Position numbers and translations under genes: made by a program. 64,000 bases of DNA from Solimonas terrae. GTDB taxonomy: Bacteria > Pseudomonadota > Gammaproteobacteria > Nevskiales > Nevskiaceae. Positions 1-64,000 of this stretch are shown here, in pieces. Location of the stretch: assembly GCF_011067135.1 (NCBI RefSeq), contig NZ_JAAMOW010000001.1, positions 186,001 through 250,000 on the forward strand, read 5' to 3'. Each line of letters begins with the position of its first letter. Positions within the stretch are counted from its first letter, which is position 1. The notes under the pieces were generated by a model that saw only the letters and a program-made list of their open reading frames with translations, had not been told where the DNA came from and searched no databases.

Positions 1-827
1 GCACCGAAGCCGCGTTCGCCGTGCACCTGCGCCGGCAGCCCGGCGCGATTGCGACTTCGGCCGACGACATCGGCGCGAAGATGCGAAGACACAAGGATCG
101 CGTCGAGGCGCGCTTCGACGAATTTTTCGCCCGGCGTTCGGATTGGCAATGCGACCTCGAGCGGCTGCCGGCGGCGCTGGAGAGCGGCATGACCTGGGGT
201 TACTACTCGCGTCCGGTCGGCAACGAAAAGCGCGGCTTGTACTACTACAACGGTTCCAAGCTCGACAGCCAGGCGGTCATCGCGGCGGCCTCGCTGGTGT
301 TCCACGAACTGGTGCCGGGGCATCATCTGCATCTGACCTCGCAGATGAGCAATCCGCACCTGTCCGAGTTTCGACGCACCTGCGTGGTCAACGCGTTCAA
401 CGAAGGCTGGGCGGAATACGCCGCGACACTGGCTGGCGAAATGGGCCTCTACGATGATCCGTACGATCGCTACGGGCGCCTGTCGCAAGACGCGTTTCTC
501 ACCTGTCGCCTCGTCGTCGATACCGGCATGAACGTGCTGGGCTGGAGCTGGGAGCAAGCCCGGCAGTACATGCGCGAGCACACGATGTGCGCGGAGGGCG
601 AGATCGAATCCGACACCTTGCGCTACGCCTGCGGAATTCCCGCGCAGTCGCTGGCGTACAAGCTCGGCGACGAGGAAATTCTGCGCATGCGACAGCAGGT
701 GCAGACCCGACTCAAGGAACAGTTCAGCTTCCGCGATTTCCACAGCGCCGTCCTGGGCTGCGGCGCGCTGCCGCTGCCGACGCTCGAATGGCATCTGCAA
801 AGGGTATTTCCGGAAGCGGCGGCCTGA
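1..827 (+). CDS. DUF885 family zinc metallohydrolase, C-terminal part
   Basis: The 5' end lies outside the window; the frame is open from base 3 and ends with TGA at 825-827. About 275 residues are visible. The motif HELVPGHH (encoded near 303-326) is an HExxH-type zinc site in the HExxPGHH form of DUF885 proteins. It is followed by NEGWAEYA, which supplies the usual downstream glutamate. DUF885 members are putative peptidases or carboxypeptidases, often secreted; substrate cannot be told here and the N-terminal region that would show a signal peptide is missing. It converges on the permease gene, with only about 60 bases between the two stop codons and no clear terminator hairpin. Confidence 0.85.
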   Translation, partial: TEAAFAVHLRRQPGAIATSADDIGAKMRRHKDRVEARFDEFFARRSDWQCDLERLPAALESGMTWGYYSRPVGNEKRGLYYYNGSKLDSQAVIAAASLVFHELVPGHHLHLTSQMSNPHLSEFRRTCVVNAFNEGWAEYAATLAGEMGLYDDPYDRYGRLSQDAFLTCRLVVDTGMNVLGWSWEQARQYMREHTMCAEGEIESDTLRYACGIPAQSLAYKLGDEEILRMRQQVQTRLKEQFSFRDFHSAVLGCGALPLPTLEWHLQRVFPEAAA

Positions 828-889
828 AATCGCAGACATTCGCCATCGGCCTGAACCAGCATCGCGATCGATCGGCGCCGCAGCGGCAT

Positions 890-2014
890 TCACATCCTGC
901 GCATCATCGCCGGGCCGCCGCTGCGCGCGAAGACGATCGCCAGCGTCAGACCGGCGCCGCCGAGCAGCAGGTTGAGCACGGCGGTGTAGTCGAGCTCGAT
1001 CGCGGTCTGTGCGACCTTCACATGACCGGGCTCGGGAATCGCGCCGAGCAGGCTGAACAGACCCTCGACGATCAGCGCCGCCAGCACCATCGCCAGATAG
1101 AACACCACGAGCAGCCGCCAGGTCGTGCGGCCGCCGTAGTACTTGCGATAGATGTTCAGCAGCGGCGGGATGATGAGGTCGCCGAAGATGAAGGCGATGA
1201 CGCCGCCGAAACCGATGCCGCCGTTCCACAACACCGCCGCCAGCGGCACATTGCCGACCGAACAGGTGAACGCGACCAGTGCGATCAGCGGCCCGATCGC
1301 GGCGCCCCAGACGGCGGTCAGCCAGCCGTGATCCTGGAGAAACACGAGTTGCCAGGCATCCTTCGGCACCCAGCTGCCGAGCGCGCCGGCGACCAGCAGA
1401 CCGATCGCGATGTCCTTCCAGACCATGCTCCAGTTCATCACGTAATTGTGACTGACGGCGATCCAGCCTTGCCGCGAACCCAGCCGGTCGCGCCAGCTGC
1501 CTTGCTGCTTGCCCATCGCCATCGCCGCGTGGCCTTCCATCGCCCCGCGCGCGTCGCCCTTGGCGTGATGGACGGCGTCACGCCGCAAGCGCTCGGAGAC
1601 GAACAGGCGCAGGCCGCCGGCGACCAGCACGATCATGACGATGCCGCCGGCAAAGTCGGCGGCGGCGAACGGCCAACCGAGCATGACCCACATCAGCACG
1701 CCGAGCTCGATGACGAGATTGGTCGCCGCGAACTGGAAGCACATCGCCGCCGTGAAGTCGCCGCCCTTGCGCACCACCGCGCGCGCCATCGCGACCGCCG
1801 CGTACGAGCACGACGACGACACGGCGCCGAACAGGCTGGCGCGCGCGATGCTCGCCGCGCCGGCGTCGGGCATCAGGCGCGACATCTGGTCCTTGGAGAT
1901 CATCACTTCGATGACGGCCGACAGCGCGAAGCCGAGATTCAGGCCCCAGAACATCTGCCAGAACATGCGTCCGGACAGTGACAGTGCGTCGAGCACCGCG
2001 TGCAGGAGGTCCAC
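890..2014 (-). CDS. ArsP/DUF318-type membrane permease
   Basis: A hydrophobic protein of about 374 residues with roughly eight membrane segments. It shows the features of the permease family PF03773 (ArsP_1/DUF318): an N-terminal SCSYAAVAMARAV stretch and an internal counterpart TCSVGNVPLAAVLW, both with a Cys in a membrane segment, and a charged central cytoplasmic loop. Family members export organoarsenicals or are of unknown function. The open frame extends much further upstream, but that part is a frame-shifted reading of the ASRT gene. I place the start at GTG 2014, which overlaps the ASRT stop as TAGTG, implying translational coupling. It is the last gene of the operon 8231 to 890. Substrate is unknown. 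Confidence 0.8.
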   Translation of the reverse strand: MDLLHAVLDALSLSGRMFWQMFWGLNLGFALSAVIEVMISKDQMSRLMPDAGAASIARASLFGAVSSSCSYAAVAMARAVVRKGGDFTAAMCFQFAATNLVIELGVLMWVMLGWPFAAADFAGGIVMIVLVAGGLRLFVSERLRRDAVHHAKGDARGAMEGHAAMAMGKQQGSWRDRLGSRQGWIAVSHNYVMNWSMVWKDIAIGLLVAGALGSWVPKDAWQLVFLQDHGWLTAVWGAAIGPLIALVAFTCSVGNVPLAAVLWNGGIGFGGVIAFIFGDLIIPPLLNIYRKYYGGRTTWRLLVVFYLAMVLAALIVEGLFSLLGAIPEPGHVKVAQTAIELDYTAVLNLLLGGAGLTLAIVFARSGGPAMMRRM

Positions 2015-2391
2015 TACGCCTCCGCACCGAAGGCGAGGGTGCTGAGCAGCGCGCGCTCGCCGGGCCTTGCGTCGAGGCGCGTGTGCTGGATGACGACTGG
2101 CACGTCGGCCTCGAACACGCTCGCGTAGTCGGTGTTGCGCGGGATCGCCTCGGGCTCGCGCAGGTCGTCGAAGCGCAGGTGCAAGGTACGCCGCGCCGGC
2201 ACCGTGATGCGGTACGGGCCGGCCGGCTCGCGGTCGCCGAAGAAGATCGTCAGCGTCACGTGCGCGTCGCAAGCATTGGCATTGAGGATGCAGGCCGCCT
2301 CGTGGCTGCGCAGCTTGCGGTCGTCCGGATGCGGCCCGAAGTCGGGCAGGAAGCCCTCGGGAATCGCCCAGGCCGTCTTGCCGATGCTCAT
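2014..2391 (-). CDS. sensory rhodopsin transducer (ASRT) family protein, orphan
   Basis: The 125-residue product matches the single-domain ASRT family (PF07100), known from the soluble transducer of Anabaena sensory rhodopsin. The whole length shows family hallmarks: an N-terminal SIGKTAWAIPEG, the core AACILNANACDAHV, GPYRITVPARRTLHLRF, and the C-terminal VPVVIQHTRLDARPGERALLST. The fold is a small beta-sandwich forming a tetramer; the Anabaena protein interacts with its rhodopsin and has been reported to bind DNA. No retinal protein gene is visible in this window, so it is probably not a photosensory transducer here. A sugar- or metabolite-binding role has been suggested for orphan members. 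The ATG overlaps the upstream dehydrogenase stop as ATGA and its TAG overlaps the permease GTG. Confidence 0.88.
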   Translation of the reverse strand: MSIGKTAWAIPEGFLPDFGPHPDDRKLRSHEAACILNANACDAHVTLTIFFGDREPAGPYRITVPARRTLHLRFDDLREPEAIPRNTDYASVFEADVPVVIQHTRLDARPGERALLSTLAFGAEA

Positions 2392-5345
2392 TGCGTTGCT
2401 CCTCTCGTTCGGGTTTCCGGCATCTGCTCGCGCAGGGCGAGATCGAGAACCTCGGCGAAACCGAGTGCGACACGGCCGGTGCCCTGCAGGATCTGCTCAC
2501 GGCAGGAAAAGCCGTTGGCGACGATCACGGTGTCGGCGTCGGCCGCACGAATTGCCGGCAGTAGCTGCTGCTCGCCGATCGTCTGCGACAAGACATGGCT
2601 GCTGGCGCGAAAGCCGAAACTGCCGGCCATGCCGCAGCAGCCGGCATCGAGCCAGTCGACCGTCGCGCCGAGCTTCTGCAACTGCCGCTTCTCGGCCTCG
2701 ACATCGAGCGACGCGTGATGATGGCAGTGCGCCTGCACGATCAGGCGCCGCGGCAACGGCGGCGGTTGGTAATGCGCACGATCGAGAAACTCGCTGAGGA
2801 GGAAGCTGTTGTCGGCCAAGCGGCGCGCGCGACCGTCGCCGGGGAACAGCTGCGGCAATTCGTCACGGAAGCTGGCGATGCAGGACGGTTCGAGGCCGAC
2901 GACGGCAACGCCGCGCGCGAGATCATCGGCCAAGGTGTCGAGCACGCGCGTCAGTTCGCGCCGGGCGAGATCGAGCATGCCCTCGGCGTACAGCGGTCGC
3001 TGGCAGCACAGCGACCGGGACGGCAGCCGCACCCGGCACCCGGCCGCTTCGAGCACGCGTACTGCGGCGCGCAGCGGTTCGGGATGGAAGTAGTTGTTCC
3101 AGGTGTCCGGCCAGAGCACGACTTCACGGGCGTCGGCCGGCAGTGGCGGTGCTTCACGCCGGGCGAACCAGTGCGCGAAGGTTTCCTGGGCGTAGCGCGG
3201 CATCGTGCGTTGCGGCGCAATGCCGGCCAGCCCCTTGGCGAGGCGGCCGACGAGCGGTGCGTGCAAGAGGAAGTTCGCGAGTCGCGGCAGCTTTGCCGCC
3301 GCACGGCTCCACCACCAGATCAGGCCCATCGCGTAGGCCGCGCGTGGCCGCAGGCGGCGGCGATAGTGACGCGACATGAATTCGGCCTTGTACGTGGCCA
3401 TGTCCACGTTGACCGGGCAGTCGCGCTTGCAGCCCTTGCAGGCGAGGCAGAGGTCGAGCGCGTCGTGCACGGCCCGGCTGCGGAAGCCGTCGGCGATCGG
3501 TCCGCCGCGAATCATCTCGAACAACAGGCGTGCGCGGCCACGCGTCGAATACTGCTCGTCGCGCGTGCCGCGATAGCTCGGACACATGACGCCGCCGCGC
3601 GGATTGCGGCAGTTGCCGACGCCGACGCAGCGATTCACCGCATGACCGAAGCTGTGCGCGTCGTCCGGATAGGCGAACTGTGTCGCGGGCAGCGGCAGAT
3701 GCAGGTCCGGCCCGTTGCGAAGGTCGGCATCGACGGGGTAGGCGTCGATCTTCTTGCCGGGGTTCATCCGCTGCCGGGGATCCCAGATTGCCTTGAACTC
3801 GCGGAACGCCTGCATCAGTTCCGGGCCGTACATCTTCGGCAGCAGATTGGCGCGAACCTGGCCGTCGCCGTGCTCGCCGGACAGCGAACCGCCGTAGCCG
3901 ACGACCAGATCGGCGGCGTCGTTCATGAACGCGCGCCAGGTGGCGACGCCGTTCGTCGATGCAAGATCGAAATCGATACGGCAATGAATGCAGCCGTCGC
4001 CGAAGTGGCCGTACAGCGCGGCGCGGTAGCCGTAGCGCGACAGCAGCGCCTTGAAGTCGCGCAGGTAGGCGCCGACCTGCGCCGGTGGCACGGCGGCATC
4101 CTCCCAGCCGGGATGGGTGTCGGGTTCGCCGGGTACGAAGGCCGTTGCGCCGAGTCCGGACTCGCGGACTTTCCACAGCAGTTCTTCCTCGCGCAGATCG
4201 TCGAACAATTTCATAGCCGGCGCATCGCCGTCGCCTTCGAGACGTGCCATCAGCCTGCGGGCCTTGGCATCCGACTCCTGCTTGTCGACACCGCCGAACT
4301 CGACCAGCAACCAGCCGTCGCCGGGCGGCAGCAGCGCGCGGTTGCGCGGATGCAGGTGCTTGCGTTTCATGAATTCGACGAGCAGGCCGTCGATGCCTTC
4401 GAGGCCGATCGGACCGTGCTCGAGAATCACTGGCACGTGATCGCCGGCATGAAAGACGTCCGGATAGCCGAGCACCAGCAGGCTGCGCGCGCGTGGCGAT
4501 TCGACCAGCCGCAGTTCGGCTTCGAGCACGGTCACACAACTGCCTTCGGCGCCGACCAGCGCGCGCGCGACGTTGAAGCCGTTTTCGGGCAGCAGTTCGT
4601 CGAGCGCATAGCCGGAGACACGGCGCGGGATCTGCGGATAGCGCGCCCGGATCAGCGCGGCGTAGCGGTCTCCCAGCGCGCGCAAGGCCTGATAGATCTC
4701 CGCACGCCGACCGCCGCCGGCGACGATCGTCTCGTATTCGGCGTCGGAGGTCGGGCCGACGGTCATGCGCAGACCGTCGTAGGTGACGATGTCGAGGGTG
4801 TGGACGTTGTCGACGGTGCGGCCCGCCATCACCGAATGCACGCCGCAGGAGTCGTTACCGACCATGCCGCCGAGCGTGTTGTGCGCGTGCGTGGCCGGAT
4901 CAGGTCCGAACGTCAGATGGTAGCGCTCGGCGGCATCGCGCAGCGTGTCGAGCACGCAGCCCGGCTGTACGCGCGCGCGACGCGTCTGCGGATCGAGGGC
5001 GACGATGCCGTTCAGATGTTTCGAGCAGTCGATGACGACCGCGACATTGCAGCACTGGCCGGCGAGGCTGGTGCCGCCGCCACGCATCAGCACCGGTGCG
5101 TCGTGCGCGCTGCAGGCCGCGACCGTGGCGATGACGTCTTCGACTGTGCGCGGCACGACGACACCGATCGGCACCTGCCGGTAGATCGAACCGTCGGCGG
5201 CATACAGTGCGCGGCTGCCGCCATCGAAGCGGACATCGGCGCCGGTCGTGCGACGCAGTTCGGCCGCCAGTGCCACGGCCTGCGCGCGGGCGAAAGCCGG
5301 CGGTGCCGGTCGCGATGCGACGGCGGCAGACGCGTCAGCAGCCAT
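2388..5345 (-). CDS. FAD-linked dehydrogenase / Fe-S oxidoreductase fusion (YdiJ-like)
   Basis: A 985-residue fusion. The N-terminal half is a FAD-binding type 4 domain (MRGGGTSLAGQ near residue 90, then GGMVGNDSCGVHS) followed by a FAD-linked oxidase C domain (YGHFGDGCIHCRIDFDL, SGEHGDGQVR). The C-terminal half has two 4Fe-4S sites, one using the Cys of GVGNC and MCPSY, the other CLACKGCKRDCP, and two CCG-type Cys segments (CCQRPLY and AGCCGMAGSFGF). This architecture and length match YdiJ-type D-2-hydroxyglutarate/D-lactate dehydrogenases that oxidise a 2-hydroxyacid and pass electrons to a quinone or ferredoxin. The open frame extends upstream, but ATG 5345 overlaps the enolase stop by 11 bases and starts the homologous part. 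A 2-hydroxyacid made by the neighbouring enolase-superfamily enzyme would be a sensible substrate (inference). Confidence 0.88.
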   Translation of the reverse strand: MAADASAAVASRPAPPAFARAQAVALAAELRRTTGADVRFDGGSRALYAADGSIYRQVPIGVVVPRTVEDVIATVAACSAHDAPVLMRGGGTSLAGQCCNVAVVIDCSKHLNGIVALDPQTRRARVQPGCVLDTLRDAAERYHLTFGPDPATHAHNTLGGMVGNDSCGVHSVMAGRTVDNVHTLDIVTYDGLRMTVGPTSDAEYETIVAGGGRRAEIYQALRALGDRYAALIRARYPQIPRRVSGYALDELLPENGFNVARALVGAEGSCVTVLEAELRLVESPRARSLLVLGYPDVFHAGDHVPVILEHGPIGLEGIDGLLVEFMKRKHLHPRNRALLPPGDGWLLVEFGGVDKQESDAKARRLMARLEGDGDAPAMKLFDDLREEELLWKVRESGLGATAFVPGEPDTHPGWEDAAVPPAQVGAYLRDFKALLSRYGYRAALYGHFGDGCIHCRIDFDLASTNGVATWRAFMNDAADLVVGYGGSLSGEHGDGQVRANLLPKMYGPELMQAFREFKAIWDPRQRMNPGKKIDAYPVDADLRNGPDLHLPLPATQFAYPDDAHSFGHAVNRCVGVGNCRNPRGGVMCPSYRGTRDEQYSTRGRARLLFEMIRGGPIADGFRSRAVHDALDLCLACKGCKRDCPVNVDMATYKAEFMSRHYRRRLRPRAAYAMGLIWWWSRAAAKLPRLANFLLHAPLVGRLAKGLAGIAPQRTMPRYAQETFAHWFARREAPPLPADAREVVLWPDTWNNYFHPEPLRAAVRVLEAAGCRVRLPSRSLCCQRPLYAEGMLDLARRELTRVLDTLADDLARGVAVVGLEPSCIASFRDELPQLFPGDGRARRLADNSFLLSEFLDRAHYQPPPLPRRLIVQAHCHHHASLDVEAEKRQLQKLGATVDWLDAGCCGMAGSFGFRASSHVLSQTIGEQQLLPAIRAADADTVIVANGFSCREQILQGTGRVALGFAEVLDLALREQMPETRTRGATQ

Positions 5346-6438
5346 GACGGGCGATCTCCGCGGTGCGCAGGTGCAGGCCGTGGCCGGGCGCATCGGGGTC
5401 GGGCCACAGCGCGCCATCGCGCAGCGGCGGCAGGCCGTCGAACAGCATCTGCTCGATGCGGCTGTGGTCGTGGAAATATTCAAGATGCCGCAGGCGCGGC
5501 ACCGCAGCGCAGACCGGCACATGCAGCGCTGGCGCACAGTGCGCGGACAGCGGTACCAGAAAGCTGTCGCACAGCGCCGCCGCCTGCAGAAAACCGGTAT
5601 AGCCGCAGCGCGTCGCATCGGCCTGCAAGGTGCCCACGGCACGATTCTCGAGCAGATGCCGGAAATAGCGGCAGTCCCAGCCATACTCGCCGGCCGCGAC
5701 GGCCATGCCGACCGGCAGGCGCAAGCCGAGCCAGTGCAGGCCATCGACATCGTCCGACGACACCGGTTCTTCGAACCAGCAGACATTGGACGCGGCCAGC
5801 TCATGCGCGATCGCCAGCGCGGCGTAGCGGTCGAACGCGCCATTGGCATCGACCATCAGCTCGACGTCCGAGCCGACCGTCTCGCGTGCCAACGCAACAC
5901 GACGCGGATCATCGTCGGGCCGGCTGCCGATCTTCAGCTTGACGGCACGCAGGCCGGCATCGACCCAGCCGCCGAGTTGCGCGCGCAATTGCGCATCGTC
6001 CTCGTTGGTAAAGCCGCCGCTGCCGTAGACGGGCACCGATTCACGCATGCGGCCGAACAGCTGCGCCAGCGAGATACCGAGCAGGCGCGCCTTCAGATCC
6101 CAGAGCGCGATGTCGACCGCTGCCAGCGCCATCATGCCGAGCCCGGGGCGGCCCAGATTGCGCAGCGCCGCATTCATCGCCTTCCAGAGTTGCGGCAGGT
6201 CGAGGGCGTCGGCGCCGCGCACGAGCTCGGCGAGTTTTTCGACGATCAGCGTTGCCGCCGGCCGCGCCTGCGTATAGCTGTAGCCGAAGCCGGTCGTCGT
6301 CCCCGCCCGCAGCTCGACGATGACCAGCTCGGTCGCCGACCAGCACAGCGTGCCGTCGCACTCCTCAGCGTCGGTCGGCACGCGGCAGGCGTGGACGCGG
6401 ACGTCGTCGATACGGGCAGCGCGGTTCACGCGCGCCAC
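5335..6438 (-). CDS. mandelate racemase/muconate lactonizing-type enolase superfamily enzyme
   Basis: A 367-residue protein with the mandelate-racemase subgroup layout: an N-terminal capping domain and a barrel carrying KLK (Lys167, Lys169), the metal ligands in VDANG (Asp197) and WFEEP (Glu223), then AAGEYGWD (Glu251), D-A-T-R-C-G near 274, and SAHC (His300) as general base. Such enzymes abstract the alpha-proton of a carboxylate and racemise or dehydrate acid sugars or hydroxyacids; many members are sugar-acid dehydratases. The start is GTG 6438, just after the TPP-enzyme stop at 6441, and the end overlaps the dehydrogenase start by 11 bases. The exact substrate is not decidable from sequence. 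Confidence 0.86.
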   Translation of the reverse strand: MARVNRAARIDDVRVHACRVPTDAEECDGTLCWSATELVIVELRAGTTTGFGYSYTQARPAATLIVEKLAELVRGADALDLPQLWKAMNAALRNLGRPGLGMMALAAVDIALWDLKARLLGISLAQLFGRMRESVPVYGSGGFTNEDDAQLRAQLGGWVDAGLRAVKLKIGSRPDDDPRRVALARETVGSDVELMVDANGAFDRYAALAIAHELAASNVCWFEEPVSSDDVDGLHWLGLRLPVGMAVAAGEYGWDCRYFRHLLENRAVGTLQADATRCGYTGFLQAAALCDSFLVPLSAHCAPALHVPVCAAVPRLRHLEYFHDHSRIEQMLFDGLPPLRDGALWPDPDAPGHGLHLRTAEIARHGC

Positions 6439-6440
6439 CG

Positions 6441-8231
6441 TCAGTCGACGGTCGTGCCGAGCGAGGCGAGCAGCTGTTTGGCGCTCTGCTTGATGATGCC
6501 GCCTTCGTCCGGGTCACCCTTGGTCAGCGTGCCCATCAGCGCCTTGGCCTGCTCCCAGGTGATGTGCGGCGGCAGCGGCGGTACGTCCGGATCGGTGATG
6601 AACTCGATGACGACGGGCCGGTCGGCGCTCAGCGCACGCTGCCAGGCGCCGGCGATGTCGTCCGGCTTGTCGACACGAATGCCGTGGAAGCCGAGCATCT
6701 CGCCGTAGCGCGAATACGGGAAGTCGATGACGTCCTGCGCGGTCTCGAACTTCGGATCGCCGGCCAGTGCGCGCTGCTCCCAAGTCACCTGGTTCAGATC
6801 GTGATTGACCATCACCATGACGACGAAGCGCGGGTCCTGCCAGCGCTTCCAGTACTGCTTGACGGTCAGCAGTTCGGCGTTGCCGTTCATCTGCATCGCG
6901 CCATCGCCGACCATTGCGATCACCGGCCTGTCCGGATGTGCCATCTTGGCGGCAATCGCGTACGGCACGCCGCTGCCCATGCTGGCGAGCTTGCCCGACA
7001 GCGAGCCCATCATGCCGCGACGCAGCTTGACGTCGCGCGCATACCAGTTGGTGTGCGAGCCGCAGTCGCCGCAGAGAATCGCCCGGTCCGGCAGCAGCGG
7101 CGACAGCTCCCAGAACACGCGCTGCGGATTGATCGGGTCGGCGGACGCCATCGCCCGCGCCTCCGAGTCTTTCCACCACGTCGCAACCCGTTTCTCGACG
7201 CTCTCGCGCCAGCCGCGATCCTGTTTGCGCTTGAGCAACGGCATCAATCGCCGCAAAGTCTCGGCGGCATCGCCGATCAGATTGACCTCGGTCGGATAGC
7301 GCATGCCGACATTGCGCGGCGACAGATCGATCTGCACGGCGCGCGCCTGACCGTCCTTCGGCAGGAACTCGGCATACGGGAAGGTGGTGCCGATCATCAG
7401 CAGCGTGTCGCAGCGATTCATCATCCAGTAGCTCGGCTCGGTGCCGAGCAGGCCGATCGAACCGGTCACGAACGGTAGATCGTCCGGCACCGCGGCCTTG
7501 CCGAGCAGCGGCTTGGCGACACCGGCACCGAGCAGTTCGCAAACCTCGATGACTTCATCGGTCGCGCCGAGCGCGCCGGCGCCCGCCAGCACCGCGACCT
7601 TCTCGCCGCTGTTCAGCAGCTCCGCCGCATGCTGCAGCGCCTCGGCCGACGGCACCGGATGATCCGGCGCATAGCCGACACTCGAATAGTTGTTGCCGTG
7701 CGCGCGCGGCGGACTCGGCACGGCGTCCATCAGCTGCACGTCGTTCGGCACGATGACGCAGGTCACGGTGCGCTCGGCGGCGGCGATGCGCAGCGCGCGG
7801 TCGATCACATGCCGGGCCTGCGCCGGCGTCGCGATCGATTGCGTGTAGTCGGAGACGTCCTCGAAGACCGCCGCGAGATTGACCTCCTGCTGGAAGTCGC
7901 TGCCGAGCGCCGATACGGCCTGCTGGCCGACGATGGCGACGACCGGCATGTGATCCATCTTGGCGTCGTACAAACCGGCGAGCAGATGCAGGGCGCCCGG
8001 GCCGGAGGTTGCCATGCAGACGCCGATCTCGCCGGTGTATTTGGCGTGCGCGCCGGCCATGAATGCGGCCATTTCCTCGTGTCGCACGCGTACATAGTCG
8101 AAACGTTCGGCAGCGCGGCCCATCGCGCCCATCAGGCCGTTGATGCCGTCGCCCGGGTATCCGAAGATCCGCTTGATGCCCCATTCACTGAGGCGCTGGA
8201 GAATGAAATCTCCCACTGTTGCAGTTGCCAT
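6441..8231 (-). CDS. thiamine-diphosphate enzyme, pyruvate oxidase / acetolactate synthase type
   Basis: A 596-residue protein with the three-domain TPP fold. Glu52 in RHEEMAAF is the conserved activating glutamate, SGPGALHLLAGLYDA follows, a central domain contains GTEPSYWMMN and IGTTFPYAEFLP, and the C-terminal PP domain has GDGAMQMNGN...VNHDLNQVTW, the usual GDG to N metal-binding motif. Length and the YPGDGIN start resemble pyruvate oxidase (PoxB-like) and related TPP-requiring proteins. Likely reaction: decarboxylation of pyruvate or another 2-oxoacid. ATG 8231 is preceded by AAGGA at about 8 bases. It is the first gene of the operon with the enolase, FAD/Fe-S protein, ASRT and permease; the 2-hydroxyacid dehydrogenase downstream could feed it a 2-oxoacid (inference). 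Confidence 0.88.
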   Translation of the reverse strand: MATATVGDFILQRLSEWGIKRIFGYPGDGINGLMGAMGRAAERFDYVRVRHEEMAAFMAGAHAKYTGEIGVCMATSGPGALHLLAGLYDAKMDHMPVVAIVGQQAVSALGSDFQQEVNLAAVFEDVSDYTQSIATPAQARHVIDRALRIAAAERTVTCVIVPNDVQLMDAVPSPPRAHGNNYSSVGYAPDHPVPSAEALQHAAELLNSGEKVAVLAGAGALGATDEVIEVCELLGAGVAKPLLGKAAVPDDLPFVTGSIGLLGTEPSYWMMNRCDTLLMIGTTFPYAEFLPKDGQARAVQIDLSPRNVGMRYPTEVNLIGDAAETLRRLMPLLKRKQDRGWRESVEKRVATWWKDSEARAMASADPINPQRVFWELSPLLPDRAILCGDCGSHTNWYARDVKLRRGMMGSLSGKLASMGSGVPYAIAAKMAHPDRPVIAMVGDGAMQMNGNAELLTVKQYWKRWQDPRFVVMVMVNHDLNQVTWEQRALAGDPKFETAQDVIDFPYSRYGEMLGFHGIRVDKPDDIAGAWQRALSADRPVVIEFITDPDVPPLPPHITWEQAKALMGTLTKGDPDEGGIIKQSAKQLLASLGTTVD

Positions 8232-8865
8232 GGCACGTCCTTGTGCTGGATGGATTTCAAAGCGCGTCCTGCGCTCCCTCTGATTTGCGACCGCGTTGCG
8301 CCTGGCAAGTTCCTCTCGGGAAGTCCGGCGTCTGACACTGCGGCGCCATACGCCTCGAGGTTCAGCTGACCGTCAGCAAGCGAGCCGCGAAAAGGTGTCC
8401 AAGGTATTGGCGGTGACACCAATTACGGCATCCGAAGGAGTCGGGGATTTGACGCCTGTTCCACTGCATCCGGAACGTCGCTGTTTCACGGCGTCGCGGC
8501 CCCCGCCGAAAGTGCACTGAGCACGCGGATTCGCGTTTGAACTTCACATGGGAGGGATAGTCGTAAATGTCATGGCGACCGATGTTCCGTATCCGCGCCG
8601 GCGCAGTCGGGCAGCGAAATGCCTCAACGAAGAGCAAGAGGGATGACGTGAAAATTTCCGAAGCCATGAGCGGCGACGCCTGTACGATTCAGGGCGCTTG
8701 ATGAATGTGAAAACTCTACCTGGCCGACCGGTTCCGCCCGTGGAATGCGCGCCGTTGTTCGTGACGCTCGCGTCGCGGCAATCGAGCTGCGTTACCGATG
8801 AGGTCCACGGTGTCACCGGCGGCAATCCAATGTCTTGAAACCGATGCCATCGGGAGGAAACCAGC
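8232..8865. other. intergenic region between divergent TPP-operon and small basic protein gene
   Basis: About 630 bases. It must hold the promoter of the 8231 operon on the minus strand and that of the small gene at 8866 on the plus strand. I see no convincing -35/-10 pair, operator or RNA gene. The open frames across it have no start signal or recognisable family. Confidence 0.5.
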
Positions 8866-9093
8866 ATGGCCACGACCAGGAAGTCCAGCGGCAAATCTGC
8901 TTCGTCCGGCAAGCGCAAGTATGGCAAGGCGGCCTCGAAGTCGGTCGCATCGGCGCTGCGGCGCAAGAGGCGCGGCACGCTGAAGAGCGGCTCGGGTCGT
9001 CATGTCCGAAGCCGCAAGCAGGCGATCGCCATCGGCCTGTCGGAAGCGCGCAAGAAGGGCGGCAAGGTGCCATCGAAGAAATCGCCAACATAG
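8866..9093 (+). CDS. small Lys/Arg-rich DUF6496-type protein
   Basis: A 75-residue, strongly basic protein rich in Lys, Arg, Ser and Gly. The end, GRHVRSRKQAIAIGLSEARKKGGK, matches the short DUF6496 signature in which a basic segment precedes KQAIAIALSEARK. The N-terminal half is low-complexity Ser/Lys/Arg, histone H1-like. A strong ribosome binding site (GGGAGGAAACCAGC before the ATG) supports translation. Family function is unknown; nucleic-acid binding or a stress role is plausible from composition only. It stands alone between divergent and convergent neighbours. Confidence 0.72.
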   Translation: MATTRKSSGKSASSGKRKYGKAASKSVASALRRKRRGTLKSGSGRHVRSRKQAIAIGLSEARKKGGKVPSKKSPT

Positions 9094-9393
9094 CCTGCCG
9101 AAAGCCGCACGCCGCCAATGCAGCGACGGTGCTCCGTGTCGCACAACCGGCGCGAACAAGATTTTGCATCGAGCCAGGCGATTCCTGCGATTTGATCGAC
9201 AATCATTCAGGAGTCCGCAAATGCCGATGCCAGCCCCGAGAATGACGTATCGCAATAGCCCACAATTCACAGCCACCGCGATCGGCTTGAGTCAGTTGCC
9301 GGGAGTAGCGGTCGTAGATGCCGAGGATTCGCATTACTTCCATCCATTCATGTTGTCCTCGTTCCCGGCTGTCGGGGTTGGGCACCGCGGACC
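9094..9393. other. non-coding stretch downstream of the small basic protein
   Basis: Three hundred bases between the DUF6496 stop and the stop of the tannase gene on the other strand. I see no supported gene, strong hairpin terminator or repeat here. Confidence 0.5.
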
Positions 9394-11040
9394 TCACGGT
9401 TGCATCGCGCGGACAGTCTCGAGCGGCGGTGCCACGCAACTGAAGGTCTCAGCATCATCACTGGAGCCCCGACCGGTCCAGCGAGCAAATTCCGGATAGG
9501 GACAAAGCGGTCTCGTGCGAATCAAGGTCGCCCTGTCGGGCGCCAGCAAAGGTTTGAGGTCGCCGTCGTATCGACTCGCAATGATGGCACCTGGGGCGAC
9601 ACCTTTTTCCACCCAGTCGAACAACGCCGCACTGATGTTGTGTCGAGCGTCCCCGCTTCCGGGTGCCAGTTGACCGAAGACGTTGGCCCCGGGCCCGCCG
9701 ACGCCGTGCTGCAGGCCAGGCACCATGTAGAGACGCACAAATCCATCGACGGAATCAGTGCCCATCGTGGCCCGCATGCGTTCGTAATAATCGACGGTAA
9801 GCCGGGGCGGAATTGCGGGATCGCTCCAGCCGTGAAATAGGATCAGTTTGCCGCCGCGCGACTTGAAAGCGGTCAAGTCCGGATCATCGGTGCTGTAGAT
9901 CTGACCGAGTGCGTGTTCGGCATCTGCGTGAAATTTCTCGACATCGAAGTGATCCAGCGTCCACTGCGGATCCTTGTAGATCAGGAAGCGCGGAAATTCG
10001 AGCGAATAGCGATACAGCACGCCTTTTCCGGGTCCGGAGCCCAACAGATACTTCGCCCAGCCGCCGAAGCTGCCGAGCTCGCCGCCGGGCTCGTAACCGC
10101 GGCGGCGGTGACCATCAAACACACCGCCGTCACCACTGTAGATCGCACGCAGGCTTTCGATCTGCGGCGCCGTCAGGCAGGCATTGGTTTCCTTCCCGGC
10201 ACAACGCAGCGATTCCGGATGGAAATTGCAATGGCGAGGGTCGTCGATGACGCCATCTTTGACGCCGTCCAGGGCGTCGCAGGCAGCGACCGTAGCGGCC
10301 GCAATCGCGGGCAACTTGCGCTTGGGAATGTAGGCGGCCGGGCTGCGGTTGAGTTGCTTCTGTATCCAGATGGAAGATGCCATCGCCGTGGCACCGTCTG
10401 CGGGCGGGCAACCGACGAGGATGCCGTCGTAATCCTCCGGATAGCGCTGCGCTTCCATCAGGGCCTGCCGCCCCCCGTTCGAAGCCCCCGAGAAATAGGA
10501 ATACGAAGGCGGGCGACCGTAATACGCCGCGATCAGCGTTTTTGCCTTCTGCGCCGTTTCATGAATTGCGCGATAACCGTAGTCGAGCAGTTTCTCCGGA
10601 TGTCCAAGCGCCCAGGATCCGTCGAGATCGCTGGCCACATGGCCTGTATCCGTTGCGGCAACGGCATAGCCATGCTGTAGCGCGAAGCTCAGCCCGATTT
10701 TCTCGATGCTGCCGCCAAACCCGCCGTTGCCAAGGCCCAGAAAGCGACCATTCCAATCGCGCGCCGGCATCCATACCGTGAAGCCGATATGCGAATCGGA
10801 CGTCGGTTGAATCACACCATCGACGCGGCACGAGGCTGGAAGCTTCAACCACGGGACGCCGATGAATGCTGTCTTCCAGGACAAGCTGTAACCCCCACGA
10901 TCAGCATCCACCGACGAGATCAGGGTCTGGTCGAGCGTGAGGTTCTTCAGTGCGTCGCACTTCGAATCGCCGGCACCTAGCGCACAACCGCTGCACAGCA
11001 GTCCAAGCATGACGACAAAGCCGACAAGACAGCCTTTCAT
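9394..11040 (-). CDS. tannase/feruloyl esterase family secreted esterase (copy 1)
   Basis: A 548-residue alpha/beta hydrolase of the tannase/feruloyl esterase family (PF07519). A hydrophobic signal segment precedes CSGC, so it may be secreted or a lipoprotein. Nucleophile Ser187 is in SGASNGGR, Asp407 in FHGWSDPAIPP and His445 in PGLQHGVGG, a complete triad. Unusually, the Cys residues that normally flank Ser and His in this family (CS-D-HC motif) are Ala186 and Gly446, while copy 2 at 23247 keeps both. It hydrolyses carboxylic esters; possible substrates are acylated sugars or phenolic esters. It lies downstream of the MalT-like regulator on the same strand but has its own promoter with a palindrome at 11119-11135. 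Confidence 0.88.
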   Translation of the reverse strand: MKGCLVGFVVMLGLLCSGCALGAGDSKCDALKNLTLDQTLISSVDADRGGYSLSWKTAFIGVPWLKLPASCRVDGVIQPTSDSHIGFTVWMPARDWNGRFLGLGNGGFGGSIEKIGLSFALQHGYAVAATDTGHVASDLDGSWALGHPEKLLDYGYRAIHETAQKAKTLIAAYYGRPPSYSYFSGASNGGRQALMEAQRYPEDYDGILVGCPPADGATAMASSIWIQKQLNRSPAAYIPKRKLPAIAAATVAACDALDGVKDGVIDDPRHCNFHPESLRCAGKETNACLTAPQIESLRAIYSGDGGVFDGHRRRGYEPGGELGSFGGWAKYLLGSGPGKGVLYRYSLEFPRFLIYKDPQWTLDHFDVEKFHADAEHALGQIYSTDDPDLTAFKSRGGKLILFHGWSDPAIPPRLTVDYYERMRATMGTDSVDGFVRLYMVPGLQHGVGGPGANVFGQLAPGSGDARHNISAALFDWVEKGVAPGAIIASRYDGDLKPLLAPDRATLIRTRPLCPYPEFARWTGRGSSDDAETFSCVAPPLETVRAMQP

Positions 11041-11377
11041 GGATCACTCCTGCAAGAGATCGAGACGGCAGCCTTGCCGTCAAGTACGCAGTATCCAAGT
11101 CGGAGGGCTCATTCGAAGCCTCTCCGATCGGGAGGGTTGTCCGGCGCTGGGAGGCACCATGTTCCCGCCTGGACCGACGCCAAATCGTTGCCGGCGCTGG
11201 TCGGCAGAACCCCGTTCACGCGAAAGCGGCAAGCGTTCAGCTGATCGGCTGCCTCAAGCATGGAGTCCAGCTGTTCAGAACTTCAATCTCGTCGCATTGG
11301 GCAAGACGACGCGCGAAATACATCGCGGAACGGGCGCCTCTTCTGGCTCGTGGCCGTACTCCAGCCGGCAACGATGC
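11041..11377. other. promoter region of the tannase gene
   Basis: About 340 bases between the regulator stop (11378) and the tannase ATG (11040). It contains a variant of the palindrome found at two other promoters of this island (11119-11135) and, on the minus strand, a -10-like GATACT at 11095-11090. The remainder shows no gene or clear terminator. Confidence 0.6.
11119..11135. promoter_or_regulatory. candidate operator 1a of the MalT-like regulator (tannase promoter)
   Basis: Read on the minus strand the site is CCTCCCGATCGGAGAGG, two mismatches from the 17-bp palindrome at 14168 and 18906. GATACT lies 24 bp downstream towards the tannase gene, next to the 23-bp spacing seen at the other sites. 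The half nearer the gene is the degenerate one. Probable binding site of the LuxR regulator encoded at 11378-14095 (inference). Confidence 0.6.
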
Positions 11378-14095
11378 TCAGACCAGAATGTGCAGCTTTC
11401 TGGCCTTCGCGAGCGCATCTTCGCGCGAGACGGCGTTGAGCTTTCCGTAGATATTCTTGAGATGCCACTTCACGGTTCCGGCCGAAAGATCGAGCGAGCG
11501 CGCAATGCTCTTTGTCGACAGCGCACGGCTGAGCAGCTCAAGCACTTCGCGCTCACGTCGTGACAGCACCTCGACGCCAGCGACTTCGGTAACTGTTGGC
11601 GCTGCCGGCGTCATTGCCAGAACCGCTGCATCAAGGAATGTCTGTTCTTGCGTACTCAGCTCAAGCGATTGCAACACGCCCAGCAAGGCGGCAGCGGCCG
11701 AGCCGATATCAAGAAGCAGGCGGCGCATGCCGAGTTCCGCTGCAGCGCTGAGGCTGGCCCTGGCTTGCAGCGTCGCCTGCGACGAATCCCCGCCACGCAA
11801 GAGGATGATGGCGCGCATGAATCCAAGACGCGCTGCAAGTTGATGGCGGCCGTTGATCGCCGCAGCCTTGTCGCCCTGATCCAGCAGAGCCAGACAGACT
11901 GCATCGTCGGACTCGTCGAATGCGATGTCGGCGCGAGCGAGCAGGGCAGCCAGCGGAATCTCCGCCCACGCGCAGTTCTGCTTCCCCTCGTATCGCTGCG
12001 CGAGCAAATCGAGGCGCTGCAGGAGTTCGCGAACGGAGAGACTGCGCTGCGCGCGCAGCGCCATGCGTATCTGCTCATACAGACTCCAGGCCACAAGCCT
12101 GTCGGCACCTTCCTGGTAACCGAAGTCCTCAAGTCGCTGCAGCGTTTTTGCGGCTGCTTCCGGATTGCCGTCAAGCTGTTCAAGACGTGCTCTTACCCGA
12201 TAGCTGAACAGCACGCTGTCGGCGGCCCCCACCGCGTCGATCAGCTCGGCGTGCTGGTCCAGCAAGGTGCGCGCGAGATCCAGACGGTCCTGCTGGAACC
12301 GTGCTTCGATCAGATAGCCGACGATGATGCCGCTGGCGTCGGCGCCGAGCGCTGCCGTGCGGACTGCATCGTCGAGCACCGAGGCCAGCAATTCCGCCGC
12401 CTGATCGATATGTCCTTGAATCAGATAGCTCAAGCCCTGGATCATCTCGAGAAATGGTTTGGGGTGGTCGCCGCGGCCAGATCCGTGGCGGCTTCTTACG
12501 GCGTCCCGAGCGGCTTCGAAGCGGTTGGCATAAACGCGGCCGATCCCGGCGAGATATGCCGCCAGTACCGCTTGAAATGCACTGGCGGGGGGCGCGTCGC
12601 TCAGCATCGGTTCGACAATACGCAGCTGCGAACCAGTGTCGTCCTTTCGCATGAAGCGGTAGGCTTTCATCAGTTCCACTTCGGTACGGACGTCCGGGTG
12701 CGAACTGTCGGGGTGCAGGGCGATGTCCCCCAGCGAACGCTCGAACTCATCGGTGCGGCCGACGGACACCTGAGCCCAGGCCGTACACAGGCACGCATCG
12801 AGTCGGGTTCGCAGTCGCTCGCGGGGCACGATCGCGTACCAGGCCAACAGCTGCGTGAATTCAGCGCCCGCGATCATTCGCCTTGCGACCCGATCGATCA
12901 GGTCCATGAGCAAATCCATGTCGGACGCCAGCCGTGCATGCCGCAAGGCTTCGCGATGCAGGCCTTTGCCCGCAAACCAGTGGCTAGCAAGCTGATGCAA
13001 CTTCTGCAGCTCCGGTTCGCCGAGCTTTTCCAGACGCTTGTTGAGAAAGTTGGCGAACAGGCGGTGCAGGCGGTACCAGGGCTCGATGTCGGTGGTGTCG
13101 ATCGGCAGCAGGAACAGGTTCTCGGCTTCGAACTTGCGCAAATGCGTGGCGGCCTGCGGATCACTGGTCAGCAGTTCGCAAAGCTCGCGATTGAAGCGCC
13201 GACACGCCGAGATCCGCGTCAGGAAAGAAAGCTCGGCCGCGCTGAGATGCTCGAGCGCGGCCCGCTGCAGATAGTGTTCGAGCGATTCTTCCTGTGCGAG
13301 TGACAGACGTGCCTGTCCCTCCAGGAAATCGTCTGGCAGCCTTTGCTTGCGCAGGGAAAAGGCGAGCAACTGCAGGCCGGCGGCCCAGCCGTCGGTGATG
13401 TCGTGGAGCGCGCCGATCTGCTTCTGTGCAAGGCGATCCAGACCCTGCACTTTCGCAAACTCGCGAGTCTCGTCGAGACTGAAACGCAAATCCTTGAAGT
13501 CGATCTCGGTCAATTGGTCTTCGCTGCGCAATCGTCCAAGGTCGATCGGCGGACGGATTCTCGACGCCATGGCCAGGTGAAAGCGCGGTGGTGCCAGGGC
13601 CAGCCAATGATCGACAAGTTTCAGAATCGTGAAGGAGGCGATGTATTGGAAGTCATCAATGAAGAAATAGATCTCGCTCGGGTGCTCGCCGAGTTCGTTG
13701 ATAAGAGATGTCAGAAACAGCTTCCACGCCTTGCCGCCCGACCGGGCGAACAGCTTGAGTCCGTCGCTGCTGATTGCCAGCCCAGCTGCACGAAAACTTT
13801 CGGCGATGTAAGCGGCGATGTAGACGTCGTCGTCGTCGGCACTGACGTTGTACCAGGCGACGGTTGCGCCGCGCTGGATGAGCCGCTTCCGCCACTGCGT
13901 CAGCAACATCGTCTTACCGCTGCCGGCTGGCCCGAGCACGAGACTGAGCTTGCGATCGCAACGTGCTTCGAGCTGATCAAGCAAGGCACCACGCGCGACG
14001 GGCGCGCTGCCGATGCGCGGAGGCGCCAGCTTGGTGCGGATAAGCGAAAGTTCGCTCTGGCTGTTCTCGATCATGATTCTGGCGCCGGCCGACAT
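11378..14095 (-). CDS. MalT-like LuxR-family ATP-dependent transcriptional regulator (LAL)
   Basis: A 905-residue LAL/MalT-type activator. The N-terminus has the TKLAPPRIG start typical of this family, then the Walker A motif GPAGSGKT (residues 55-62) and a Walker B-like EIYFFIDDFQYI. A long alpha-helical TPR-like middle follows, then a C-terminal LuxR helix-turn-helix (LSRREREVLELLSRALSTKSIA, recognition helix with GTVKWHLKNIYGKL). MalT-type proteins bind ATP and an inducer, oligomerise and activate promoters from sites near -40. It is divergent from the ligase-trehalase-transporter operon with a palindrome midway. ATG 14074 is an alternative start; neither has a strong ribosome site. A paralogue is at 56460. 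An inducer linked to trehalose or its esters is plausible from context. Confidence 0.93.
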   Translation of the reverse strand: MSAGARIMIENSQSELSLIRTKLAPPRIGSAPVARGALLDQLEARCDRKLSLVLGPAGSGKTMLLTQWRKRLIQRGATVAWYNVSADDDDVYIAAYIAESFRAAGLAISSDGLKLFARSGGKAWKLFLTSLINELGEHPSEIYFFIDDFQYIASFTILKLVDHWLALAPPRFHLAMASRIRPPIDLGRLRSEDQLTEIDFKDLRFSLDETREFAKVQGLDRLAQKQIGALHDITDGWAAGLQLLAFSLRKQRLPDDFLEGQARLSLAQEESLEHYLQRAALEHLSAAELSFLTRISACRRFNRELCELLTSDPQAATHLRKFEAENLFLLPIDTTDIEPWYRLHRLFANFLNKRLEKLGEPELQKLHQLASHWFAGKGLHREALRHARLASDMDLLMDLIDRVARRMIAGAEFTQLLAWYAIVPRERLRTRLDACLCTAWAQVSVGRTDEFERSLGDIALHPDSSHPDVRTEVELMKAYRFMRKDDTGSQLRIVEPMLSDAPPASAFQAVLAAYLAGIGRVYANRFEAARDAVRSRHGSGRGDHPKPFLEMIQGLSYLIQGHIDQAAELLASVLDDAVRTAALGADASGIIVGYLIEARFQQDRLDLARTLLDQHAELIDAVGAADSVLFSYRVRARLEQLDGNPEAAAKTLQRLEDFGYQEGADRLVAWSLYEQIRMALRAQRSLSVRELLQRLDLLAQRYEGKQNCAWAEIPLAALLARADIAFDESDDAVCLALLDQGDKAAAINGRHQLAARLGFMRAIILLRGGDSSQATLQARASLSAAAELGMRRLLLDIGSAAAALLGVLQSLELSTQEQTFLDAAVLAMTPAAPTVTEVAGVEVLSRREREVLELLSRALSTKSIARSLDLSAGTVKWHLKNIYGKLNAVSREDALAKARKLHILV

Positions 14096-14167
14096 TGCGC
14101 GGGGGCTCGGCCACGCGCTCTGCCTCAGGGTAGCGCAGAAATGTAGGGCGCTCGTCGCCCTGCCAGA

Positions 14168-14184
14168 CCTCCCGATCCGGGAGG
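14168..14184. promoter_or_regulatory. candidate operator 1b, bidirectional (regulator / ligase-trehalase operon)
   Basis: Perfect 7-bp arms around ATC: CCTCCCG-ATC-CGGGAGG. On the plus strand TATCCT starts exactly 23 bp after the last base (14207); on the minus strand TACATT also starts exactly 23 bp away (14145). Both are plausible -10 hexamers, which puts the palindrome near -44 of both promoters, the place for an activator of the MalT type. This predicts autoregulation of the regulator and control of the operon starting at 14275. Confidence 0.72.
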
Positions 14185-14274
14185 GTAGCCGAGGCCTGCG
14201 GCCCGCTATCCTGCCGCGACATCGAATCGATGTCCTACAACCGTGTCGCCGACGAGAAGACCGGGGAGAGCGCG

Positions 14275-15843
14275 ATGTCCATCATGAATCTGACGCAGGC
14301 GCTGCATCGCGCGCGGCGCCATTATCCGAGCCGCCTCGCGACGGTATTCGGCTCGCGCCGGCACGATTTCGACACCTTTGCCGATCGCGTCGCACGAATG
14401 GCGGGCGCGTTGTGCCAACTCGGCATGAAACCGGGCGAGCGGGTTGGCATCCTCGCGCTGAACTCCGACCGTTTCCTCGAACTGTACTTTGCGGTGTGGT
14501 GGGGCGGGGGCGCCGTCAATCCGGTGAACATCCGCTGGAGCGCTCGTGAAATTGCATATTCTCTTGACGACTGCGACACGCACATCCTCGTTGTCGACGA
14601 TGCTTTCGCGGCGATCGTCGGTGAACTTTGCGAACGCTCACGATCGCTCCGCACGCTGATTCATGCCGGCGACGGCGCGGCGCCGTCTGGTATGTTCGAC
14701 TACGAACAGCTGATCGCCGACCACACGCCGGTCAGCGACGCGATGCGCGCGAACAGTGACCTCGCCGGCGTTTTCTACACGGGTGGTACGACGGGCTTTC
14801 CCAAAGGCGTGATGCTGTCGCATGCCAATCTGGTATCGAACGCATTGAACGGGCTCGCCGAGCGTGTCGTCGAAGAGGACGACGTTGCTTTGCACGTGGC
14901 GCCGATGTTTCATCTCGCCGATGGATTTTTCGGCATCATGCTGTTCTTGCGCGGCTGTACCCAGGTCATCCTGCCGGCATTTCAGCCGGAGACCGTATTG
15001 CAGACAGTCGAACGCGAACGCGTGAACGCGATCCTGCTGGTGCCGACGATGATCCAGATGCTCGTCGACCATCCGCGTCTGTCCGACTACAAGCTGGATT
15101 CCCTGCGCAAGCTGATCTACGGCGCCTCGCCGATCAGCGAAGCGCTGCTCGACCGCGCCATCGAGCGACTGCCCGGAGCACGGTTCACGCAGGCGTATGG
15201 GCAGACCGAAATGTCGCCCGCAGTGAGCCTGCTCGGCCCCGACTACCACGACGCGCAGGGGCGCAAGCTCGGCAAGTTCCGCTCTGCGGGCCGGCCGATG
15301 CTGGGCGTCGAGATCAGGATCGTCGATCAAGAAGGCCGAGAGTTGCCATTCAGCTCGGTGGGTGAAATCACGGCTCGTGGCGCCGGCGTCATGCAAGGCT
15401 ACTGGAACCGGCCGGAGCAGACTGCCGAAGCCATACGCGACGGCTGGATGTACACGGGCGACAGCGGCTATCTCGACCAGGACGGTTTTCTTTTCATCGT
15501 CGATCGCGTCAAGGACATGATCATCAGTGGTGGCGAAAACATCTATTCAGCTGAAGTCGAAAACGCGATTGCCCAGCATCCCGCGGTTGCGTCTTGCGCC
15601 GTGATTGGCATCCCCGACGATCACTGGGGGGAAGCGGTGCATGCGGTGATCGTGCGAAAGCCGGGCGCCGTCGATTTCGGCATCGATGAACTCCGAGATC
15701 ACTGCCGCGCGCTCATTGCGGGCTACAAGTGTCCGCGCAGCCTCGAGATGCGCGACGCGCTGCCGTTATCCGGCGCTGGCAAGGTGCTGAAGATCACCTT
15801 GCGGGAACCGTACTGGCAGCAGCGACAACGGCGCGTGGGTTAG
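14275..15843 (+). CDS. AMP-forming acyl-CoA ligase
   Basis: A 522-residue ANL-family ligase. The ATP-binding motif YTGGTTGFPKG lies near residue 165, YGQTEMSP is the A5 region, YTGDSGYLDQDGFLFIVDR and the hinge, KDMIISGGENIYSAEVE, close the active site, and the catalytic C-terminal lysine is in SGAGKVLK. It activates a fatty or other organic acid to its CoA thioester in the cytoplasm. I chose ATG 14275 because GGGGAG stands 7 bases before it; the frame is open from ATG 14230. It is first in an operon with trehalase (10 bases downstream) and a sugar transporter, which suggests it activates the acid released from an acylated trehalose (inference). An aromatic acid is the alternative. Confidence 0.9.
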   Translation: MSIMNLTQALHRARRHYPSRLATVFGSRRHDFDTFADRVARMAGALCQLGMKPGERVGILALNSDRFLELYFAVWWGGGAVNPVNIRWSAREIAYSLDDCDTHILVVDDAFAAIVGELCERSRSLRTLIHAGDGAAPSGMFDYEQLIADHTPVSDAMRANSDLAGVFYTGGTTGFPKGVMLSHANLVSNALNGLAERVVEEDDVALHVAPMFHLADGFFGIMLFLRGCTQVILPAFQPETVLQTVERERVNAILLVPTMIQMLVDHPRLSDYKLDSLRKLIYGASPISEALLDRAIERLPGARFTQAYGQTEMSPAVSLLGPDYHDAQGRKLGKFRSAGRPMLGVEIRIVDQEGRELPFSSVGEITARGAGVMQGYWNRPEQTAEAIRDGWMYTGDSGYLDQDGFLFIVDRVKDMIISGGENIYSAEVENAIAQHPAVASCAVIGIPDDHWGEAVHAVIVRKPGAVDFGIDELRDHCRALIAGYKCPRSLEMRDALPLSGAGKVLKITLREPYWQQRQRRVG

Positions 15844-15852
15844 TTTCCGGCG

Positions 15853-17430
15853 ATGCGCCTGAGTGGATTCATAACGTGCATCGTGTTGGCGCTATGCGGC
15901 AGCACTGCCGCTGCAGCACCAGCCACGCCACCATCACCGCTGGATGTCTACCAGGAACTGTTCGTACGCGTTGAGTCGCAATCACTGTTTTCAGACGACA
16001 AGACCTTTGCCGACGCCGAGCCGCGCCAGAATCCCGCTGCGATCCTCGCGGCGTATCGAGCCCACGTGCCGCGTGATCGCGCCGAGCTAGCGGCATTTGT
16101 CGCGGCGCATTTCGACCTTCCGCACGATGGAGCGGTGCAGCCGGCCGAGCCGTCTGCGTCATGTGCGTTGAAGGAGCACATCGCCAGGCTATGGACGGCG
16201 CTGCAGCGTCCTCCGACCGTGCCAGCGCCGGGTTCCTCGGCGCTGGCATTCGCATTTCCGCACGTGATTCCCGGCGGACGCTTCCGCGAGCTGTACTACT
16301 GGGATTCGTACTTCACGGCGCTGGGCCTGGTGCGCGACGGGCACACCGACATCGTGCAGGACATGGTGGCCGGCTTCGCGGCGCTGATTGCCCGATATGG
16401 GCACATCCCGAACGGCACGCGCACGTATTACCTGAGCCGTTCGCAACCGCCCGTGTTCTTCCTGATGGTGGGACTGCTCGATCCGACGGATCCGGCGCAG
16501 GCCTACGCTGCCTGGCTGCCTGCATTGCGCGCCGAACATGCCTACTGGATGTCGGGCGAACGCTCGCTCGCGGTCGGCACGGCCGCGGCGCACGTCGTCC
16601 GGCTGGCCGATGGCGCGCTGCTGAACCGGTACTGGGATGCACGCGACACACCACGCGACGAGGCCTATCGCAAGGATGTGGCCGTCGCGCAGCGGACGCA
16701 GCGACCTGCCGCCGAAGTTTATCGAGATATCCGCGCCGCGGCCGAAAGCGGTTGGGATTTCAGCTCGCGCTGGTTCGCCGACGGCCGGCACTTGCAGACG
16801 ATCGAGACCACGGCAATTGTGCCAGTTGACCTCAACAGTCTGTTGTATGGGCTGGAACAGGCCATTGCGCTGGGCTGCGCGCGTGTCCACGACAGCGGCT
16901 GCGAAACCGAATTCACGCAGCGCATGGCGGCGCGGCGCGCCGCCATAGAGCGTTACCTCTGGAACGTGAAGGCCCATTGCTATTTCGACTACCAATGGCG
17001 CCGCGGCGAACCGACGCGAAGACTGAGCGCGGCAACGCTGTATCCGTTGTTCGTCGGCGCTGCAGTGCCGCAGCATGCGGCGGCCGTCGCGGAGGTTGTC
17101 GAACGTCGCCTGGTCAAGTCCGGCGGCCTGGTGACGACTGCCCGTCACACCGGCCAGCAGTGGGACGCACCGAACGGCTGGGCGCCGCTGCAATGGATCG
17201 CGGTCGACGCCCTGTCGCGCTACGGCCTGCGCGACGACGCCCGGTCGCTGGCCTGTCGCTGGCTGCTTACCGTGGAACGCACCTACGACGTCGAGCACCG
17301 CCTGGTCGAGAAATACGATGTCGAAACTCGCCGGCCAGGCGGTGGCGGCGAGTATCCGCTGCAGGACGGCTTCGGCTGGACCAACGGCGTGACGCGCGCG
17401 CTGCTTGACCAGTACCCGGATTGCAAATGA
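15853..17430 (+). CDS. treA: periplasmic alpha,alpha-trehalase (GH37)
   Basis: A 525-residue protein carrying both trehalase signatures: PGGRFRELYYWDSYF and QWDAPNGWAPLQW. The catalytic acid is in ESGWDFSSRW and the catalytic base region is GGGEYPLQDGFGWTNG, matching the TreA active site. An N-terminal signal peptide (LSGFITCIVLALCGSTAAAA) indicates export, so this is the periplasmic type rather than cytoplasmic TreF. It hydrolyses trehalose to two glucose. Its place between an acyl-CoA ligase and a sugar transporter is unusual and suggests trehalose is only one part of the substrate. It is probably controlled by operator 14168. Confidence 0.95.
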   Translation: MRLSGFITCIVLALCGSTAAAAPATPPSPLDVYQELFVRVESQSLFSDDKTFADAEPRQNPAAILAAYRAHVPRDRAELAAFVAAHFDLPHDGAVQPAEPSASCALKEHIARLWTALQRPPTVPAPGSSALAFAFPHVIPGGRFRELYYWDSYFTALGLVRDGHTDIVQDMVAGFAALIARYGHIPNGTRTYYLSRSQPPVFFLMVGLLDPTDPAQAYAAWLPALRAEHAYWMSGERSLAVGTAAAHVVRLADGALLNRYWDARDTPRDEAYRKDVAVAQRTQRPAAEVYRDIRAAAESGWDFSSRWFADGRHLQTIETTAIVPVDLNSLLYGLEQAIALGCARVHDSGCETEFTQRMAARRAAIERYLWNVKAHCYFDYQWRRGEPTRRLSAATLYPLFVGAAVPQHAAAVAEVVERRLVKSGGLVTTARHTGQQWDAPNGWAPLQWIAVDALSRYGLRDDARSLACRWLLTVERTYDVEHRLVEKYDVETRRPGGGGEYPLQDGFGWTNGVTRALLDQYPDCK

Positions 17431-17467
17431 AGCGCCGACCCGGCGCGCCAGCAGGGAGCTTCGTCCG

Positions 17468-18895
17468 ATGAATCCCGCTTCAAGGTCTTCGCATTCGCTT
17501 GCGACCCGTCTCACGCTGATCGCCAATCTCGGCGGCCTGATGTTCGGCTACGACACTGCCGTGATCTCCGGAGCGGTCGATTCCATCGACCGCTACTTCA
17601 TCGCCCCGCTGGCATTGTCCGAAACCGCCCGCGATACCCTTTCCGGCTTCACGATCTCGAGCGCGCTGATCGGTTGCGTGATCGGCGCTGCGATGGCGGG
17701 TTGGGCCGCCGACCGCTCGGGGCGGCGCAAGACCCTGATGCTGGCCGCCGTGCTGTTCATCGTCTCGTCGATCGGCGCCGCGCTGCCGGAGATCGGATTC
17801 GGCGCGATCGGCGCTGCCGGGCCGGCCGCGCTGCCGGCCTTCATCCTCTACCGGATACTCGGCGGTGTCGGCATCGGCATCGCCTCGATGGTGTCGCCGA
17901 TGTACATCGCCGAAATTGCGCCCGGCGCGATCCGTGGCCGTCTGGTGTCGTACAACCAGATGGCGATCGTCGTCGGCATCGTCGGCGTCTATTTCGTCAA
18001 CTGGGCGATCGCCGGTGCCGGCGATGATGCCTGGGTGCATGCCGTCGGCTGGCGCCTGATGCTGGCGTCCGCGGCGTTGCCGGCTGCGCTCCTGTTGCTG
18101 CTGTTGCTGCGCGCCGACGACAGCCCGCGCTGGCTGGTGCTCAAGGCGCGCGACGACGAGGCGCGCTCGCTGCTCGTCCGCCTGGCCGGCGAGGTCGAAG
18201 CCGACCGTGCGCTCGCCGAGATCCGCCAGAGCCTCGTGCAACACACGCAGCCGCTGCTGCATTTCGGTGCGGGCGTCGTGATCATCGGCGTACTGCTGTC
18301 GGTGTTCCAGCAGGCGGTCGGCATCAATGCCGTGCTGTATTACGCACCGTTGATCTTCCGCAACATGGGCGCCGGCGGGCAGACCGCGCTGCTGCAGACG
18401 GTGCTGGTCGGCGTCGTCAATCTGCTGGCCACGGTGCTGGCGATCTTCACGGTCGATCGCTGGGGCCGCAAACCACTGCTGGTGCTGGGCGGCTTCGTGA
18501 TGGCAGCGGCGATGGCGGCGCTGTCGATCTGCTTCGCATCGCAGGCGCTCGGCATTGGCGCGCTGCTCGCCATGCTGGTCTACGTCGCCGGCTTCGCCCT
18601 GTCCTGGGGTCCGGTCACCTGGGTGCTGCTCGCCGAGATCTTCCCGAATTCGATCAAGGGCAGGGCACTGTCGCTGGCCGTGGCCGCACAGTGGCTCGCC
18701 AATATCGCCGTGTCGTGGTCATTCCGCCTGTTCGACGGCAATTCGCGGCTGATCGCGCATTTCCACCACGGCTTCCCATATGCGCTGTACGCGGCCATCA
18801 GCCTGTTCGCGGCCATCTTCGTGCTGCGCTGCGTGCCGGAAACCAAGGGTCGCTCGCTGGAATCCGTCGCTTCGCTGTGGAAGCGCCGCGACTGA
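17468..18895 (+). CDS. MFS sugar porter (sugar:H+ symporter family)
   Basis: A 475-residue, twelve-segment transporter of the major facilitator sugar porter family. Motifs in order: GGLMFGYDTAVISGA in helix 1, DRSGRRK between helices 2 and 3, PMYIAEIAPGAIRGRLVS, QQAVGINAVLYYAP in helix 7, DRWGRKPLL and the closing PETKGRSLE. Members carry glucose, xylose, galactose or arabinose. ATG 17468 has AGGGAG upstream; the frame is open from 17405. It follows trehalase by 37 bases and is the natural importer of the glucose released in the periplasm (inference). Confidence 0.93.
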   Translation: MNPASRSSHSLATRLTLIANLGGLMFGYDTAVISGAVDSIDRYFIAPLALSETARDTLSGFTISSALIGCVIGAAMAGWAADRSGRRKTLMLAAVLFIVSSIGAALPEIGFGAIGAAGPAALPAFILYRILGGVGIGIASMVSPMYIAEIAPGAIRGRLVSYNQMAIVVGIVGVYFVNWAIAGAGDDAWVHAVGWRLMLASAALPAALLLLLLLRADDSPRWLVLKARDDEARSLLVRLAGEVEADRALAEIRQSLVQHTQPLLHFGAGVVIIGVLLSVFQQAVGINAVLYYAPLIFRNMGAGGQTALLQTVLVGVVNLLATVLAIFTVDRWGRKPLLVLGGFVMAAAMAALSICFASQALGIGALLAMLVYVAGFALSWGPVTWVLLAEIFPNSIKGRALSLAVAAQWLANIAVSWSFRLFDGNSRLIAHFHHGFPYALYAAISLFAAIFVLRCVPETKGRSLESVASLWKRRD

Positions 18896-18905
18896 ATGGC
18901 CTGAG

Positions 18906-18922
18906 CCTCCCGATCCGGGAGG
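18906..18922. promoter_or_regulatory. candidate operator 1c (TonB receptor / esterase operon)
   Basis: CCTCCCG-ATC-CGGGAGG, identical over 17 bp to the site at 14168. It is followed by GGTTGCCGA where the other has GGTAGCCGA. TAGCCT starts exactly 23 bp downstream (18945), a weak -10. It lies 10 bases after the transporter stop and about 100 bases before the receptor ATG, so the operon at 19023 has its own promoter. Confidence 0.72.
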
Positions 18923-19022
18923 GTTGCCGATGCCTCGGCTGTCCTAGCCTGCACATCGAGCTTCGCCAGCGATGGCGCGGACAGAACTAGAGACGACGCG
19001 ATGACGTCGACGGGAGGAGTGA

Positions 19023-21416
19023 ATGCGTAGCCATCGATGGAGTACCGGACGCAGCTTTGCGACCACGGCAAGTGTTGCCGCAGCGGTGCTGACGACCCTG
19101 GGCGTGAGCGTTTGCATGGCGGATGCCTGGGCACAGGCGGACGCCGATGCCTCGGCAGCGCCAGTTTCGGCCGACACCGCACCTGCAGCGCTCGCCGACA
19201 ACGGCGCGAATGCCGCCGCCGCGGACGCCACGACTCCGGCTTCGCAGACGGAAGCCGCATCGTCGGGCGCGAGCGGGCAGATCGCCGAAGTCATCGTCAC
19301 CGCGACCAAGCGCCGCAAGAATCTGCGCGACATTCCGGCGAGCATCGCGTCGATTCCCGGCGACGAACTCGAACAGCGCAATGCGCAGACCGCGCAGGAC
19401 ATCGTCAAGCTGGTGCCGGGCGTGAACTACACGGAAGCGCCGGACAGCCCGCCGCGCATCACGGTGCGCGGCATCTCGGCGCAGCCGGCGACCAGCTTCA
19501 CGACCGGCGTGATGTTTGGCGACGTCTCGTTCACGGACGAGTATGTTCCGCTCGTGGCGCTGGATCCGAATCCGTTCGATCTGCAGAGCGTCGACGTCCT
19601 GAAAGGGCCGCAGGGCACGCTGTTCGGTGCCTCCGGTTTCAACGGCGCGATCCGTTACGTTCCAAAGGCGCCGGAGTTCGGCGTCTGGCGGATCAAGTAT
19701 TTCGGCGAATACACCGATCTCAGCGACGGCGGCCTGAAGCCGACCTACGGCGGCGCCGTGAACGCACCGATCGGCGAAGACCTGGCCTTGCGCGTCACCG
19801 GCTTCCACCGCGATTCGCCGGGCTATGTCGACAACCTGCGCACCGGCAAGAACGATGCGAACGAAGTCACGCAGGACGGCGTGCGCGGCATTCTCGGCTG
19901 GCAACCGTCCGATCCGTTCATGGCGCGCCTGACCTACGCCTGGCAGGGCACCCAAATCGATGATGCCTCGACGACCGACAACGGCGACGGCAATCTGAGC
20001 AGCAACGTGCGCCCGCGCAGCAGTCCGCAGCAGAACCGTTACCAGCTGGCCGACCTGAATCTTGCCTACGACTTCGGCGGGGCGCGCCTGGTCTCGGAAA
20101 GCTCCTATGTCTACAAGAAGCTCGACAACTACTTCGATGCCTCGCGCACCTTGCTGGGCGGTGCGCTGCCGCTGCTCGCGCAGGTCTATGCGGCGCACTC
20201 CGACACGTACGCTCAGGAGTTGCGGCTGGTATCGCCCGACGACAAGAACGCCGCCTGGCAATGGGTGACGGGCGCATTCTGGTCGCGGCAGAAGGTCTAC
20301 GACCGCCTCGACATCACGCTCGGCGATCCGTCGGTACCGGTCGACGTGCTGCTGCCGGTACTCGACGCGCTGCTGCCGGGTCTCGGCGGCCTGGCCGGAC
20401 CGGACGGCCAGTTGGATGCCGTCAGTACGGTGTCCGACGTCACGGTCGAGGAGAAGGCGATCTTCGGCGAAGTCACGCGGCGGCTGTGGACCGATCTCGA
20501 GCTGACGCTTGGCGGTCGCTACTACTGGACGAATTCCGGCGGCAGCAACACGCTTGGCGGCGCCATCACCCTGGCGACGACCGGTTCGCCGACCTCGGTG
20601 ACGCAGGCGGAAATCCACGAACAGGGATTCAATCCCAAGGCTTCGCTGCTCTGGCATCTGACGCCGGACGTACTGGCCTACACGACTGCGGCCAAGGGCT
20701 TCCGTGTCGGCGGTGTGCAAGCCGGTGCGACACTGCCACCATCCCCGCCACCGCCGGCAACCTTCAAATCCGACACAATCTGGAATTACGAAGCGGGTCT
20801 GCGCACGCAGTGGTTCGATCGCAAGCTGCATGCCGACATCGCCGGCTTCTACGAACGCTGGCATCACCCGCAATACCTGCAGCCGGACTCGACCGGACTG
20901 CTCAGCTTCATCAGCAATGTCGGCGGCGTGAAGAGCGTCGGCGGCGAAGCGACGCTGCAGGCCCTGCTGCCGGTTCCCGGCCTGATGCTGACGGTTTCCG
21001 CGGCCTACGCGGATACCGTGACCACGGAGCCGTTCACCGCATCCGACGGCTCCGAGGTGCCGGTCGGCGCGCGCTGGCCGTTCTCGCCGCATTGGCAGAC
21101 CGCGACGACGCTGGCCTACGCCGTCGATCTCTCGCCGTGGAATCTCAACGGTGCCGTCACGCATACCTACATGGGCAAGGCCACCAACAACCTCGCTCAG
21201 GAAGCGCCGGTGTTCGACTACCAGCAATGGGACGTTCAGCTCAGCATCGACAACGAGCGCCTGCTCTGGTTGCCCGAGATCACGCTGTCAGCCAACAACC
21301 TCCTCGACGAGCGCGGTGTCGTCAACCACGTCTACGCCGGCGGTGCCACGCCGTACAGCGACTACACCTATATCCAGCCGCGCGCGATCACCGTGCGTCT
21401 GAGCGGGCATTTCTGA
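19023..21416 (+). CDS. TonB-dependent outer-membrane receptor
   Basis: A 797-residue receptor with signal peptide, an Ala/Asp-rich spacer, a TonB-box-like AEVIVTATKRRKN near residue 90, the plug domain (IPASIASIPGDELEQ, VDVLKGPQGTLFGASGFNGA) and a beta-barrel that ends in the aromatic residue Phe (VRLSGHF). GGAGG stands 5 bases before the ATG. It imports a bulky substrate across the outer membrane using TonB energy. It is cotranscribed with a CocE hydrolase and a tannase-family esterase, and is preceded by operator 1c, so the ligand is probably an ester-containing compound, perhaps an acylated trehalose (inference). Confidence 0.93.
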   Translation: MRSHRWSTGRSFATTASVAAAVLTTLGVSVCMADAWAQADADASAAPVSADTAPAALADNGANAAAADATTPASQTEAASSGASGQIAEVIVTATKRRKNLRDIPASIASIPGDELEQRNAQTAQDIVKLVPGVNYTEAPDSPPRITVRGISAQPATSFTTGVMFGDVSFTDEYVPLVALDPNPFDLQSVDVLKGPQGTLFGASGFNGAIRYVPKAPEFGVWRIKYFGEYTDLSDGGLKPTYGGAVNAPIGEDLALRVTGFHRDSPGYVDNLRTGKNDANEVTQDGVRGILGWQPSDPFMARLTYAWQGTQIDDASTTDNGDGNLSSNVRPRSSPQQNRYQLADLNLAYDFGGARLVSESSYVYKKLDNYFDASRTLLGGALPLLAQVYAAHSDTYAQELRLVSPDDKNAAWQWVTGAFWSRQKVYDRLDITLGDPSVPVDVLLPVLDALLPGLGGLAGPDGQLDAVSTVSDVTVEEKAIFGEVTRRLWTDLELTLGGRYYWTNSGGSNTLGGAITLATTGSPTSVTQAEIHEQGFNPKASLLWHLTPDVLAYTTAAKGFRVGGVQAGATLPPSPPPPATFKSDTIWNYEAGLRTQWFDRKLHADIAGFYERWHHPQYLQPDSTGLLSFISNVGGVKSVGGEATLQALLPVPGLMLTVSAAYADTVTTEPFTASDGSEVPVGARWPFSPHWQTATTLAYAVDLSPWNLNGAVTHTYMGKATNNLAQEAPVFDYQQWDVQLSIDNERLLWLPEITLSANNLLDERGVVNHVYAGGATPYSDYTYIQPRAITVRLSGHF

Positions 21417-21456
21417 GGCGGCACCGATGAGGGCATCGCCACTGCGGGGAGAATCG

Positions 21457-23250
21457 ATGAAAGACGTGCACGCGGGTTTCGTTTCACGATGGCTGCAGCT
21501 GGCCGCGATCGCAATGCTGCTGCTGTGCGCCGGCGGGGCGCAGGCCGGCTTCGATCTCAAGGATCGGCCGCTGGCCGGCATCGAGCGCGAGTTCGGCTAC
21601 TTCAAGGCCGCGGACGGCACGCCGCTGGCGTACGTCGTCTATCGCCCCGAAGGTGCAGGGCCGCTGCCGACGATCGCGTGGTACGACGTCTACGGCGCCG
21701 GCTCGATGCCGCCCCTGGGCATGGTGCGTGCGTGGGTTGCGCGCGGCTATGCCTTCGTCGCCGCCAGTGTGCGCGGCACCGGGTGCTCGGACGGCGACTA
21801 CGTTCCATTCGGTGCACAGGACGCGCGCGACGGGGCAGTCTTCGTCGACTGGGCCGGCTCGCAGGCCTGGAGCAACGGCAAGATCGGCCTCGTCGGTAAC
21901 TCGCAACCCGGCATCGTGCAGTTCGGCATTGCCGCGCTGCATCCCACGCACCTGGTCGCGATCGCGCCTGGCGGCACGATCAGTCGGATCTATGCCGACG
22001 GTTGGTATCTCGGCGGCATCTACAACGCCAGCTTCGCGGCGCACTGGAGCCGCTACGACCAGCCGGGTGCATCGCTGAAATTCGCGCAACTGCGTGCAGG
22101 TCTTGGCGACAAGGACTGCGAGGCACGCGTCGCGCGCATCGGGCCGAACTCGCTGGTCGCCCGTGTGCGTGCGCAGCCGTACGATGGCGAGTACTACCAA
22201 CGCTATTCGCCCTACGATCGGGCGCCTGACGTGACGGTGCCGACGCTGATGGTGCAAAGCTGGACCGATCCAGCCGTCGGCAGCAGCGCGCTGAACGTAT
22301 TTGCGCGACTGACCGCGAAGAGCAAACGTCTCTTCGTCCTCAGCGGTGGTCACGATTCGTATCTCGATTCGACAGCGCAGGAAGAAGTGGGGCGCTGGAT
22401 GGATCACTGGCTCAAGGGCGATGACAACGGGGTCGACGGCGAGCCGCGTGTGCGCATCGACTTCGGCACGACGCCGACAGCGGCTGCGAACTATGGCGAT
22501 GTCGTGCCGGTGCACGCGACCGCCACGCAGGCCCTGGCGGACTGGCCGGCGCCCGAGACGAAATGGCAGAGCTGGTTCATGACGGCAGGCGGCGCTTTGC
22601 AGGACAAGCCGGCGAACGGTGAGGCCGCCGGTACGCGCGAATATTTTTATCCCGCGGGCACCGAGTTGCCGGGCGATGCGGTGCAGTTCGCTATGACCGC
22701 ACTCGACTGGGGTTCTCTGCGCTATCGCACACCGCCCGTCGCGCACGACACGGCCATTTTCGGGGCGCCAGAAGTCGTGCTGTACGCGGCGAGCGAGCAG
22801 GTCAACACGGATTTCATGGTGAACCTGCATGACGTGTCGCCGTCCGGCGACGTGACCTTCATCCAGCGCGGCTATCTGCGAGCCTCGCGGCGCGCCGTCG
22901 ATTCGTCGCGGTCGACCGCGCAATATGTGTTTCATCCGCACCTCAAGGACGAGCCGCTGCAGGCCGGCCATGTCTACCGCTTCGACTTTTCGTTGCTGCC
23001 GGTGGTTTACATCCTGCGCGCCGGCCATTCGCTTGAGCTGCTGCTTGCGGCGCCGTCTCCCATCCCGTCACCGGGCTGGGGGCTGACGCCGTTGATGCTG
23101 CCGGGGTTCAATACGGTCTATCACGATTCCACGCATCCATCGTTGCTGAAAATTCCGGTCGTTCCGGGGATCAAGGCGCAGGGCCCGGAACCTCAGTGCG
23201 GCAGTCTGCCGTTCCAGCCCTGCCGGCATGAAAACGGGAGCACGTCTTGA
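21457..23250 (+). CDS. CocE/NonD-type alpha/beta hydrolase, secreted
   Basis: A 597-residue protein of the CocE/X-Pro dipeptidyl-peptidase family. A signal peptide (LQLAAIAMLLLCAGGAQA) is followed by the hydrolase domain: oxyanion-region YDVYGAG, nucleophile Ser in GLVGNSQPGIVQF, Asp in QSWTDPAVG and His in SGGHDSYLD. A C-terminal jelly-roll X-Pro dipeptidyl-peptidase domain follows (VLYAASEQVNTDF...). Family members cleave esters such as cocaine, acyl groups or beta-lactam side chains. GGGGAG sits 7 bases before ATG 21457; the frame is open from 21427. Its stop overlaps the start of the next esterase, so both are made together. Confidence 0.88.
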   Translation: MKDVHAGFVSRWLQLAAIAMLLLCAGGAQAGFDLKDRPLAGIEREFGYFKAADGTPLAYVVYRPEGAGPLPTIAWYDVYGAGSMPPLGMVRAWVARGYAFVAASVRGTGCSDGDYVPFGAQDARDGAVFVDWAGSQAWSNGKIGLVGNSQPGIVQFGIAALHPTHLVAIAPGGTISRIYADGWYLGGIYNASFAAHWSRYDQPGASLKFAQLRAGLGDKDCEARVARIGPNSLVARVRAQPYDGEYYQRYSPYDRAPDVTVPTLMVQSWTDPAVGSSALNVFARLTAKSKRLFVLSGGHDSYLDSTAQEEVGRWMDHWLKGDDNGVDGEPRVRIDFGTTPTAAANYGDVVPVHATATQALADWPAPETKWQSWFMTAGGALQDKPANGEAAGTREYFYPAGTELPGDAVQFAMTALDWGSLRYRTPPVAHDTAIFGAPEVVLYAASEQVNTDFMVNLHDVSPSGDVTFIQRGYLRASRRAVDSSRSTAQYVFHPHLKDEPLQAGHVYRFDFSLLPVVYILRAGHSLELLLAAPSPIPSPGWGLTPLMLPGFNTVYHDSTHPSLLKIPVVPGIKAQGPEPQCGSLPFQPCRHENGSTS

Positions 23251-24875
23251 TCCGGAAGGTTCTGCCGGTTCTGGTTCTGCTCGCGATCGGCGCCTGCGCC
23301 GACCGGCAGATCGCCGGGCCTTGCAAGCAGCTGCGCGATCTGCAGTTCGAGCACGCGCACGTGGTGTCGGCAACGGCGGACTCCGGCGGCAGAGAGTTTT
23401 CGTTGATCGGCTTGTTCATCGGTCTGCCGTTCTTTCATGAGCCACCGTCGTGTCGCGTCGAACTGGAAATCACGCCGGTGCCTGATTCGACGATCCGCGC
23501 CGACGTCTGGCTGCCGGCCAAAGCCTGGAACGGCAAGTTGCAGGGCATCGGCAATGGCGGCTTTGCCGGATCGATCGACAAGCTCAGCCTGCGCTACGCA
23601 CTGCAGCAGGGCTATGCGGCGGCGGCGACCGACACCGGCCACGAAGCCAATGATCGTGATGGTCGCTGGGCGCTCGGTCATCCCGAGAAAATCCGCGACT
23701 ATGGCGATCGCGCCATTCACGAAACCGCACTCCACGCGAAGGAACTCATCACCGCCTACTACGGCCGCCAGCCCGAGCACGCTTATTTCGGCAGCTGCTC
23801 GAACGGCGGCCGCGAGGGACTGATGGAGGCGCAGCGCTATCCGGATGACTATGACGGCATCCTTGCTGGTGCACCGGCAATGTTGCCGACGGTCCAGCTT
23901 CCGGCCTGGGCCTGGACTCAGCAACAGCTGCAGAAACCCGGGGCCTATATTCCGAGCGGCAAGTGGCCGGCGATTGCCGCCGCCACCCTTGCGGCCTGCG
24001 ACACGCTCGACGGCGTGAAGGACGGCGTCATCGACGATCCGCGGCGCTGCCACTTCGATCCGGCAGCGCTTCAATGCAAGGGGCCGGAAACCGACTCGTG
24101 CCTGACAACGCCGCAGCAACGGGCCTTGCGTGCAATCTATTCCGGCCCCGACGAACGGCATCATGGCTTCATGCCGGGTGGTGAACTCGGCAAGAAGGGT
24201 GGCGCGGCGGAATGGTTCAGCGGCGACAAGCCGCACAAGAGCATCGAGTATGGCTACGCACAGGATTTCTATCGTTACCTTGTGTACGACGATCCTCGCT
24301 GGAGCCTCGACAGTTTCGATATAAAGCGCGATGAAGCGGCGATGTACGATCGCCTGCATGCGGCACTCGATGCGGATGATCCCGATCTGACGCGTTTCGC
24401 CGCACATGGCGGCAAGCTGATCCTGTTTCACGGCTGGAACGATCCGGCACTGCAGCCTCAGATCACGATCGATTATTACGAAAACCTGCGTGCCCGCATG
24501 GGCGGCGCAAAGACTGACGACTTCGTAAGGCTATACATGGTGCCTGGTCTGCAGCACTGCATCGGCGGCCCTGGCCCCAACGTCTTCGGTGGTTTGCCGC
24601 CTGGCGGCCACGCCGATCCTCGCCACAACATCAGTGCGGCCCTGGAGGCCTGGGTCGAACAGGCGCGCGAGCCGGGGCCGATCATTGCGACAAAATACGA
24701 CAGCGACTTGAAGCCGCTGCTCGCCCCTGAAAAGGCAAAGGCGATCCGTTCACGCCCTCTGTGTCCTTACCCTCAAGCAGCGCGCTGGAACGGAAACAGC
24801 TCCCCCGATGACGCGAGCAGTTTCAGCTGCGCGCTCGAAGTTGGCGACTCCGACGGAGCGATTGGTGGCAATTAG
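23247..24875 (+). CDS. tannase/feruloyl esterase family lipoprotein (copy 2)
   Basis: A 542-residue paralogue of the esterase at 9394. It keeps the full CS-D-HC motif: Cys184-Ser185 in GSCSNGGR, Asp399 in FHGWNDPAL and His437-Cys438 in PGLQHCIGG, the two Cys being expected to form the disulfide that ties Ser and His together. The signal sequence ends in a good lipobox (IGAC), so it is probably anchored in a membrane facing the periplasm or cell surface. The TTG start overlaps the CocE stop as TTGA. It hydrolyses ester bonds of the ligand taken up or bound by the adjacent receptor (inference). Confidence 0.88.
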   Translation: MIRKVLPVLVLLAIGACADRQIAGPCKQLRDLQFEHAHVVSATADSGGREFSLIGLFIGLPFFHEPPSCRVELEITPVPDSTIRADVWLPAKAWNGKLQGIGNGGFAGSIDKLSLRYALQQGYAAAATDTGHEANDRDGRWALGHPEKIRDYGDRAIHETALHAKELITAYYGRQPEHAYFGSCSNGGREGLMEAQRYPDDYDGILAGAPAMLPTVQLPAWAWTQQQLQKPGAYIPSGKWPAIAAATLAACDTLDGVKDGVIDDPRRCHFDPAALQCKGPETDSCLTTPQQRALRAIYSGPDERHHGFMPGGELGKKGGAAEWFSGDKPHKSIEYGYAQDFYRYLVYDDPRWSLDSFDIKRDEAAMYDRLHAALDADDPDLTRFAAHGGKLILFHGWNDPALQPQITIDYYENLRARMGGAKTDDFVRLYMVPGLQHCIGGPGPNVFGGLPPGGHADPRHNISAALEAWVEQAREPGPIIATKYDSDLKPLLAPEKAKAIRSRPLCPYPQAARWNGNSSPDDASSFSCALEVGDSDGAIGGN

Positions 24876-24939
24876 AGACCCGCTGCACATCGGATCGGCA
24901 AAGGATGCCGAACCGCTATTGGCTGAGAATCACGCAGGA

Positions 24940-25893
24940 TCACGATTCGGCAACGATTCTGTTGCGCTGTACACCGAGATCCATGCTGCCGTCCGTGCTG
25001 CGAATTGAGGCTTCGACGACATCGCCAACCTTCAGATACTGAGCGCGTCCGGCTTGAACCTTCTGGAAGATCTGCCACTTCTTCCGTTCAGGGAGAAGCG
25101 CGGCGAGTCGCTGCTTTCCGGGCGACGGTACGGACAATGCGCAACCAGCTGGCGTCCCCGTCGCCAGGAGATCGCCGGCTTCGAAATCCTGCACCTTTGA
25201 AAGCTCGGTCAGGGTCTCCGCCGGCTTGTAGACCAGATTTGCCGAGTTGTCGTTCTGGCGTACTTCGCCGTTGACAGTCAGCTTGAGCTGAAGCTTGTCA
25301 AGCATCGCGATATTCGAAGCATCCAGCAAGGTCAACCAAGGGCCGACCGGTCCGAAAGTCCGGAACGATTTTCCCTTGTAGAACTGCATTTGCGGAATTT
25401 GCACGTCGCGGGCGGAATAGTCGTTGACGACAACGGCGCCGGCCACGAACTCGTGCAGATTGGCGCCCGTCACGGTAACGGACTCCCGAATCGACTTGCG
25501 CAATATCAACCCAAGTTCAACTTCGTAGTCGAGAAACTGCACACCATTCGGCTTGATCACATCGCTGTTTGCAGGACAAATGCAGCTCTGCGCTTTGGTG
25601 AAGATCATGTTGAATGCCTTGACATCCGGATCGACCCCGGACTCGATCATATGCTGGCGATAGTTGGCACCCTGGCAAACGAACTGCTGATTGGATGTCA
25701 CTGGAGAAAGCAGACTTACTGCGGCCAAGTCGATCGTCGGACCGTCCAGCTTGAGCAGGTCACCGATATTTGTACTGCGAAGCAGATCACCGGTCGTGAC
25801 GAAAGGGCCCGGGATGCAGGTGACCTTGCCGGAGCGGAGTACGCCCCAATGCTTGAGACCTTCGTGTTGATAGCGGATGACATTGACGGTCAT
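24940..25893 (-). CDS. fumarylacetoacetate hydrolase (FAH) family enzyme
   Basis: A 317-residue member of the FAH superfamily. Metal-binding DYEVELGLI, the VVVNDYSARDVQ segment and LATGTPAGCAL are the usual signature elements. FAH enzymes hydrolyse, decarboxylate or isomerise 2-oxo/2,4-dioxo acids made from ring-cleaved aromatics. It is the last gene of a minus-strand cluster with an extradiol dioxygenase and two flavin hydroxylases, so it probably acts on the ring-cleavage product. No separate C-C bond hydrolase of the alpha/beta type is present in the cluster, so this enzyme may do that step. It converges on the esterase gene, 64 bases away. Confidence 0.88.
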   Translation of the reverse strand: MTVNVIRYQHEGLKHWGVLRSGKVTCIPGPFVTTGDLLRSTNIGDLLKLDGPTIDLAAVSLLSPVTSNQQFVCQGANYRQHMIESGVDPDVKAFNMIFTKAQSCICPANSDVIKPNGVQFLDYEVELGLILRKSIRESVTVTGANLHEFVAGAVVVNDYSARDVQIPQMQFYKGKSFRTFGPVGPWLTLLDASNIAMLDKLQLKLTVNGEVRQNDNSANLVYKPAETLTELSKVQDFEAGDLLATGTPAGCALSVPSPGKQRLAALLPERKKWQIFQKVQAGRAQYLKVGDVVEASIRSTDGSMDLGVQRNRIVAES

Positions 25894-25950
25894 GTGATTG
25901 ACTCGATTCTGGTGAAGTGATCGAAAGTGTGTTGAGACGTTCCAGCGGCG

Positions 25951-27105
25951 TCAGCGCGACCAGGGTCTCGCCTTGGTCGACATCGCTTTCTTGAGAAGGC
26001 CCAATTGCCTTGCCGTCATTTTTCCGCTGCGCAGGGATCGAACGACCGACATGATGAATGACGGCGTCGGCTTCGGAGCGATGTTCGGTACTTCAGCTCC
26101 CCATGCGTACAGGCCGCCAAGATCCATCGGGTGATAGCGGGTTTCCCTGGCCGAATCGAACACATCGCCGTCGGCATAGTGTTCGAGCTCTTCACCTTCG
26201 GGGTCCTTCCAGTAGTCGAAGATCTGGCTTCCCAGGATATGGCGACCGATCCCCCAGTGATGACTCCAGCCTCTGGAGGCGAGGTACTGGTGGCCTTGGC
26301 CGATACTGTCTAGGTCGAGCGTTTCGTAAGCACTGTGCATGTACTGCGCCATCACGTTCTGGGTCAGCACAAGCGAATGATGATCTGCGAGTTCCGCGCC
26401 GCGATTCAGGCGATTGAAGGCCAGAACCGGGGATCCGTCCTCGATACACTGCACATCGGACGGAATGAGCCCAAGGTGCCGCATATACCACCGCTGCGAA
26501 ACCTCCAGCGACGTCACCGACAGGACCGCGTGCCCCAGACGTTCAATGGGCGAGGGCAGGATGGGTGTGCGTATGGCTTCGTTGACACGCCTTTTTTCCA
26601 GCGGTGTGTTCACGGCAATGGGCGCTCGACTGTCCAGGCGTTCGAGCATTTGCCGGCCGTGACAGACATCGACAATGAATCCATCCGGATCAGACAAGCG
26701 GACGCGGTTGCCTGCTCCCGGGCCGTCGATGGGCTCGATGGTCACGCCGGTCGCTTTGCTCAGCGTATCCAGTTCGCCCGCTGTCTTGACCGAGAAGCCG
26801 ATTCCGAGGAAGCCGTGCCGCTTTGGCCGCGGCTTCATTTTCTGAGCATCAAATGCCACGTAGAAATAGGGTAGCGGGCCGGTACCGCGCATGTAGATTG
26901 CTTCGGGTGTCTCGGCGGAGATCACCATTCCGAAGTCAAGCAAAAACGCCTTCTGCCGTTCGAGGCTCTTCTTGCAGAACATGATGTAAGCAACGTCGTC
27001 AGCCTTGACGATGGGCTCCGGTCTTGGGATGCGGACCGTCCCGGGATTCTCCACAGCTGCGGCTGACAGCTTCTCGACCCCGATGTAGTTCATGTCCGAC
27101 TTCAT
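25951..27105 (-). CDS. extradiol ring-cleavage dioxygenase (VOC family, type I)
   Basis: A 384-residue two-domain vicinal-oxygen-chelate protein. The N-terminal domain has DDVAYIMFCKKSLERQKAF; the C-terminal catalytic domain carries the Fe(II) ligand candidates His in RLGHAVLSV, His in SHHWGIGRH and Glu in GEELEHYADGD, the order of 2,3-dihydroxybiphenyl dioxygenase-type enzymes. It would cleave a catecholic ring next to the hydroxyls. ATG 27105 has GGAGAG before it; a GTG at 27117 is in frame. It lies between a flavin hydroxylase (upstream) and an FAH enzyme (downstream), as expected for a meta-cleavage route. Confidence 0.88.
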   Translation of the reverse strand: MKSDMNYIGVEKLSAAAVENPGTVRIPRPEPIVKADDVAYIMFCKKSLERQKAFLLDFGMVISAETPEAIYMRGTGPLPYFYVAFDAQKMKPRPKRHGFLGIGFSVKTAGELDTLSKATGVTIEPIDGPGAGNRVRLSDPDGFIVDVCHGRQMLERLDSRAPIAVNTPLEKRRVNEAIRTPILPSPIERLGHAVLSVTSLEVSQRWYMRHLGLIPSDVQCIEDGSPVLAFNRLNRGAELADHHSLVLTQNVMAQYMHSAYETLDLDSIGQGHQYLASRGWSHHWGIGRHILGSQIFDYWKDPEGEELEHYADGDVFDSARETRYHPMDLGGLYAWGAEVPNIAPKPTPSFIMSVVRSLRSGKMTARQLGLLKKAMSTKARPWSR

Positions 27106-27181
27106 GCTTCTCTCCACGTGGCAACAACGACTGGGAACTTCCCGAACGCTTCCGGACGACTGACGTCTCCAGCGAAGACCG

Positions 27182-28684
27182 TTACGAATGACGCATGAGA
27201 TTCAGCGATTGCCTGGCCAACTCGGAAGCGTCCGCCGCAGGGCCATCATGCAAAACGATCCGATCCGGTCTGATCACGGCGCACCATCCATCGAGATGGC
27301 TGAATTCAGCCTGCGCCGGAATGGACACGATCGTTCCATGTGCCTGACTCCACAGCGCGTCCACCTCGGAATCCAGCCGGCACTCGGAGCCGAAGCTCAT
27401 CAACGTCAAGTGAGGCCCCAGGAATTGATCGGAAAGCAAAGACCCATTCGAGTCCCGCAAACGCGCTTGCGGCAAAAGGCCTCCGCGTTTCAGCCTGCCC
27501 TTGCCCGGAACAAACAGGCCGTTCGGGTATTCGCTTTTCGGTTTTGGCCCTGCCGACTCAAGGAAGCGTCGGACAGGTGGAATCAGTCGCAGCACTTTGA
27601 TGAATCCGTGAATGATCACCGCCTTGAACGCGTTGCCTGGCATGATCATGGAGCCGAGCCCCTTGGCCAGCCGTATCATCGCAAGCGCATGTGGACGCCG
27701 CTCGGAATCGTAGGAATCCAGGATGCCGACTGCGGCGCGATTTGAAATCACCGCCGCGAGTTTCCAGGCGAGATTCTGCGCATCGCGCAGTCCGCTGATC
27801 AGACCCTGGCCGGCAAATGGCGGCGTGACGTGCGCCGCGTCGCCCGCCAGGAAAACTCTGCCCTTCCGGTATTTTTCGCAGGACCGCGCCTGGAATTGAT
27901 AGACGGCCTTTCGCTCTATCGTCGCCTTGTCAGTGCCCGGCCAAGGGGCCAGCAGTCTGCGAATGGATTCCGCTGTCTCCATTTGCTCCCGTGATTCGCC
28001 TGGCGCCAGCATGAATTCCCAGCGCGTCCGATTTCCCGGTGCGACCATGTGCGGTACCGGTCGCCGCGGGTCGCAGATGAATTCAACGTGGTCAATGTTG
28101 TCCGGAACTCCGACCGCATCGACAATCAACCAGTCTTGCTTGTAGGACTTGCCGCGAAACTCCTGGCCGATGGCCTTGCGCACTGCCGAGTTTGCGCCGT
28201 CGACACCGATCAGGAATTTGCAGGTCACCTCCGCTCGCGTGCCCCGCGCGTCTTGCAGTGTCGCGCGGACCTGCACCCCTTCATCGGAGAAACCGAGCAG
28301 CGTCGTGGAACACGCGACCGTCACGGACGCCGAACCTTCCGCCTTGCGCCGCAACGCCGCCTCCAACTGAGGCTGGTAGAACGTCACCAGCATCGGATGC
28401 CCGTTGATCGAGGCCGACGTATCCATCGTGCCGAAATGACCGAAATACGGGCTCCTCATCGTGACCTGTGGAATTTCGCAGCGATCGAATCCCTCCAGGA
28501 CGCCGACATCCTGAAGAATCCGCAGCGCATCATTGTCGAGCGCGATCGCCCTCGGAGCCGTGTAAATGCCCGGCGCCTTGTCGATGACCAGAACACCAAC
28601 ACCGTATCGACCCAGCAACGCTGTCAATGCGGCGCCAACAGGTCCGTAGCCCACCACGAGGACATCCACGCTGTCGGGCAACAT
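27182..28684 (-). CDS. FAD-dependent aromatic hydroxylase, MhpA-like
   Basis: A 500-residue class A flavoprotein monooxygenase. The Rossmann motif VVGYGPVGAALTALLGRYG is at the N-terminus, followed by APRAIALDNDALRIL as in 3-(3-hydroxyphenyl)propionate hydroxylase, the DG motif IGVDGANSAVRKAIG and the GD motif FLAGDAAHVTPPFAGQG. It uses NAD(P)H and O2 to add a hydroxyl ortho to an existing one, giving the catechol for the dioxygenase next to it. It follows the second monooxygenase by 8 bases. Confidence 0.9.
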   Translation of the reverse strand: MLPDSVDVLVVGYGPVGAALTALLGRYGVGVLVIDKAPGIYTAPRAIALDNDALRILQDVGVLEGFDRCEIPQVTMRSPYFGHFGTMDTSASINGHPMLVTFYQPQLEAALRRKAEGSASVTVACSTTLLGFSDEGVQVRATLQDARGTRAEVTCKFLIGVDGANSAVRKAIGQEFRGKSYKQDWLIVDAVGVPDNIDHVEFICDPRRPVPHMVAPGNRTRWEFMLAPGESREQMETAESIRRLLAPWPGTDKATIERKAVYQFQARSCEKYRKGRVFLAGDAAHVTPPFAGQGLISGLRDAQNLAWKLAAVISNRAAVGILDSYDSERRPHALAMIRLAKGLGSMIMPGNAFKAVIIHGFIKVLRLIPPVRRFLESAGPKPKSEYPNGLFVPGKGRLKRGGLLPQARLRDSNGSLLSDQFLGPHLTLMSFGSECRLDSEVDALWSQAHGTIVSIPAQAEFSHLDGWCAVIRPDRIVLHDGPAADASELARQSLNLMRHS

Positions 28685-28692
28685 CGCCGGGG

Positions 28693-30306
28693 CTACCTCC
28701 TGGCGGACCCTTGGATCACGAGGGAAAGCACGTCAGGTTGCCATCGCTGGCCGCGCCACGAAACATGTTGATCGGGGCGAATCAGGGCAAGTCTGGCCTG
28801 ATACAGGGCTTCGACGTCCAGTCCTTCCGGGCGTACCACCTTCAACGGGATTCGCGCTTGCCGTGCATCGAGCTCGGCCTGCGTGACTTCAGCGGCTGAA
28901 GCATCAGCCGCAACGAGCAACGTGAACCCCTGACCGAACAGATCGTAGATCGAGCTGCCGTCGGCAAGCCACGCATGAGGTGCCAGATATCCGGGTCGTG
29001 CGGTCGGTGTGTAGTTGCCGTTGTCGTGCATCGGCGCCGTGCCGCCTTCATCGGCGACCCATGGAGACCCTTCATATCCGAGCCCGAGGACGGTACCCAA
29101 GGTGTGGAACTCACGCGCCTTGGTCTTCTGGATCTTGCGCCCAATCAGGGCGCGCAGGCCGCGGCCGATGAATCCGTCCCGCTCGATGATGGCAGGCGGT
29201 ACCGGCGCCGCGGCAAAGTTCGCAACGGCCTCTTCAATCACGATCCTGTGCAACGGCTGTCGTTCCGACTGATAGCTGTCCAGAAAAGCTGCATCGGCCC
29301 AGCCCTGCAGCACGGCTGCCAGTTTCCAGCCAAGATCGACACCATCACCAATGCCCATGTTCATTCCGTATCCGCCCGTGGGCGGATGCAAGTGACAGGC
29401 ATCGCCTGCGAGCAGCATGCGGTGATCCCGATAGCGATCTGCCAGCCAGACACTCGCCACCCATGAATCGGCGCTCAGAATTTCGATGGGGCTGCGCAGA
29501 CCACTGCGCTCGCGGATCAAGGCGATCGCTTCCTGGTCGCTGAGATGTTTTCCTTCCGGCACTCCCATCGGCATGAAGAACCACCGGTCGTCGGTATCCA
29601 TGGGGCCGATGGCGCTCACTCCATGTTTGCCGATCTGCAGATACATCACGCCTTTCTCGTGCTTGTGCTCGCGCGCAAATTCCGGTGCACGAAATATGAT
29701 GTTGTAGCTGTTGCCGAGCTTGCGCAGAGCGTCCGACTTGATGCCCATGACTTCACGCGCAGTGCTGCGTGCGCCATCCGCAGCAATCAGATAGCGGGCG
29801 CCGACTTCCAGACTTTTTCCGGACGCATCCTCCAATGTGGCGACAACCTGATCCTGATTCTGACGCGCGGTCACAAAGCGGGTATTGAACCGGATCTCGA
29901 CGCTGGGAAGCGTCCGCGTGTGCTCCAGCAACACCTTTTCGAGCTTGTATTGCGGCACCCACTGCGCATGCTCGGGGTAGAGTGGATTGCGCCCCGGCGC
30001 CGCGTTGAATGCATCACGAAAATGAGCGAGTTTGTGCCCTGACAGGCTGGTGACAAAAATCATGTCGTTTGGAAAGTCGATGCCAAACGGCGCTTCGGCG
30101 GCTAGCTTGCCAGCAATGCCCCAGCGCCTCAGGTGCGTGCGCGTACGAACATTGGTGGTTTTGGCGCGAGGTGCTTGTCCGCCGCGGGCATTGCGATCGA
30201 TGACCAACACGTCAATTCCGCGCATGCCCAGCTCAATGGCGGCTGCAAGGCCCGTTGGGCCTGCCCCCACGATCAAAACTTGCGTTGCAATAGCTGAGCT
30301 TGGCAC
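28693..30306 (-). CDS. FAD-dependent aromatic monooxygenase, PheA/TfdB-like
   Basis: A 537-residue flavoprotein monooxygenase. GAGPTGLAAAIELGMRG is the FAD-binding Rossmann motif, IAADGARSTAREVMG the DG motif and LLAGDACHLHPPTGGYGMNMG the GD motif. A C-terminal thioredoxin-like region (DLFGQGFTLLVAAD) is typical of phenol/2,4-dichlorophenol hydroxylase relatives. It is the first gene of the aromatic operon; the LysR-type box lies 82 bases upstream. Two successive hydroxylases suggest the natural substrate enters with no or one ring hydroxyl (inference). Confidence 0.9.
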   Translation of the reverse strand: MPSSAIATQVLIVGAGPTGLAAAIELGMRGIDVLVIDRNARGGQAPRAKTTNVRTRTHLRRWGIAGKLAAEAPFGIDFPNDMIFVTSLSGHKLAHFRDAFNAAPGRNPLYPEHAQWVPQYKLEKVLLEHTRTLPSVEIRFNTRFVTARQNQDQVVATLEDASGKSLEVGARYLIAADGARSTAREVMGIKSDALRKLGNSYNIIFRAPEFAREHKHEKGVMYLQIGKHGVSAIGPMDTDDRWFFMPMGVPEGKHLSDQEAIALIRERSGLRSPIEILSADSWVASVWLADRYRDHRMLLAGDACHLHPPTGGYGMNMGIGDGVDLGWKLAAVLQGWADAAFLDSYQSERQPLHRIVIEEAVANFAAAPVPPAIIERDGFIGRGLRALIGRKIQKTKAREFHTLGTVLGLGYEGSPWVADEGGTAPMHDNGNYTPTARPGYLAPHAWLADGSSIYDLFGQGFTLLVAADASAAEVTQAELDARQARIPLKVVRPEGLDVEALYQARLALIRPDQHVSWRGQRWQPDVLSLVIQGSARR

Positions 30307-30386
30307 GCGCCACTCCTGGACCTGACTGTCGCCGATCAGTCTAGAAAACGCGTCCCTGGCTCATAAGAGAGCAAAATCAGCGAGCT

Positions 30387-30403
30387 GATACCTGATTTGT
30401 ATC
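30387..30403. promoter_or_regulatory. LysR-type binding box ATAC-N7-GTAT
   Basis: GATAC-CTGATTT-GTATC, a perfect dyad containing ATAC-N7-GTAT, the classic recognition site of BenM/CatM/CbnR-type LysR regulators. It lies between the LysR gene and the first monooxygenase, at the distance expected of a recognition-binding site upstream of the monooxygenase promoter. Confidence 0.7.
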
Positions 30404-30555
30404 GTCAGCCGTGACGGTTCAATCGAGGTGTCATGCCGTCGAATTGGTAATTTGTCTCCGCGAACTCGTTGCAGACTGTGATCCCGGCCGGACCAGGACG
30501 TACAGCTGTCAGGAATGCCGCCGCATCCCCCATTTCTGATGCGATACGAAGCCTG

Positions 30556-31527
30556 CTATCGCATCCGCGCAAGCCGGCTTTTTTTTGCGCCGCCGAGAGC
30601 CGGTGTTGCAGGTGCGGCATATTTATTCACCGCAACGCGACGCATCATGTCGCAGAAGTACTCGGCAGCGGGGGTCAAGGGCAGGGCACTGCGACGGACA
30701 ATCCGGATGGGTGGCGCCGGCAGCAGTTCCTTCACCGGAATCGTCTGCACGGCATCGGTCCAGAGCTGAGACTCAACCCATTGAATGGGAAGCAGCACCA
30801 GCAGATCCGTTTTCGCGATCAATACCAGAGTCGTGAGGGCGGAATGCATCTGCATGACCGGCCGCGGGGTCGGCAAGCCGTATTGCTCGAACAGCGGAGC
30901 CAGTTCGGCATCTGCCCTGTGCGTCAGCGTCGTGCTCGCCCACTCGGCATCGACGAGATCCCGCAGTGACTTTGCCTTGCTGAGGGGATGCCCCTTGCGG
31001 CCAACGACCACTCGAGTATTTTCGAACAGCGTTTCCGTCCGGAATTCCGAACCGATATCCTCGGGTGCCGGCCCGATGTAGCAGTCGATGCTGCCGCTGC
31101 GAAGATCGCTGTCGATACGCGGAAACAGGGCATCCATGATGTTCAGGCGTACGTCGGGATACTTTCTGCGAAAAGGCCCGATCGCGTCAGGCAGCAATGC
31201 GAATTGCGCTACTGTCGAAAGTGCCATCGTCACGTTGCCATGCGTCTCTCCGCGCAGTTGCGCCAATTCCTCCTCGGCCCGCAACAGTTCACCCTGCGCG
31301 GCCCTGGCTCTCGAGTAGAACACTTTGCCGAGAGGCGTGAGCTGGGCACCTTTTGCGCTGCGCTCGAACAGCACGACGCCAAGACGACGCTCGAGTTCTC
31401 TGATATTGCGGCTCACGGTTGGCTGTGCACCGCCCTGATGCCGCGCGGCTGCATGCACGCTGCCGCGTTCCACGACTGCAAGAAAGTCTCTGAGAGCCGA
31501 AAATTTGACCACTGTCAGGTTATTCAT
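30556..31527 (-). CDS. LysR-family transcriptional regulator
   Basis: A 323-residue regulator with an N-terminal winged HTH (LRDFLAVVERGSVHAAARHQGGAQPTVSRNIREL, then FERSAKGAQLTPLG) and a periplasmic-binding-like effector domain (HGNVTMALSTVAQFALLP...). ATG 31527 fits the family start better than the in-frame GTG 31539. It is on the same strand as the aromatic operon, 250 bases upstream of it, and divergent from the TonB receptor at 31765. The short perfect dyad TGATATCA at 31531-31538 lies just upstream of its start. Likely activator of the hydroxylase/dioxygenase operon, responding to an aromatic intermediate. Confidence 0.92.
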   Translation of the reverse strand: MNNLTVVKFSALRDFLAVVERGSVHAAARHQGGAQPTVSRNIRELERRLGVVLFERSAKGAQLTPLGKVFYSRARAAQGELLRAEEELAQLRGETHGNVTMALSTVAQFALLPDAIGPFRRKYPDVRLNIMDALFPRIDSDLRSGSIDCYIGPAPEDIGSEFRTETLFENTRVVVGRKGHPLSKAKSLRDLVDAEWASTTLTHRADAELAPLFEQYGLPTPRPVMQMHSALTTLVLIAKTDLLVLLPIQWVESQLWTDAVQTIPVKELLPAPPIRIVRRSALPLTPAAEYFCDMMRRVAVNKYAAPATPALGGAKKSRLARMR

Positions 31528-31764
31528 TTCTGATATCACAAACCATTTATTGGCATCTTATCCCATTGCCTGCCTGTCCCTAGACTCGATTCGAGCATTG
31601 TGCGTGTGCGTGGAAATCGGAGTCCTTCGATGCTTCCAGACACCACGCGCATGGGCGCATCGGAAGTCGAGGCGACCAGAGATAAGCCGACAAAGGCAAG
31701 CACCGTCAGGCGAGTGGACATGATTCGCCTCATGAGTCAGAGCGACCACGGGGAGAAGATTTCA

Positions 31765-34245
31765 GTGTTGAAGACTGAGGAAGAAGTGCTCGGCAGGGGC
31801 CGCAAGGCGCTGGCGGTGCTGATCGTTGTCTTGGCGCTCGGTTTTGAGTCCGAGCCGGCCTTGGCCCAGCAAGCGGCCCCCGGCGATAGCGGGCATGCGA
31901 GCCCTTCCGAGCATGGTGATCATTCTGCAGCCGATCCGGTGCAAAGCGGGAATGACGCCGCCGTTGCTGGCGACGGCAACGGCACCGTCAACGAAGCGCC
32001 GGTGGCCGCGTCTGCGGACAGCATGCCGCCACAGACTGAACTCAAGACGATCACGCTTGGTGCAGAAGACCCTGGTGCGGTGCCACTGGCGGTGCCCGAC
32101 AAGGCAAAAGAGACGCCGTTGGAGGAGGTGATCGTCACAGCGCAGCGACGCACTCAGGATTTGCAGAAAACGCCGGTCGCGGTGACCGCGCTGAGCGAAA
32201 AGACGCTGACGGAACGGAATATTCAATCGACGCAGGACTTGATGCAGGTGGCGCCCAGCTTGCAGGTCAGCACCGAAACTGCGGGGCCAGGTGGTGGTTC
32301 GGCGGTGTTTTTCCTGCGTGGCATGGGTCAGCAACGATCGGGCAACGGCACGGAGCCTGCCGTGGGCGTTTATGTCGACGGGGTTTATTACCCGTCTCCG
32401 CAAGGCGCGATTTTCAGCATTCTGGATTTGCAACAGGTCGAGGTCCTGCGTGGTCCGCAAGGCACCTTGTTCGGCCGCAACACGATCGGCGGTGCCATTC
32501 GCTATACCAGCAAGGCGCCTGAGTTCGACGACAACGGTTATGTGCAAGGCACCGCGGGAAGTTACGATCGCCGGGACCTGGTGGGAGCGGTCAATCTCGC
32601 CTACCAGGATCTCGTCGCCATGCGGTTATCGGGCGGACGACTGCAGCGCGACGGATACGTCAGGCAGCAGGATGGCGGCAAAGACGCCGGCGCTCAGGAC
32701 GACAAGGTGGCGCGGGCGCAAATCCGCTTCGCTCCCATGCAAACGCTGGAGGTCAACCTCGAAGGGCAATACAGCAGGACACTTCTTGACGGTTTGACCT
32801 ACAACCAACCCGGACCCATCAAACCCACGCCGAACACGGTCCCCTGGTATTACAACCTGACGGCAACCGGTGGACTGCTCTATCCGCCTTACGATGACCG
32901 CTTTGCCTCGACCTGTGACTACTGTCAGGCTGGAACCAACATCCGCGAGTTTGCAAAGAGCGACGGCGATGGTGCCAACATGAGCGTGATCTGGACCGGG
33001 CTCGATTCGGTCGAAGTGAAATCGCTGACTGCGTGGCAGCGGGTCGACAGCAATTTTGCGCTGGATCTGGATGGTTCGCCCGCTCCCGTATACAGCGCGG
33101 CCGCACATCTCCAGGACGAGATTTATTCGCAGGAGTTTCAATTCAGCGGCAAGGCGTTCGACGAGAAGCTCGATTGGGTCGGCGGACTTTATGGTGCGCA
33201 GCAAACGTCCGATGTGCTGCCCGGCGGGACTCAGTTGCTGTTCGGTGTGATCCCCAACGATCCGGCGCCGTTGAGCCGGAAGACCGACACCGGGGCGGCA
33301 TTCATCGATATGACGTACGAGCTGTTCGACAATGCTCACGTCCTGGGCGGTTATCGCATCAGTCAGGACAACAAGAAGGCGACGCTCTACGACAAGAATT
33401 CTGGGGACGAGACGGAGCAGGAGCGCAAGAAGTTCACGAGCAACACCGGCCGTGTCGGATTGCAGTACCAATGGACAAGCGAGATCATGAGTTACGCCAC
33501 GGTGTCCACCGGGTTTCGTGCCGGCGGCTTCAATCTGGACGTGAACACGCCGCTGATCTTCACGCCGGCGCTCTACCAATACACGCTCGCTCCATACAAG
33601 CCGGAAAACGTGACGAGCTACGAGATTGGCGCGCGCAGCGAATTTTTCGGAGGACTCGTCCGGGTCAATCCGACCATTTTCTACGCGAAGTGGAAGGACA
33701 TCCAGGTCCAATCCGTGAACGTCAATGCGTCGGCGCTGGAAATTTTCGTGGACAACGCAGCCAGTGCGCACTCGGAGGGTCTGGAACTGGAAATGCAGGC
33801 CGTGGCATCGCGTCACCTGATGTTCTTCGGGAATCTGGCCTTGCTGAAGATGAAGTACGACGCGATCGGCAATGCCACCGGCATCACGACCGACAGCAGG
33901 TTCATGCGTGCACCGAAGGTGACGTACACGCTGGGCGGGCGATACCAGAACGACATCGAAGGCTGGTTCCAGTACGTGCTGTCGGCAAACTGGAACTGGC
34001 AGGACGATCAAGCCAGCTCCGCGACGGATGATGATTCGCTGTCGCTGCCTTCATACGGGCTGCTGTCGATGCGGCTGGACCTGAAAAGCCCGAACGATGT
34101 GCTCGAGTTCTCGGTGTTCATGACCAATGTGACCGACCAGACCTACTACGTCGGCGGTGCGAATTACGCATCATCGACCGGTACCGCGCGTTACGACCTG
34201 GGCCGCCCGAGAGAGACCGGCGTCAGCCTGCGGTACAACTTCTAG
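31765..34245 (+). CDS. TonB-dependent outer-membrane receptor
   Basis: An 826-residue receptor: signal segment (KALAVLIVVLALGFESEPALAQ), an acidic spacer, TonB-box-like LEEVIVTAQRRTQDLQ, plug with VEVLRGPQGTLFGRNTIGGA and a barrel ending in Phe (LRYNF). I chose GTG 31765 because GGGGAGAAG precedes it by about 9 bases; ATG 31720 and ATG 31732 are in-frame alternatives. It is divergent from the LysR gene, which may regulate it, and is followed 75 bases later by a HSL-like hydrolase. The VTAQRR form of the N-terminus is common in receptors of sphingomonads and Nevskiales that import hydrophobic or glycosylated compounds. Confidence 0.92.
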   Translation: MLKTEEEVLGRGRKALAVLIVVLALGFESEPALAQQAAPGDSGHASPSEHGDHSAADPVQSGNDAAVAGDGNGTVNEAPVAASADSMPPQTELKTITLGAEDPGAVPLAVPDKAKETPLEEVIVTAQRRTQDLQKTPVAVTALSEKTLTERNIQSTQDLMQVAPSLQVSTETAGPGGGSAVFFLRGMGQQRSGNGTEPAVGVYVDGVYYPSPQGAIFSILDLQQVEVLRGPQGTLFGRNTIGGAIRYTSKAPEFDDNGYVQGTAGSYDRRDLVGAVNLAYQDLVAMRLSGGRLQRDGYVRQQDGGKDAGAQDDKVARAQIRFAPMQTLEVNLEGQYSRTLLDGLTYNQPGPIKPTPNTVPWYYNLTATGGLLYPPYDDRFASTCDYCQAGTNIREFAKSDGDGANMSVIWTGLDSVEVKSLTAWQRVDSNFALDLDGSPAPVYSAAAHLQDEIYSQEFQFSGKAFDEKLDWVGGLYGAQQTSDVLPGGTQLLFGVIPNDPAPLSRKTDTGAAFIDMTYELFDNAHVLGGYRISQDNKKATLYDKNSGDETEQERKKFTSNTGRVGLQYQWTSEIMSYATVSTGFRAGGFNLDVNTPLIFTPALYQYTLAPYKPENVTSYEIGARSEFFGGLVRVNPTIFYAKWKDIQVQSVNVNASALEIFVDNAASAHSEGLELEMQAVASRHLMFFGNLALLKMKYDAIGNATGITTDSRFMRAPKVTYTLGGRYQNDIEGWFQYVLSANWNWQDDQASSATDDDSLSLPSYGLLSMRLDLKSPNDVLEFSVFMTNVTDQTYYVGGANYASSTGTARYDLGRPRETGVSLRYNF

Positions 34246-34320
34246 CCCGACAACGCTGCGGATCGATTCACGCGCTTGCCGATCGGCGATCGCGATCATC
34301 CGGATTTGAGAGTGAATCAG

Positions 34321-35637
34321 ATGAACGAGAAATACGAAAAGCTGCGCGAAGCACGGCTCGCCAAGGTCAACCAGGATTATCGGGGGATGATCGAGGCAAT
34401 CCCGCCGCTGCGCACGCTCGGTATCACCGGCATGCGCGCCGCTTTCGAAGGGCTGGGGGCATCGCGGGAAGTGACGCCCGGCGTCTCGCAGCGCGACGTC
34501 GAGATTCCGGGACCGCATGGCCCGGTCCCGACGCGTATCTACACCCCCGATGGCTACACTGGTCCCAAACTTGGCGTCTACGTGCACACGCACGCAGGCG
34601 GCTTCGTTTCGGGCGGCGGACTCGACACCTGGAACTGGATGAACACGATGCTGGCCGCGCGCGTGCCGTGCATCGTCGTCGCACCCGATTTCCGGCTGCC
34701 GCCTGAGCACCGATTTCCGACCGGTCTCGACGACTGCTGGGCGGTCGTCAACTGGGTCGCCGCGCAAGGCGAGGCGCATGGCTGGGATGCCGGCAGGATC
34801 GCGGTCGGCGGTGGCTGCACCGGCGGCAATTTTGCAGCGGTGCTGTCGCTGATGGCGCGCGACGCCGGGCGGCCGAAGATTTCGCTGCAGATCCTCGAAT
34901 CCTGGCTGGCCGATGCGCACGGCACCGCGCCATCGCATGAGGAATTTGCGGACGGCTACGGCCTGCGCCACGAGGACAACGAATTTGTCGTCGGCAACTA
35001 CATTGCCAGGGAGGCCGATCGCGACGACTGGCGCGTCTCGCCACTGCAGGTGACGTCAGTCGCGAACGTCGCACCGGCGCTGATCACGGTCGGCGAATGG
35101 GACATCCTTCGGGACGAGGATATCCAATACGGTGAACGCCTGAAGGCAGCCGGCGTGCCGGTCGATGTGCATGTCATTCCGGAGACCGGCCACTTTCCGA
35201 ATCCGGACCACGCCGAGCACGTCCACGAGCTGCATATCAAGGGGCTGACCGCGGCAATCGGACCGAAAGGCACGTACTCGATTGCGCCGATCGCCGCAGT
35301 ACAGGCCGCCACCGACGAGTCGGCCGGCACGGCGCCTTCGCGGCCGGACGGCAAATGGATGCTGACGGTACGAACCCCGATGGGCATCAAGACCGACGAA
35401 CTGGAACTCAGGACGGTCGCCGGAAAACTGACGGGTACGCAGTCCAGCCCGGAAATCGGCACGCACGCCGATCTGGTGATCAAGGTCGATCGCGGCACGA
35501 TCAGCTGGTCGATTCCAGTCACCAGGCCGGTCAAGCTGACGCTGCAGTTCACGGCGCAGATCGACGGCGATGCGATGACGGGTACCGTCAAGGCCGGCTT
35601 CTTCGGCAAGGCGCCGTTGAACGGCAGGCGCGTCTGA
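34321..35637 (+). CDS. HSL-like alpha/beta hydrolase with Cys in the nucleophile position
   Basis: A 438-residue alpha/beta hydrolase of the hormone-sensitive-lipase type. The oxyanion motif is HTHAGGF (residues 89-95), DFRLPPEHRFP follows, Asp261 is in EWDILRDED and His291 in IPETGHFP. The nucleophile elbow, usually GDSAGG, reads GGGCTGGN with Cys166 where Ser is expected. A Cys-His-Asp triad occurs in dienelactone hydrolase; here it may change the substrate or leave the enzyme weak. An extra C-terminal beta-rich domain of about 110 residues (GKWMLTVRTPMGIKTDELEL...) is attached. It follows the TonB receptor and may share its transcript. Confidence 0.85.
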   Translation: MNEKYEKLREARLAKVNQDYRGMIEAIPPLRTLGITGMRAAFEGLGASREVTPGVSQRDVEIPGPHGPVPTRIYTPDGYTGPKLGVYVHTHAGGFVSGGGLDTWNWMNTMLAARVPCIVVAPDFRLPPEHRFPTGLDDCWAVVNWVAAQGEAHGWDAGRIAVGGGCTGGNFAAVLSLMARDAGRPKISLQILESWLADAHGTAPSHEEFADGYGLRHEDNEFVVGNYIAREADRDDWRVSPLQVTSVANVAPALITVGEWDILRDEDIQYGERLKAAGVPVDVHVIPETGHFPNPDHAEHVHELHIKGLTAAIGPKGTYSIAPIAAVQAATDESAGTAPSRPDGKWMLTVRTPMGIKTDELELRTVAGKLTGTQSSPEIGTHADLVIKVDRGTISWSIPVTRPVKLTLQFTAQIDGDAMTGTVKAGFFGKAPLNGRRV

Positions 35638-35775
35638 GCGTTCGCGCCGATACCGCATCGGGAGCGCACGGACATGTTCGTCGGCAACGCGTGTTGCGTC
35701 GCTGCATGGCTGCGCGAAAGCGATGTCCGGTCGATGATGTGGACGCCGGCGCGCCGCGCGCGAATCGGGTGAGCG

Positions 35776-37287
35776 ATGACACAACGCAGTCGCTATGACG
35801 CCATCGTGATCGGCGCCGGACATAATGGTCTGGCGCTGGCCAGCTATCTGCAGCGCGCCGGTCGCCGGACGCTGCTGGTCGAGCAGGCAAGCCGCGTCGG
35901 CGGCATGACCAGCACTTGCGAGCCGATGTTGCCCGGTTACCGCCACAATCCGCACGCGAACTTTCTTGCCTACCAGTCCGTCTCGCCGATCATGGCGGAC
36001 CTGCGCCTGCGCGAGCGCGGTTTGCTGACACTGACCCCCGAAGTCCAGCATGCGATCGCCTTCGCCGACGGGCGACCGCCGGTCGTCGTGCACCGCAAGG
36101 ACCGTGATGCGTGCACCGCAAGAAGCATGGCCGCACACAGCGCACGCGATGCGGCAGCCTTTCTCGATCTGCGTCGTCGCGTCGACGGCCTGACACCATC
36201 CTTGCGCGATGTTCTGTTCCGGCCCCTGTCCGAAATCGGAATTGCGGCACACCGGGATGCGGTCTTGCAGGCGTTTCGTGGCGTGAGCGGCATCGAGCAG
36301 ACGGGGACGCGCGGCGGCGCGGCCGTCATCGATGCGCTTTTCGAGTCGCCCGAAGTCCGCACACTGTTCTATCTGCTGGCGATCGAATACGGCGCCTCGC
36401 TGACGCAGCCGGGCAATGACCTGGCCTTCCTCGGTCTGGTGCTGTGGATGATTGGCGGACGTGAAGTGCCGCTGGGCGGGATGCAGCGTTTCGCCGACGC
36501 ATTGCATGCCGCAGCGCGCGAACACGGTGTCGATGTGCGGACTTCGTCGCCGGTCACGCGCATCATCGTCGAATCCGGACGCGTCAGCGGCGTCGAGATG
36601 GCGGGCAAGCGTGTCGGCGCGCCGTTGGTCGTCTCCAGTCTCGGCCTCCGGCAGACCTTCAACGAGCTGCTGGATGCGCAGGCGCTGGGTACAGGTGATC
36701 GACAGGCGGCGGCGACGACGGGCGCACAACCGACGCCCAGCATCGCCAGTCAGGCTTTCGCACTGCGCGAACCGCCGGCCTATCGATCCGCGCGCTGGGA
36801 TCCGGATCTCGATCGTTGCGTGCAGACCTTCATCGGCTTCGACACGCCCGCCGATGTGCTCGCACAGGAGCGCGACCTGGCGATGGGCGTTCTGCCACCT
36901 CCGCGCGCGTCGGTACGAGTGCCGAGCCTCTGGGATCCGGGCATGGCGCCGCGCGGCTGCCACGTCGCGGGCGCGGACAGTCATTTCCCGCATGCCGCTT
37001 CACTCAGCGACGACGAATGGGGCGAGATCGAAGCCATTTACAACGACGCGCTGCTCGACACCTGGCGCGAAGCCGCGCCGAACATGCACCGCGACAACGT
37101 CATCGCCAGTCATTTCGCACGGCCACAAGCGGGCGATCGGCAAGTGGTACTGCGCTGCGGCAGCCAGTATCGCACCTCGATCGACGGCCTCTGGTTGTGC
37201 GGCACCGCGACCTATCCCGGCGGCGGCGTGCACGGCGCCTGCGCCATCAATGCCTTTCAGGACATCACCGGACAAAGTCTGCAATGA
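35776..37287 (+). CDS. FAD/NAD(P)-binding oxidoreductase, phytoene-desaturase-like
   Basis: A 503-residue flavoprotein. The N-terminal dinucleotide motif VIGAGHNGLALASYLQRAG and the following VEQASRVGGMTST match phytoene dehydrogenase-like amine-oxidase-type enzymes; the C-terminal FAD motif is LCGTATYPGGGVHGACA. No carotenoid genes are nearby, so it more likely desaturates or oxidises a terpenoid, steroid or other hydrophobic substrate (inference). Its TGA overlaps the ATG of the next gene as ATGA. Confidence 0.85.
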   Translation: MTQRSRYDAIVIGAGHNGLALASYLQRAGRRTLLVEQASRVGGMTSTCEPMLPGYRHNPHANFLAYQSVSPIMADLRLRERGLLTLTPEVQHAIAFADGRPPVVVHRKDRDACTARSMAAHSARDAAAFLDLRRRVDGLTPSLRDVLFRPLSEIGIAAHRDAVLQAFRGVSGIEQTGTRGGAAVIDALFESPEVRTLFYLLAIEYGASLTQPGNDLAFLGLVLWMIGGREVPLGGMQRFADALHAAAREHGVDVRTSSPVTRIIVESGRVSGVEMAGKRVGAPLVVSSLGLRQTFNELLDAQALGTGDRQAAATTGAQPTPSIASQAFALREPPAYRSARWDPDLDRCVQTFIGFDTPADVLAQERDLAMGVLPPPRASVRVPSLWDPGMAPRGCHVAGADSHFPHAASLSDDEWGEIEAIYNDALLDTWREAAPNMHRDNVIASHFARPQAGDRQVVLRCGSQYRTSIDGLWLCGTATYPGGGVHGACAINAFQDITGQSLQ

Positions 37288-38321
37288 ATCTGCTCAAGAC
37301 AAGAAGCACCATGATCGCCGTCGCATCGCGGCATCGCCGGCGCAGGATCATGGCGGCGATGGTGGTGGCTGCCTGTGCCTGGTCCGGTACGCTGGCGGCG
37401 CAGTCGACGCTGCCGGCCAAAGGCATCGTGCAATGGGTGACGCTCGGCACCAATTCCGGTCCGCTGGCATTCAGCGATCGCGCGCAGCCGGCGAACCTGC
37501 TGGTCGCCGACGGTCAGTACATTGTCGTCGATGCCGGTGACGGCGCCAGCGAATCGCTGTTGCGCAAGGGCGTGTTTCTCGATGATGTCCACGCCGTCTT
37601 CATTTCGCACCTGCATTTCGATCACACCGGCGGCCTGTTTGCCCTGCTTGGCCGGCGCTACCAGGCACGCGGCGTTTCGCCGCTGACGATCTACGGCCCA
37701 CCCGGCACGAAACGCACGGTCGATGCGCTGATCGCGGCGATGCAACCGATGGCGGAGGCCGAGGGCGAGGGTGGCGTATTCTCCGCGCTGGCCAAGTCGA
37801 AGCCCGGCGACAACATCAAAGTGGTCGAGCTGGTCGACGGCTCGCGCGTCAAGCTCGGCAACGTGAATGTCAGCGCGGCAGTCAACACCCATTACGTGCT
37901 GTCCGACGAAACAGGCAAGGGCAATCACTCGCTGGCGTTCCGCTTCGACGCCCCCGGCCGTTCGATCGCCTACACCGGCGATACCGGACCGAGCAAGAAG
38001 GTCGAGGCTCTGGCGAAGAATGCCGATCTGCTGGTTTCCGAAATCATGGATCCGGACGAGTCGCTCGACCGGCTCAGCGAGATGGCCAAGGATCTCAACT
38101 TCGTGGTGCTCGCGGTCGCGAAACACGCACTCCGCAGTCACTTCGTCGAGGAGCATCTGTCGCCGGACGAAGTAGGTCTGATGGCGAAGCGCGCCAATGT
38201 GAAATCGCTGCTGCTGACGCACAACGCCCTGGCCGCTAGCTCGCTCGACGGCGCGCACGCGCGTATCGCGAAGAACTACTCAGGCCCGATCACCTTCGCC
38301 GAGGACATGCACGCCTACTGA
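37284..38321 (+). CDS. periplasmic metallo-beta-lactamase-fold hydrolase
   Basis: A 345-residue protein with an N-terminal signal segment (MAAMVVAACAWSGTLAAQ) after a basic start. The zinc motif is SHLHFDHTGG (His109, His111, Asp113, His114), with further ligands expected at the His of AVNTHYV, the Asp of YTGDTG and the His of LLLTHN. This is a complete dinuclear MBL site of the kind found in lactonases, arylsulfatases or RNase Z-like enzymes. It probably hydrolyses a lactone or ester in the periplasm. It is translationally coupled to the flavoprotein, suggesting successive steps on one compound. Confidence 0.88.
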   Translation: MNLLKTRSTMIAVASRHRRRRIMAAMVVAACAWSGTLAAQSTLPAKGIVQWVTLGTNSGPLAFSDRAQPANLLVADGQYIVVDAGDGASESLLRKGVFLDDVHAVFISHLHFDHTGGLFALLGRRYQARGVSPLTIYGPPGTKRTVDALIAAMQPMAEAEGEGGVFSALAKSKPGDNIKVVELVDGSRVKLGNVNVSAAVNTHYVLSDETGKGNHSLAFRFDAPGRSIAYTGDTGPSKKVEALAKNADLLVSEIMDPDESLDRLSEMAKDLNFVVLAVAKHALRSHFVEEHLSPDEVGLMAKRANVKSLLLTHNALAASSLDGAHARIAKNYSGPITFAEDMHAY

Positions 38322-38423
38322 GGTTCGCGGATGCTGGCCAGCCGCCGGGCAAGGGCGTGCGCCGGGTCCGGCGAAGCGCCGCGAACATGATCCCGGTGCG
38401 GCACGGCGGCGGGCGAGGCTGGC

Positions 38424-40424
38424 TCAGTTGCGTTGGTAGTCGCGCGATTCCGCTGCGAAGCGCACGAACCAGTCGATCGCATCCGGATTCATCATGGCGT
38501 CGCGGCTGGCCGCCTTCTCCGGCGGCCAGCCCATCAGGATCTTGCGCACCGGCACTTCCATCTTCTTGCCGGTCAGCGTGTACGGAATCTGCTCGACCGC
38601 GTAGACGCGGTCCGGGACGTGACGCGGGCTGCAATCTTCGCGCAGTCGGGCCGCGATTTTCCCGAGCAGGCTGTCGCCGAGCACCTGGTCCGGTTTCAGC
38701 TTGACGAACAGCGGCATGAAGAACCGGCCGCCGGGCAGTTCGCAGCAGACGATGAGACTGTCGGCCACTTCAGGCACCTGCTCGACCGCGCGATAGATTT
38801 CCGCCGTGCCGATGCGCACGCCATGGCGATTCAGCGTGGAGTCCGAGCGCCCGTAGATGTAGCATCCGCCGCGTGCGTTGATCTTGATGAAATCACCGTG
38901 GCGCCAGACACCGGGCCAGGAGTCGAAATAGCTTTCGTGATAGCGCCTGCCGCCTTCGTCGTTCCAGAAATACAGCGGCATCGAAGGAAACGGGGTCGTG
39001 CAGACCAGCTCGCCGACTTCGTCGACAACAGCCTGACCGTCGTCATTCCAGGCCTGCACATTCATGCCGAGCAGGCGTGTCTGAATCTCGCCGGCGTGAA
39101 CCGGCAGCGTCGGCGATGCACCGACGAAGCCGCTGCAGATCTCGGTGCCACCGGATTGCGAGGTGACCCAGAGATCCGCCTTCACGCAACGGTAGAACCA
39201 GGCGAAGGTTTCCGGCGTACTCGGCGCGCCGGACACGAGTATGGCTTCGAGCGCCGACAGGTCGAACGCAGTGCCCGGCTTCAGCTGCGCTTTCTCCATC
39301 ATCTGCACGAAGGTCGGACTGGCGCCGAAGTTTGTCGCGCGCGTGCGCGCGGCGAGGGCCCACAGAAAATCGGGGCCCGGATGAACCGGTGAGCCGTCGT
39401 AGAGCACGACGCTTGCACCCTGCAACAGCGAGCCGAGCAGGGCATTCCACATCATCCAGCCGGTTGTGCTGTAGAAGAACATCATGCTGCCGGGTTTCAG
39501 GTTGACGTGAAAGCAGGTGCTCTTCAGTTGTTCGATCAGGATGCCGACATGCGAGTGGACGATGGCCTTCGGCAAGCCGGTCGTCCCGGACGAGAACAGC
39601 ACCCACAGCGGATGATCGTGCGCGACGCGTTCGTAGCGGAACTGCTCGCGCGGGATGTCTTCGTGATCGAGCAGCTGACGCCAGCTCACGAGCTTCGGCT
39701 CGTCGGGCAGGGTTGCGGTCGCCTCGAGATAAGGCAGCCAGACCAGATGTTCCAGTGTCGGCAATGCATCGACGATCTGCCGGACTTCGTTGCTCCGACC
39801 GAAGTCCTTGCCGCCGAAGCGATAGCCGTCGCAGGCGAACAGAACCTTGGGCGCAATTTGCGAAAAACGCTCGATGACAGTCCGCACGCCGAACTCGGGC
39901 GCCGCCGATGACCAGACCCCGCCGATCGCGGTCGTTGCCATCATCGCGATCGCCGTTTCCGGAACGTTGGGCATGTAGGACACGACACTGTCGCCGGGGC
40001 GAACCCCGATTCGGCGCAGCTGCGTGGCGAGTATGCGAACCTGCCGCCCGAGCTCGGCCCAGCTCATGGTCGCCAGCGGGCGCGTTTCGGTCAGATGCTG
40101 GAAGACAATGGCGTCGGGAGCAATACGTTCGCGGCGCAGCAGATGTTCGGCGTAATTGACGCGAGCACCTTCGAACCAGGTCGCGCCGGGCATCACCCGA
40201 CGATCGAGCACCTGACGATACGGCGTGTCTGATTCGACCGTGAAGTAGTCCCAGAGCGAACCCCAGAATGCTTCCGGCTCATTGACCGACCATTGCCAAA
40301 GCCGCTCGTAGCTGTCTATCGACAACTTGCGCTCGCGGGCCAGCCATTCGATGTAGCGCGAAACATTCGAGTCCGCGACGAACTCAGCCCCCGGCGTCCA
40401 CAGCAGCGCGCCCTCCGTGGTCAT
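38424..40424 (-). CDS. aacS: acetoacetyl-CoA synthetase
   Basis: A 666-residue ANL ligase matching acetoacetate-CoA ligase in length and layout: N-terminal LWTPGAEFVADSNVSRYIEWLA, VNYAEHLLRR, ATP motif FSSGTTGLPKAIVHSH, GGTEICSGF and C-terminal YGRSDSTLNRHGVRIGTAEIYR. It activates acetoacetate to acetoacetyl-CoA. ATG 40424 overlaps the FAH gene stop as ATGA. The pairing with an FAH enzyme suggests that the FAH reaction releases acetoacetate or a related 3-oxoacid, which is then activated and thiolysed (inference). Confidence 0.92.
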   Translation of the reverse strand: MTTEGALLWTPGAEFVADSNVSRYIEWLARERKLSIDSYERLWQWSVNEPEAFWGSLWDYFTVESDTPYRQVLDRRVMPGATWFEGARVNYAEHLLRRERIAPDAIVFQHLTETRPLATMSWAELGRQVRILATQLRRIGVRPGDSVVSYMPNVPETAIAMMATTAIGGVWSSAAPEFGVRTVIERFSQIAPKVLFACDGYRFGGKDFGRSNEVRQIVDALPTLEHLVWLPYLEATATLPDEPKLVSWRQLLDHEDIPREQFRYERVAHDHPLWVLFSSGTTGLPKAIVHSHVGILIEQLKSTCFHVNLKPGSMMFFYSTTGWMMWNALLGSLLQGASVVLYDGSPVHPGPDFLWALAARTRATNFGASPTFVQMMEKAQLKPGTAFDLSALEAILVSGAPSTPETFAWFYRCVKADLWVTSQSGGTEICSGFVGASPTLPVHAGEIQTRLLGMNVQAWNDDGQAVVDEVGELVCTTPFPSMPLYFWNDEGGRRYHESYFDSWPGVWRHGDFIKINARGGCYIYGRSDSTLNRHGVRIGTAEIYRAVEQVPEVADSLIVCCELPGGRFFMPLFVKLKPDQVLGDSLLGKIAARLREDCSPRHVPDRVYAVEQIPYTLTGKKMEVPVRKILMGWPPEKAASRDAMMNPDAIDWFVRFAAESRDYQRN

Positions 40425-41281
40425 GGCTGGTTCTGCACGCCGTTGACCAGCGTACCAACACCGGAGACTTCCACCTCGACGGTGTCGCCGGCTTTCAGCA
40501 GTACCGGCGGCTTGCGCAGCGCGCCAATGCCTGCCGGCGAACCGGTGACGATGACATCGCCCGGCACCAGCCAGGTGAATTCGGAGATGAAGCTGACCAG
40601 CTCGGCAAACCCGAAGATCAGGTCGTCGATCTTCATCCTTTGCATTTCGGTGCCGTTGAGCCGGCAGACCATGGTCATGCTGGCGAGATCGACCTCGTCG
40701 GGCGTGACGAGGCAAGGCCCGAAGCCGCCGCTGCGCCAGGCGTTCTTGCCGGCGGTGATCTGGTTCGACGACAGCTGATAGGCGCGAGCGCTGGCATCGT
40801 TGAAGCAGGCGTAGCCGGCGATGCAGGCCATCGCCTGGTCGACCGCGACATTGCGCACGTGCGCGCCGATGACGATCGCGATCTCCCCTTCGTAGTCGAA
40901 ATACGGGTCCAGCTTCGGCTTCTCGAGATTCCGGCCCGAGCCGACCAGCGTTGCCGTGCTGCGGATGAACAGGATCGGCTTGGCCGGCTTGTCGTGGAGC
41001 TTCATGTGCTCCCGGGCCTCGTCGTAGTGCGAGTGCGTGTTCATGCCCGCGCACCAGATCGTTCCCGGGTTGGGGATTGGGGGCAGCAGTTCGACGTGCG
41101 CCAGGGCGATCGGTCCGGTGCTCTGTGCCGCCTCCTTTTCGGCAGCTTGCAAGGCAGCAGGCCCGGCGGCGAGCAAGGACTTCAGATCGGCGTCTTCGCT
41201 CAGCGGGACGATCGCATCCTTCTTGAATACGCCGAACCGATCAGCGCCACCGTGACGGAAGCTGACGAATTTCATTTCCAT
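40421..41281 (-). CDS. fumarylacetoacetate hydrolase (FAH) family enzyme, second copy
   Basis: A 286-residue FAH-family protein. KFVSFRHGGADRFGV opens the N-terminal domain; the catalytic domain has WCAGMNTHSHYDEA, the metal ligands in FDYEGEIAIVIG, CFNDASARAYQ and VTGSPAGIGAL. ATG 41281 (with ATG 41275 as alternative) follows CACGGA. It is coupled to acetoacetyl-CoA synthetase, as in tyrosine/homogentisate-type or acylpyruvate cleavage where acetoacetate is a product. It is distinct in sequence from the FAH protein at 24940. Confidence 0.88.
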   Translation of the reverse strand: MEMKFVSFRHGGADRFGVFKKDAIVPLSEDADLKSLLAAGPAALQAAEKEAAQSTGPIALAHVELLPPIPNPGTIWCAGMNTHSHYDEAREHMKLHDKPAKPILFIRSTATLVGSGRNLEKPKLDPYFDYEGEIAIVIGAHVRNVAVDQAMACIAGYACFNDASARAYQLSSNQITAGKNAWRSGGFGPCLVTPDEVDLASMTMVCRLNGTEMQRMKIDDLIFGFAELVSFISEFTWLVPGDVIVTGSPAGIGALRKPPVLLKAGDTVEVEVSGVGTLVNGVQNQP

Positions 41282-41769
41282 TCCGTGATTGCGTTGTCGC
41301 CGCACTCTGATGCCTGGTGCTCGCGCCGTTAAGATCGCAAGACTTCCGCGGTGATGCGAAAACCGAATCGCCTGACATGCCGACGCGACGCGCATCCGGG
41401 CAGTTGGATACCGAGCCCGACGGCAGCGCCAGTCGGGGAGGCGTCATTGATTGACAAGTCGTCGTGCGCCCAGGTTCGACTCTTCGGCCATCGCGTCGCC
41501 CCGAACCGTCGGCACCGGCGCCGGCGTGATGGCGGGTGCCCGGCGCTCCGACTGCAGACGATCAAACGCCGGTATGCCCGATGCCCGGTTCGCACCAGGT
41601 TCGGGAAGGCGCGGCCGGCGCATGTGATCGCGGCAATGGCGTCATGCGCGTTTTCACGCACAGTCCCGGATCTGCCACGGATTCAGGCCCATCGCATTTT
41701 GCGCGTGGGCTTGCAGTTTTACGATCAGGTGATCATTATTATTAACGAGCACCTGATCGTAAATAGTCC
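41282..41769. other. intergenic region with TetR operator
   Basis: Nearly 490 bases between the divergent FAH/aacS operon and the TetR gene. Apart from the long inverted repeat at 41718-41763 and the AT-rich stretch inside it, I see no gene, RNA or terminator. Confidence 0.55.
41718..41763. promoter_or_regulatory. long inverted repeat, candidate TetR operator/promoter
   Basis: Two perfect 14-bp arms, TTTACGATCAGGTG at 41718-41731 and CACCTGATCGTAAA at 41750-41763, with an 18-bp AT-rich centre (ATCATTATTATTAACGAG). The repeat ends 6 bases before the TetR ATG, and the centre contains TATTAT, a good -10 candidate. Binding here would block the promoter, so autorepression is the simplest reading. 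Confidence 0.75.
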
Positions 41770-42423
41770 ATGGCCGCTTCCCGCCGAAATTCCGCAGTAC
41801 CGGTCAAACCGGTGGTCGTGCGCGCAGACCCCGCAAGACCGGGGCGTCCGCGCAAGCTCACGCACGAGCAGATCATCAGAGCCGCGCTGACGCTGATCGA
41901 GCGCGACGGCTTCGCGGCGCTGAGCACGCGCTCGCTGGCACGCGAGCTGGGCATTACCGGCTCCACGCTGTACAACTACGTCGAGCGTGTCGAGGACATC
42001 GAGGTCGAGGTCCTACGGATCATCACGTCCGACATTCCGCTGCCGACCGCGAAAACCGGGCCAGCGTTGCGCGCCGAATTCCTGAACCACTTGCTGGCCG
42101 TGCGTCGTCTGGTGCTGAAGCATCCGCGTGTGCCGTTTCCGGAATACGACTCGCCGTCGTGGAACCTGCTCAACGAAATCAACGCGAAGTGGTACGCCGC
42201 ACTGGCGCCGTTCGTGCCGCAGCCGCATCTGGTGGTGCTGGCCTACAGCGCGCTGATCTCGAATGTCGTCGCATCGGCCGAGCGCGAACGCATCTCCGGC
42301 CCTGTCGTCCGGCAACCGAAAAGCGCGCAGCCATACCTGCGCGATGTGAAGCTGGAAACCGTGGAGGTCGTGCTCGGCCTCCTGATCGATCAGCTTTTGC
42401 CTGGTCTTGGCGCGTCGCGATGA
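41770..42423 (+). CDS. TetR-family transcriptional regulator
   Basis: A 217-residue TetR regulator. The N-terminal HTH is LTHEQIIRAALTLIERDGFAALSTRSLARELGITGSTLYNYV; the C-terminal ligand domain is not distinctive. A basic, Pro-rich leader of about 30 residues precedes the HTH. The long inverted repeat immediately upstream is the likely operator. Candidate targets are the TonB receptor just downstream (53 bases) and the divergent FAH/aacS operon. Confidence 0.93.
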   Translation: MAASRRNSAVPVKPVVVRADPARPGRPRKLTHEQIIRAALTLIERDGFAALSTRSLARELGITGSTLYNYVERVEDIEVEVLRIITSDIPLPTAKTGPALRAEFLNHLLAVRRLVLKHPRVPFPEYDSPSWNLLNEINAKWYAALAPFVPQPHLVVLAYSALISNVVASAERERISGPVVRQPKSAQPYLRDVKLETVEVVLGLLIDQLLPGLGASR

Positions 42424-42476
42424 CGGCGACGCATTGCTTTCGACCTGATGACACCCGACGGAATCCTGGAGGCAGC

Positions 42477-44867
42477 GTGAACGCGACAAACAACGGTAGC
42501 CGGTTGCAGGTTCAGTACCCGCACGCCGCCAGCATGAACAAGACCGCCATCGCCGCCTGTCTGGCACTGATGGCGGGCCTGGTGACGGGCGAGGCGCGCG
42601 CCCAGGACGCAGGTGTGCAGGACGATGCCGCACAAGGGGCGGCCGCTCCGCCGCTGGCGACGATTCCGGTGCCGGTGGCGGAGGCGCCCCAGCCGACAGC
42701 CGACGACAGCGCGTCGACCGTGCCGGACGGCATCGCCGAGATCGTCGTCACCGCCAACAAGCGCAGCGAGAACATCTCCAAGCTGGCCGGCGCCGTCACG
42801 GCGATCGACAGCGCCATGCTCAAGGAGACCGGTTCGAGCCAGCTGGGCGAATATCTGTCGCTGTCGCCGGGTGTGAACTTCGACAGCAGCACACCGGGCT
42901 ACTCGGTCATCACGATTCGCGGCGTGTCGTCGGACACCATCAATACGCTCGCGCAGACCGCAGTCGGCGTGTACTACGACGACATCCCGCTGACCGATCC
43001 GGCGGCGCCGATGGTGGTGCCCGACATCGATGCCTTCGATGCGCAACGCATCGAGGTGCTGCGCGGGCCGCAGGGCGCGTTGTACGGATCGGCTTCGCTC
43101 GGCGGCGCCGTCAACTACATCCCCAACGCGCCGGACACTCATGACTTCGACTTTGCCTTGCAGGGCACGGGCTCGAAAGCGGTCAATGCTGCGATCGGTG
43201 GCAGCGCGAAAGCGATGATCAATCTGCCGCTGATCGACGACACGCTCGCGTGGCGCACCGTCGGGCATTACACCCGCACGCCGGGATACATCGACAACGT
43301 CGGTACCGGTGTCGATGGTGCGAACAATGTCGTGACCCGTGGCGGACGTTCGACGCTGGGCTGGAATCCCACCGACCTGACGCGCGTCCGCCTGACCGGC
43401 CTGTATCAGAAGACCCAGGTCGACGATGCCGCGTACATCGATCCGCGCGAGGGCGATCTCAAGAAGAACACGCTGACGCCGGAACCCAGCGACAACGAGA
43501 TCAAGCTGCTCAATCTGCGTGTCGAGCAGGAACTGGGCGATGCCGGCACGCTGTCGCTGATCGGCGGCTATCAGAACAAGAACAGCGCGCTGGAATACGA
43601 CGGCGCCACCTCGCTCGGTCTGCAGGCGGCCGGCCAGAAGATCCTGCTGCAGCAGTCCGGCAACGTGAAGGGCTACAGCGTCGAATTGCGCTTCGTCTCG
43701 GCGGCGAACGAAACCTTCGAATACCTCGCCGGCCTGTCGTACGCCAACCGCGACGAACGGTTCGATGTCGGGCTCAATCTGGCGACGCTGCAGCAAAGCG
43801 CGGACGCGGTGACGGCGTTCCTGAACCAGCTTGGCTTGCCGGCACCGGCCGTGATCGGCGACGTGACGACGCTGTTCGACGAAACCGCGAAGATCAACGC
43901 GCCCGAAAAGGCTGCGTTCGCGGAAATGACCTGGCGCTTTCTCGACGGTTTCAAGCTGACGGCCGGCGGACGCTACTACGACAACCAGGTCAACAGCGAT
44001 GTCAGCGGCCGCGGTCTGTTGCTTGCGGCGGCGGGTGGTGTCGAGTTCCACGAGGCGCGCAGCATCGGCGCCAAGGGCTTCAATCCCAAGGTGTCGCTGT
44101 CGTGGGAGGCCACCGACCACGCGCTGCTGTACGCGCTGTTCTCGCGCGGGTATCGGCTTGGCGGTCCCAACCTCGTGCCGAGCACGCCGATCTTCGTGAC
44201 CAAGCGCAACTACGGTCCGGATGAAGTGAACAACTACGAGGTCGGCGCCAAGACCTCCTGGTTCCGGCGCCGGCTGACCGCCGACATCGCCGCGTTCTGG
44301 ATCGACTGGAAGGACATCCAGCTCGTCACCACCGAAAGCACCGGCACGTTCAAGTATCTCGACAACGCCGGCAACGCACGCATCAAGGGTGTGGAGCTGG
44401 CACTGGCGGTGCAACCGTTCGACTTCCTGACGGAGCGCACGTCGCTGACCTATCTCGACGCGCGGCTGGAAGAAGACTACGACCCGAACAATGGTCGTCC
44501 GCCGGCGCAGAAGGGCGATCGTCTGCCGGGTTCACCGGAGTGGTCCGCGAGCAACACGCTGACCGCCAGCTGGCCGGAACTCTGGGGCGCGCCGACGCTG
44601 ACCTTCATTCACCGCTACGAAGGTCGGTCGTCGACGAACCTGTCGTTTCAGGACATCAAGAAGGGCGGCTACAACCTGTTCGATGCGCGGGCAGGGCTCA
44701 CGTTCGGCGCTTTCAGCCTGACGGCGTTCGGCAAGAACCTCACGGACGAGCGGGGTATTACCGCGGCCAACAACTACGCCCAGCTGAGCGGCGACGTCCT
44801 GTCGCTGAAGTTCATCACGCCGCCGCGCGTGGTGGGTCTGGAACTCGGCTACAGCTTCGCGAACTGA
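42477..44867 (+). CDS. TonB-dependent outer-membrane receptor
   Basis: A 796-residue receptor. GTG 42477 has GGAGG four bases upstream; ATG 42534 (MNKTAIAACLALMAGLVTGEARA) is the alternative and starts directly at the signal peptide. TonB-box-like AEIVVTANKRSENISK, plug with IEVLRGPQGALYGSASLGGA, and a barrel ending ELGYSFAN, whose last residue is Asn with Phe two before it. Downstream of a TetR gene on the same strand, so it may be read through from that promoter. Ligand unknown. Confidence 0.92.
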   Translation: MNATNNGSRLQVQYPHAASMNKTAIAACLALMAGLVTGEARAQDAGVQDDAAQGAAAPPLATIPVPVAEAPQPTADDSASTVPDGIAEIVVTANKRSENISKLAGAVTAIDSAMLKETGSSQLGEYLSLSPGVNFDSSTPGYSVITIRGVSSDTINTLAQTAVGVYYDDIPLTDPAAPMVVPDIDAFDAQRIEVLRGPQGALYGSASLGGAVNYIPNAPDTHDFDFALQGTGSKAVNAAIGGSAKAMINLPLIDDTLAWRTVGHYTRTPGYIDNVGTGVDGANNVVTRGGRSTLGWNPTDLTRVRLTGLYQKTQVDDAAYIDPREGDLKKNTLTPEPSDNEIKLLNLRVEQELGDAGTLSLIGGYQNKNSALEYDGATSLGLQAAGQKILLQQSGNVKGYSVELRFVSAANETFEYLAGLSYANRDERFDVGLNLATLQQSADAVTAFLNQLGLPAPAVIGDVTTLFDETAKINAPEKAAFAEMTWRFLDGFKLTAGGRYYDNQVNSDVSGRGLLLAAAGGVEFHEARSIGAKGFNPKVSLSWEATDHALLYALFSRGYRLGGPNLVPSTPIFVTKRNYGPDEVNNYEVGAKTSWFRRRLTADIAAFWIDWKDIQLVTTESTGTFKYLDNAGNARIKGVELALAVQPFDFLTERTSLTYLDARLEEDYDPNNGRPPAQKGDRLPGSPEWSASNTLTASWPELWGAPTLTFIHRYEGRSSTNLSFQDIKKGGYNLFDARAGLTFGAFSLTAFGKNLTDERGITAANNYAQLSGDVLSLKFITPPRVVGLELGYSFAN

Positions 44868-45161
44868 ATGGCGTGCGGGTCTGGGGGGACGACTGGCACC
44901 CCAAGCCGAGTAGCGTGTTGAGGTGGGTCGAGCCGTTTGGGTGCGAACCCTTACCGAAGTCGCGGACGGCTGAGTTCGATATTCAAGCCAACGATAAGAA
45001 GAGAAAAGCCCTTTCGCCTGGGCAAGTGAACGGCGCACGAAAGTCTGATTCGAATGCCGCGGGGTCACTATTCAAGTGGCCCCCTACGTTATGCATGGGT
45101 CTCTGGAAGGATTAGCGCCGGCACAATCGCTCCTATCGACCTTCTTCCGTTGGAGTTTCGT
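44868..45161. other. intergenic region upstream of the thiolase operon
   Basis: About 290 bases between the TonB receptor stop and the thiolase ATG. It is less GC-rich than its surroundings around 44980-45040 and contains an imperfect palindrome at 45061-45083. No gene is supported. Confidence 0.5.
45061..45083. promoter_or_regulatory. imperfect palindrome, candidate operator of the thiolase operon
   Basis: Nine-base arms GGGGTCACT and AGTGGCCCC (one mismatch) around ATTCA, about 80 bases before the thiolase start. Its sequence and its distance to any -10 differ from the two MalT-type palindromes, so it probably belongs to another regulator. Confidence 0.45.
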
Positions 45162-46349
45162 ATGCCCAGTCGCGTCATCGTTGCCGGTGTTGGCATGATC
45201 CCCTTTACCAAACCCGGTGCGTGCGAACCCTACGATGTGATGGGTGCGACCGCGGCTGTCAAGGCGCTCGATGACGCCGGCCTGCATCATTCTGATATCC
45301 AGCAGGCGATCGTCGGATATGTTTACGGCGACTCGACCTGCGGTCAGGCCGCCGTCTATCGGGTCGGCATGAGCGGCATTCCGATCATCAACGTCAACAA
45401 CAATTGCTCGACCGGTTCGTCGGCGCTCTTCATGGCACGTCAACTCGTCGAATCGGGTGCGGCGGAATGCGTCCTGGCGCTCGGCTTCGAGCAGATGCGC
45501 CCTGGCGCACTCGAGATTTTCTGGAACGATCGGCCATCACCGTTCAGTCGTTTTGACAGCATCGTGGCCGACCTGCTCGGGCAGGACGCACCGCTGGCCC
45601 TGAAGTATTTCGGCGGCGCCGGCAAGGAATACATGGACCGGTACGGTGCCAAGCCGGAGCTGTTCGCCAAGGTTCGCGCCAAGGCCAGCCGCCACGCCGC
45701 CAATAACCCGCTGGCGCTGTTCCGCAAGGTCGTCACCGATGACGAGGTGATGGCCTCGCCGATGGTCTTCCCGCACGTTGGCATGACCCGGCTGATGGCA
45801 TGCCCGCCGACCTGCGGCGCAGCCGCTGCGATCCTCGTTTCCGAGGAATTCGCACGCAAGCGCGGGCTCGATCATCGCGTCGCCATTGTCGCCCAGGCGA
45901 TGACCACCGATCGTGCCGAGGTGGTGGAGCAGCCCAGCCTCATCGGGCTCGTCGGCGCCGGCATGACCCGTGACGCGGCCCGGCAGGTCTATCAGCGTGC
46001 CGGCGTCGGCCCGGAAGACATCGATGTCATCGAACTGCACGACTGCTTTGCACAGAACGAAGTCCTCACCTACGAAGCACTCGGTCTGTGCCCGGAAGGC
46101 GGCGCCGAGAAGTTTGTTGCCGATGGCGACAACACCTACGGCGGCCGCTACGTCACCAATCCTTCCGGCGGCTTGCTGTCCAAGGGCCATCCGCTCGGCG
46201 CCACCGGCCTTGCGCAATGCACCGAGCTGGTCCAGCAGCTGCGCGGGCGAGCGGAGGCGCGCCAAGTCGAAGGCGCGAAGCTTGCGCTTCAGCACAACCT
46301 CGGCCTAGGCGGGGCCTGTGTCGTCACGCTCTATCAGCGCGCAGCCTGA
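45162..46349 (+). CDS. lipid-transfer-type thiolase / acetyl-CoA acetyltransferase
   Basis: A 395-residue thiolase of the SCP-x/lipid-transfer class. Nucleophile Cys82 is in NNNCSTGSSAL; IELHDCFAQNE and SGGLLSKGHPLGATG carry the other active-site residues. Members of this class thiolyse branched 3-oxoacyl-CoA, for example in sterol side-chain degradation; some act as retro-aldolases. GGAG stands 8 bases before ATG 45162, and the longer open frame is not needed. It starts an operon with two MaoC-type proteins and an SDR, with gaps of 15 to 21 bases. Confidence 0.9.
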   Translation: MPSRVIVAGVGMIPFTKPGACEPYDVMGATAAVKALDDAGLHHSDIQQAIVGYVYGDSTCGQAAVYRVGMSGIPIINVNNNCSTGSSALFMARQLVESGAAECVLALGFEQMRPGALEIFWNDRPSPFSRFDSIVADLLGQDAPLALKYFGGAGKEYMDRYGAKPELFAKVRAKASRHAANNPLALFRKVVTDDEVMASPMVFPHVGMTRLMACPPTCGAAAAILVSEEFARKRGLDHRVAIVAQAMTTDRAEVVEQPSLIGLVGAGMTRDAARQVYQRAGVGPEDIDVIELHDCFAQNEVLTYEALGLCPEGGAEKFVADGDNTYGGRYVTNPSGGLLSKGHPLGATGLAQCTELVQQLRGRAEARQVEGAKLALQHNLGLGGACVVTLYQRAA

Positions 46350-46364
46350 GACCTGAGTCCCTTC

Positions 46365-46808
46365 ATGATCGACACGAAATGGATCGGCCACCGCTTTGCG
46401 ACGCTGCGATGGGAAGTGGAGAAGGGCCGGCTGCGCTTCTTCGCCAAGGCGATCGGCGAGACGCGCCCCGAATACACGGATGAGGAGGCCGCGCGGGCCG
46501 CCGGCCATCCGTCGCTGCTGGCGCCGCCGACCATCCTGTTCAGCGGCCCGCTCGACCACGACGACGTGCCGAAGCTGCTCGAGCTGCTGGGCATCAACAT
46601 GAACAACATCCTGCACGGCGAGCAGGGCTTCGAGTACCACGCGCCGATCCACGCCGGTGACGTGCTCGAGTTCGACGGCCGGATCACCGACATCACGGCG
46701 AAGAAGGGCGGGGCGCTGGAGCTGATCACGCGCGAGACCCGGGTGACGAACCAGCGCGGCGAACTCGTCGGCGTGGTTCGCAACGTCATCGCCGTCGTCA
46801 ATCGCTGA
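46365..46808 (+). CDS. MaoC-like dehydratase, FAS1-like N-terminal type
   Basis: A 147-residue single hot-dog domain of the MaoC_dehydrat_N (FAS1-like dehydratase) type: N-terminal GHRFATLRWEVEKGRLRFFAKAIGE, then HPSLLAPPTILF and LHGEQGFEYHAPIHAGD. It lacks the catalytic Asp-His pair of R-hydratases, so it is expected to pair with the next gene product, which has it. Such two-gene enzymes hydrate enoyl-CoA with bulky acyl groups (ChsH1/ChsH2 is the known example). Confidence 0.88.
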   Translation: MIDTKWIGHRFATLRWEVEKGRLRFFAKAIGETRPEYTDEEAARAAGHPSLLAPPTILFSGPLDHDDVPKLLELLGINMNNILHGEQGFEYHAPIHAGDVLEFDGRITDITAKKGGALELITRETRVTNQRGELVGVVRNVIAVVNR

Positions 46809-46826
46809 TACGCCGGGAATCACGAC

Positions 46827-47243
46827 ATGACCAAAGACTTCAAGAACGTACAGGTCGGCGAGCCACTGCCGGAGCTGCGCCTGCCGCCGGTCGATCGCAC
46901 GATGCTGGCGCTGTTCGCCGGCGCATCGGGCGATCACGTGCCCCTGCACATCGATACCGACTTCGCACGACGCGCCGGCATGCCCGACGTCTTCGCGCAC
47001 GGCATGCTCGGCATGGCCTGGGTCGGCCGCCTCGTCACCCAGTGGGCGCCGCAGCGTGCGCTGCGCAGTTTCACCGTGCGTTTCGTCGCCATCACGCACC
47101 TCGGCAATGCGCCCGTCCTCTCCGGCAAGGTCGTCGAGATCCTCGAACGCAATGGCGAGCGCTGCGCGCGACTGGACGTGCAGATGGCCAACCAGTTCGG
47201 ACAACTCAAGATCCAGGGCGACGCCATCGTCGCCCTCGATTGA
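46827..47243 (+). CDS. MaoC-type enoyl-CoA hydratase subunit
   Basis: A 138-residue hot-dog protein. The hydratase motif is ASGDHVPLHIDTDFARRAG, containing the catalytic Asp and His of (R)-specific enoyl-CoA hydratases, followed by FAHGMLGMAWVGRLV. It is the catalytic partner of the preceding FAS1-like domain. Together they would form a heteromeric 2-enoyl-CoA hydratase in the beta-oxidation of a bulky acyl-CoA. Confidence 0.9.
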   Translation: MTKDFKNVQVGEPLPELRLPPVDRTMLALFAGASGDHVPLHIDTDFARRAGMPDVFAHGMLGMAWVGRLVTQWAPQRALRSFTVRFVAITHLGNAPVLSGKVVEILERNGERCARLDVQMANQFGQLKIQGDAIVALD

Positions 47244-47264
47244 AACCCGCTTCAGTCAACCAAA

Positions 47265-48104
47265 ATGGACACGCACACCATGGGCAAGCTGCAAGGCAAG
47301 GTCGCACTCATCACCGGCTCGGGACGCGGCATCGGCCGTGAAGTCGCACTCAAGCTCGCGTCGGAAGGCGCGGCCGTTGTCGTCAACGACCTCGATCCGG
47401 CGCCGGCGCAGGAAACCGTCGCGGCCATCGAGACGGCGGGCGGCAAGGCCGTGGCCTGTGTCGGCAGCGTCACGGCGGTCGACTTCGCCGAGCGCTTCGT
47501 CAAGACCGCGATCGACCAGTTCCGTGGCCTCGACATCATCGTCAACAACGCCGGCTACACCTGGGACAGCGTCGTCCAGAAGATGACCGACGAGCAGTGG
47601 TACGCGATGATCGACGTCCATCTCACGGCGCCGTTCCGCATCCTGCGCGCAGCGGCCGGCTTCATCCGCGAAGCCTCCAAGAAGGAAGCCGAAGCCGGCA
47701 TCGAGAACTTCCGCAAGGTCGTCAACATCTCGTCGATCGCCGGAACGGGCGGCAATGCCGGGCAGATCAACTACTCGGCCGGCAAGGCCGGCATCCTCGG
47801 CATGACCAAGACCATGGCCAAGGAGTGGGGACGCTTCAAGGTCAACGTCAACGCGGTCGCTTTCGGCCTGATCAAGACGCGCCTGACCGAGGCGCAGGCC
47901 GGGACCGGCGCTGCGGTCGACATCGAGGGCCGCAAGATCAAGGTCGGCATCGGCGCCGATCTGATGAGGGCACTCGAGACGCAGATCCCGCTCGGCCGCG
48001 GCGGTACGCCGACCGAGGCCGCCGGCGCGGTGGCGCTGTTCTGCTACCCGGAATCGAACTACATCAGCGGCGAAACCGTCGTCTGCGGCGGCGGCTTCCG
48101 CTAG
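47265..48104 (+). CDS. SDR-family oxidoreductase (3-hydroxyacyl-CoA dehydrogenase-like)
   Basis: A 279-residue classical short-chain dehydrogenase. Cofactor motif TGSGRGIG, NNAG in VNNAGYTWDS, catalytic Ser in VNISSIAG and Tyr-x-x-x-Lys in NYSAGKAG. ATG 47280 is an alternative start. As last gene of the thiolase-MaoC operon it is placed to oxidise the 3-hydroxyacyl-CoA before thiolysis. Confidence 0.92.
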   Translation: MDTHTMGKLQGKVALITGSGRGIGREVALKLASEGAAVVVNDLDPAPAQETVAAIETAGGKAVACVGSVTAVDFAERFVKTAIDQFRGLDIIVNNAGYTWDSVVQKMTDEQWYAMIDVHLTAPFRILRAAAGFIREASKKEAEAGIENFRKVVNISSIAGTGGNAGQINYSAGKAGILGMTKTMAKEWGRFKVNVNAVAFGLIKTRLTEAQAGTGAAVDIEGRKIKVGIGADLMRALETQIPLGRGGTPTEAAGAVALFCYPESNYISGETVVCGGGFR

Positions 48105-48192
48105 CAGGGGGAGGTAGACGCCGACGAGCGTGCCCTGCAACGCCCGTCTCGCACTCTGACGCGAGCGTGCCGAGCAAGCCGCAGGCACAGGG

Positions 48193-49821
48193 TCAATTGG
48201 AGGCGACGTTCCAAAGCCCCTGATAGCGCTGACGCAGGAGCTTCTTGTCGATCTTGCCGGTCGCCGTCAGCGGGATCGGTGCGAAGACCACATCGTCCGG
48301 CGTCCACCACTTGGCGATGCGGGGGGCGAGGTACGCCAGCACCTCGGCCCTGGTCGGCGTCCGGTCCGGCATCGCCTCGATGACGAGCAGCGGGCGTTCG
48401 TCCCACTTCGGGTGCGGCAGGCCGATGACGCCGGCAATCCTGACGCCGGGGCAGCCGGCGGCGATGTTTTCGAGGTCGATGGAGCTGATCCATTCGCCGC
48501 CGGACTTGATGACGTCCTTCTTGCGGTCGGTAAGACGCAGAAAGCCGTGCTCGTCGAGCGTCGCGACATCGCCGGTATCGAACCAGCCGTCGCCATCGGT
48601 CGCCGACTCGGCGCGCCGATAGTACTGCTGCACGACCCACGGGCCGCGTACCTGCAGCGAGCCGGACGAGACGCCGTCGCGCGGCACCTCGTTGCCGGCA
48701 TCATCCACGCAGCGTGCTTCGACGCCGAACTGCAGGCGCCCCTGGCGCGTCCACAGCGTGTCCCACATCGGCTCGTCGCCGAGCGCCGCGAGCGCCGGTG
48801 TCGGCGTCGCGACGACGCCGAGCGGACAGGTTTCCGTCATTCCCCAGATCTGCAGCACCTGCACGCCGTAGCGTCGGTGGAAGGTTTCGGCCATGACGCG
48901 GGGCACGGCCGAGCCGCCGATCATGATGCGCTTCAGGCTGCCCGGCGTGGCGTCGTTCTCCGCCAGCCAGTTCAGATAGCCGGTCCAGACCGTCGGCACG
49001 CCGCCGGTGAAGGTCACGCCTTCGTTGCGGATCAGTTCGTGCAGGGTCGCACCATCCATGCGGTCCGCGGACAGCACGAACTTGGCGCCGCAGATCGCCG
49101 CGGCAAACGGCAGGCCCCAGGCGGTGGCGTGATACATCGAGGAGCACGGCATGATGACGTCGAACGCCGTGATGCCGAATGCGGACGCCAGGCTCTCGGC
49201 CATGGCGTGCAGGACGATGGCGCGATGGCTGTAGAGAACGCCCTTGGGATCGCCGGTAGTACCCGAGGTGTAGCAGAGAACGGCACCTGCGTTTTCATCG
49301 AGGCTCGGCCAGCGGTGCTCGCCGGTTTCGGCCGCGATCAGCGTCTCGTAGCACAGCGCGCCGACGCGACCGCTCTCGTGACGCTCGGCGTCGCTGAGCA
49401 TGACGTAGCGCTTGATGTGGCGCAGCTGCGGGGCAATACGCTCGACCAACGACAACAGATTGCGATCGAACAGCAGGATGCTGCTCTCGGCGTGGTCGAG
49501 CGTGTAGATGATCTGTTCGTCGTGCAGCCGCGGATTCGCGGTATGCAGGACCGCGCCGGTGCCCGGCACGGCGTAGAACAGCTCCAGATGCCGATGCGTA
49601 TTCCAGGCCAGTGTGCTGACCGCACCGCCGGCATTGACGCCCAGACCTTGCAGCGCCTGCGCGGCCTGGCGCGCGCGCTGGGCGAGCCCGGCATAGTCGT
49701 AACGCCACAGCGGCTCGTCGATGAGTCGCGAGACGATCTCACGACGCCCATGCGCGCGTGCGGCAAAGTTCAGGATGGACGATATCAGCAGCGGTGCAGG
49801 CTGCATCAGGCCGGCTTTCAT
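48193..49821 (-). CDS. fatty-acyl-CoA synthetase (AMP-binding)
   Basis: A 542-residue ANL ligase of the medium/long-chain fatty-acyl type. [18 protein letters not shown] is the ATP motif, [11 protein letters not shown] the A5 region, [21 protein letters not shown] and [17 protein letters not shown] the hinge and C-domain; the catalytic Lys is in [10 protein letters not shown]. It converges on the SDR gene and lies downstream of the acyl-CoA dehydrogenase pair on the same strand, 190 bases away. Confidence 0.92.
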
Positions 49822-49959
49822 CGAGGTTCCTCCGCTTTGGTCAGTGCGATTCGCGGCTGACTTGACGCTTTGCGAGCGCCAGGAGTTCCCCGCCGATCCC
49901 GGCGATGCCGTCGCCTGCCATCGCGCAGACGCGATACGGGAATTTTGTGAGTGTTGTCA

Positions 49960-49988
49960 GAATTGCATCGATAAATGCGCCGCAATTC
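49960..49988. promoter_or_regulatory. weak inverted repeat upstream of the acyl-CoA synthetase
   Basis: Seven-base arms GAATTGC and GCAATTC separated by 15 bases, about 140 bases before the synthetase start on the minus strand. It could be an operator for a separate promoter; the signal is short and unsupported by a second copy. Confidence 0.3.
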
Positions 49989-50011
49989 ATCGGCACGATG
50001 GTTCGGTGACT

Positions 50012-51259
50012 TCAACCACTCGAGGCGCGTCTCTCCGAGAGACTCTTGAAAGTGACATCACGGTCAACCCGAATGTCCGCCGGCATGCCCAGCACACGCT
50101 CGGAAATGATGTTCTTCAGGATCTCGTCGGTTCCGCCGGCAATTCGCATCGCCGCGCCCCAGAAGAAGTTCCACTGGAAACGGCCTGGCAAGGAGTGCGA
50201 GCCCATCTCGTTCACCATTCCGTACTGGTCGAGGATGTCGAGGGCTTCGTAGGCAACGACTTGCATCTGCCGCGCGGCGACGACTTTGCCGATCGAATTC
50301 TCAGGACCCGGCGTCTGGCCGCGACTCAAGGCCGTAAGGGCACGCAAGCGGGTCAGCCGCAGTCCTTCGGACATGACATAGCCTTCCGCGAGTCTCGCGC
50401 GAAATGCGCCGTCGCCGGCAGCGGTGCCCGTCCCGCCAAGTCCTGGCAATCCTTGCGCAAGCTTGAGCAGGTCACGCCAGCCCGCACCCATGGCGCCGCC
50501 AACCGTCACACGCTCGTTCATGAGTGTGAACAGCGCCACTTTCCAGCCGCCGTCGATTTCGCCAAGACGTTGACTGTCCGGGATGCGCACGCCGTTGAAG
50601 TAGACCTCGTTGAAATCCCGCTGGTCAGATGCCTGACGGATCGGGACCACGGAGATACCTTGGGCCTTCATGTCGACCCAGAACATCGTCAAGCCCTTAT
50701 GTTTCGGAACGTCCGGGTTGGTTCGCACCAGAACAATTCCGAAGTCGGAATAGTGGGCGCCGGAGGTCCATACCTTCTGGCCATCGACGATCCAATCCCC
50801 CGAACCATCGTCGGCCAGCACGGCGCGAGTTCGGACGCCCGCCACATCCGATCCCGCGGAAGGTTCGGAAAACAACTGACACCAGATTTGTTCACCTCGG
50901 AGCGCAGGCGCCACCAGGCGTGCCTTGGTTGCCTTGTCGGCGAACGCCATGACGGTCGGGACACACATTCCCAGGCCGATGGTGAACACGCCGGTGTCCA
51001 GGCCCAACTTTTCTTCTTCTTCGTCGAAAATCGCTTGCTCGATCAGGCGGCCGCCTCGTCCGCCCCAGGCTTCGGGCCAGGTGATGCAGGCGTATCGCGC
51101 ATCCGCCTTTTTTGCCTGCCATGCCTTGGAGTACTCCAGCAACGCCGACTCGTTCGTTCTCAAGTCTTCATCGTCACGCCGACGAAGTGCGTTGGCCGCG
51201 AGCCACTCGCGGACCTGCTGACGGAACGCCGCATCCTGATCACTATCCTTGAAATCCAT
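50012..51259 (-). CDS. acyl-CoA dehydrogenase, subunit A of a likely heteromer
   Basis: A 415-residue acyl-CoA dehydrogenase: N-terminal helical domain, FAD-binding CQLFSEPSAGSDVA, WIVDGQKVWTSGAHYSDFGI and a C-terminal helical domain with AGGTDEILKNIISERVLG. In the usual place of the catalytic Glu of short/medium-chain enzymes (YEGTSQI) it has AGGTDEI, as in steroid-degrading FadE/ChsE subunits. It starts 3 bases after the stop of a second dehydrogenase, which argues for a two-gene alpha2beta2 enzyme. Confidence 0.9.
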   Translation of the reverse strand: MDFKDSDQDAAFRQQVREWLAANALRRRDDEDLRTNESALLEYSKAWQAKKADARYACITWPEAWGGRGGRLIEQAIFDEEEEKLGLDTGVFTIGLGMCVPTVMAFADKATKARLVAPALRGEQIWCQLFSEPSAGSDVAGVRTRAVLADDGSGDWIVDGQKVWTSGAHYSDFGIVLVRTNPDVPKHKGLTMFWVDMKAQGISVVPIRQASDQRDFNEVYFNGVRIPDSQRLGEIDGGWKVALFTLMNERVTVGGAMGAGWRDLLKLAQGLPGLGGTGTAAGDGAFRARLAEGYVMSEGLRLTRLRALTALSRGQTPGPENSIGKVVAARQMQVVAYEALDILDQYGMVNEMGSHSLPGRFQWNFFWGAAMRIAGGTDEILKNIISERVLGMPADIRVDRDVTFKSLSERRASSG

Positions 51260-51262
51260 CGT

Positions 51263-52390
51263 TTACGCTCCGCTCTCGATCAGGTCGGCTTGTTCCAGAC
51301 AGGAAATCAGCTGCTCACGCCAGAGGGGTAATGCACCCAGGCACAGGGCGAGCTGTCGTGATCGCCGAAGATGCAGATGACAGTCCATCTCCCAGGTGAA
51401 GCCCATACCGCCATGGGTCTGCAGACTTTCCTGCGCCGCGAATTCATAAGCCATCGTGCCGGCAATGCGGGCCGCGGCGGCGGCACGCGGGAGATCCTCT
51501 GCGTTCGTGGACAGAGCCCATGCGCCGAAATACGCGTTCGAGCGCGCGATCTCCTTCTTGATATAGAGGTCAGCGAGCTTGTGCTTGATCGCCTGGTAGC
51601 TGTTGATCGTTCTGCCGAATGCGTAACGTTCGGACGAAAACGTCAAGGCTGCTTCCAGGCAGCGCTCGGCGCCACCGACCTGTTCGAAGGCGACCACCAC
51701 AGCGGCCCGGTTGAGAAGGACTGCCAATCGATCGCCTGCGTTCCGACCTCCGTCGAGCGGCTGACAGGGTGCATCCTCAAAGGCGATCTTCGCCAAGTTG
51801 CGCGTCGGATCCAGAGCGTCGAGCGTCGTCCGGCTGACGCCTTCGCCCTCGAGATTCACGACGAACAATCCGGGACCACTTTCGCTGCGTGCAGCAACGA
51901 TCGCGTGAGTCGCCGTGCCGCCGTCGGTAACCGGAAATTTCGTGCCGGTCATCCTTCCTTTGACGACGCGAGTCTCCGCCTTGCCGGGGGAGAAGTATCC
52001 GGGCCCCTCGGCTGTCGCGAGACAGCCGATCAGCTCCCCATGCGCGATCCTGGGCAGCAACTCGCGCTTCTGTGCTTCGCTGCCGAACTGCAGAATCGCC
52101 TCAGCAAAAAGATAGACCGTCGATACAAAGGGAATAGGGGCCACCACACGTCCCAGTTCCTCGGCGATCGCACAGAGATCGGTGTGGCCCATACCTGTAC
52201 CACCGAACTCCTCGGGAATGGCGATGCCCGTCCAACCCAACTCGACGACGTGCTTCCAGAGGCTTTTATCGAATCCGAGATGAGGGGCCTCCAGCACCTT
52301 TCGCGTCACGCTACTCGGGCACTCCGCTTCCAGAAGGCGCCGAGCGTGCTCCTTCAGGAGCACCTGTTCCTCAGAGAAATCGAAATTCAA
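51263..52390 (-). CDS. acyl-CoA dehydrogenase, subunit B of a likely heteromer
   Basis: A 375-residue acyl-CoA dehydrogenase with NFDFSEEQVLLKEHARRLLE at the N-terminus and the C-terminal QTHGGMGFTWEMDCHLHLRR motif of the smaller subunit in ChsE-type pairs. I place the start at TTG 52390, with GGGAG 9 bases upstream; the longer open frame to 52531 has no family match at its start. It is cotranscribed with subunit A, a CoA ligase and a crotonase, downstream of operator 2a. Confidence 0.88.
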   Translation of the reverse strand: MNFDFSEEQVLLKEHARRLLEAECPSSVTRKVLEAPHLGFDKSLWKHVVELGWTGIAIPEEFGGTGMGHTDLCAIAEELGRVVAPIPFVSTVYLFAEAILQFGSEAQKRELLPRIAHGELIGCLATAEGPGYFSPGKAETRVVKGRMTGTKFPVTDGGTATHAIVAARSESGPGLFVVNLEGEGVSRTTLDALDPTRNLAKIAFEDAPCQPLDGGRNAGDRLAVLLNRAAVVVAFEQVGGAERCLEAALTFSSERYAFGRTINSYQAIKHKLADLYIKKEIARSNAYFGAWALSTNAEDLPRAAAAARIAGTMAYEFAAQESLQTHGGMGFTWEMDCHLHLRRSRQLALCLGALPLWREQLISCLEQADLIESGA

Positions 52391-52433
52391 GGTCCAACAC
52401 TCCCTTGCTGCATATCCTGGAAAAGCCAGGCTT

Positions 52434-53909
52434 CTAGGACGCCAGTCCCAGCCGCTGGATCGCGGAGTCCCGCACCGCGCTGCGACGGACCTTTCCTGCG
52501 TCATCGCGCAGTGCGTAGTCGACGAATTCAACCGAGCGCGGGACTTTGTAGCGCGCCAGCTTTTCGCCCAGATACTTCAGGAGATCCTCGGATTGAAGTC
52601 CCGGGTCGGCATGGACAACGGCATGCACACGTTTCCCGAGATCGGCATCCGGCAGGCCGACGACCGCGCACGACCTGACGAGGGGATGCGAATCAATGGC
52701 CGCCTCTACCTCTGCCGGGTAAATGTTGGCGCCGCCAACCACGATCATGTCAGTGCGACGATCGCTGATATACAGGAACCCATCCTCGTCCATCCAGCCC
52801 AGATCACCGAGGGATTCCCAACCGTCTTTTTCTTTCTTCTCGGCCCCGACGTAGCGATAGCTGGGCGGCGCTCCCTCCGGGCCTCTCATGTAGATTTCGC
52901 CCACTTCGCCCGGCTTGGCCACTTCGCCAGCATCGGTGAGGACTTTCATCTGCCCACCTGCGATGGGCTTGCCAACCGAACCACGGTGATCGAGCCACTC
53001 GCTGCCGTTGATGGCCGTGACCGAGATGGTTTCGGTTCCGCCATACATCTCCCACACTTTTTCCGGTCCGATGAGATCGATCCAGGCCTGCTTGAGCCAT
53101 TCAGGGCAGGGCGCCGCCATGTGCCAAAGCACGCGGATCGACGACAGGTCGTATTTTTCGGGCTGCTCCTGGATCACCTTCAGCATGCGGGACAGCATGG
53201 TCGGCACGAAATTCACGAAGGTGATCCGGTACCGCTGGATCATTTCCAGTGCCTTGAGCGCGTCGAAGGCCGGCATTACGACAATGTGCTGCCCCTCGAG
53301 AAGCCCGTTGACGGAAAGCACGAATGGCGTGTTGTGATAGAGCGGCCCGGGTATGAGCTGGCAGTCGTCCGGCTGCATGCCCATGTTCAGAGGTCCGCTT
53401 CCGGCCCCGACCATGTTGACGGCCGGGATGCCGGCAAGGATCAGCTTGGGGCGCCCGGTACTGCCACCCGATGTAGCGGCCTTGAGTATGGGAGAAATAC
53501 GTTCTTCGAGCGGCTCATCGCTCAGGGATGGATCCGGCAGAAAGCCCAGGGGGAAGCAGCGACGCCCCGGATGAGCCGCCGGATCGACACCGACGATCAG
53601 CGCCGGATTGGCCAATTCGACGATGGCCTCTCGCTCGACGTTGGGCAGACGATGAGAGACCGTCTGCGGCACCGCTCCGATCTTCCAGCACGCGAAGAGC
53701 GCCACGTAAAAATCGATGGAATTGGGAAGTGCGAGCGTGACGAAGTCACCCAATTTGACCCCAGCTGATTCGAAGGCGCGTGCCATCCGGTTGCTGGCCC
53801 GATCCAGTTCATGCCGTGTGACCGTAACGCCCTCGCATGTGATGGCCTTCGCGTCCGGGGCAGCCGCCACGAGATCGCGAATGGTTCGGACAATCGGCTG
53901 GAATTTCAT
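52434..53909 (-). CDS. AMP-forming CoA ligase, bile-acid/steroid-CoA ligase-like
   Basis: A 491-residue ANL ligase. The ATP motif is ATSGGSTGRPKLI, a Gly-rich variant (SGGSTG) common in bile-acid- and cyclic-acid-CoA ligases. YGGTETIS and YISDRRTDMIVVGGANIYPAEVE follow. The C-terminal catalytic Lys region reads DDAGKVRRSAVR. ATG 53909 is chosen; TTG 53927 is also in frame. It would activate the acid entering the pathway whose CoA ester is used by the adjacent dehydrogenase pair. Confidence 0.88.
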   Translation of the reverse strand: MKFQPIVRTIRDLVAAAPDAKAITCEGVTVTRHELDRASNRMARAFESAGVKLGDFVTLALPNSIDFYVALFACWKIGAVPQTVSHRLPNVEREAIVELANPALIVGVDPAAHPGRRCFPLGFLPDPSLSDEPLEERISPILKAATSGGSTGRPKLILAGIPAVNMVGAGSGPLNMGMQPDDCQLIPGPLYHNTPFVLSVNGLLEGQHIVVMPAFDALKALEMIQRYRITFVNFVPTMLSRMLKVIQEQPEKYDLSSIRVLWHMAAPCPEWLKQAWIDLIGPEKVWEMYGGTETISVTAINGSEWLDHRGSVGKPIAGGQMKVLTDAGEVAKPGEVGEIYMRGPEGAPPSYRYVGAEKKEKDGWESLGDLGWMDEDGFLYISDRRTDMIVVGGANIYPAEVEAAIDSHPLVRSCAVVGLPDADLGKRVHAVVHADPGLQSEDLLKYLGEKLARYKVPRSVEFVDYALRDDAGKVRRSAVRDSAIQRLGLAS

Positions 53910-53930
53910 TGTGGACACAGGGCTCAAACC

Positions 53931-54797
53931 TCAGACCTTCGACGAGCGCTTTGCGTCGGCCCGGATCACCTCGAGGCCGGCAGGATCGACGGGGTAGTTG
54001 AACTGAACGCGCGCATGCGCGTGTCCGACGTGATGCATGGCCAGCGCCGCATTGATCGCGTGATGTTGCCCCTGCAGGTCCATGCTGTGGTTGATCGCCT
54101 GCTTGGCCAGCTTGAGACCGATCGCCGGACGTGTCGCAATGCGACGGGCCAGATCCAGCGTGAACTCTGCGAGCTGATCACGCGGAACGACGTGATTGAC
54201 CATGCCCAGCTGCTGGCAGTCCTGCGCACTGAGGGTCTCGCCTGTGAAAAGCATCTCCTTTGCTCGACGGGGTCCCAGATCCCAGGCATGCAGGAAATAT
54301 TCGTGGCCGTTGACGCCAAAGGCGACGACCGGGTCTGAAAACTGCGCATCGTCGGAAGCGATGATGATGTCCATGGGCATGGCGAGCATCATGCCGCCCG
54401 CGATCGCCTTGCCTTGAACCTGCGCGATCGTCGGCTTGCCCACGTTGCGCCACTTCCAGTGCAGGCCGACAAAGTATTCCTCTTCGCCAGCGTAGTGCCC
54501 TGCCACGCCGGGTTCGTCGAGCCCTGCGGCCTGCACCACAGGCGAAAAGTCCGTCGTGGGCGCCGTCGCCTTCAGATCGTGACCGGACGAGAAATGGGGT
54601 CCGTCGGCGGCGAGAATGATCACTTTGACCGCGGGATCCCGGGCCGCAACATCGAAGGCGGCGTTGATCTCGTACAGCATCTGCATGTCTTGAGCGTTAC
54701 GCGTGTCCGGCCGCGCCAGAACGATTCGCGCAATATTGGGCTCCGGCATCTCGTACCGGATCTGGAGATATTCAGGGTTCGCTTTTTTGTCAGTCAT
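53931..54797 (-). CDS. crotonase-superfamily protein lacking the usual catalytic glutamates
   Basis: A 288-residue crotonase: IARIVLARPDTRNAQ, the oxyanion-hole segments HFSSGHDLKA and GKAIAGGMMLAMPMDI. Enoyl-CoA hydratases have Glu in GGGCELA and in the FGQPE loop; here the first is Met (GGMMLAM) and the second region is FSDPVV, so neither glutamate is present. It may be a C-C hydrolase, isomerase or decarboxylase rather than a hydratase. First gene of the operon that runs to 50012; palindrome 2a lies 64 bases upstream. Confidence 0.85.
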   Translation of the reverse strand: MTDKKANPEYLQIRYEMPEPNIARIVLARPDTRNAQDMQMLYEINAAFDVAARDPAVKVIILAADGPHFSSGHDLKATAPTTDFSPVVQAAGLDEPGVAGHYAGEEEYFVGLHWKWRNVGKPTIAQVQGKAIAGGMMLAMPMDIIIASDDAQFSDPVVAFGVNGHEYFLHAWDLGPRRAKEMLFTGETLSAQDCQQLGMVNHVVPRDQLAEFTLDLARRIATRPAIGLKLAKQAINHSMDLQGQHHAINAALAMHHVGHAHARVQFNYPVDPAGLEVIRADAKRSSKV

Positions 54798-54860
54798 TTG
54801 ATGCCCTCAGGGGCGTCGCCTAGTCGTGGGGCCAGAATAGCCAAGCCCGTTGACTTGCCC

Positions 54861-54881
54861 CCCCCTCACATTCGAAGGGGG
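54861..54881. promoter_or_regulatory. candidate operator 2a, bidirectional (GPH symporter / crotonase operon)
   Basis: Six-base arms CCCCCT and AGGGGG around CACATTCGA. On the plus strand CACGAT starts exactly 21 bp after the last G (54902); on the minus strand TATTCT starts 22 bp away (54839). It sits between divergent genes and should serve both. Probably bound by the LuxR regulator at 56460-59183. Confidence 0.68.
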
Positions 54882-54913
54882 AAGTCTGTGCTGGTCCGCA
54901 TCACGATGGAGAC

Positions 54914-56413
54914 ATGTCTACAAATCAGATCGATGTACCGATCCAGGCGGCCGCCATCGATTCGGCGATGGCTGCGAACGAGATCAACACGTCCGGCGCG
55001 CCTTTGCCGCTGAGGCAAAAGATCGGCTATGCCTTTGGCCAGCTGATCGAAATCACGATCAGCAGCATGCTGACCCTCTTCGCGCTCTACTACACAACGG
55101 CAGTGTGCGGGCTTCCCGGCGCGCTCGCCGGTGTCGCCTTGGGTGCGGGTCTGGTCATTGATGCGGTTGCCGACCCCTTGATCGGTTCGCTGTCGGACGC
55201 CTGGAAATCCAGATTCGGTCGCAGGGTTCCCTTCATGTTCGTCGGCGTGATTCCCCTGCTTGTGAGCTTCAATCTCCTGTTCGCCCTGCCATCCTCGCTC
55301 GGAAACACGGCGCTGTTCCTGTGGGTGATGCTGCTCTCCGTCACCATCCGCGTCTCGACGTCCTTGTTTGCTCTGCCTTATCAGGCGCTCGGCGTCGACT
55401 TGAGTGACGATTACGCCGAGCGTTCCTCGATGGCCTCGTGGCGCTGGGGCATCGGCATCATGGGAACTTTCGCGGTAATCGGCCTGGGCTACGGTGTGTT
55501 CCTCAAGGGACCCGGTGGCGTCTCTCACCGCGATGGGTACTTGTCCCTGACGCTGGCGCTATCCGTGCTGGTCATCGTGGCCGCCGCCATTTCGATCGCA
55601 ACAGGCCTGAGCGCCCGGCGCCCGCATCAAGAAGATCCGCAAATCGAGCAGCAGCTTTATCGCCGCCTCGTCGCCGAGCTCCGCGAAGTGTTTCGCAATG
55701 CCACCTTTCGAATGCTGTTCGCGGCCATCGTGCTCCTTCAGCTTTCCCAAGGCATCAATCAGGCCTTGGCGATGCACATGAGCCTGTATTTCTGGAAGTT
55801 CGATACGACGCAGCTGCAGATGGTTTCATTTGCCGCGGTCCTGGGATTGGTCGTCGCCGCTCCGATCGCGGGTCCGCTGCTAAAACGTTCGGAGAAGCGC
55901 ACGGTTCTTATCCTGGGCCTGCTCGGAATGGCGGTTTTCACGTCGGTGCCGGTCTTTCTTTCCTTGGCTGGTCTGCTGCCGGACGGCACGAACGTCGCTG
56001 CAGGTCTCATTACCGCGAGCGTCTTCGTCAGCGCGGTGGCTTTCGCGCTCTCGACCATCGCATTCATTGCGATCGTGCCCGACGCTGTCGACGAGCATGA
56101 GCATTTGTTCAGCACGCGCCGCGAAGGGCTCTTTTTTGCGGGATGGTCATTTGCATCGAAGGCGGCCATGGGCATGGGCCTTCTGGTCGGCGGCGTGGTT
56201 TTGCAGGTGATTCATTTTCCGTCTGTATCGGCGGGGCAGACCATTGACGTTGCTTCCATCTCGGAGACAACTCGCATGTGGCTGGGTCTGGCGGCAGGCC
56301 CGGGCTCTGCGCTGCTCGCACTGCTCGCGGTCGCATTGACGACGCGCTACAGGATCGACAAGGCAGCCCATGCCCGCATCATGCACGATCTGAATTCCCG
56401 CAGACGCGGGTGA
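54914..56413 (+). CDS. GPH-family (MelB-like) cation symporter
   Basis: A 499-residue membrane protein with about twelve segments. QKIGYAFGQLIEITISSMLTLFALYY, then the conserved DAVADPLIGSLSDAWKSRFGRRVP, is the hallmark of the glycoside-pentoside-hexuronide:cation symporter family. Substrates of this branch range from sugars to organic acids; in sterol- and terpenoid-rich islands similar transporters appear without a known sugar. The predicted -10 hexamer (54902-54907) puts the transcript start at the A of ATG 54914 and GGAG is only 2 bases from the ATG, so the mRNA may be leaderless. It converges on the regulator gene 46 bases away. Confidence 0.9.
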   Translation: MSTNQIDVPIQAAAIDSAMAANEINTSGAPLPLRQKIGYAFGQLIEITISSMLTLFALYYTTAVCGLPGALAGVALGAGLVIDAVADPLIGSLSDAWKSRFGRRVPFMFVGVIPLLVSFNLLFALPSSLGNTALFLWVMLLSVTIRVSTSLFALPYQALGVDLSDDYAERSSMASWRWGIGIMGTFAVIGLGYGVFLKGPGGVSHRDGYLSLTLALSVLVIVAAAISIATGLSARRPHQEDPQIEQQLYRRLVAELREVFRNATFRMLFAAIVLLQLSQGINQALAMHMSLYFWKFDTTQLQMVSFAAVLGLVVAAPIAGPLLKRSEKRTVLILGLLGMAVFTSVPVFLSLAGLLPDGTNVAAGLITASVFVSAVAFALSTIAFIAIVPDAVDEHEHLFSTRREGLFFAGWSFASKAAMGMGLLVGGVVLQVIHFPSVSAGQTIDVASISETTRMWLGLAAGPGSALLALLAVALTTRYRIDKAAHARIMHDLNSRRRG

Positions 56414-56459
56414 CGGAGGATGCTTCTGAACGGAGTGAAAGCCGATCGAGCCGGGCAGG

Positions 56460-59183
56460 CTAGCTGATGATCCGGTGGTGTCTTGCCTTGCTCAGGGCCT
56501 CTTCCCGGAAGTTAGCGCCGAGCTTTGCGTAGGCATTCTTTAGATGCCACTTGACCGTCGTCGGTGAGATATCGAGTACTCGACCGATGCTTTTCGCGGA
56601 ATAGCCCTTTCCAAGTTGTTCCAGAACATCGCGCTCGCGATCGGTGAGGGTTTCGAGCGGTTCTTGAGCGCCGCCGAGCTTCGAAGGAGCGCTCGCGCCG
56701 TGCGGGCCGTCGACGGGTACTACGTCCAGGACTGCACGAGCGGCGTCGCTGCGCTCCCGGCTCCCGAGCAGTACGGCGAGGGGGTGAGCGATTTCGCCGA
56801 GGTCCGCAAGAACGCGGAGTGCCCCCATTTCTTCGGCGCGGCACAGGAGATCCGACGCCGCATTCAGGGATTGCGCCTGCTTTCCATCGTTGAGCAAAAC
56901 GATGCATCGCATGTATCCCAGCTGGATCTGCATCGCGCCTCGACCGAGATTGCGGCAATGGTTCTCGGCAATGTCGATTCGTTCGAGGCAGTCGCGGGGA
57001 GACGCTTTTTCGTAAAGCAGCTTCTCGGCAGTTGCCAGCGCACAAAGCATGGGAATCTCCGCAATGGCGCAGTGGCTGAAGTCTGCATATTTTTCTGCAA
57101 GCTGCACGAGGCGATGATAGATCTCGTCGCGAGAGGTCAGATGATGCGTGCGCAGGGCGAGGCCGAACTGATCGTAGAGGCTCCAGGCGATCAGGCGATC
57201 CAACCTGCGCTGAAGTCCGATTTCCTCCAGTCTTTGCAGGGTCTGGAAGGCTGACTGAACTCGCCCTGCGACCGACTCCAGACGAGCACGAATTCGATAC
57301 CCTGTCAGGATTCCACCGGGCAGTTCCGCGGCATCGACCATTTCGCCGTAGGTTTCGCTCAGCTCTGTCGCTTCATCCAGCAGGTTGAATTGGTAGAGCG
57401 CCTCGCAAAGCGACCCGATCAGATTGCCAAGAACGTCGGGCCCGACCTTTCCGCGCAAGACGATGTTGTCCTTGAACGGAATCAGGTGCGCCAGCGCATC
57501 CCGGATACGTCCTTCGGCCAGATACGACGATCCAATCATCGCGTCGGCCACATAGTTCCGGTGCTGTGGCTGCTCCTGGGGAAGGTGCTTATGGAAGATC
57601 CGGATCGCCTCCCTTCCCAGTGCGAACCGTCCGGAGAACGTGTATCCCGTCAATGCAAGCGAGCTGATCTGCGAGAGCAGAAACGGATCGGCGGGAAGTG
57701 CCGCCTGCAGCATGGGCTCGACAATCCCGACAATGCCTGCCGAGTCGTCCAGCGAAGCGCAACCGTAGGCGCGCAATAACTGAATCTCGAACTCGACAAG
57801 TGGCGTCTCATGTTCGGGGAGTACGAGAATTCCCTCGATATTTTCCCGAAAGTCATCGAAATGGCCGCAGGAGATCTGCGCCCAGGCCAGGTTCAGGCGG
57901 ATATTCAAGCGTTCGCGGTAGAGTGCCGCTGGCAACTGCGCGCACCACCTGATCAGCTGGCGAAACTGGCCAGCGGCGGACATGCGCCTGGCTGAGCGAT
58001 CAATCAGCTCCACCATCAATTCTTCGTCACCTGCTTCACCGGCATAACGCAGCGCTTCGACGATCAAGCGCTGCCCGGCAAACCAGCGGGCCGCGCTCCG
58101 ACGAAGCGTTCGGATGGCGTCTTCACCTCTGCGTTGCAGCCGGCTGTGCAGGAAGGTCTCGAACAGGCGATGGAATCGGTACCAGGTGTCGACGTCGGGC
58201 GTGTCGATGGGCAGCAGGAACAGCTGCTCACCCTCGATCTTCCGGAGAATTTCATGGGCGCTCGGATTGCCGGTCAAGACCTCACACAACTCGGCATTGA
58301 ACCTTCTGCAGACTGAAATCGAGCAGAGAAAGTCCAGCGCCTCCGCATCCAGGCTGTCTGCCACGTTGGAGTCAAGATAGCTGGCCAGCGCAGCTTCCTG
58401 CGACAAGGCCGGCTTGCTTTCGTGTCGCTCGAAAAACCGTTCGACCTGACCTTCCTTTCGCAGCGAAAACAAGAGCAGCTGAAGGCCTGCTGCCCAACCT
58501 TCGCTCATTTCGTGCAGGCGACGAATATGGTCCGGCGTCAAGTCGGGCAGGCCTTGCGTCCGTACGAACGTTTGCGTCTCGTCGAGATCGAACCGCAGGT
58601 CGCTGAAATCGAGCTCGGCCAGCTGATCTTGCATCTGAAGCTTGCCGAGATTCAGAAGAGGTCGAAGCCGGGTACCGCATACCAGATGCACCTTGGCCGG
58701 AAGGACATCGAGCAGGGCATCGAGCAACTGCAGGATGCCGAAAGCGGTGCTGTGATGAAGATCATCGATGATCAGATAGATCTCATCGTCACAGTCGGTC
58801 AGGTCGTCAATCAGGGAGGCGAGAAAGCTGTTTCTGGATTTGCCACCTGACCGGTTGAAGAGCACCAGCTCCTCGGTACGGATGTCGAGATCGGCAGAGC
58901 GCAGGCTTTCGACGAGATATGCGGCAACCAGCGTCACATCGTCGTCGGATCCGAGGTTGAACCAGGCGACCCTTGCTCCCGCTTCTGCGAGCCGCTTGCG
59001 CCACTGCGCAAGCAACATGGTCTTTCCGCTGCCGGCGGGGCCGAGAATCAGCGTCAGCTTTCGATCACGGTGCGCATCAAGGCGCTGCAGCAGCTTGTCC
59101 CGATTCACCGGGGCATTGCCTACGCGCGGCGGTGCAAGCCGAGTCCGGATCACCGCCCCTTCCAGAGCTCTTGTTTTGCTCAT
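56460..59183 (-). CDS. MalT-like LuxR-family ATP-dependent transcriptional regulator (second paralogue)
   Basis: A 907-residue LAL/MalT-type regulator, paralogous to the one at 11378. TRLAPPRVG opens the protein, GPAGSGKTMLL is Walker A (residues 48-55), EIYLIIDDLHHS is Walker B-like, then helical repeats and a C-terminal LuxR HTH (LTDRERDVLEQLGKGYSAKSIG, recognition helix TTVKWHLKNAYAKLG). I use ATG 59183: the open frame to 59255 runs through the palindrome at 59224. A minus-strand TATGAT at 59196-59191 could make this transcript leaderless. Its position between divergent catabolic genes that all carry the same palindrome marks it as their regulator. Confidence 0.93.
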   Translation of the reverse strand: MSKTRALEGAVIRTRLAPPRVGNAPVNRDKLLQRLDAHRDRKLTLILGPAGSGKTMLLAQWRKRLAEAGARVAWFNLGSDDDVTLVAAYLVESLRSADLDIRTEELVLFNRSGGKSRNSFLASLIDDLTDCDDEIYLIIDDLHHSTAFGILQLLDALLDVLPAKVHLVCGTRLRPLLNLGKLQMQDQLAELDFSDLRFDLDETQTFVRTQGLPDLTPDHIRRLHEMSEGWAAGLQLLLFSLRKEGQVERFFERHESKPALSQEAALASYLDSNVADSLDAEALDFLCSISVCRRFNAELCEVLTGNPSAHEILRKIEGEQLFLLPIDTPDVDTWYRFHRLFETFLHSRLQRRGEDAIRTLRRSAARWFAGQRLIVEALRYAGEAGDEELMVELIDRSARRMSAAGQFRQLIRWCAQLPAALYRERLNIRLNLAWAQISCGHFDDFRENIEGILVLPEHETPLVEFEIQLLRAYGCASLDDSAGIVGIVEPMLQAALPADPFLLSQISSLALTGYTFSGRFALGREAIRIFHKHLPQEQPQHRNYVADAMIGSSYLAEGRIRDALAHLIPFKDNIVLRGKVGPDVLGNLIGSLCEALYQFNLLDEATELSETYGEMVDAAELPGGILTGYRIRARLESVAGRVQSAFQTLQRLEEIGLQRRLDRLIAWSLYDQFGLALRTHHLTSRDEIYHRLVQLAEKYADFSHCAIAEIPMLCALATAEKLLYEKASPRDCLERIDIAENHCRNLGRGAMQIQLGYMRCIVLLNDGKQAQSLNAASDLLCRAEEMGALRVLADLGEIAHPLAVLLGSRERSDAARAVLDVVPVDGPHGASAPSKLGGAQEPLETLTDRERDVLEQLGKGYSAKSIGRVLDISPTTVKWHLKNAYAKLGANFREEALSKARHHRIIS

Positions 59184-59223
59184 GGCGCCCATCATAGTCA
59201 GTGATGGGGCTCCCGGCAGGAAT

Positions 59224-59243
59224 CCCCTCCGAATATGAGGGGG
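59224..59243. promoter_or_regulatory. candidate operator 2b (SDR operon; possibly the regulator gene)
   Basis: CCCCTCCGAATATGAGGGGG: arms CCCCTC and GAGGGG around CGAATAT. TACGAT starts exactly 21 bp downstream on the plus strand (59264). On the minus strand nothing fits at 21 bp; TATGAT at 28 bp is the nearest candidate, so control of the regulator itself is less certain than at the first island. Confidence 0.7.
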
Positions 59244-59299
59244 AGGGTGCATCACCTGCCCGGTACGATGAGGTTCACACTTCCAAGCGTGGGACCAGA

Positions 59300-60133
59300 A
59301 TGACCGACGTCGCAGGACGGACTGCGTTCATCACAGGAGGCGCGAACGGAATCGGCCTGGGCATCGCCAGGCGCTTGGCCCGTGCCGGCGCCAGGCTGGC
59401 ACTCGTCGATATGGACGTGGCGGCTCTGGATCGCGCAAGGCAGGAGCTGAAAGATCTGACGGAAGTCGAGGTCTATCGGCTCGACGTCCGGGATCGGGCC
59501 GCGTATGCATCGGTCGCGACCGAGGTAGAGAGTGCGCTCGGACCGGTCTCGCTGCTGTTCAATAATGCCGGTGTCGTCACCACGACGCCCGTCACAAAGC
59601 TGAGTTACGCACTTTGGGACTGGTCGACCGGCGTCAATCTCTACGGCGTCATCAACGGCATTCAGATCTTCCTGCGTGGCATGGTCGAGCGCGGCGCCGG
59701 CGGACATATCGTCAATACGGCCTCTGGCGCTGGCCTGGCAGCGGTGGGTTCCGGCGTCCTCTACAGCACGGCGAAGTTCGGGGTGGTGGGTATGTCGGAG
59801 TCCCTCCACGGGGAGTTGAAGTGCACGGGCATTGGCGTCAGCGTGCTGTGTCCGGGAAGCGTTGCGACGGGAATAATCGAGCGCTCTGCGAACGACGCGC
59901 CCCCGCCAGACGCACCCCTGTCGGCCGAGCAGGAGCAGCGGGTGGCGAAGCGCCGCAGGTTGATCGACGAAGTGCTTCAGCAGGGAACGAGCGCAGACAA
60001 GGTCGGGGAGCTTGTCTTGCGGGCGGTTCTGGACAACGAGCTGTACATCCATACGGATCGCATGATGGAAGAGCCGATCAAGGCCAGAGCGGCAGCGATT
60101 CTCGATGCCATGCCACTCTGTCAGCTGCCATGA
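59300..60133 (+). CDS. SDR-family oxidoreductase (paralogue 1 of 3)
   Basis: A 277-residue classical SDR: cofactor motif TGGANGIGLGIAR, NNAG in LLFNNAGVVTTT, catalytic Ser in VNTASGAG and Tyr/Lys in LYSTAKFG. ATG 59300 is preferred over upstream frame extension because it directly precedes DVAGRTAFITGG, the common start of all three paralogues. Predicted transcript start near 59276. Its TGA overlaps the next SDR start as ATGA. Substrate probably a hydroxyl/keto group on the compound metabolised by this island. Confidence 0.92.
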   Translation: MTDVAGRTAFITGGANGIGLGIARRLARAGARLALVDMDVAALDRARQELKDLTEVEVYRLDVRDRAAYASVATEVESALGPVSLLFNNAGVVTTTPVTKLSYALWDWSTGVNLYGVINGIQIFLRGMVERGAGGHIVNTASGAGLAAVGSGVLYSTAKFGVVGMSESLHGELKCTGIGVSVLCPGSVATGIIERSANDAPPPDAPLSAEQEQRVAKRRRLIDEVLQQGTSADKVGELVLRAVLDNELYIHTDRMMEEPIKARAAAILDAMPLCQLP

Positions 60134-60951
60134 CCGACATCGCAAATCGCACCGCCTTCATCACGGGCGGAGCCAACGGCATCGGACTGGGAATTGCGCG
60201 TGCATTTGCTCGTGCCGGCGCCCGAGTCGCCTTGGCAGATATCGATGGCGCCGCTTTGGAAAAGGCAGGTGCCGAGCTTCGCGACATGACGACGGTTCAC
60301 TCGGCAGTTCTGGATATTCGCGACCGGAATGCATATGCCAGAGTCGCGGACGAGATCGAGGCCGAACTGGGCCCCGTGTCGATTCTGGTCAACAACGCTG
60401 GAGTGGCCGGGGGTGCGCCATCGGATCGAATGACATTCGAGCTCTGGGACTGGGGCATGGGCATCAATCTGGAAGGGGTCATCAATGGCATCCAGACGTT
60501 CCTCCCGAGAATGCTCGAACGCCGCGCCGGCGGACACATCATCAATACCGCATCCGGAGCAGGACTCGTTGCCGGGGCGGGGAACACGCTCTACTGCACG
60601 GCAAAATTTGCAGTCGTCGGCATGAGCGAATCCCTGAACCTCGAACTCAAACCCCATGACATCGGCGTTTCCCTGCTGTGCCCGGGCCCCGTGGCGACGG
60701 GCATTATCGAGCGGACACGCGCTGCTCAACCCAAGGTCACAAGATCGATGTCCGAGCAGCAGCGCAGTGAGGTCTTCGAGGCGTTCGAAAAATCAAAGAA
60801 ATATCTGTCCAACGGAACCCATCCCGATGATGTCGGCGACATGGTGGTATCTGCTGTACGCGAAAATCGGCTCTACGTGCATACCGATCGATCCATGATC
60901 GAAGGCCTCGAGCGGCGCACGAAGGCGCTGCTTGCAGCATTGCCGGATTAG
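60130..60951 (+). CDS. SDR-family oxidoreductase (paralogue 2 of 3)
   Basis: A 273-residue SDR close to its neighbours: TDIANRTAFITGGANGIG, VNNAGVAGG, NTASGAG, LYCTAKFAVVG with Tyr and Lys in place. The start overlaps the previous stop (ATGA), so the two are translated as a unit. Middle and C-terminal parts differ from paralogue 1 (PKVTRSMSEQQRSEVFEAFE), the region that usually sets substrate choice. Confidence 0.92.
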   Translation: MTDIANRTAFITGGANGIGLGIARAFARAGARVALADIDGAALEKAGAELRDMTTVHSAVLDIRDRNAYARVADEIEAELGPVSILVNNAGVAGGAPSDRMTFELWDWGMGINLEGVINGIQTFLPRMLERRAGGHIINTASGAGLVAGAGNTLYCTAKFAVVGMSESLNLELKPHDIGVSLLCPGPVATGIIERTRAAQPKVTRSMSEQQRSEVFEAFEKSKKYLSNGTHPDDVGDMVVSAVRENRLYVHTDRSMIEGLERRTKALLAALPD

Positions 60952-60960
60952 GGAGAACAG

Positions 60961-61725
60961 ATGAACGTTCCGATCTTGCTGGACTGCCACGGCCCGGTTG
61001 CCTATCTGACCCTCAACCGGCCAGAAGCCGGCAATGCTGTCGATGCTCCTTTCGCAAGGTGTCTGCTGGAAAGGGTGAAGGCTGTCGCCGAAGACCCAGC
61101 GATCGGCTGCGTGGTCATTCGCGGCAATGGCCGCATGTTCTGTGCCGGCGGCGACGTGAAGGCACTGCATGCCGCCGGGGAAGTGCTGCCTGACCTGTTA
61201 CGCGAGATTCTCGAAGCTCTGCACCCTGCCATCGAATTGCTTTGCGGTATGGACAAACCGCTCATCGCTGCCATTCACGGACCGGCTGCCGGTGTGGGAC
61301 TTGGGTTGACCGCAGCAGCGGACATCGCACTTGCAGAGCCCAAGGCGCACTTCACGATGGCCTACTCACGTATCGGGCTGACGCCGGACGGCGGCACTTC
61401 CTGGCTGATACCGCGCCTCATCGGCCTGCGACGCGCCCAGGAACTTTCCCTTACCAACCGTCGCGTAACGGCCCACGAAGCCGCAGAGATGGGGCTTATC
61501 ACACGTGTCGTGGCCGAAGGGACGCTACCGCAGGAGACCGAAGCGCTGGCGCAGATGTTGGCCACAAAAGTCCCTGGCGCCCTGGGGCGCACAAAAGAAC
61601 TGCTTCACTCCAGCAGCACGTTCACATTGGGTCAGCAACTGGAATCCGAAATCCAGGCCATCGAGAAACAGGCGCAATGTGCTGAGGCCAGGGCGGCGAT
61701 CGCTGATCTGGTCTTGCGCCGATAA
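60961..61725 (+). CDS. enoyl-CoA hydratase/isomerase family protein
   Basis: A 254-residue crotonase with the oxyanion-hole segments RMFCAGGDVKAL and GPAAGVGLGLTAAADI. The first hydratase Glu is replaced by Gly, while GLTPDGGTSWLIPRLIG keeps the Asp-containing loop seen in PaaG/isomerase-type members, so an enoyl-CoA isomerase or related activity is more likely than simple hydration. GGGAGAACAG precedes the ATG. It is third in the operon after two SDRs. Confidence 0.88.
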   Translation: MNVPILLDCHGPVAYLTLNRPEAGNAVDAPFARCLLERVKAVAEDPAIGCVVIRGNGRMFCAGGDVKALHAAGEVLPDLLREILEALHPAIELLCGMDKPLIAAIHGPAAGVGLGLTAAADIALAEPKAHFTMAYSRIGLTPDGGTSWLIPRLIGLRRAQELSLTNRRVTAHEAAEMGLITRVVAEGTLPQETEALAQMLATKVPGALGRTKELLHSSSTFTLGQQLESEIQAIEKQAQCAEARAAIADLVLRR

Positions 61726-61759
61726 CGGCAATAACGGCCTCGATCCGGAGCGGGCTCGG

Positions 61760-61779
61760 CCCCTTCGAATCTGAGGGGG
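61760..61779. promoter_or_regulatory. candidate operator 2c (third SDR)
   Basis: CCCCTTCGAATCTGAGGGGG, differing from the site at 59224 in two positions. TACGAT starts exactly 21 bp downstream (61800). Both sites are followed by A, and GATCACCTG here parallels CATCACCTG after 2b. It drives the SDR at 61868. Confidence 0.7.
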
Positions 61780-61867
61780 ATCACCTGCACATCCGGGACT
61801 ACGATCGAAGCGTCGGTCGGAAATCGGCAACTTCAGCTGTTGTATCCATGAAATCGGGAGCATTCGC

Positions 61868-62692
61868 ATGACAGATGTACAAGGGCGAACGGCCTTCATC
61901 ACCGGAGGCGGCAACGGTATCGGCCTTGGCATCGCGCGCGTCTTCGCGCGCGCCGGCGTCAAACTGGCGCTGGCCGATCTGGATGAGGCCGCGCTGGCGC
62001 GGGCAAAGGCGGAGCTGCAGGATATTACGGCGGTCGAGACCTATCGGCTCGACGTACGTGATCGAGAAGCCTACGCGGAGACTGCCGAAGCGGTGGAGGG
62101 CGCCCTTGGGCCTGTCAGCCTGCTCTTCAACAACGCCGGTGTTGCCGGCAGTGTCCCACTCAGCAAGCTGTCCTATGAGCTCTGGGACTTCAATCTGGGG
62201 ATCAATCTTCAGGGTGTGATCAACGGAATTCAGACGTTCCTTCCCAGAATGTTGAAGCAAGGTCTCGGTGGTCACGTCGTGAATACGTCATCGGGCGCTG
62301 GGCTGGCGGTTACGGCATCGGGGCTTCTGTACACGACTGCCAAGTTTGCGGTCGTCGGACTGTCGGAATCGCTGCGTCAGGAGCTTGTGAAGACTGACAT
62401 TGGATGCAGTGTTCTGTGCCCCGGAATGGTTGCAACAAACATCGTCCAGCGTTCTGCCGATGCCTCTCCAAAGCCTGCCGGCGCGATGACGAAGGAAGCC
62501 GAACAGGCCGTTGCTGACCGGGTCAAGATGGTTGGCCAGGCACTGCTTCAGCAGGGTGTCGGCATCGACACGGTCGGTGAGCTCGTGTTGAAGGGTGTCC
62601 AGGAAAACCGCATGTACATCCACACCGACGCCATGATGCGGAGCCTCGTCAAGGCCCGGAGCCAGGCGCTGCTCGAATCATTTCCAAGCTGA
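61868..62692 (+). CDS. SDR-family oxidoreductase (paralogue 3 of 3)
   Basis: A 274-residue SDR: TDVQGRTAFITGGGNGIG, LLFNNAGVAGS, VNTSSGAG, LYTTAKFAVVG. It is closer to paralogue 1 in the C-terminal region (EEVLQQG-like region reads GQALLQQGVGIDTVGELVLKGV). GGGAGC stands about 7 bases before the ATG. It has its own promoter with operator 2c rather than being in the preceding operon. Confidence 0.92.
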   Translation: MTDVQGRTAFITGGGNGIGLGIARVFARAGVKLALADLDEAALARAKAELQDITAVETYRLDVRDREAYAETAEAVEGALGPVSLLFNNAGVAGSVPLSKLSYELWDFNLGINLQGVINGIQTFLPRMLKQGLGGHVVNTSSGAGLAVTASGLLYTTAKFAVVGLSESLRQELVKTDIGCSVLCPGMVATNIVQRSADASPKPAGAMTKEAEQAVADRVKMVGQALLQQGVGIDTVGELVLKGVQENRMYIHTDAMMRSLVKARSQALLESFPS

Positions 62693-62790
62693 CACCGGAC
62701 GACGCGAGGCTGGCATATGTGCGTTGGCATTGCTGGTCTCTTGAAAGAGCCTTCGCTGCCCTGCGTAATCGACGCACTGACACCTGTGTT

Positions 62791-62811
62791 CCCCCTCTGA
62801 ATGGAAGGGGG
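62791..62811. promoter_or_regulatory. candidate operator 2d (TonB receptor)
   Basis: Arms CCCCCT and AGGGGG around CTGAATGGA. TAAGGT starts exactly 21 bp downstream (62832). The predicted transcript has a leader of about 120 bases before the receptor ATG at 62963, with no obvious riboswitch-like structure. Confidence 0.65.
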
Positions 62812-62962
62812 ACGCATCGTGACTGAAAGCCTAAGGTCGATAACGGACGCTGCATCTCGGTAGATATCGAAGTGCGGTGTGTTCCCCGAGGCAACGCATC
62901 CAAATCAAGTCTGTTCGCACGAGCCTCGAGTGCAACAGAAAAAGGTCTGTCACTACTCGACT

Positions 62963-64000
62963 ATGAAATTCAGTTCGACGATGTCCGTTTTCCTGTTCAC
63001 CCTCGCAATGTCCGGCATTGCGCTGGGCAATCAGACCGATGGAGAAAACGGCGCTCAACAAGGTTTGGCTGATGACACGACGAAAGTTCAGCCCGATGTG
63101 GGTGCGGAATCGCAAGCTTCGGACGGTCAGCCTGCCGCAGCGCCGGATTCGCAAACTTCGGATGCTCAGCCAGCTGTAAGTCCGGACACGCAAGCTTCGG
63201 ATGATCAGCCCGTCGCGGGTGCGGATGCGCATGCTTCGGTGCCAGTTGCGCCTGGCGAGGCTGAGGTTTTGCCGACAATTGCAGTCAATTCGCCGGACGA
63301 CGACAGCAAGTTGGACACGGCACCGAGCGAGGAAGGACCGCAGCAGCTCGAAGAGATCATCGTGACCGCAACGAAGACCGAGGCGTCCGCTCGGGATATT
63401 CCGGTGAGCATCAACGCGATGAAGGGCGATGACCTGGTCCAGCAAGGCGCCACGACGCTGGAGCAGATGCTGAAGAACCAACCGTCCGTGAACGTCTCGC
63501 AGGAGGCCGTGACCATTCGCGGCGTCGGCCTCACGGTCTTCCAGACCAACAGTCAGGGCAAGGAAGCCGGTTTTTTCCTGGGCGAGGCAAACATGATTCC
63601 GCCGTCGACGGGCGGCGGAAACATCGATTTCGATCCATATGACCTCAGCACTGTCGAAGTTCTGGAGGGCCCGCAGTCCACGCTGTTCGGCGGCACAGCG
63701 CTTTCCGGCGCTATTCGCTACATCCCGAACAAGCCGCGGATGGGCGAATTCGAGGGTGGCTTGCGAATGGGCTACGGAAGCTTGAGCCACGCAGACAAAC
63801 CCCTGGAGGATGTCTCGGCGATGCTGAACGTCCCCGTCGGCGACCACTTTGCGATGCGCGCGGCCGGCACCTTTCGCCGCAAGCCCAGCGTTGGAACGGA
63901 TACAAACGGCAAGTTCGACAATCTCGATAACGTAGATACAGGCCAGGCGCGCATTCTGGCCCGGTGGGAGATTACTGACCGCTTCTCTGCCGACCTTCTC
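62963..64000 (+). CDS. TonB-dependent outer-membrane receptor, cut by the window end
   Basis: The first 346 residues or so are present. Signal peptide (MKFSSTMSVFLFTLAMSGIALG), then an unusual acidic N-terminal spacer made of 13-residue repeats, a TonB-box-like LEEIIVTATKTEASARD and the plug with VEVLEGPQSTLFGGTALSGA. The barrel is only begun at the edge. It is under operator 2d and is the probable uptake receptor for the substrate of this island. The unusual plug segment GEANMIPPSTGGGNIDFDP may line the ligand site. Confidence 0.92.
   Translation, partial: MKFSSTMSVFLFTLAMSGIALGNQTDGENGAQQGLADDTTKVQPDVGAESQASDGQPAAAPDSQTSDAQPAVSPDTQASDDQPVAGADAHASVPVAPGEAEVLPTIAVNSPDDDSKLDTAPSEEGPQQLEEIIVTATKTEASARDIPVSINAMKGDDLVQQGATTLEQMLKNQPSVNVSQEAVTIRGVGLTVFQTNSQGKEAGFFLGEANMIPPSTGGGNIDFDPYDLSTVEVLEGPQSTLFGGTALSGAIRYIPNKPRMGEFEGGLRMGYGSLSHADKPLEDVSAMLNVPVGDHFAMRAAGTFRRKPSVGTDTNGKFDNLDNVDTGQARILARWEITDRFSADLL
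63111..63240 (+). repeat. 39-bp in-frame tandem repeat in the TonB receptor gene
   Basis: Unit starts CGCAAGCTTCGGA at 63111, CGCAAACTTCGGA at 63150, CGCAAGCTTCGGA at 63189 and a decayed CGCATGCTTCGG at 63228, spaced exactly 39 bp. Encodes a 13-residue unit of the form S/T-Q-A/T-S-D-x-Q-P-x-x-x-P/A-D in the periplasmic spacer before the TonB box. A degenerate earlier unit may begin at 63072. Confidence 0.85.

Follow-up and report, generated by a model that had tools for sequence, protein, structure and literature searches.

Organization of the locus

Eight genes lie between positions 9394 and 24875 of the window, by which we mean the whole 64,000-nucleotide stretch of Solimonas terrae DNA analyzed here. 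All eight reading frames are intact and match their families strongly in Pfam and NCBIfam, so the gene make-up put forward in the original prediction (a TonB receptor, two tannase-family hydrolases and a CocE hydrolase, a trehalase, a porter and a ligase) stands. The features are these:

9394..11040, minus strand: Tan1, a tannase/feruloyl-esterase family hydrolase (Pfam PF07519, 1.6e-122)
11119..11135: putative operator-like inverted repeat CCTCTCCGATCGGGAGG preceding Tan1 (15-mer core 11120-11134, two mismatches to the exact 15-mer)
11378..14095, minus strand: MalT-like LAL transcription regulator (ATPase plus LuxR HTH), divergent from the ligase
14168..14184: putative operator CCTCCCGATCCGGGAGG preceding the ligase operon, with the exact 15-mer core
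14275..15843 (frame from 14230), plus strand: acyl-CoA ligase (PF00501, AMP-binding, 5e-85)
15853..17430, plus strand: exported GH37 alpha,alpha-trehalase (PF01204, 5.1e-147)
17471..18895 (likely start; frame from 17405), plus strand: MFS sugar porter of the XylE/GLUT type (Sugar_tr, 7.3e-119)
18906..18922: putative operator CCTCCCGATCCGGGAGG preceding the TonB receptor operon
19023..21416, plus strand: TonB-dependent outer-membrane receptor, plug and barrel (PF00593, 2.3e-32; PF07715, 2.2e-16)
21427..23250, plus strand: CocE/NonD family serine hydrolase (CocE_NonD above cut-off; alternative start MKDVHAG)
23247..24875, plus strand: Tan2, a tannase/feruloyl-esterase family hydrolase (PF07519, 5.9e-116)

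A TonB receptor, a glycosidase and a porter in one putative regulon suggest a TonB-linked carbohydrate-utilization locus. It is not a polysaccharide-utilization locus (PUL) of the SusCD type: TIGR04056 scores 41.3 bits against a cut-off of 368, and none of the window frames scanned matches the SusD family.

The regulator and its candidate operator

The regulator has the make-up of an LAL protein: about 900 aa, with a STAND/AAA ATPase N-terminus (residues 37-154: nSTAND_NTPase5 7.4e-07 and AAA_16 1.9e-06, both below their gathering scores) and a C-terminal LuxR HTH (GerE 1.6e-16 at 843-895, over cut-off). It is an LAL-type relative rather than MalT itself, because NF003420, which aligns over nearly the whole length, gives 283.6 bits against a cut-off of 537.

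A search of the 4.42 Mb genome places the 15-mer CTCCCGATCCGGGAG, a motif picked from the window itself, at exactly two sites: one precedes the ligase and heads the unit ligase–trehalase–porter, the other precedes the TonB receptor and heads TonB–CocE–Tan2. That both copies fall within this locus supports the single regulon originally proposed. When up to two mismatches are allowed there are 10 matches genome-wide, versus 5 for a backwards-read control, so that the third site, before Tan1, counts by its position and not by score alone.

Inverted repeats were also sought before each of the seven ligases of this kind that are linked to an LAL gene (the window, C17, C13, G036a, G036b, G057 and G021), and compared with 200 shuffles apiece. 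Few shuffles reached the score of the natural sequence in G036b (4), G057 (9) and G021 (14, here for another repeat lying well upstream); the repeats of the window (48), C17 (75), C13 (113) and G036a (177) are not unusual. The operator claim rests therefore on genome-wide placement, not on single promoters. The C17 locus has its own candidate operator at four places genome-wide, three of which head its ACAD/MFE-2/thiolase, TonB and ligase–trehalase units; the total is no higher than in the backwards-read control (5 versus 7 matches), and only the placement stands out.

Trehalase and sugar porter

The trehalase reaches the cut-offs of two curated models (NF009773, 597.2 bits against 512; NF009774, 573.7 against 560), falls below that of a third (NF009775, 644.8 against 941), and matches the E. 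coli periplasmic trehalase at 1.4e-154. It retains SGWDFSSRW and GGGGEYPLQDGFGW, the stretches in which E. coli Tre37A has its two catalytic acids; this agrees with the intact active site that had been claimed, and family score and catalytic stretches together place the enzyme in GH37. The porter scores 651.9 bits with the XylE equivalog model NF007484 (cut-off 608), and its PDB matches are headed by XylE (3.3e-161), followed by GlcP, STP10 and GLUT. Its cargo is probably glucose rather than xylose.

The curated scores and the conserved stretches argue against a substrate that is an acylated alpha-glucoside other than trehalose, or some other acylated natural product whose sugar GH37 cuts incidentally. 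A sister regulon with a GH1 gene would fit such a substrate, as would a divergent GH37 gene (34% identical) beside TonB and Abhydrolase_3 genes at C11:150-170k, which suggests that GH37 targets may differ. We regard this explanation as very improbable.

Ester hydrolases, ligase and receptor

Tan1 and Tan2 combine their PF07519 scores with a nucleophile Ser in SxGGR (SNGGR in Tan1). In the tannase family, Cys residues flank the nucleophile Ser and the catalytic His to form the CS-D-HC disulfide motif. Tan2 has both CS and HC; Tan1 has AS and HG instead, without Cys beside either residue. The nearest solved tannase relatives are feruloyl esterases and MHETase, which belong to the family, and Tan1 itself matches fungal feruloyl esterases and MHETase in the PDB. 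The third hydrolase exceeds the TIGR00976 cut-off (220.8 bits against 66.3), with PDB matches in the CocE/cocaine esterase family. Read by eye, the N-termini suggest lipoprotein-type signals for Tan1 (LLCSGC) and Tan2 (AIGAC), and ordinary signal peptides for the trehalase and the CocE hydrolase.

The ligase scores 530.7 bits with NF004837 (cut-off 476) and is 71% identical to its C17 paralogue. Its likely start is 14275, given a ribosome site, GGGGAGA, and agreement with the start of the paralogue. PDB matches of the TonB receptor are weak and confined to its N-terminal part.

The gene set in other genomes

The set recurs in another genus. In G036 an LAL gene is followed by ligase, tannase, trehalase, porter, CocE and TonB genes, 50-69% identical to those of the window, with one tannase instead of two; a glucokinase gene adjoins the set on the other strand. 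The TonB receptor gene is whole (query residues 86-797) and accompanied by a short second copy of its plug part. Close CocE relatives occur in two of the 85 genomes of the order, our own counted, both within this gene set. Since the same families stand side by side in G036, and both close CocE copies lie within the set, the combination is not due to chance. It is rare nonetheless: two of 85 order genomes traced via CocE, and one of 398 in a sample of the phylum, namely our own. In wider samples the ligase was found in one of 398 genomes and the trehalase, at 1e-160, in three of 369, our own counted in both.

Close trehalases also occur without the esterases. G031 has trehalase and porter genes together, with a convergent glucokinase, and BLAST finds none of this set's esterases near them; G003:C5 has a close trehalase relative, likewise without the esterases. 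The window trehalase, then, may work independently of any ester cleavage. The G031 pair favors a regulon for fungal biomass or other mixed sources, in which one regulator governs the parallel use of free trehalose and of esters separate from it (waxes, acylglycerols, acylated polyols), with no molecule joining them. The three different esterases suggest breadth, as this explanation would have it, and fungi store both mannitol and trehalose. Against it, TonB receptor and trehalase operon stand under the same putative operator; free trehalose can get through general porins; C17 has its ligase and trehalase genes side by side; and G036 retains the entire set. Parallel use is the main rival, though in our judgment an unlikely one.

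Two other surveys yielded no comparable set. Among 43 loci in named relatives, found by a Tan2 scan and in several cases short, three trehalase queries gave no match at E 1e-12. Plasmid relatives of the trehalase number 79 records, four of which were looked at (two Novosphingobium, Sphingobium and Eleftheria); within 9 kb of these four trehalases no tannase, CocE or acyl-CoA ligase is annotated, in a gene table that is incomplete. Near some of the four, the table does list TonB receptors and further alpha/beta hydrolases or esterases.

Sister regulons with different sugar modules

Regulons with an LAL regulator, ligase, receptor and tannase-family gene in common recur elsewhere in the genome and in relatives, with sugar modules of the trehalase type (one with an added GH1 gene) or the mannitol-2-dehydrogenase type. 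The locus is less isolated than the original prediction had it, since several modular regulons exist and this is but one. Eleven close ligase loci occur in eight of the 85 order genomes. The LAL gene is the divergent neighbor of the ligase in six, and lies about 10 kb away in a seventh, C17. Three of the seven carry a trehalase, three a mannitol-2-dehydrogenase type gene (best PDB match mannitol dehydrogenase, 1.6e-121), and G057 ends at a contig edge; sugar genes in six of seven loci, the seventh cut short, again speak against parallel use. In the stretches read, the other four ligase loci have no match to a trehalase or mannitol-2-dehydrogenase gene. G015 and G029 also lack an LAL match there, G010 has just partial LAL-like matches 7-9 kb from the ligase, and in G026 the contig breaks off some 200 bases upstream of the ligase, too close to judge LAL linkage. 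In G036b the tannase-family gene lies on the opposite strand, and its identity is just 30-33%. One window gene, 51263-52531 (minus strand), is known via BLAST alone; the other three at 50-54 kb were profile-scanned.

In the ligase tree, the seven LAL-linked ligases group at 89/96, below the tool's star. Within it G036a, the three mannitol-type loci and G057 form a group of five (99/97), apart from those of the window and C17. With G036a among mannitol-type loci, relatedness of the ligases is not matched by a common sugar module; this fits the swapping of modules, and nothing about the sugar can be read from the ligase. The trehalases of the window, G036, C17, G057 and G031 group at 99/99, in a tree that includes one unused, mis-framed row (G003c5) on a long branch; in the right frame, this trehalase has the motifs.

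Nature of the acid

Beta-oxidation genes accompany four of the sister regulons, in the form of an acyl-CoA dehydrogenase (ACAD), an SCP2-type thiolase, and MFE-2 or MaoC/SDR: MFE-2 and SCP2-type thiolase in C17; MaoC hydratase, SDR, ACAD and thiolase in C13 and G036b; MFE-2, thiolase and ACAD in G021. In the window regulon itself no beta-oxidation gene carries the operator. Downstream, at 24940-30306, are genes for an FAA hydrolase, a glyoxalase-type protein and two FAD monooxygenases. These could finish the ring if the substrates were phenolic (aroyl) esters of trehalose or other sugars, the tannases being of the feruloyl type and the ligase a hydroxycinnamoyl-CoA enzyme. The solved tannase relatives named above, and a feruloyl-CoA synthetase among the nearest solved ligases, make aromatic acids compatible with the sequence. 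The downstream genes are convergent to the locus, however, on the other strand and with a LysR gene of their own; they have no BLAST match in any of the 11 ligase-locus stretches compared; and the beta-oxidation genes of the sister regulons are of the aliphatic type. Phenolic esters are thus improbable. Trehalose esterified with an aliphatic acid, perhaps one with a 2-methyl branch, appears to fit better, and of the 'acyl- or aroyl-' trehalose first proposed, the acyl half gains and the aroyl half loses ground.

A proposed pathway

From the gene content, motifs, repeats and conserved set observed, we infer a regulon for the utilization of acyl-trehaloses, at somewhat better than even odds (roughly 0.57). 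The TonB receptor would import acylated trehalose across the outer membrane; the lipoprotein esterases Tan1 and Tan2, with the periplasmic CocE hydrolase, would strip it of its acyl groups. In the periplasm, the GH37 trehalase would cleave the trehalose to two glucoses, to be imported by the XylE/GLUT-type porter and phosphorylated by glucokinase. The ligase would activate the freed acid for degradation via beta-oxidation genes elsewhere in the genome, and the LAL regulator would sense a compound of the pathway and act at the CCTCCCGATCCGGGAGG sites. Esterified trehalose as the target gains from the gene set kept in another genus, the common operator, and the paralogous regulons with other sugar modules; the parallel use of free trehalose and unrelated esters under one regulator is a less likely alternative. 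The trehalose half of this reading is strengthened, not proven.

More tentatively, and with the odds leaning against it, the locus may belong to a modular LAL regulon family that feeds on fungal storage-sugar esters, that is polyketide- or fatty-acyl trehaloses and mannitols. The ester/acid half would be constant (TonB receptor, tannase-type esterases, ligase, and a peroxisome-like set of SCP2-type thiolase with either MFE-2 or MaoC/SDR) and the sugar half exchangeable (trehalase plus glucose porter, trehalase plus GH1, or mannitol 2-dehydrogenase). As part of this possibility, MFE-2 or MaoC/SDR with SCP2-type thiolase may be fitted for acyl chains that are 2-methyl-branched or carry a (3R)-hydroxy group.

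Relation to known systems

TonB-linked carbohydrate-utilization (CUT) loci and PULs comprise a TonB receptor, exported hydrolases, a periplasmic glycosidase, an inner-membrane porter and a dedicated regulator. The window locus likewise appears to unite all of these in one regulon, and on its sequence we place it among such loci as a modular variant; it differs by its acyl-CoA ligase, several ester hydrolases and LAL-type regulator, and its sister regulons by their beta-oxidation set. E. coli TreA is an exported GH37 trehalase that frees glucose in the periplasm; the window has an exported enzyme of this kind too, but there it shares a putative operator with esterases, an acyl-CoA ligase and a TonB receptor. 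The breakdown of rhamnolipids, sophorolipids and other glycolipids also cuts ester and glycosidic bonds and sends the acid to beta-oxidation; the window locus and its sisters differ by their trehalose and mannitol modules, putative TonB uptake and LAL regulation.

Trehalose esters occur as biosurfactants and as cell-envelope lipids of actinobacteria. The literature searched holds no described bacterial trehalose-ester catabolic locus, in agreement with the initial remark that no described locus of this make-up was known. Acyl-trehaloses are a real class of fungal product: in the treconorin pathway, TreA-E make a trehalose-polyketide ester and an alpha-glucosidase later splits it (PMC10682982). 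That is fungal biosynthesis; what we propose here is bacterial breakdown. Mannitol counterparts that would fit the mannitol-2-dehydrogenase sister regulons are the polyol esters of fatty acids made by yeast (PMC6720868) and TMC-151, polyketides with mannitol or arabitol (PMC7712584); the available portions of these two accounts give no bacterial degradation pathway.

If the proposed pathway is right, the regulon supplies a defined enzyme set that acts on acyl-trehaloses, and its rule (an acid half that stays constant, a sugar half that can be swapped, and a separate operator for each regulator) would predict the substrates of sister loci from their sequence. Should the modular family exist as outlined, it would be the catabolic counterpart to the sugar-esterified polyketides recently described in fungi.

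Genes of the regulon

The original prediction held that one regulon takes up an acyl- or aroyl-trehalose and breaks it down. All of the genes that it named were recovered by reading-frame and family-profile searches, intact and in the families stated:

9394-11040, minus strand: Tan1, tannase-family esterase
11378-14095, minus strand: LAL (MalT-like large ATPase LuxR-type) regulator, 905 residues
14275-18895, plus strand: acyl-CoA ligase, trehalase and sugar porter, together
19023-24875, plus strand: TonB receptor, CocE hydrolase and Tan2 (tannase-family esterase), together, the genes overlapping or 11 bases apart

The trehalase scores above the cut-off in two of the three NCBIfam trehalase models that it matches, and its best solved structure is the E. 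coli periplasmic trehalase (1.4e-154). Motif inspection found both of its catalytic stretches in place. The porter exceeds the XylE model cut-off, with GlcP, STP10 and GLUT as its next likenesses. Tan1 and Tan2 keep the serine motif; Tan1 has neither cysteine of CS-D-HC, the tannase family motif.

A disulfide between a Cys by the Ser and a Cys by the His is typical of the tannase family. The Cys beside the nucleophile serine is missing from two tannase-family proteins, Tan1 and that of C13, a sister regulon locus in the same genome (L091 9405-11219). Tan1 lacks the Cys beside the His as well—a paired loss of the disulfide.

The putative operator, an inverted repeat (CCTCCCGATCCGGGAGG), occurs in two copies, one at 14168, ahead of the ligase, and one at 18906, ahead of the TonB gene. 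Its 15-base core, CTCCCGATCCGGGAG, has exact matches at two places in the whole genome, both in this locus. Because the motif was taken from the window itself, it is the second exact copy that provides independent evidence; by arithmetic, 4.4 Mb of DNA with window-like GC would be expected to hold about 0.02–0.03 such copies. With up to two mismatches the genome has 10 matches, versus 5 for the backwards-read control, and one of the 10 (11120-11134) lies before Tan1. That the ligase and TonB units belong to a single regulon is supported.

Conservation of the gene set

The same set is grouped in G036, a genome of another genus in the family: LAL, then ligase, tannase, trehalase, porter, CocE and TonB, at 50–69% identity, with one tannase gene versus two here, and with a convergent glucokinase adjoining. 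Elsewhere it is rare. Close CocE relatives occur in 2/85 genomes of the order (this one and G036) and in 1/398 of the phylum sample, own genome counted in both, and similar trehalases are few among relatives, again with the own genome included (14/117 at 1e-80; 11/58 within the family at 1e-140). In G036, a short duplicate of the plug part follows the whole TonB receptor gene (L071 16655-17119, plus strand; 62% over 156 residues), in frame and with no full barrel.

Sister loci

Ligases at 1e-190 mark 11 loci in 8/85 genomes of the order, the own genome included. A divergent LAL gene is the neighbor at six of the 11, and at another, C17 of the same genome, LAL lies ~10 kb from the ligase. The ligases of G010, G015, G026 and G029 are 54–59% identical to that of the window; no LAL match was found at the G015 and G029 loci, G010 has partial matches only, 7–9 kb off, and G026 was left out of this judgement, its contig ending ~200 bases before the ligase start. 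The stretches read at these four loci gave no match to a trehalase or a mannitol-dehydrogenase-type gene.

Sugar genes were compared at seven LAL-linked loci. A trehalase is present at three (the window, C17 and G036a, one of two ligase loci of G036) and a mannitol-2-dehydrogenase-type gene at three others (C13, G036b and G021). The seventh, G057, was set aside, its contig ending ~270 bases past the ligase; on a separate contig of that genome a trehalase gene stands alongside GH1 and MFS, and in trees this trehalase and the G057 LAL gene are sisters of C17's. On that contig (L068 5392-14782, G057:C189) the trehalase is followed by GH1, MFS, a PQQ-type dehydrogenase and a family III CoA-transferase, a further trehalase close to an acid-activation gene.

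Tannase-family genes are present at C17, C13, G036a and G021; that of G036b is on the opposite strand and only 30–33% identical. C17 comprises TonB, GH1, MFS, ACAD (acyl-CoA dehydrogenase), MFE-2 and thiolase genes, and a further run of ligase, trehalase, ECH, ACAD, tannase and Abhydrolase_3. Its putative operator, CCTACCGN3-6GTAGG, gives five matches at four places genome-wide (one place is read on both strands), a total that is not raised, since the backwards-read control gives seven; three of the four places precede the three transcription units of the locus. G021 holds nearly all of the parts within one 54-kb stretch (L125, L114 and L115; G021:C15:6001-60000): a divergent GH37, MFS, ACAD, LAL, tannase, MFE-2, SCP2-type thiolase, the mannitol-dehydrogenase type, TonB, CoA-transferase, ligase, a second LAL, GH1 and MFS.

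Nature of the acid

C13 and G036b have MaoC hydratase, SDR, ACAD and thiolase genes adjoining LAL (the C13 SDR is known from BLAST alone, split into two pieces by the border between stretches). The closest solved structures to C17 MFE-2 are (3R)-hydroxyacyl-CoA dehydrogenase and peroxisomal multifunctional enzyme type 2, and to C17 thiolase, SCP2-thiolase type 1 (2.6e-160). The thiolases of C17, G036b, G021 and the window (45054-46349) exceed the NF006102 cut-off; that of C13, in an intact frame, is 68% identical to the window's by BLAST. SCP2-thiolase takes 2-methyl-branched 3-oxoacyl-CoA, and (3R)-hydroxyacyl-CoA is the substrate of MFE-2 and MaoC enzymes; these genes therefore suggest an aliphatic rather than aromatic acid, perhaps methyl-branched or 3-hydroxy. 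The evidence is suggestive, not decisive, because similar genes also handle steroid side chains, and because at G010 and G015, where the ligase is LAL-less, thiolase and SDR genes adjoin it too. The set nearest to the window regulon—thiolase, MaoC and SDR—lies at 45–48 kb of the window, and the regulon's operator is found on no beta-oxidation gene.

Other genes nearby

That set (45054-47861, plus strand: consecutive SCP2-type thiolase, MaoC-like and SDR genes, with a TonB receptor upstream at 42159-44867) resembles those of the sister regulons, minus the window operator. Window 50012-59255 appears to be another LAL-linked acid regulon: close to a second LAL gene (56460-59255, minus strand) are ECH, two ACAD-like genes, an MFS_2 transporter and an acyl-CoA ligase whose best model, BaiB, stays under its cut-off. 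An aromatic-degradation cluster (24940-31539, minus strand) of FAA hydrolase, glyoxalase-type, two FAD monooxygenase and LysR genes is convergent with the trehalose regulon. Some 24 kb upstream of where the window begins, a divergent GH37, 34% identical to the window trehalase, adjoins TonB, Abhydrolase_3 and DUF885 genes (L083 9182-16031, minus strand, G000:C11:150001-170000); the first 809 bases of the window encode another DUF885-like stretch.

Substrate and significance

The proposal of an esterified trehalose stands in part: a trehalose ester survives as the candidate target, at a probability of roughly 0.57, and its acid is likely aliphatic instead of aromatic. Trehalose lipids of actinobacteria may equally be the natural source. 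For mannitol, candidate counterparts appear in two papers, one on the polyol esters that yeasts make with (R)-3-hydroxy fatty acids (PMC6720868), the other on TMC-151-type polyketides containing mannitol or arabitol (PMC7712584). In the open-licence literature we found no description of a trehalose-ester catabolic locus, which is weak evidence of absence, and nothing on Nevskiaceae with trehalase, or on tannase with trehalase and a TonB receptor. The locus would be a TonB-linked carbohydrate-utilisation locus in a new form, and what may interest specialists most is the swapping of trehalose and mannitol modules around one ester/acid core.
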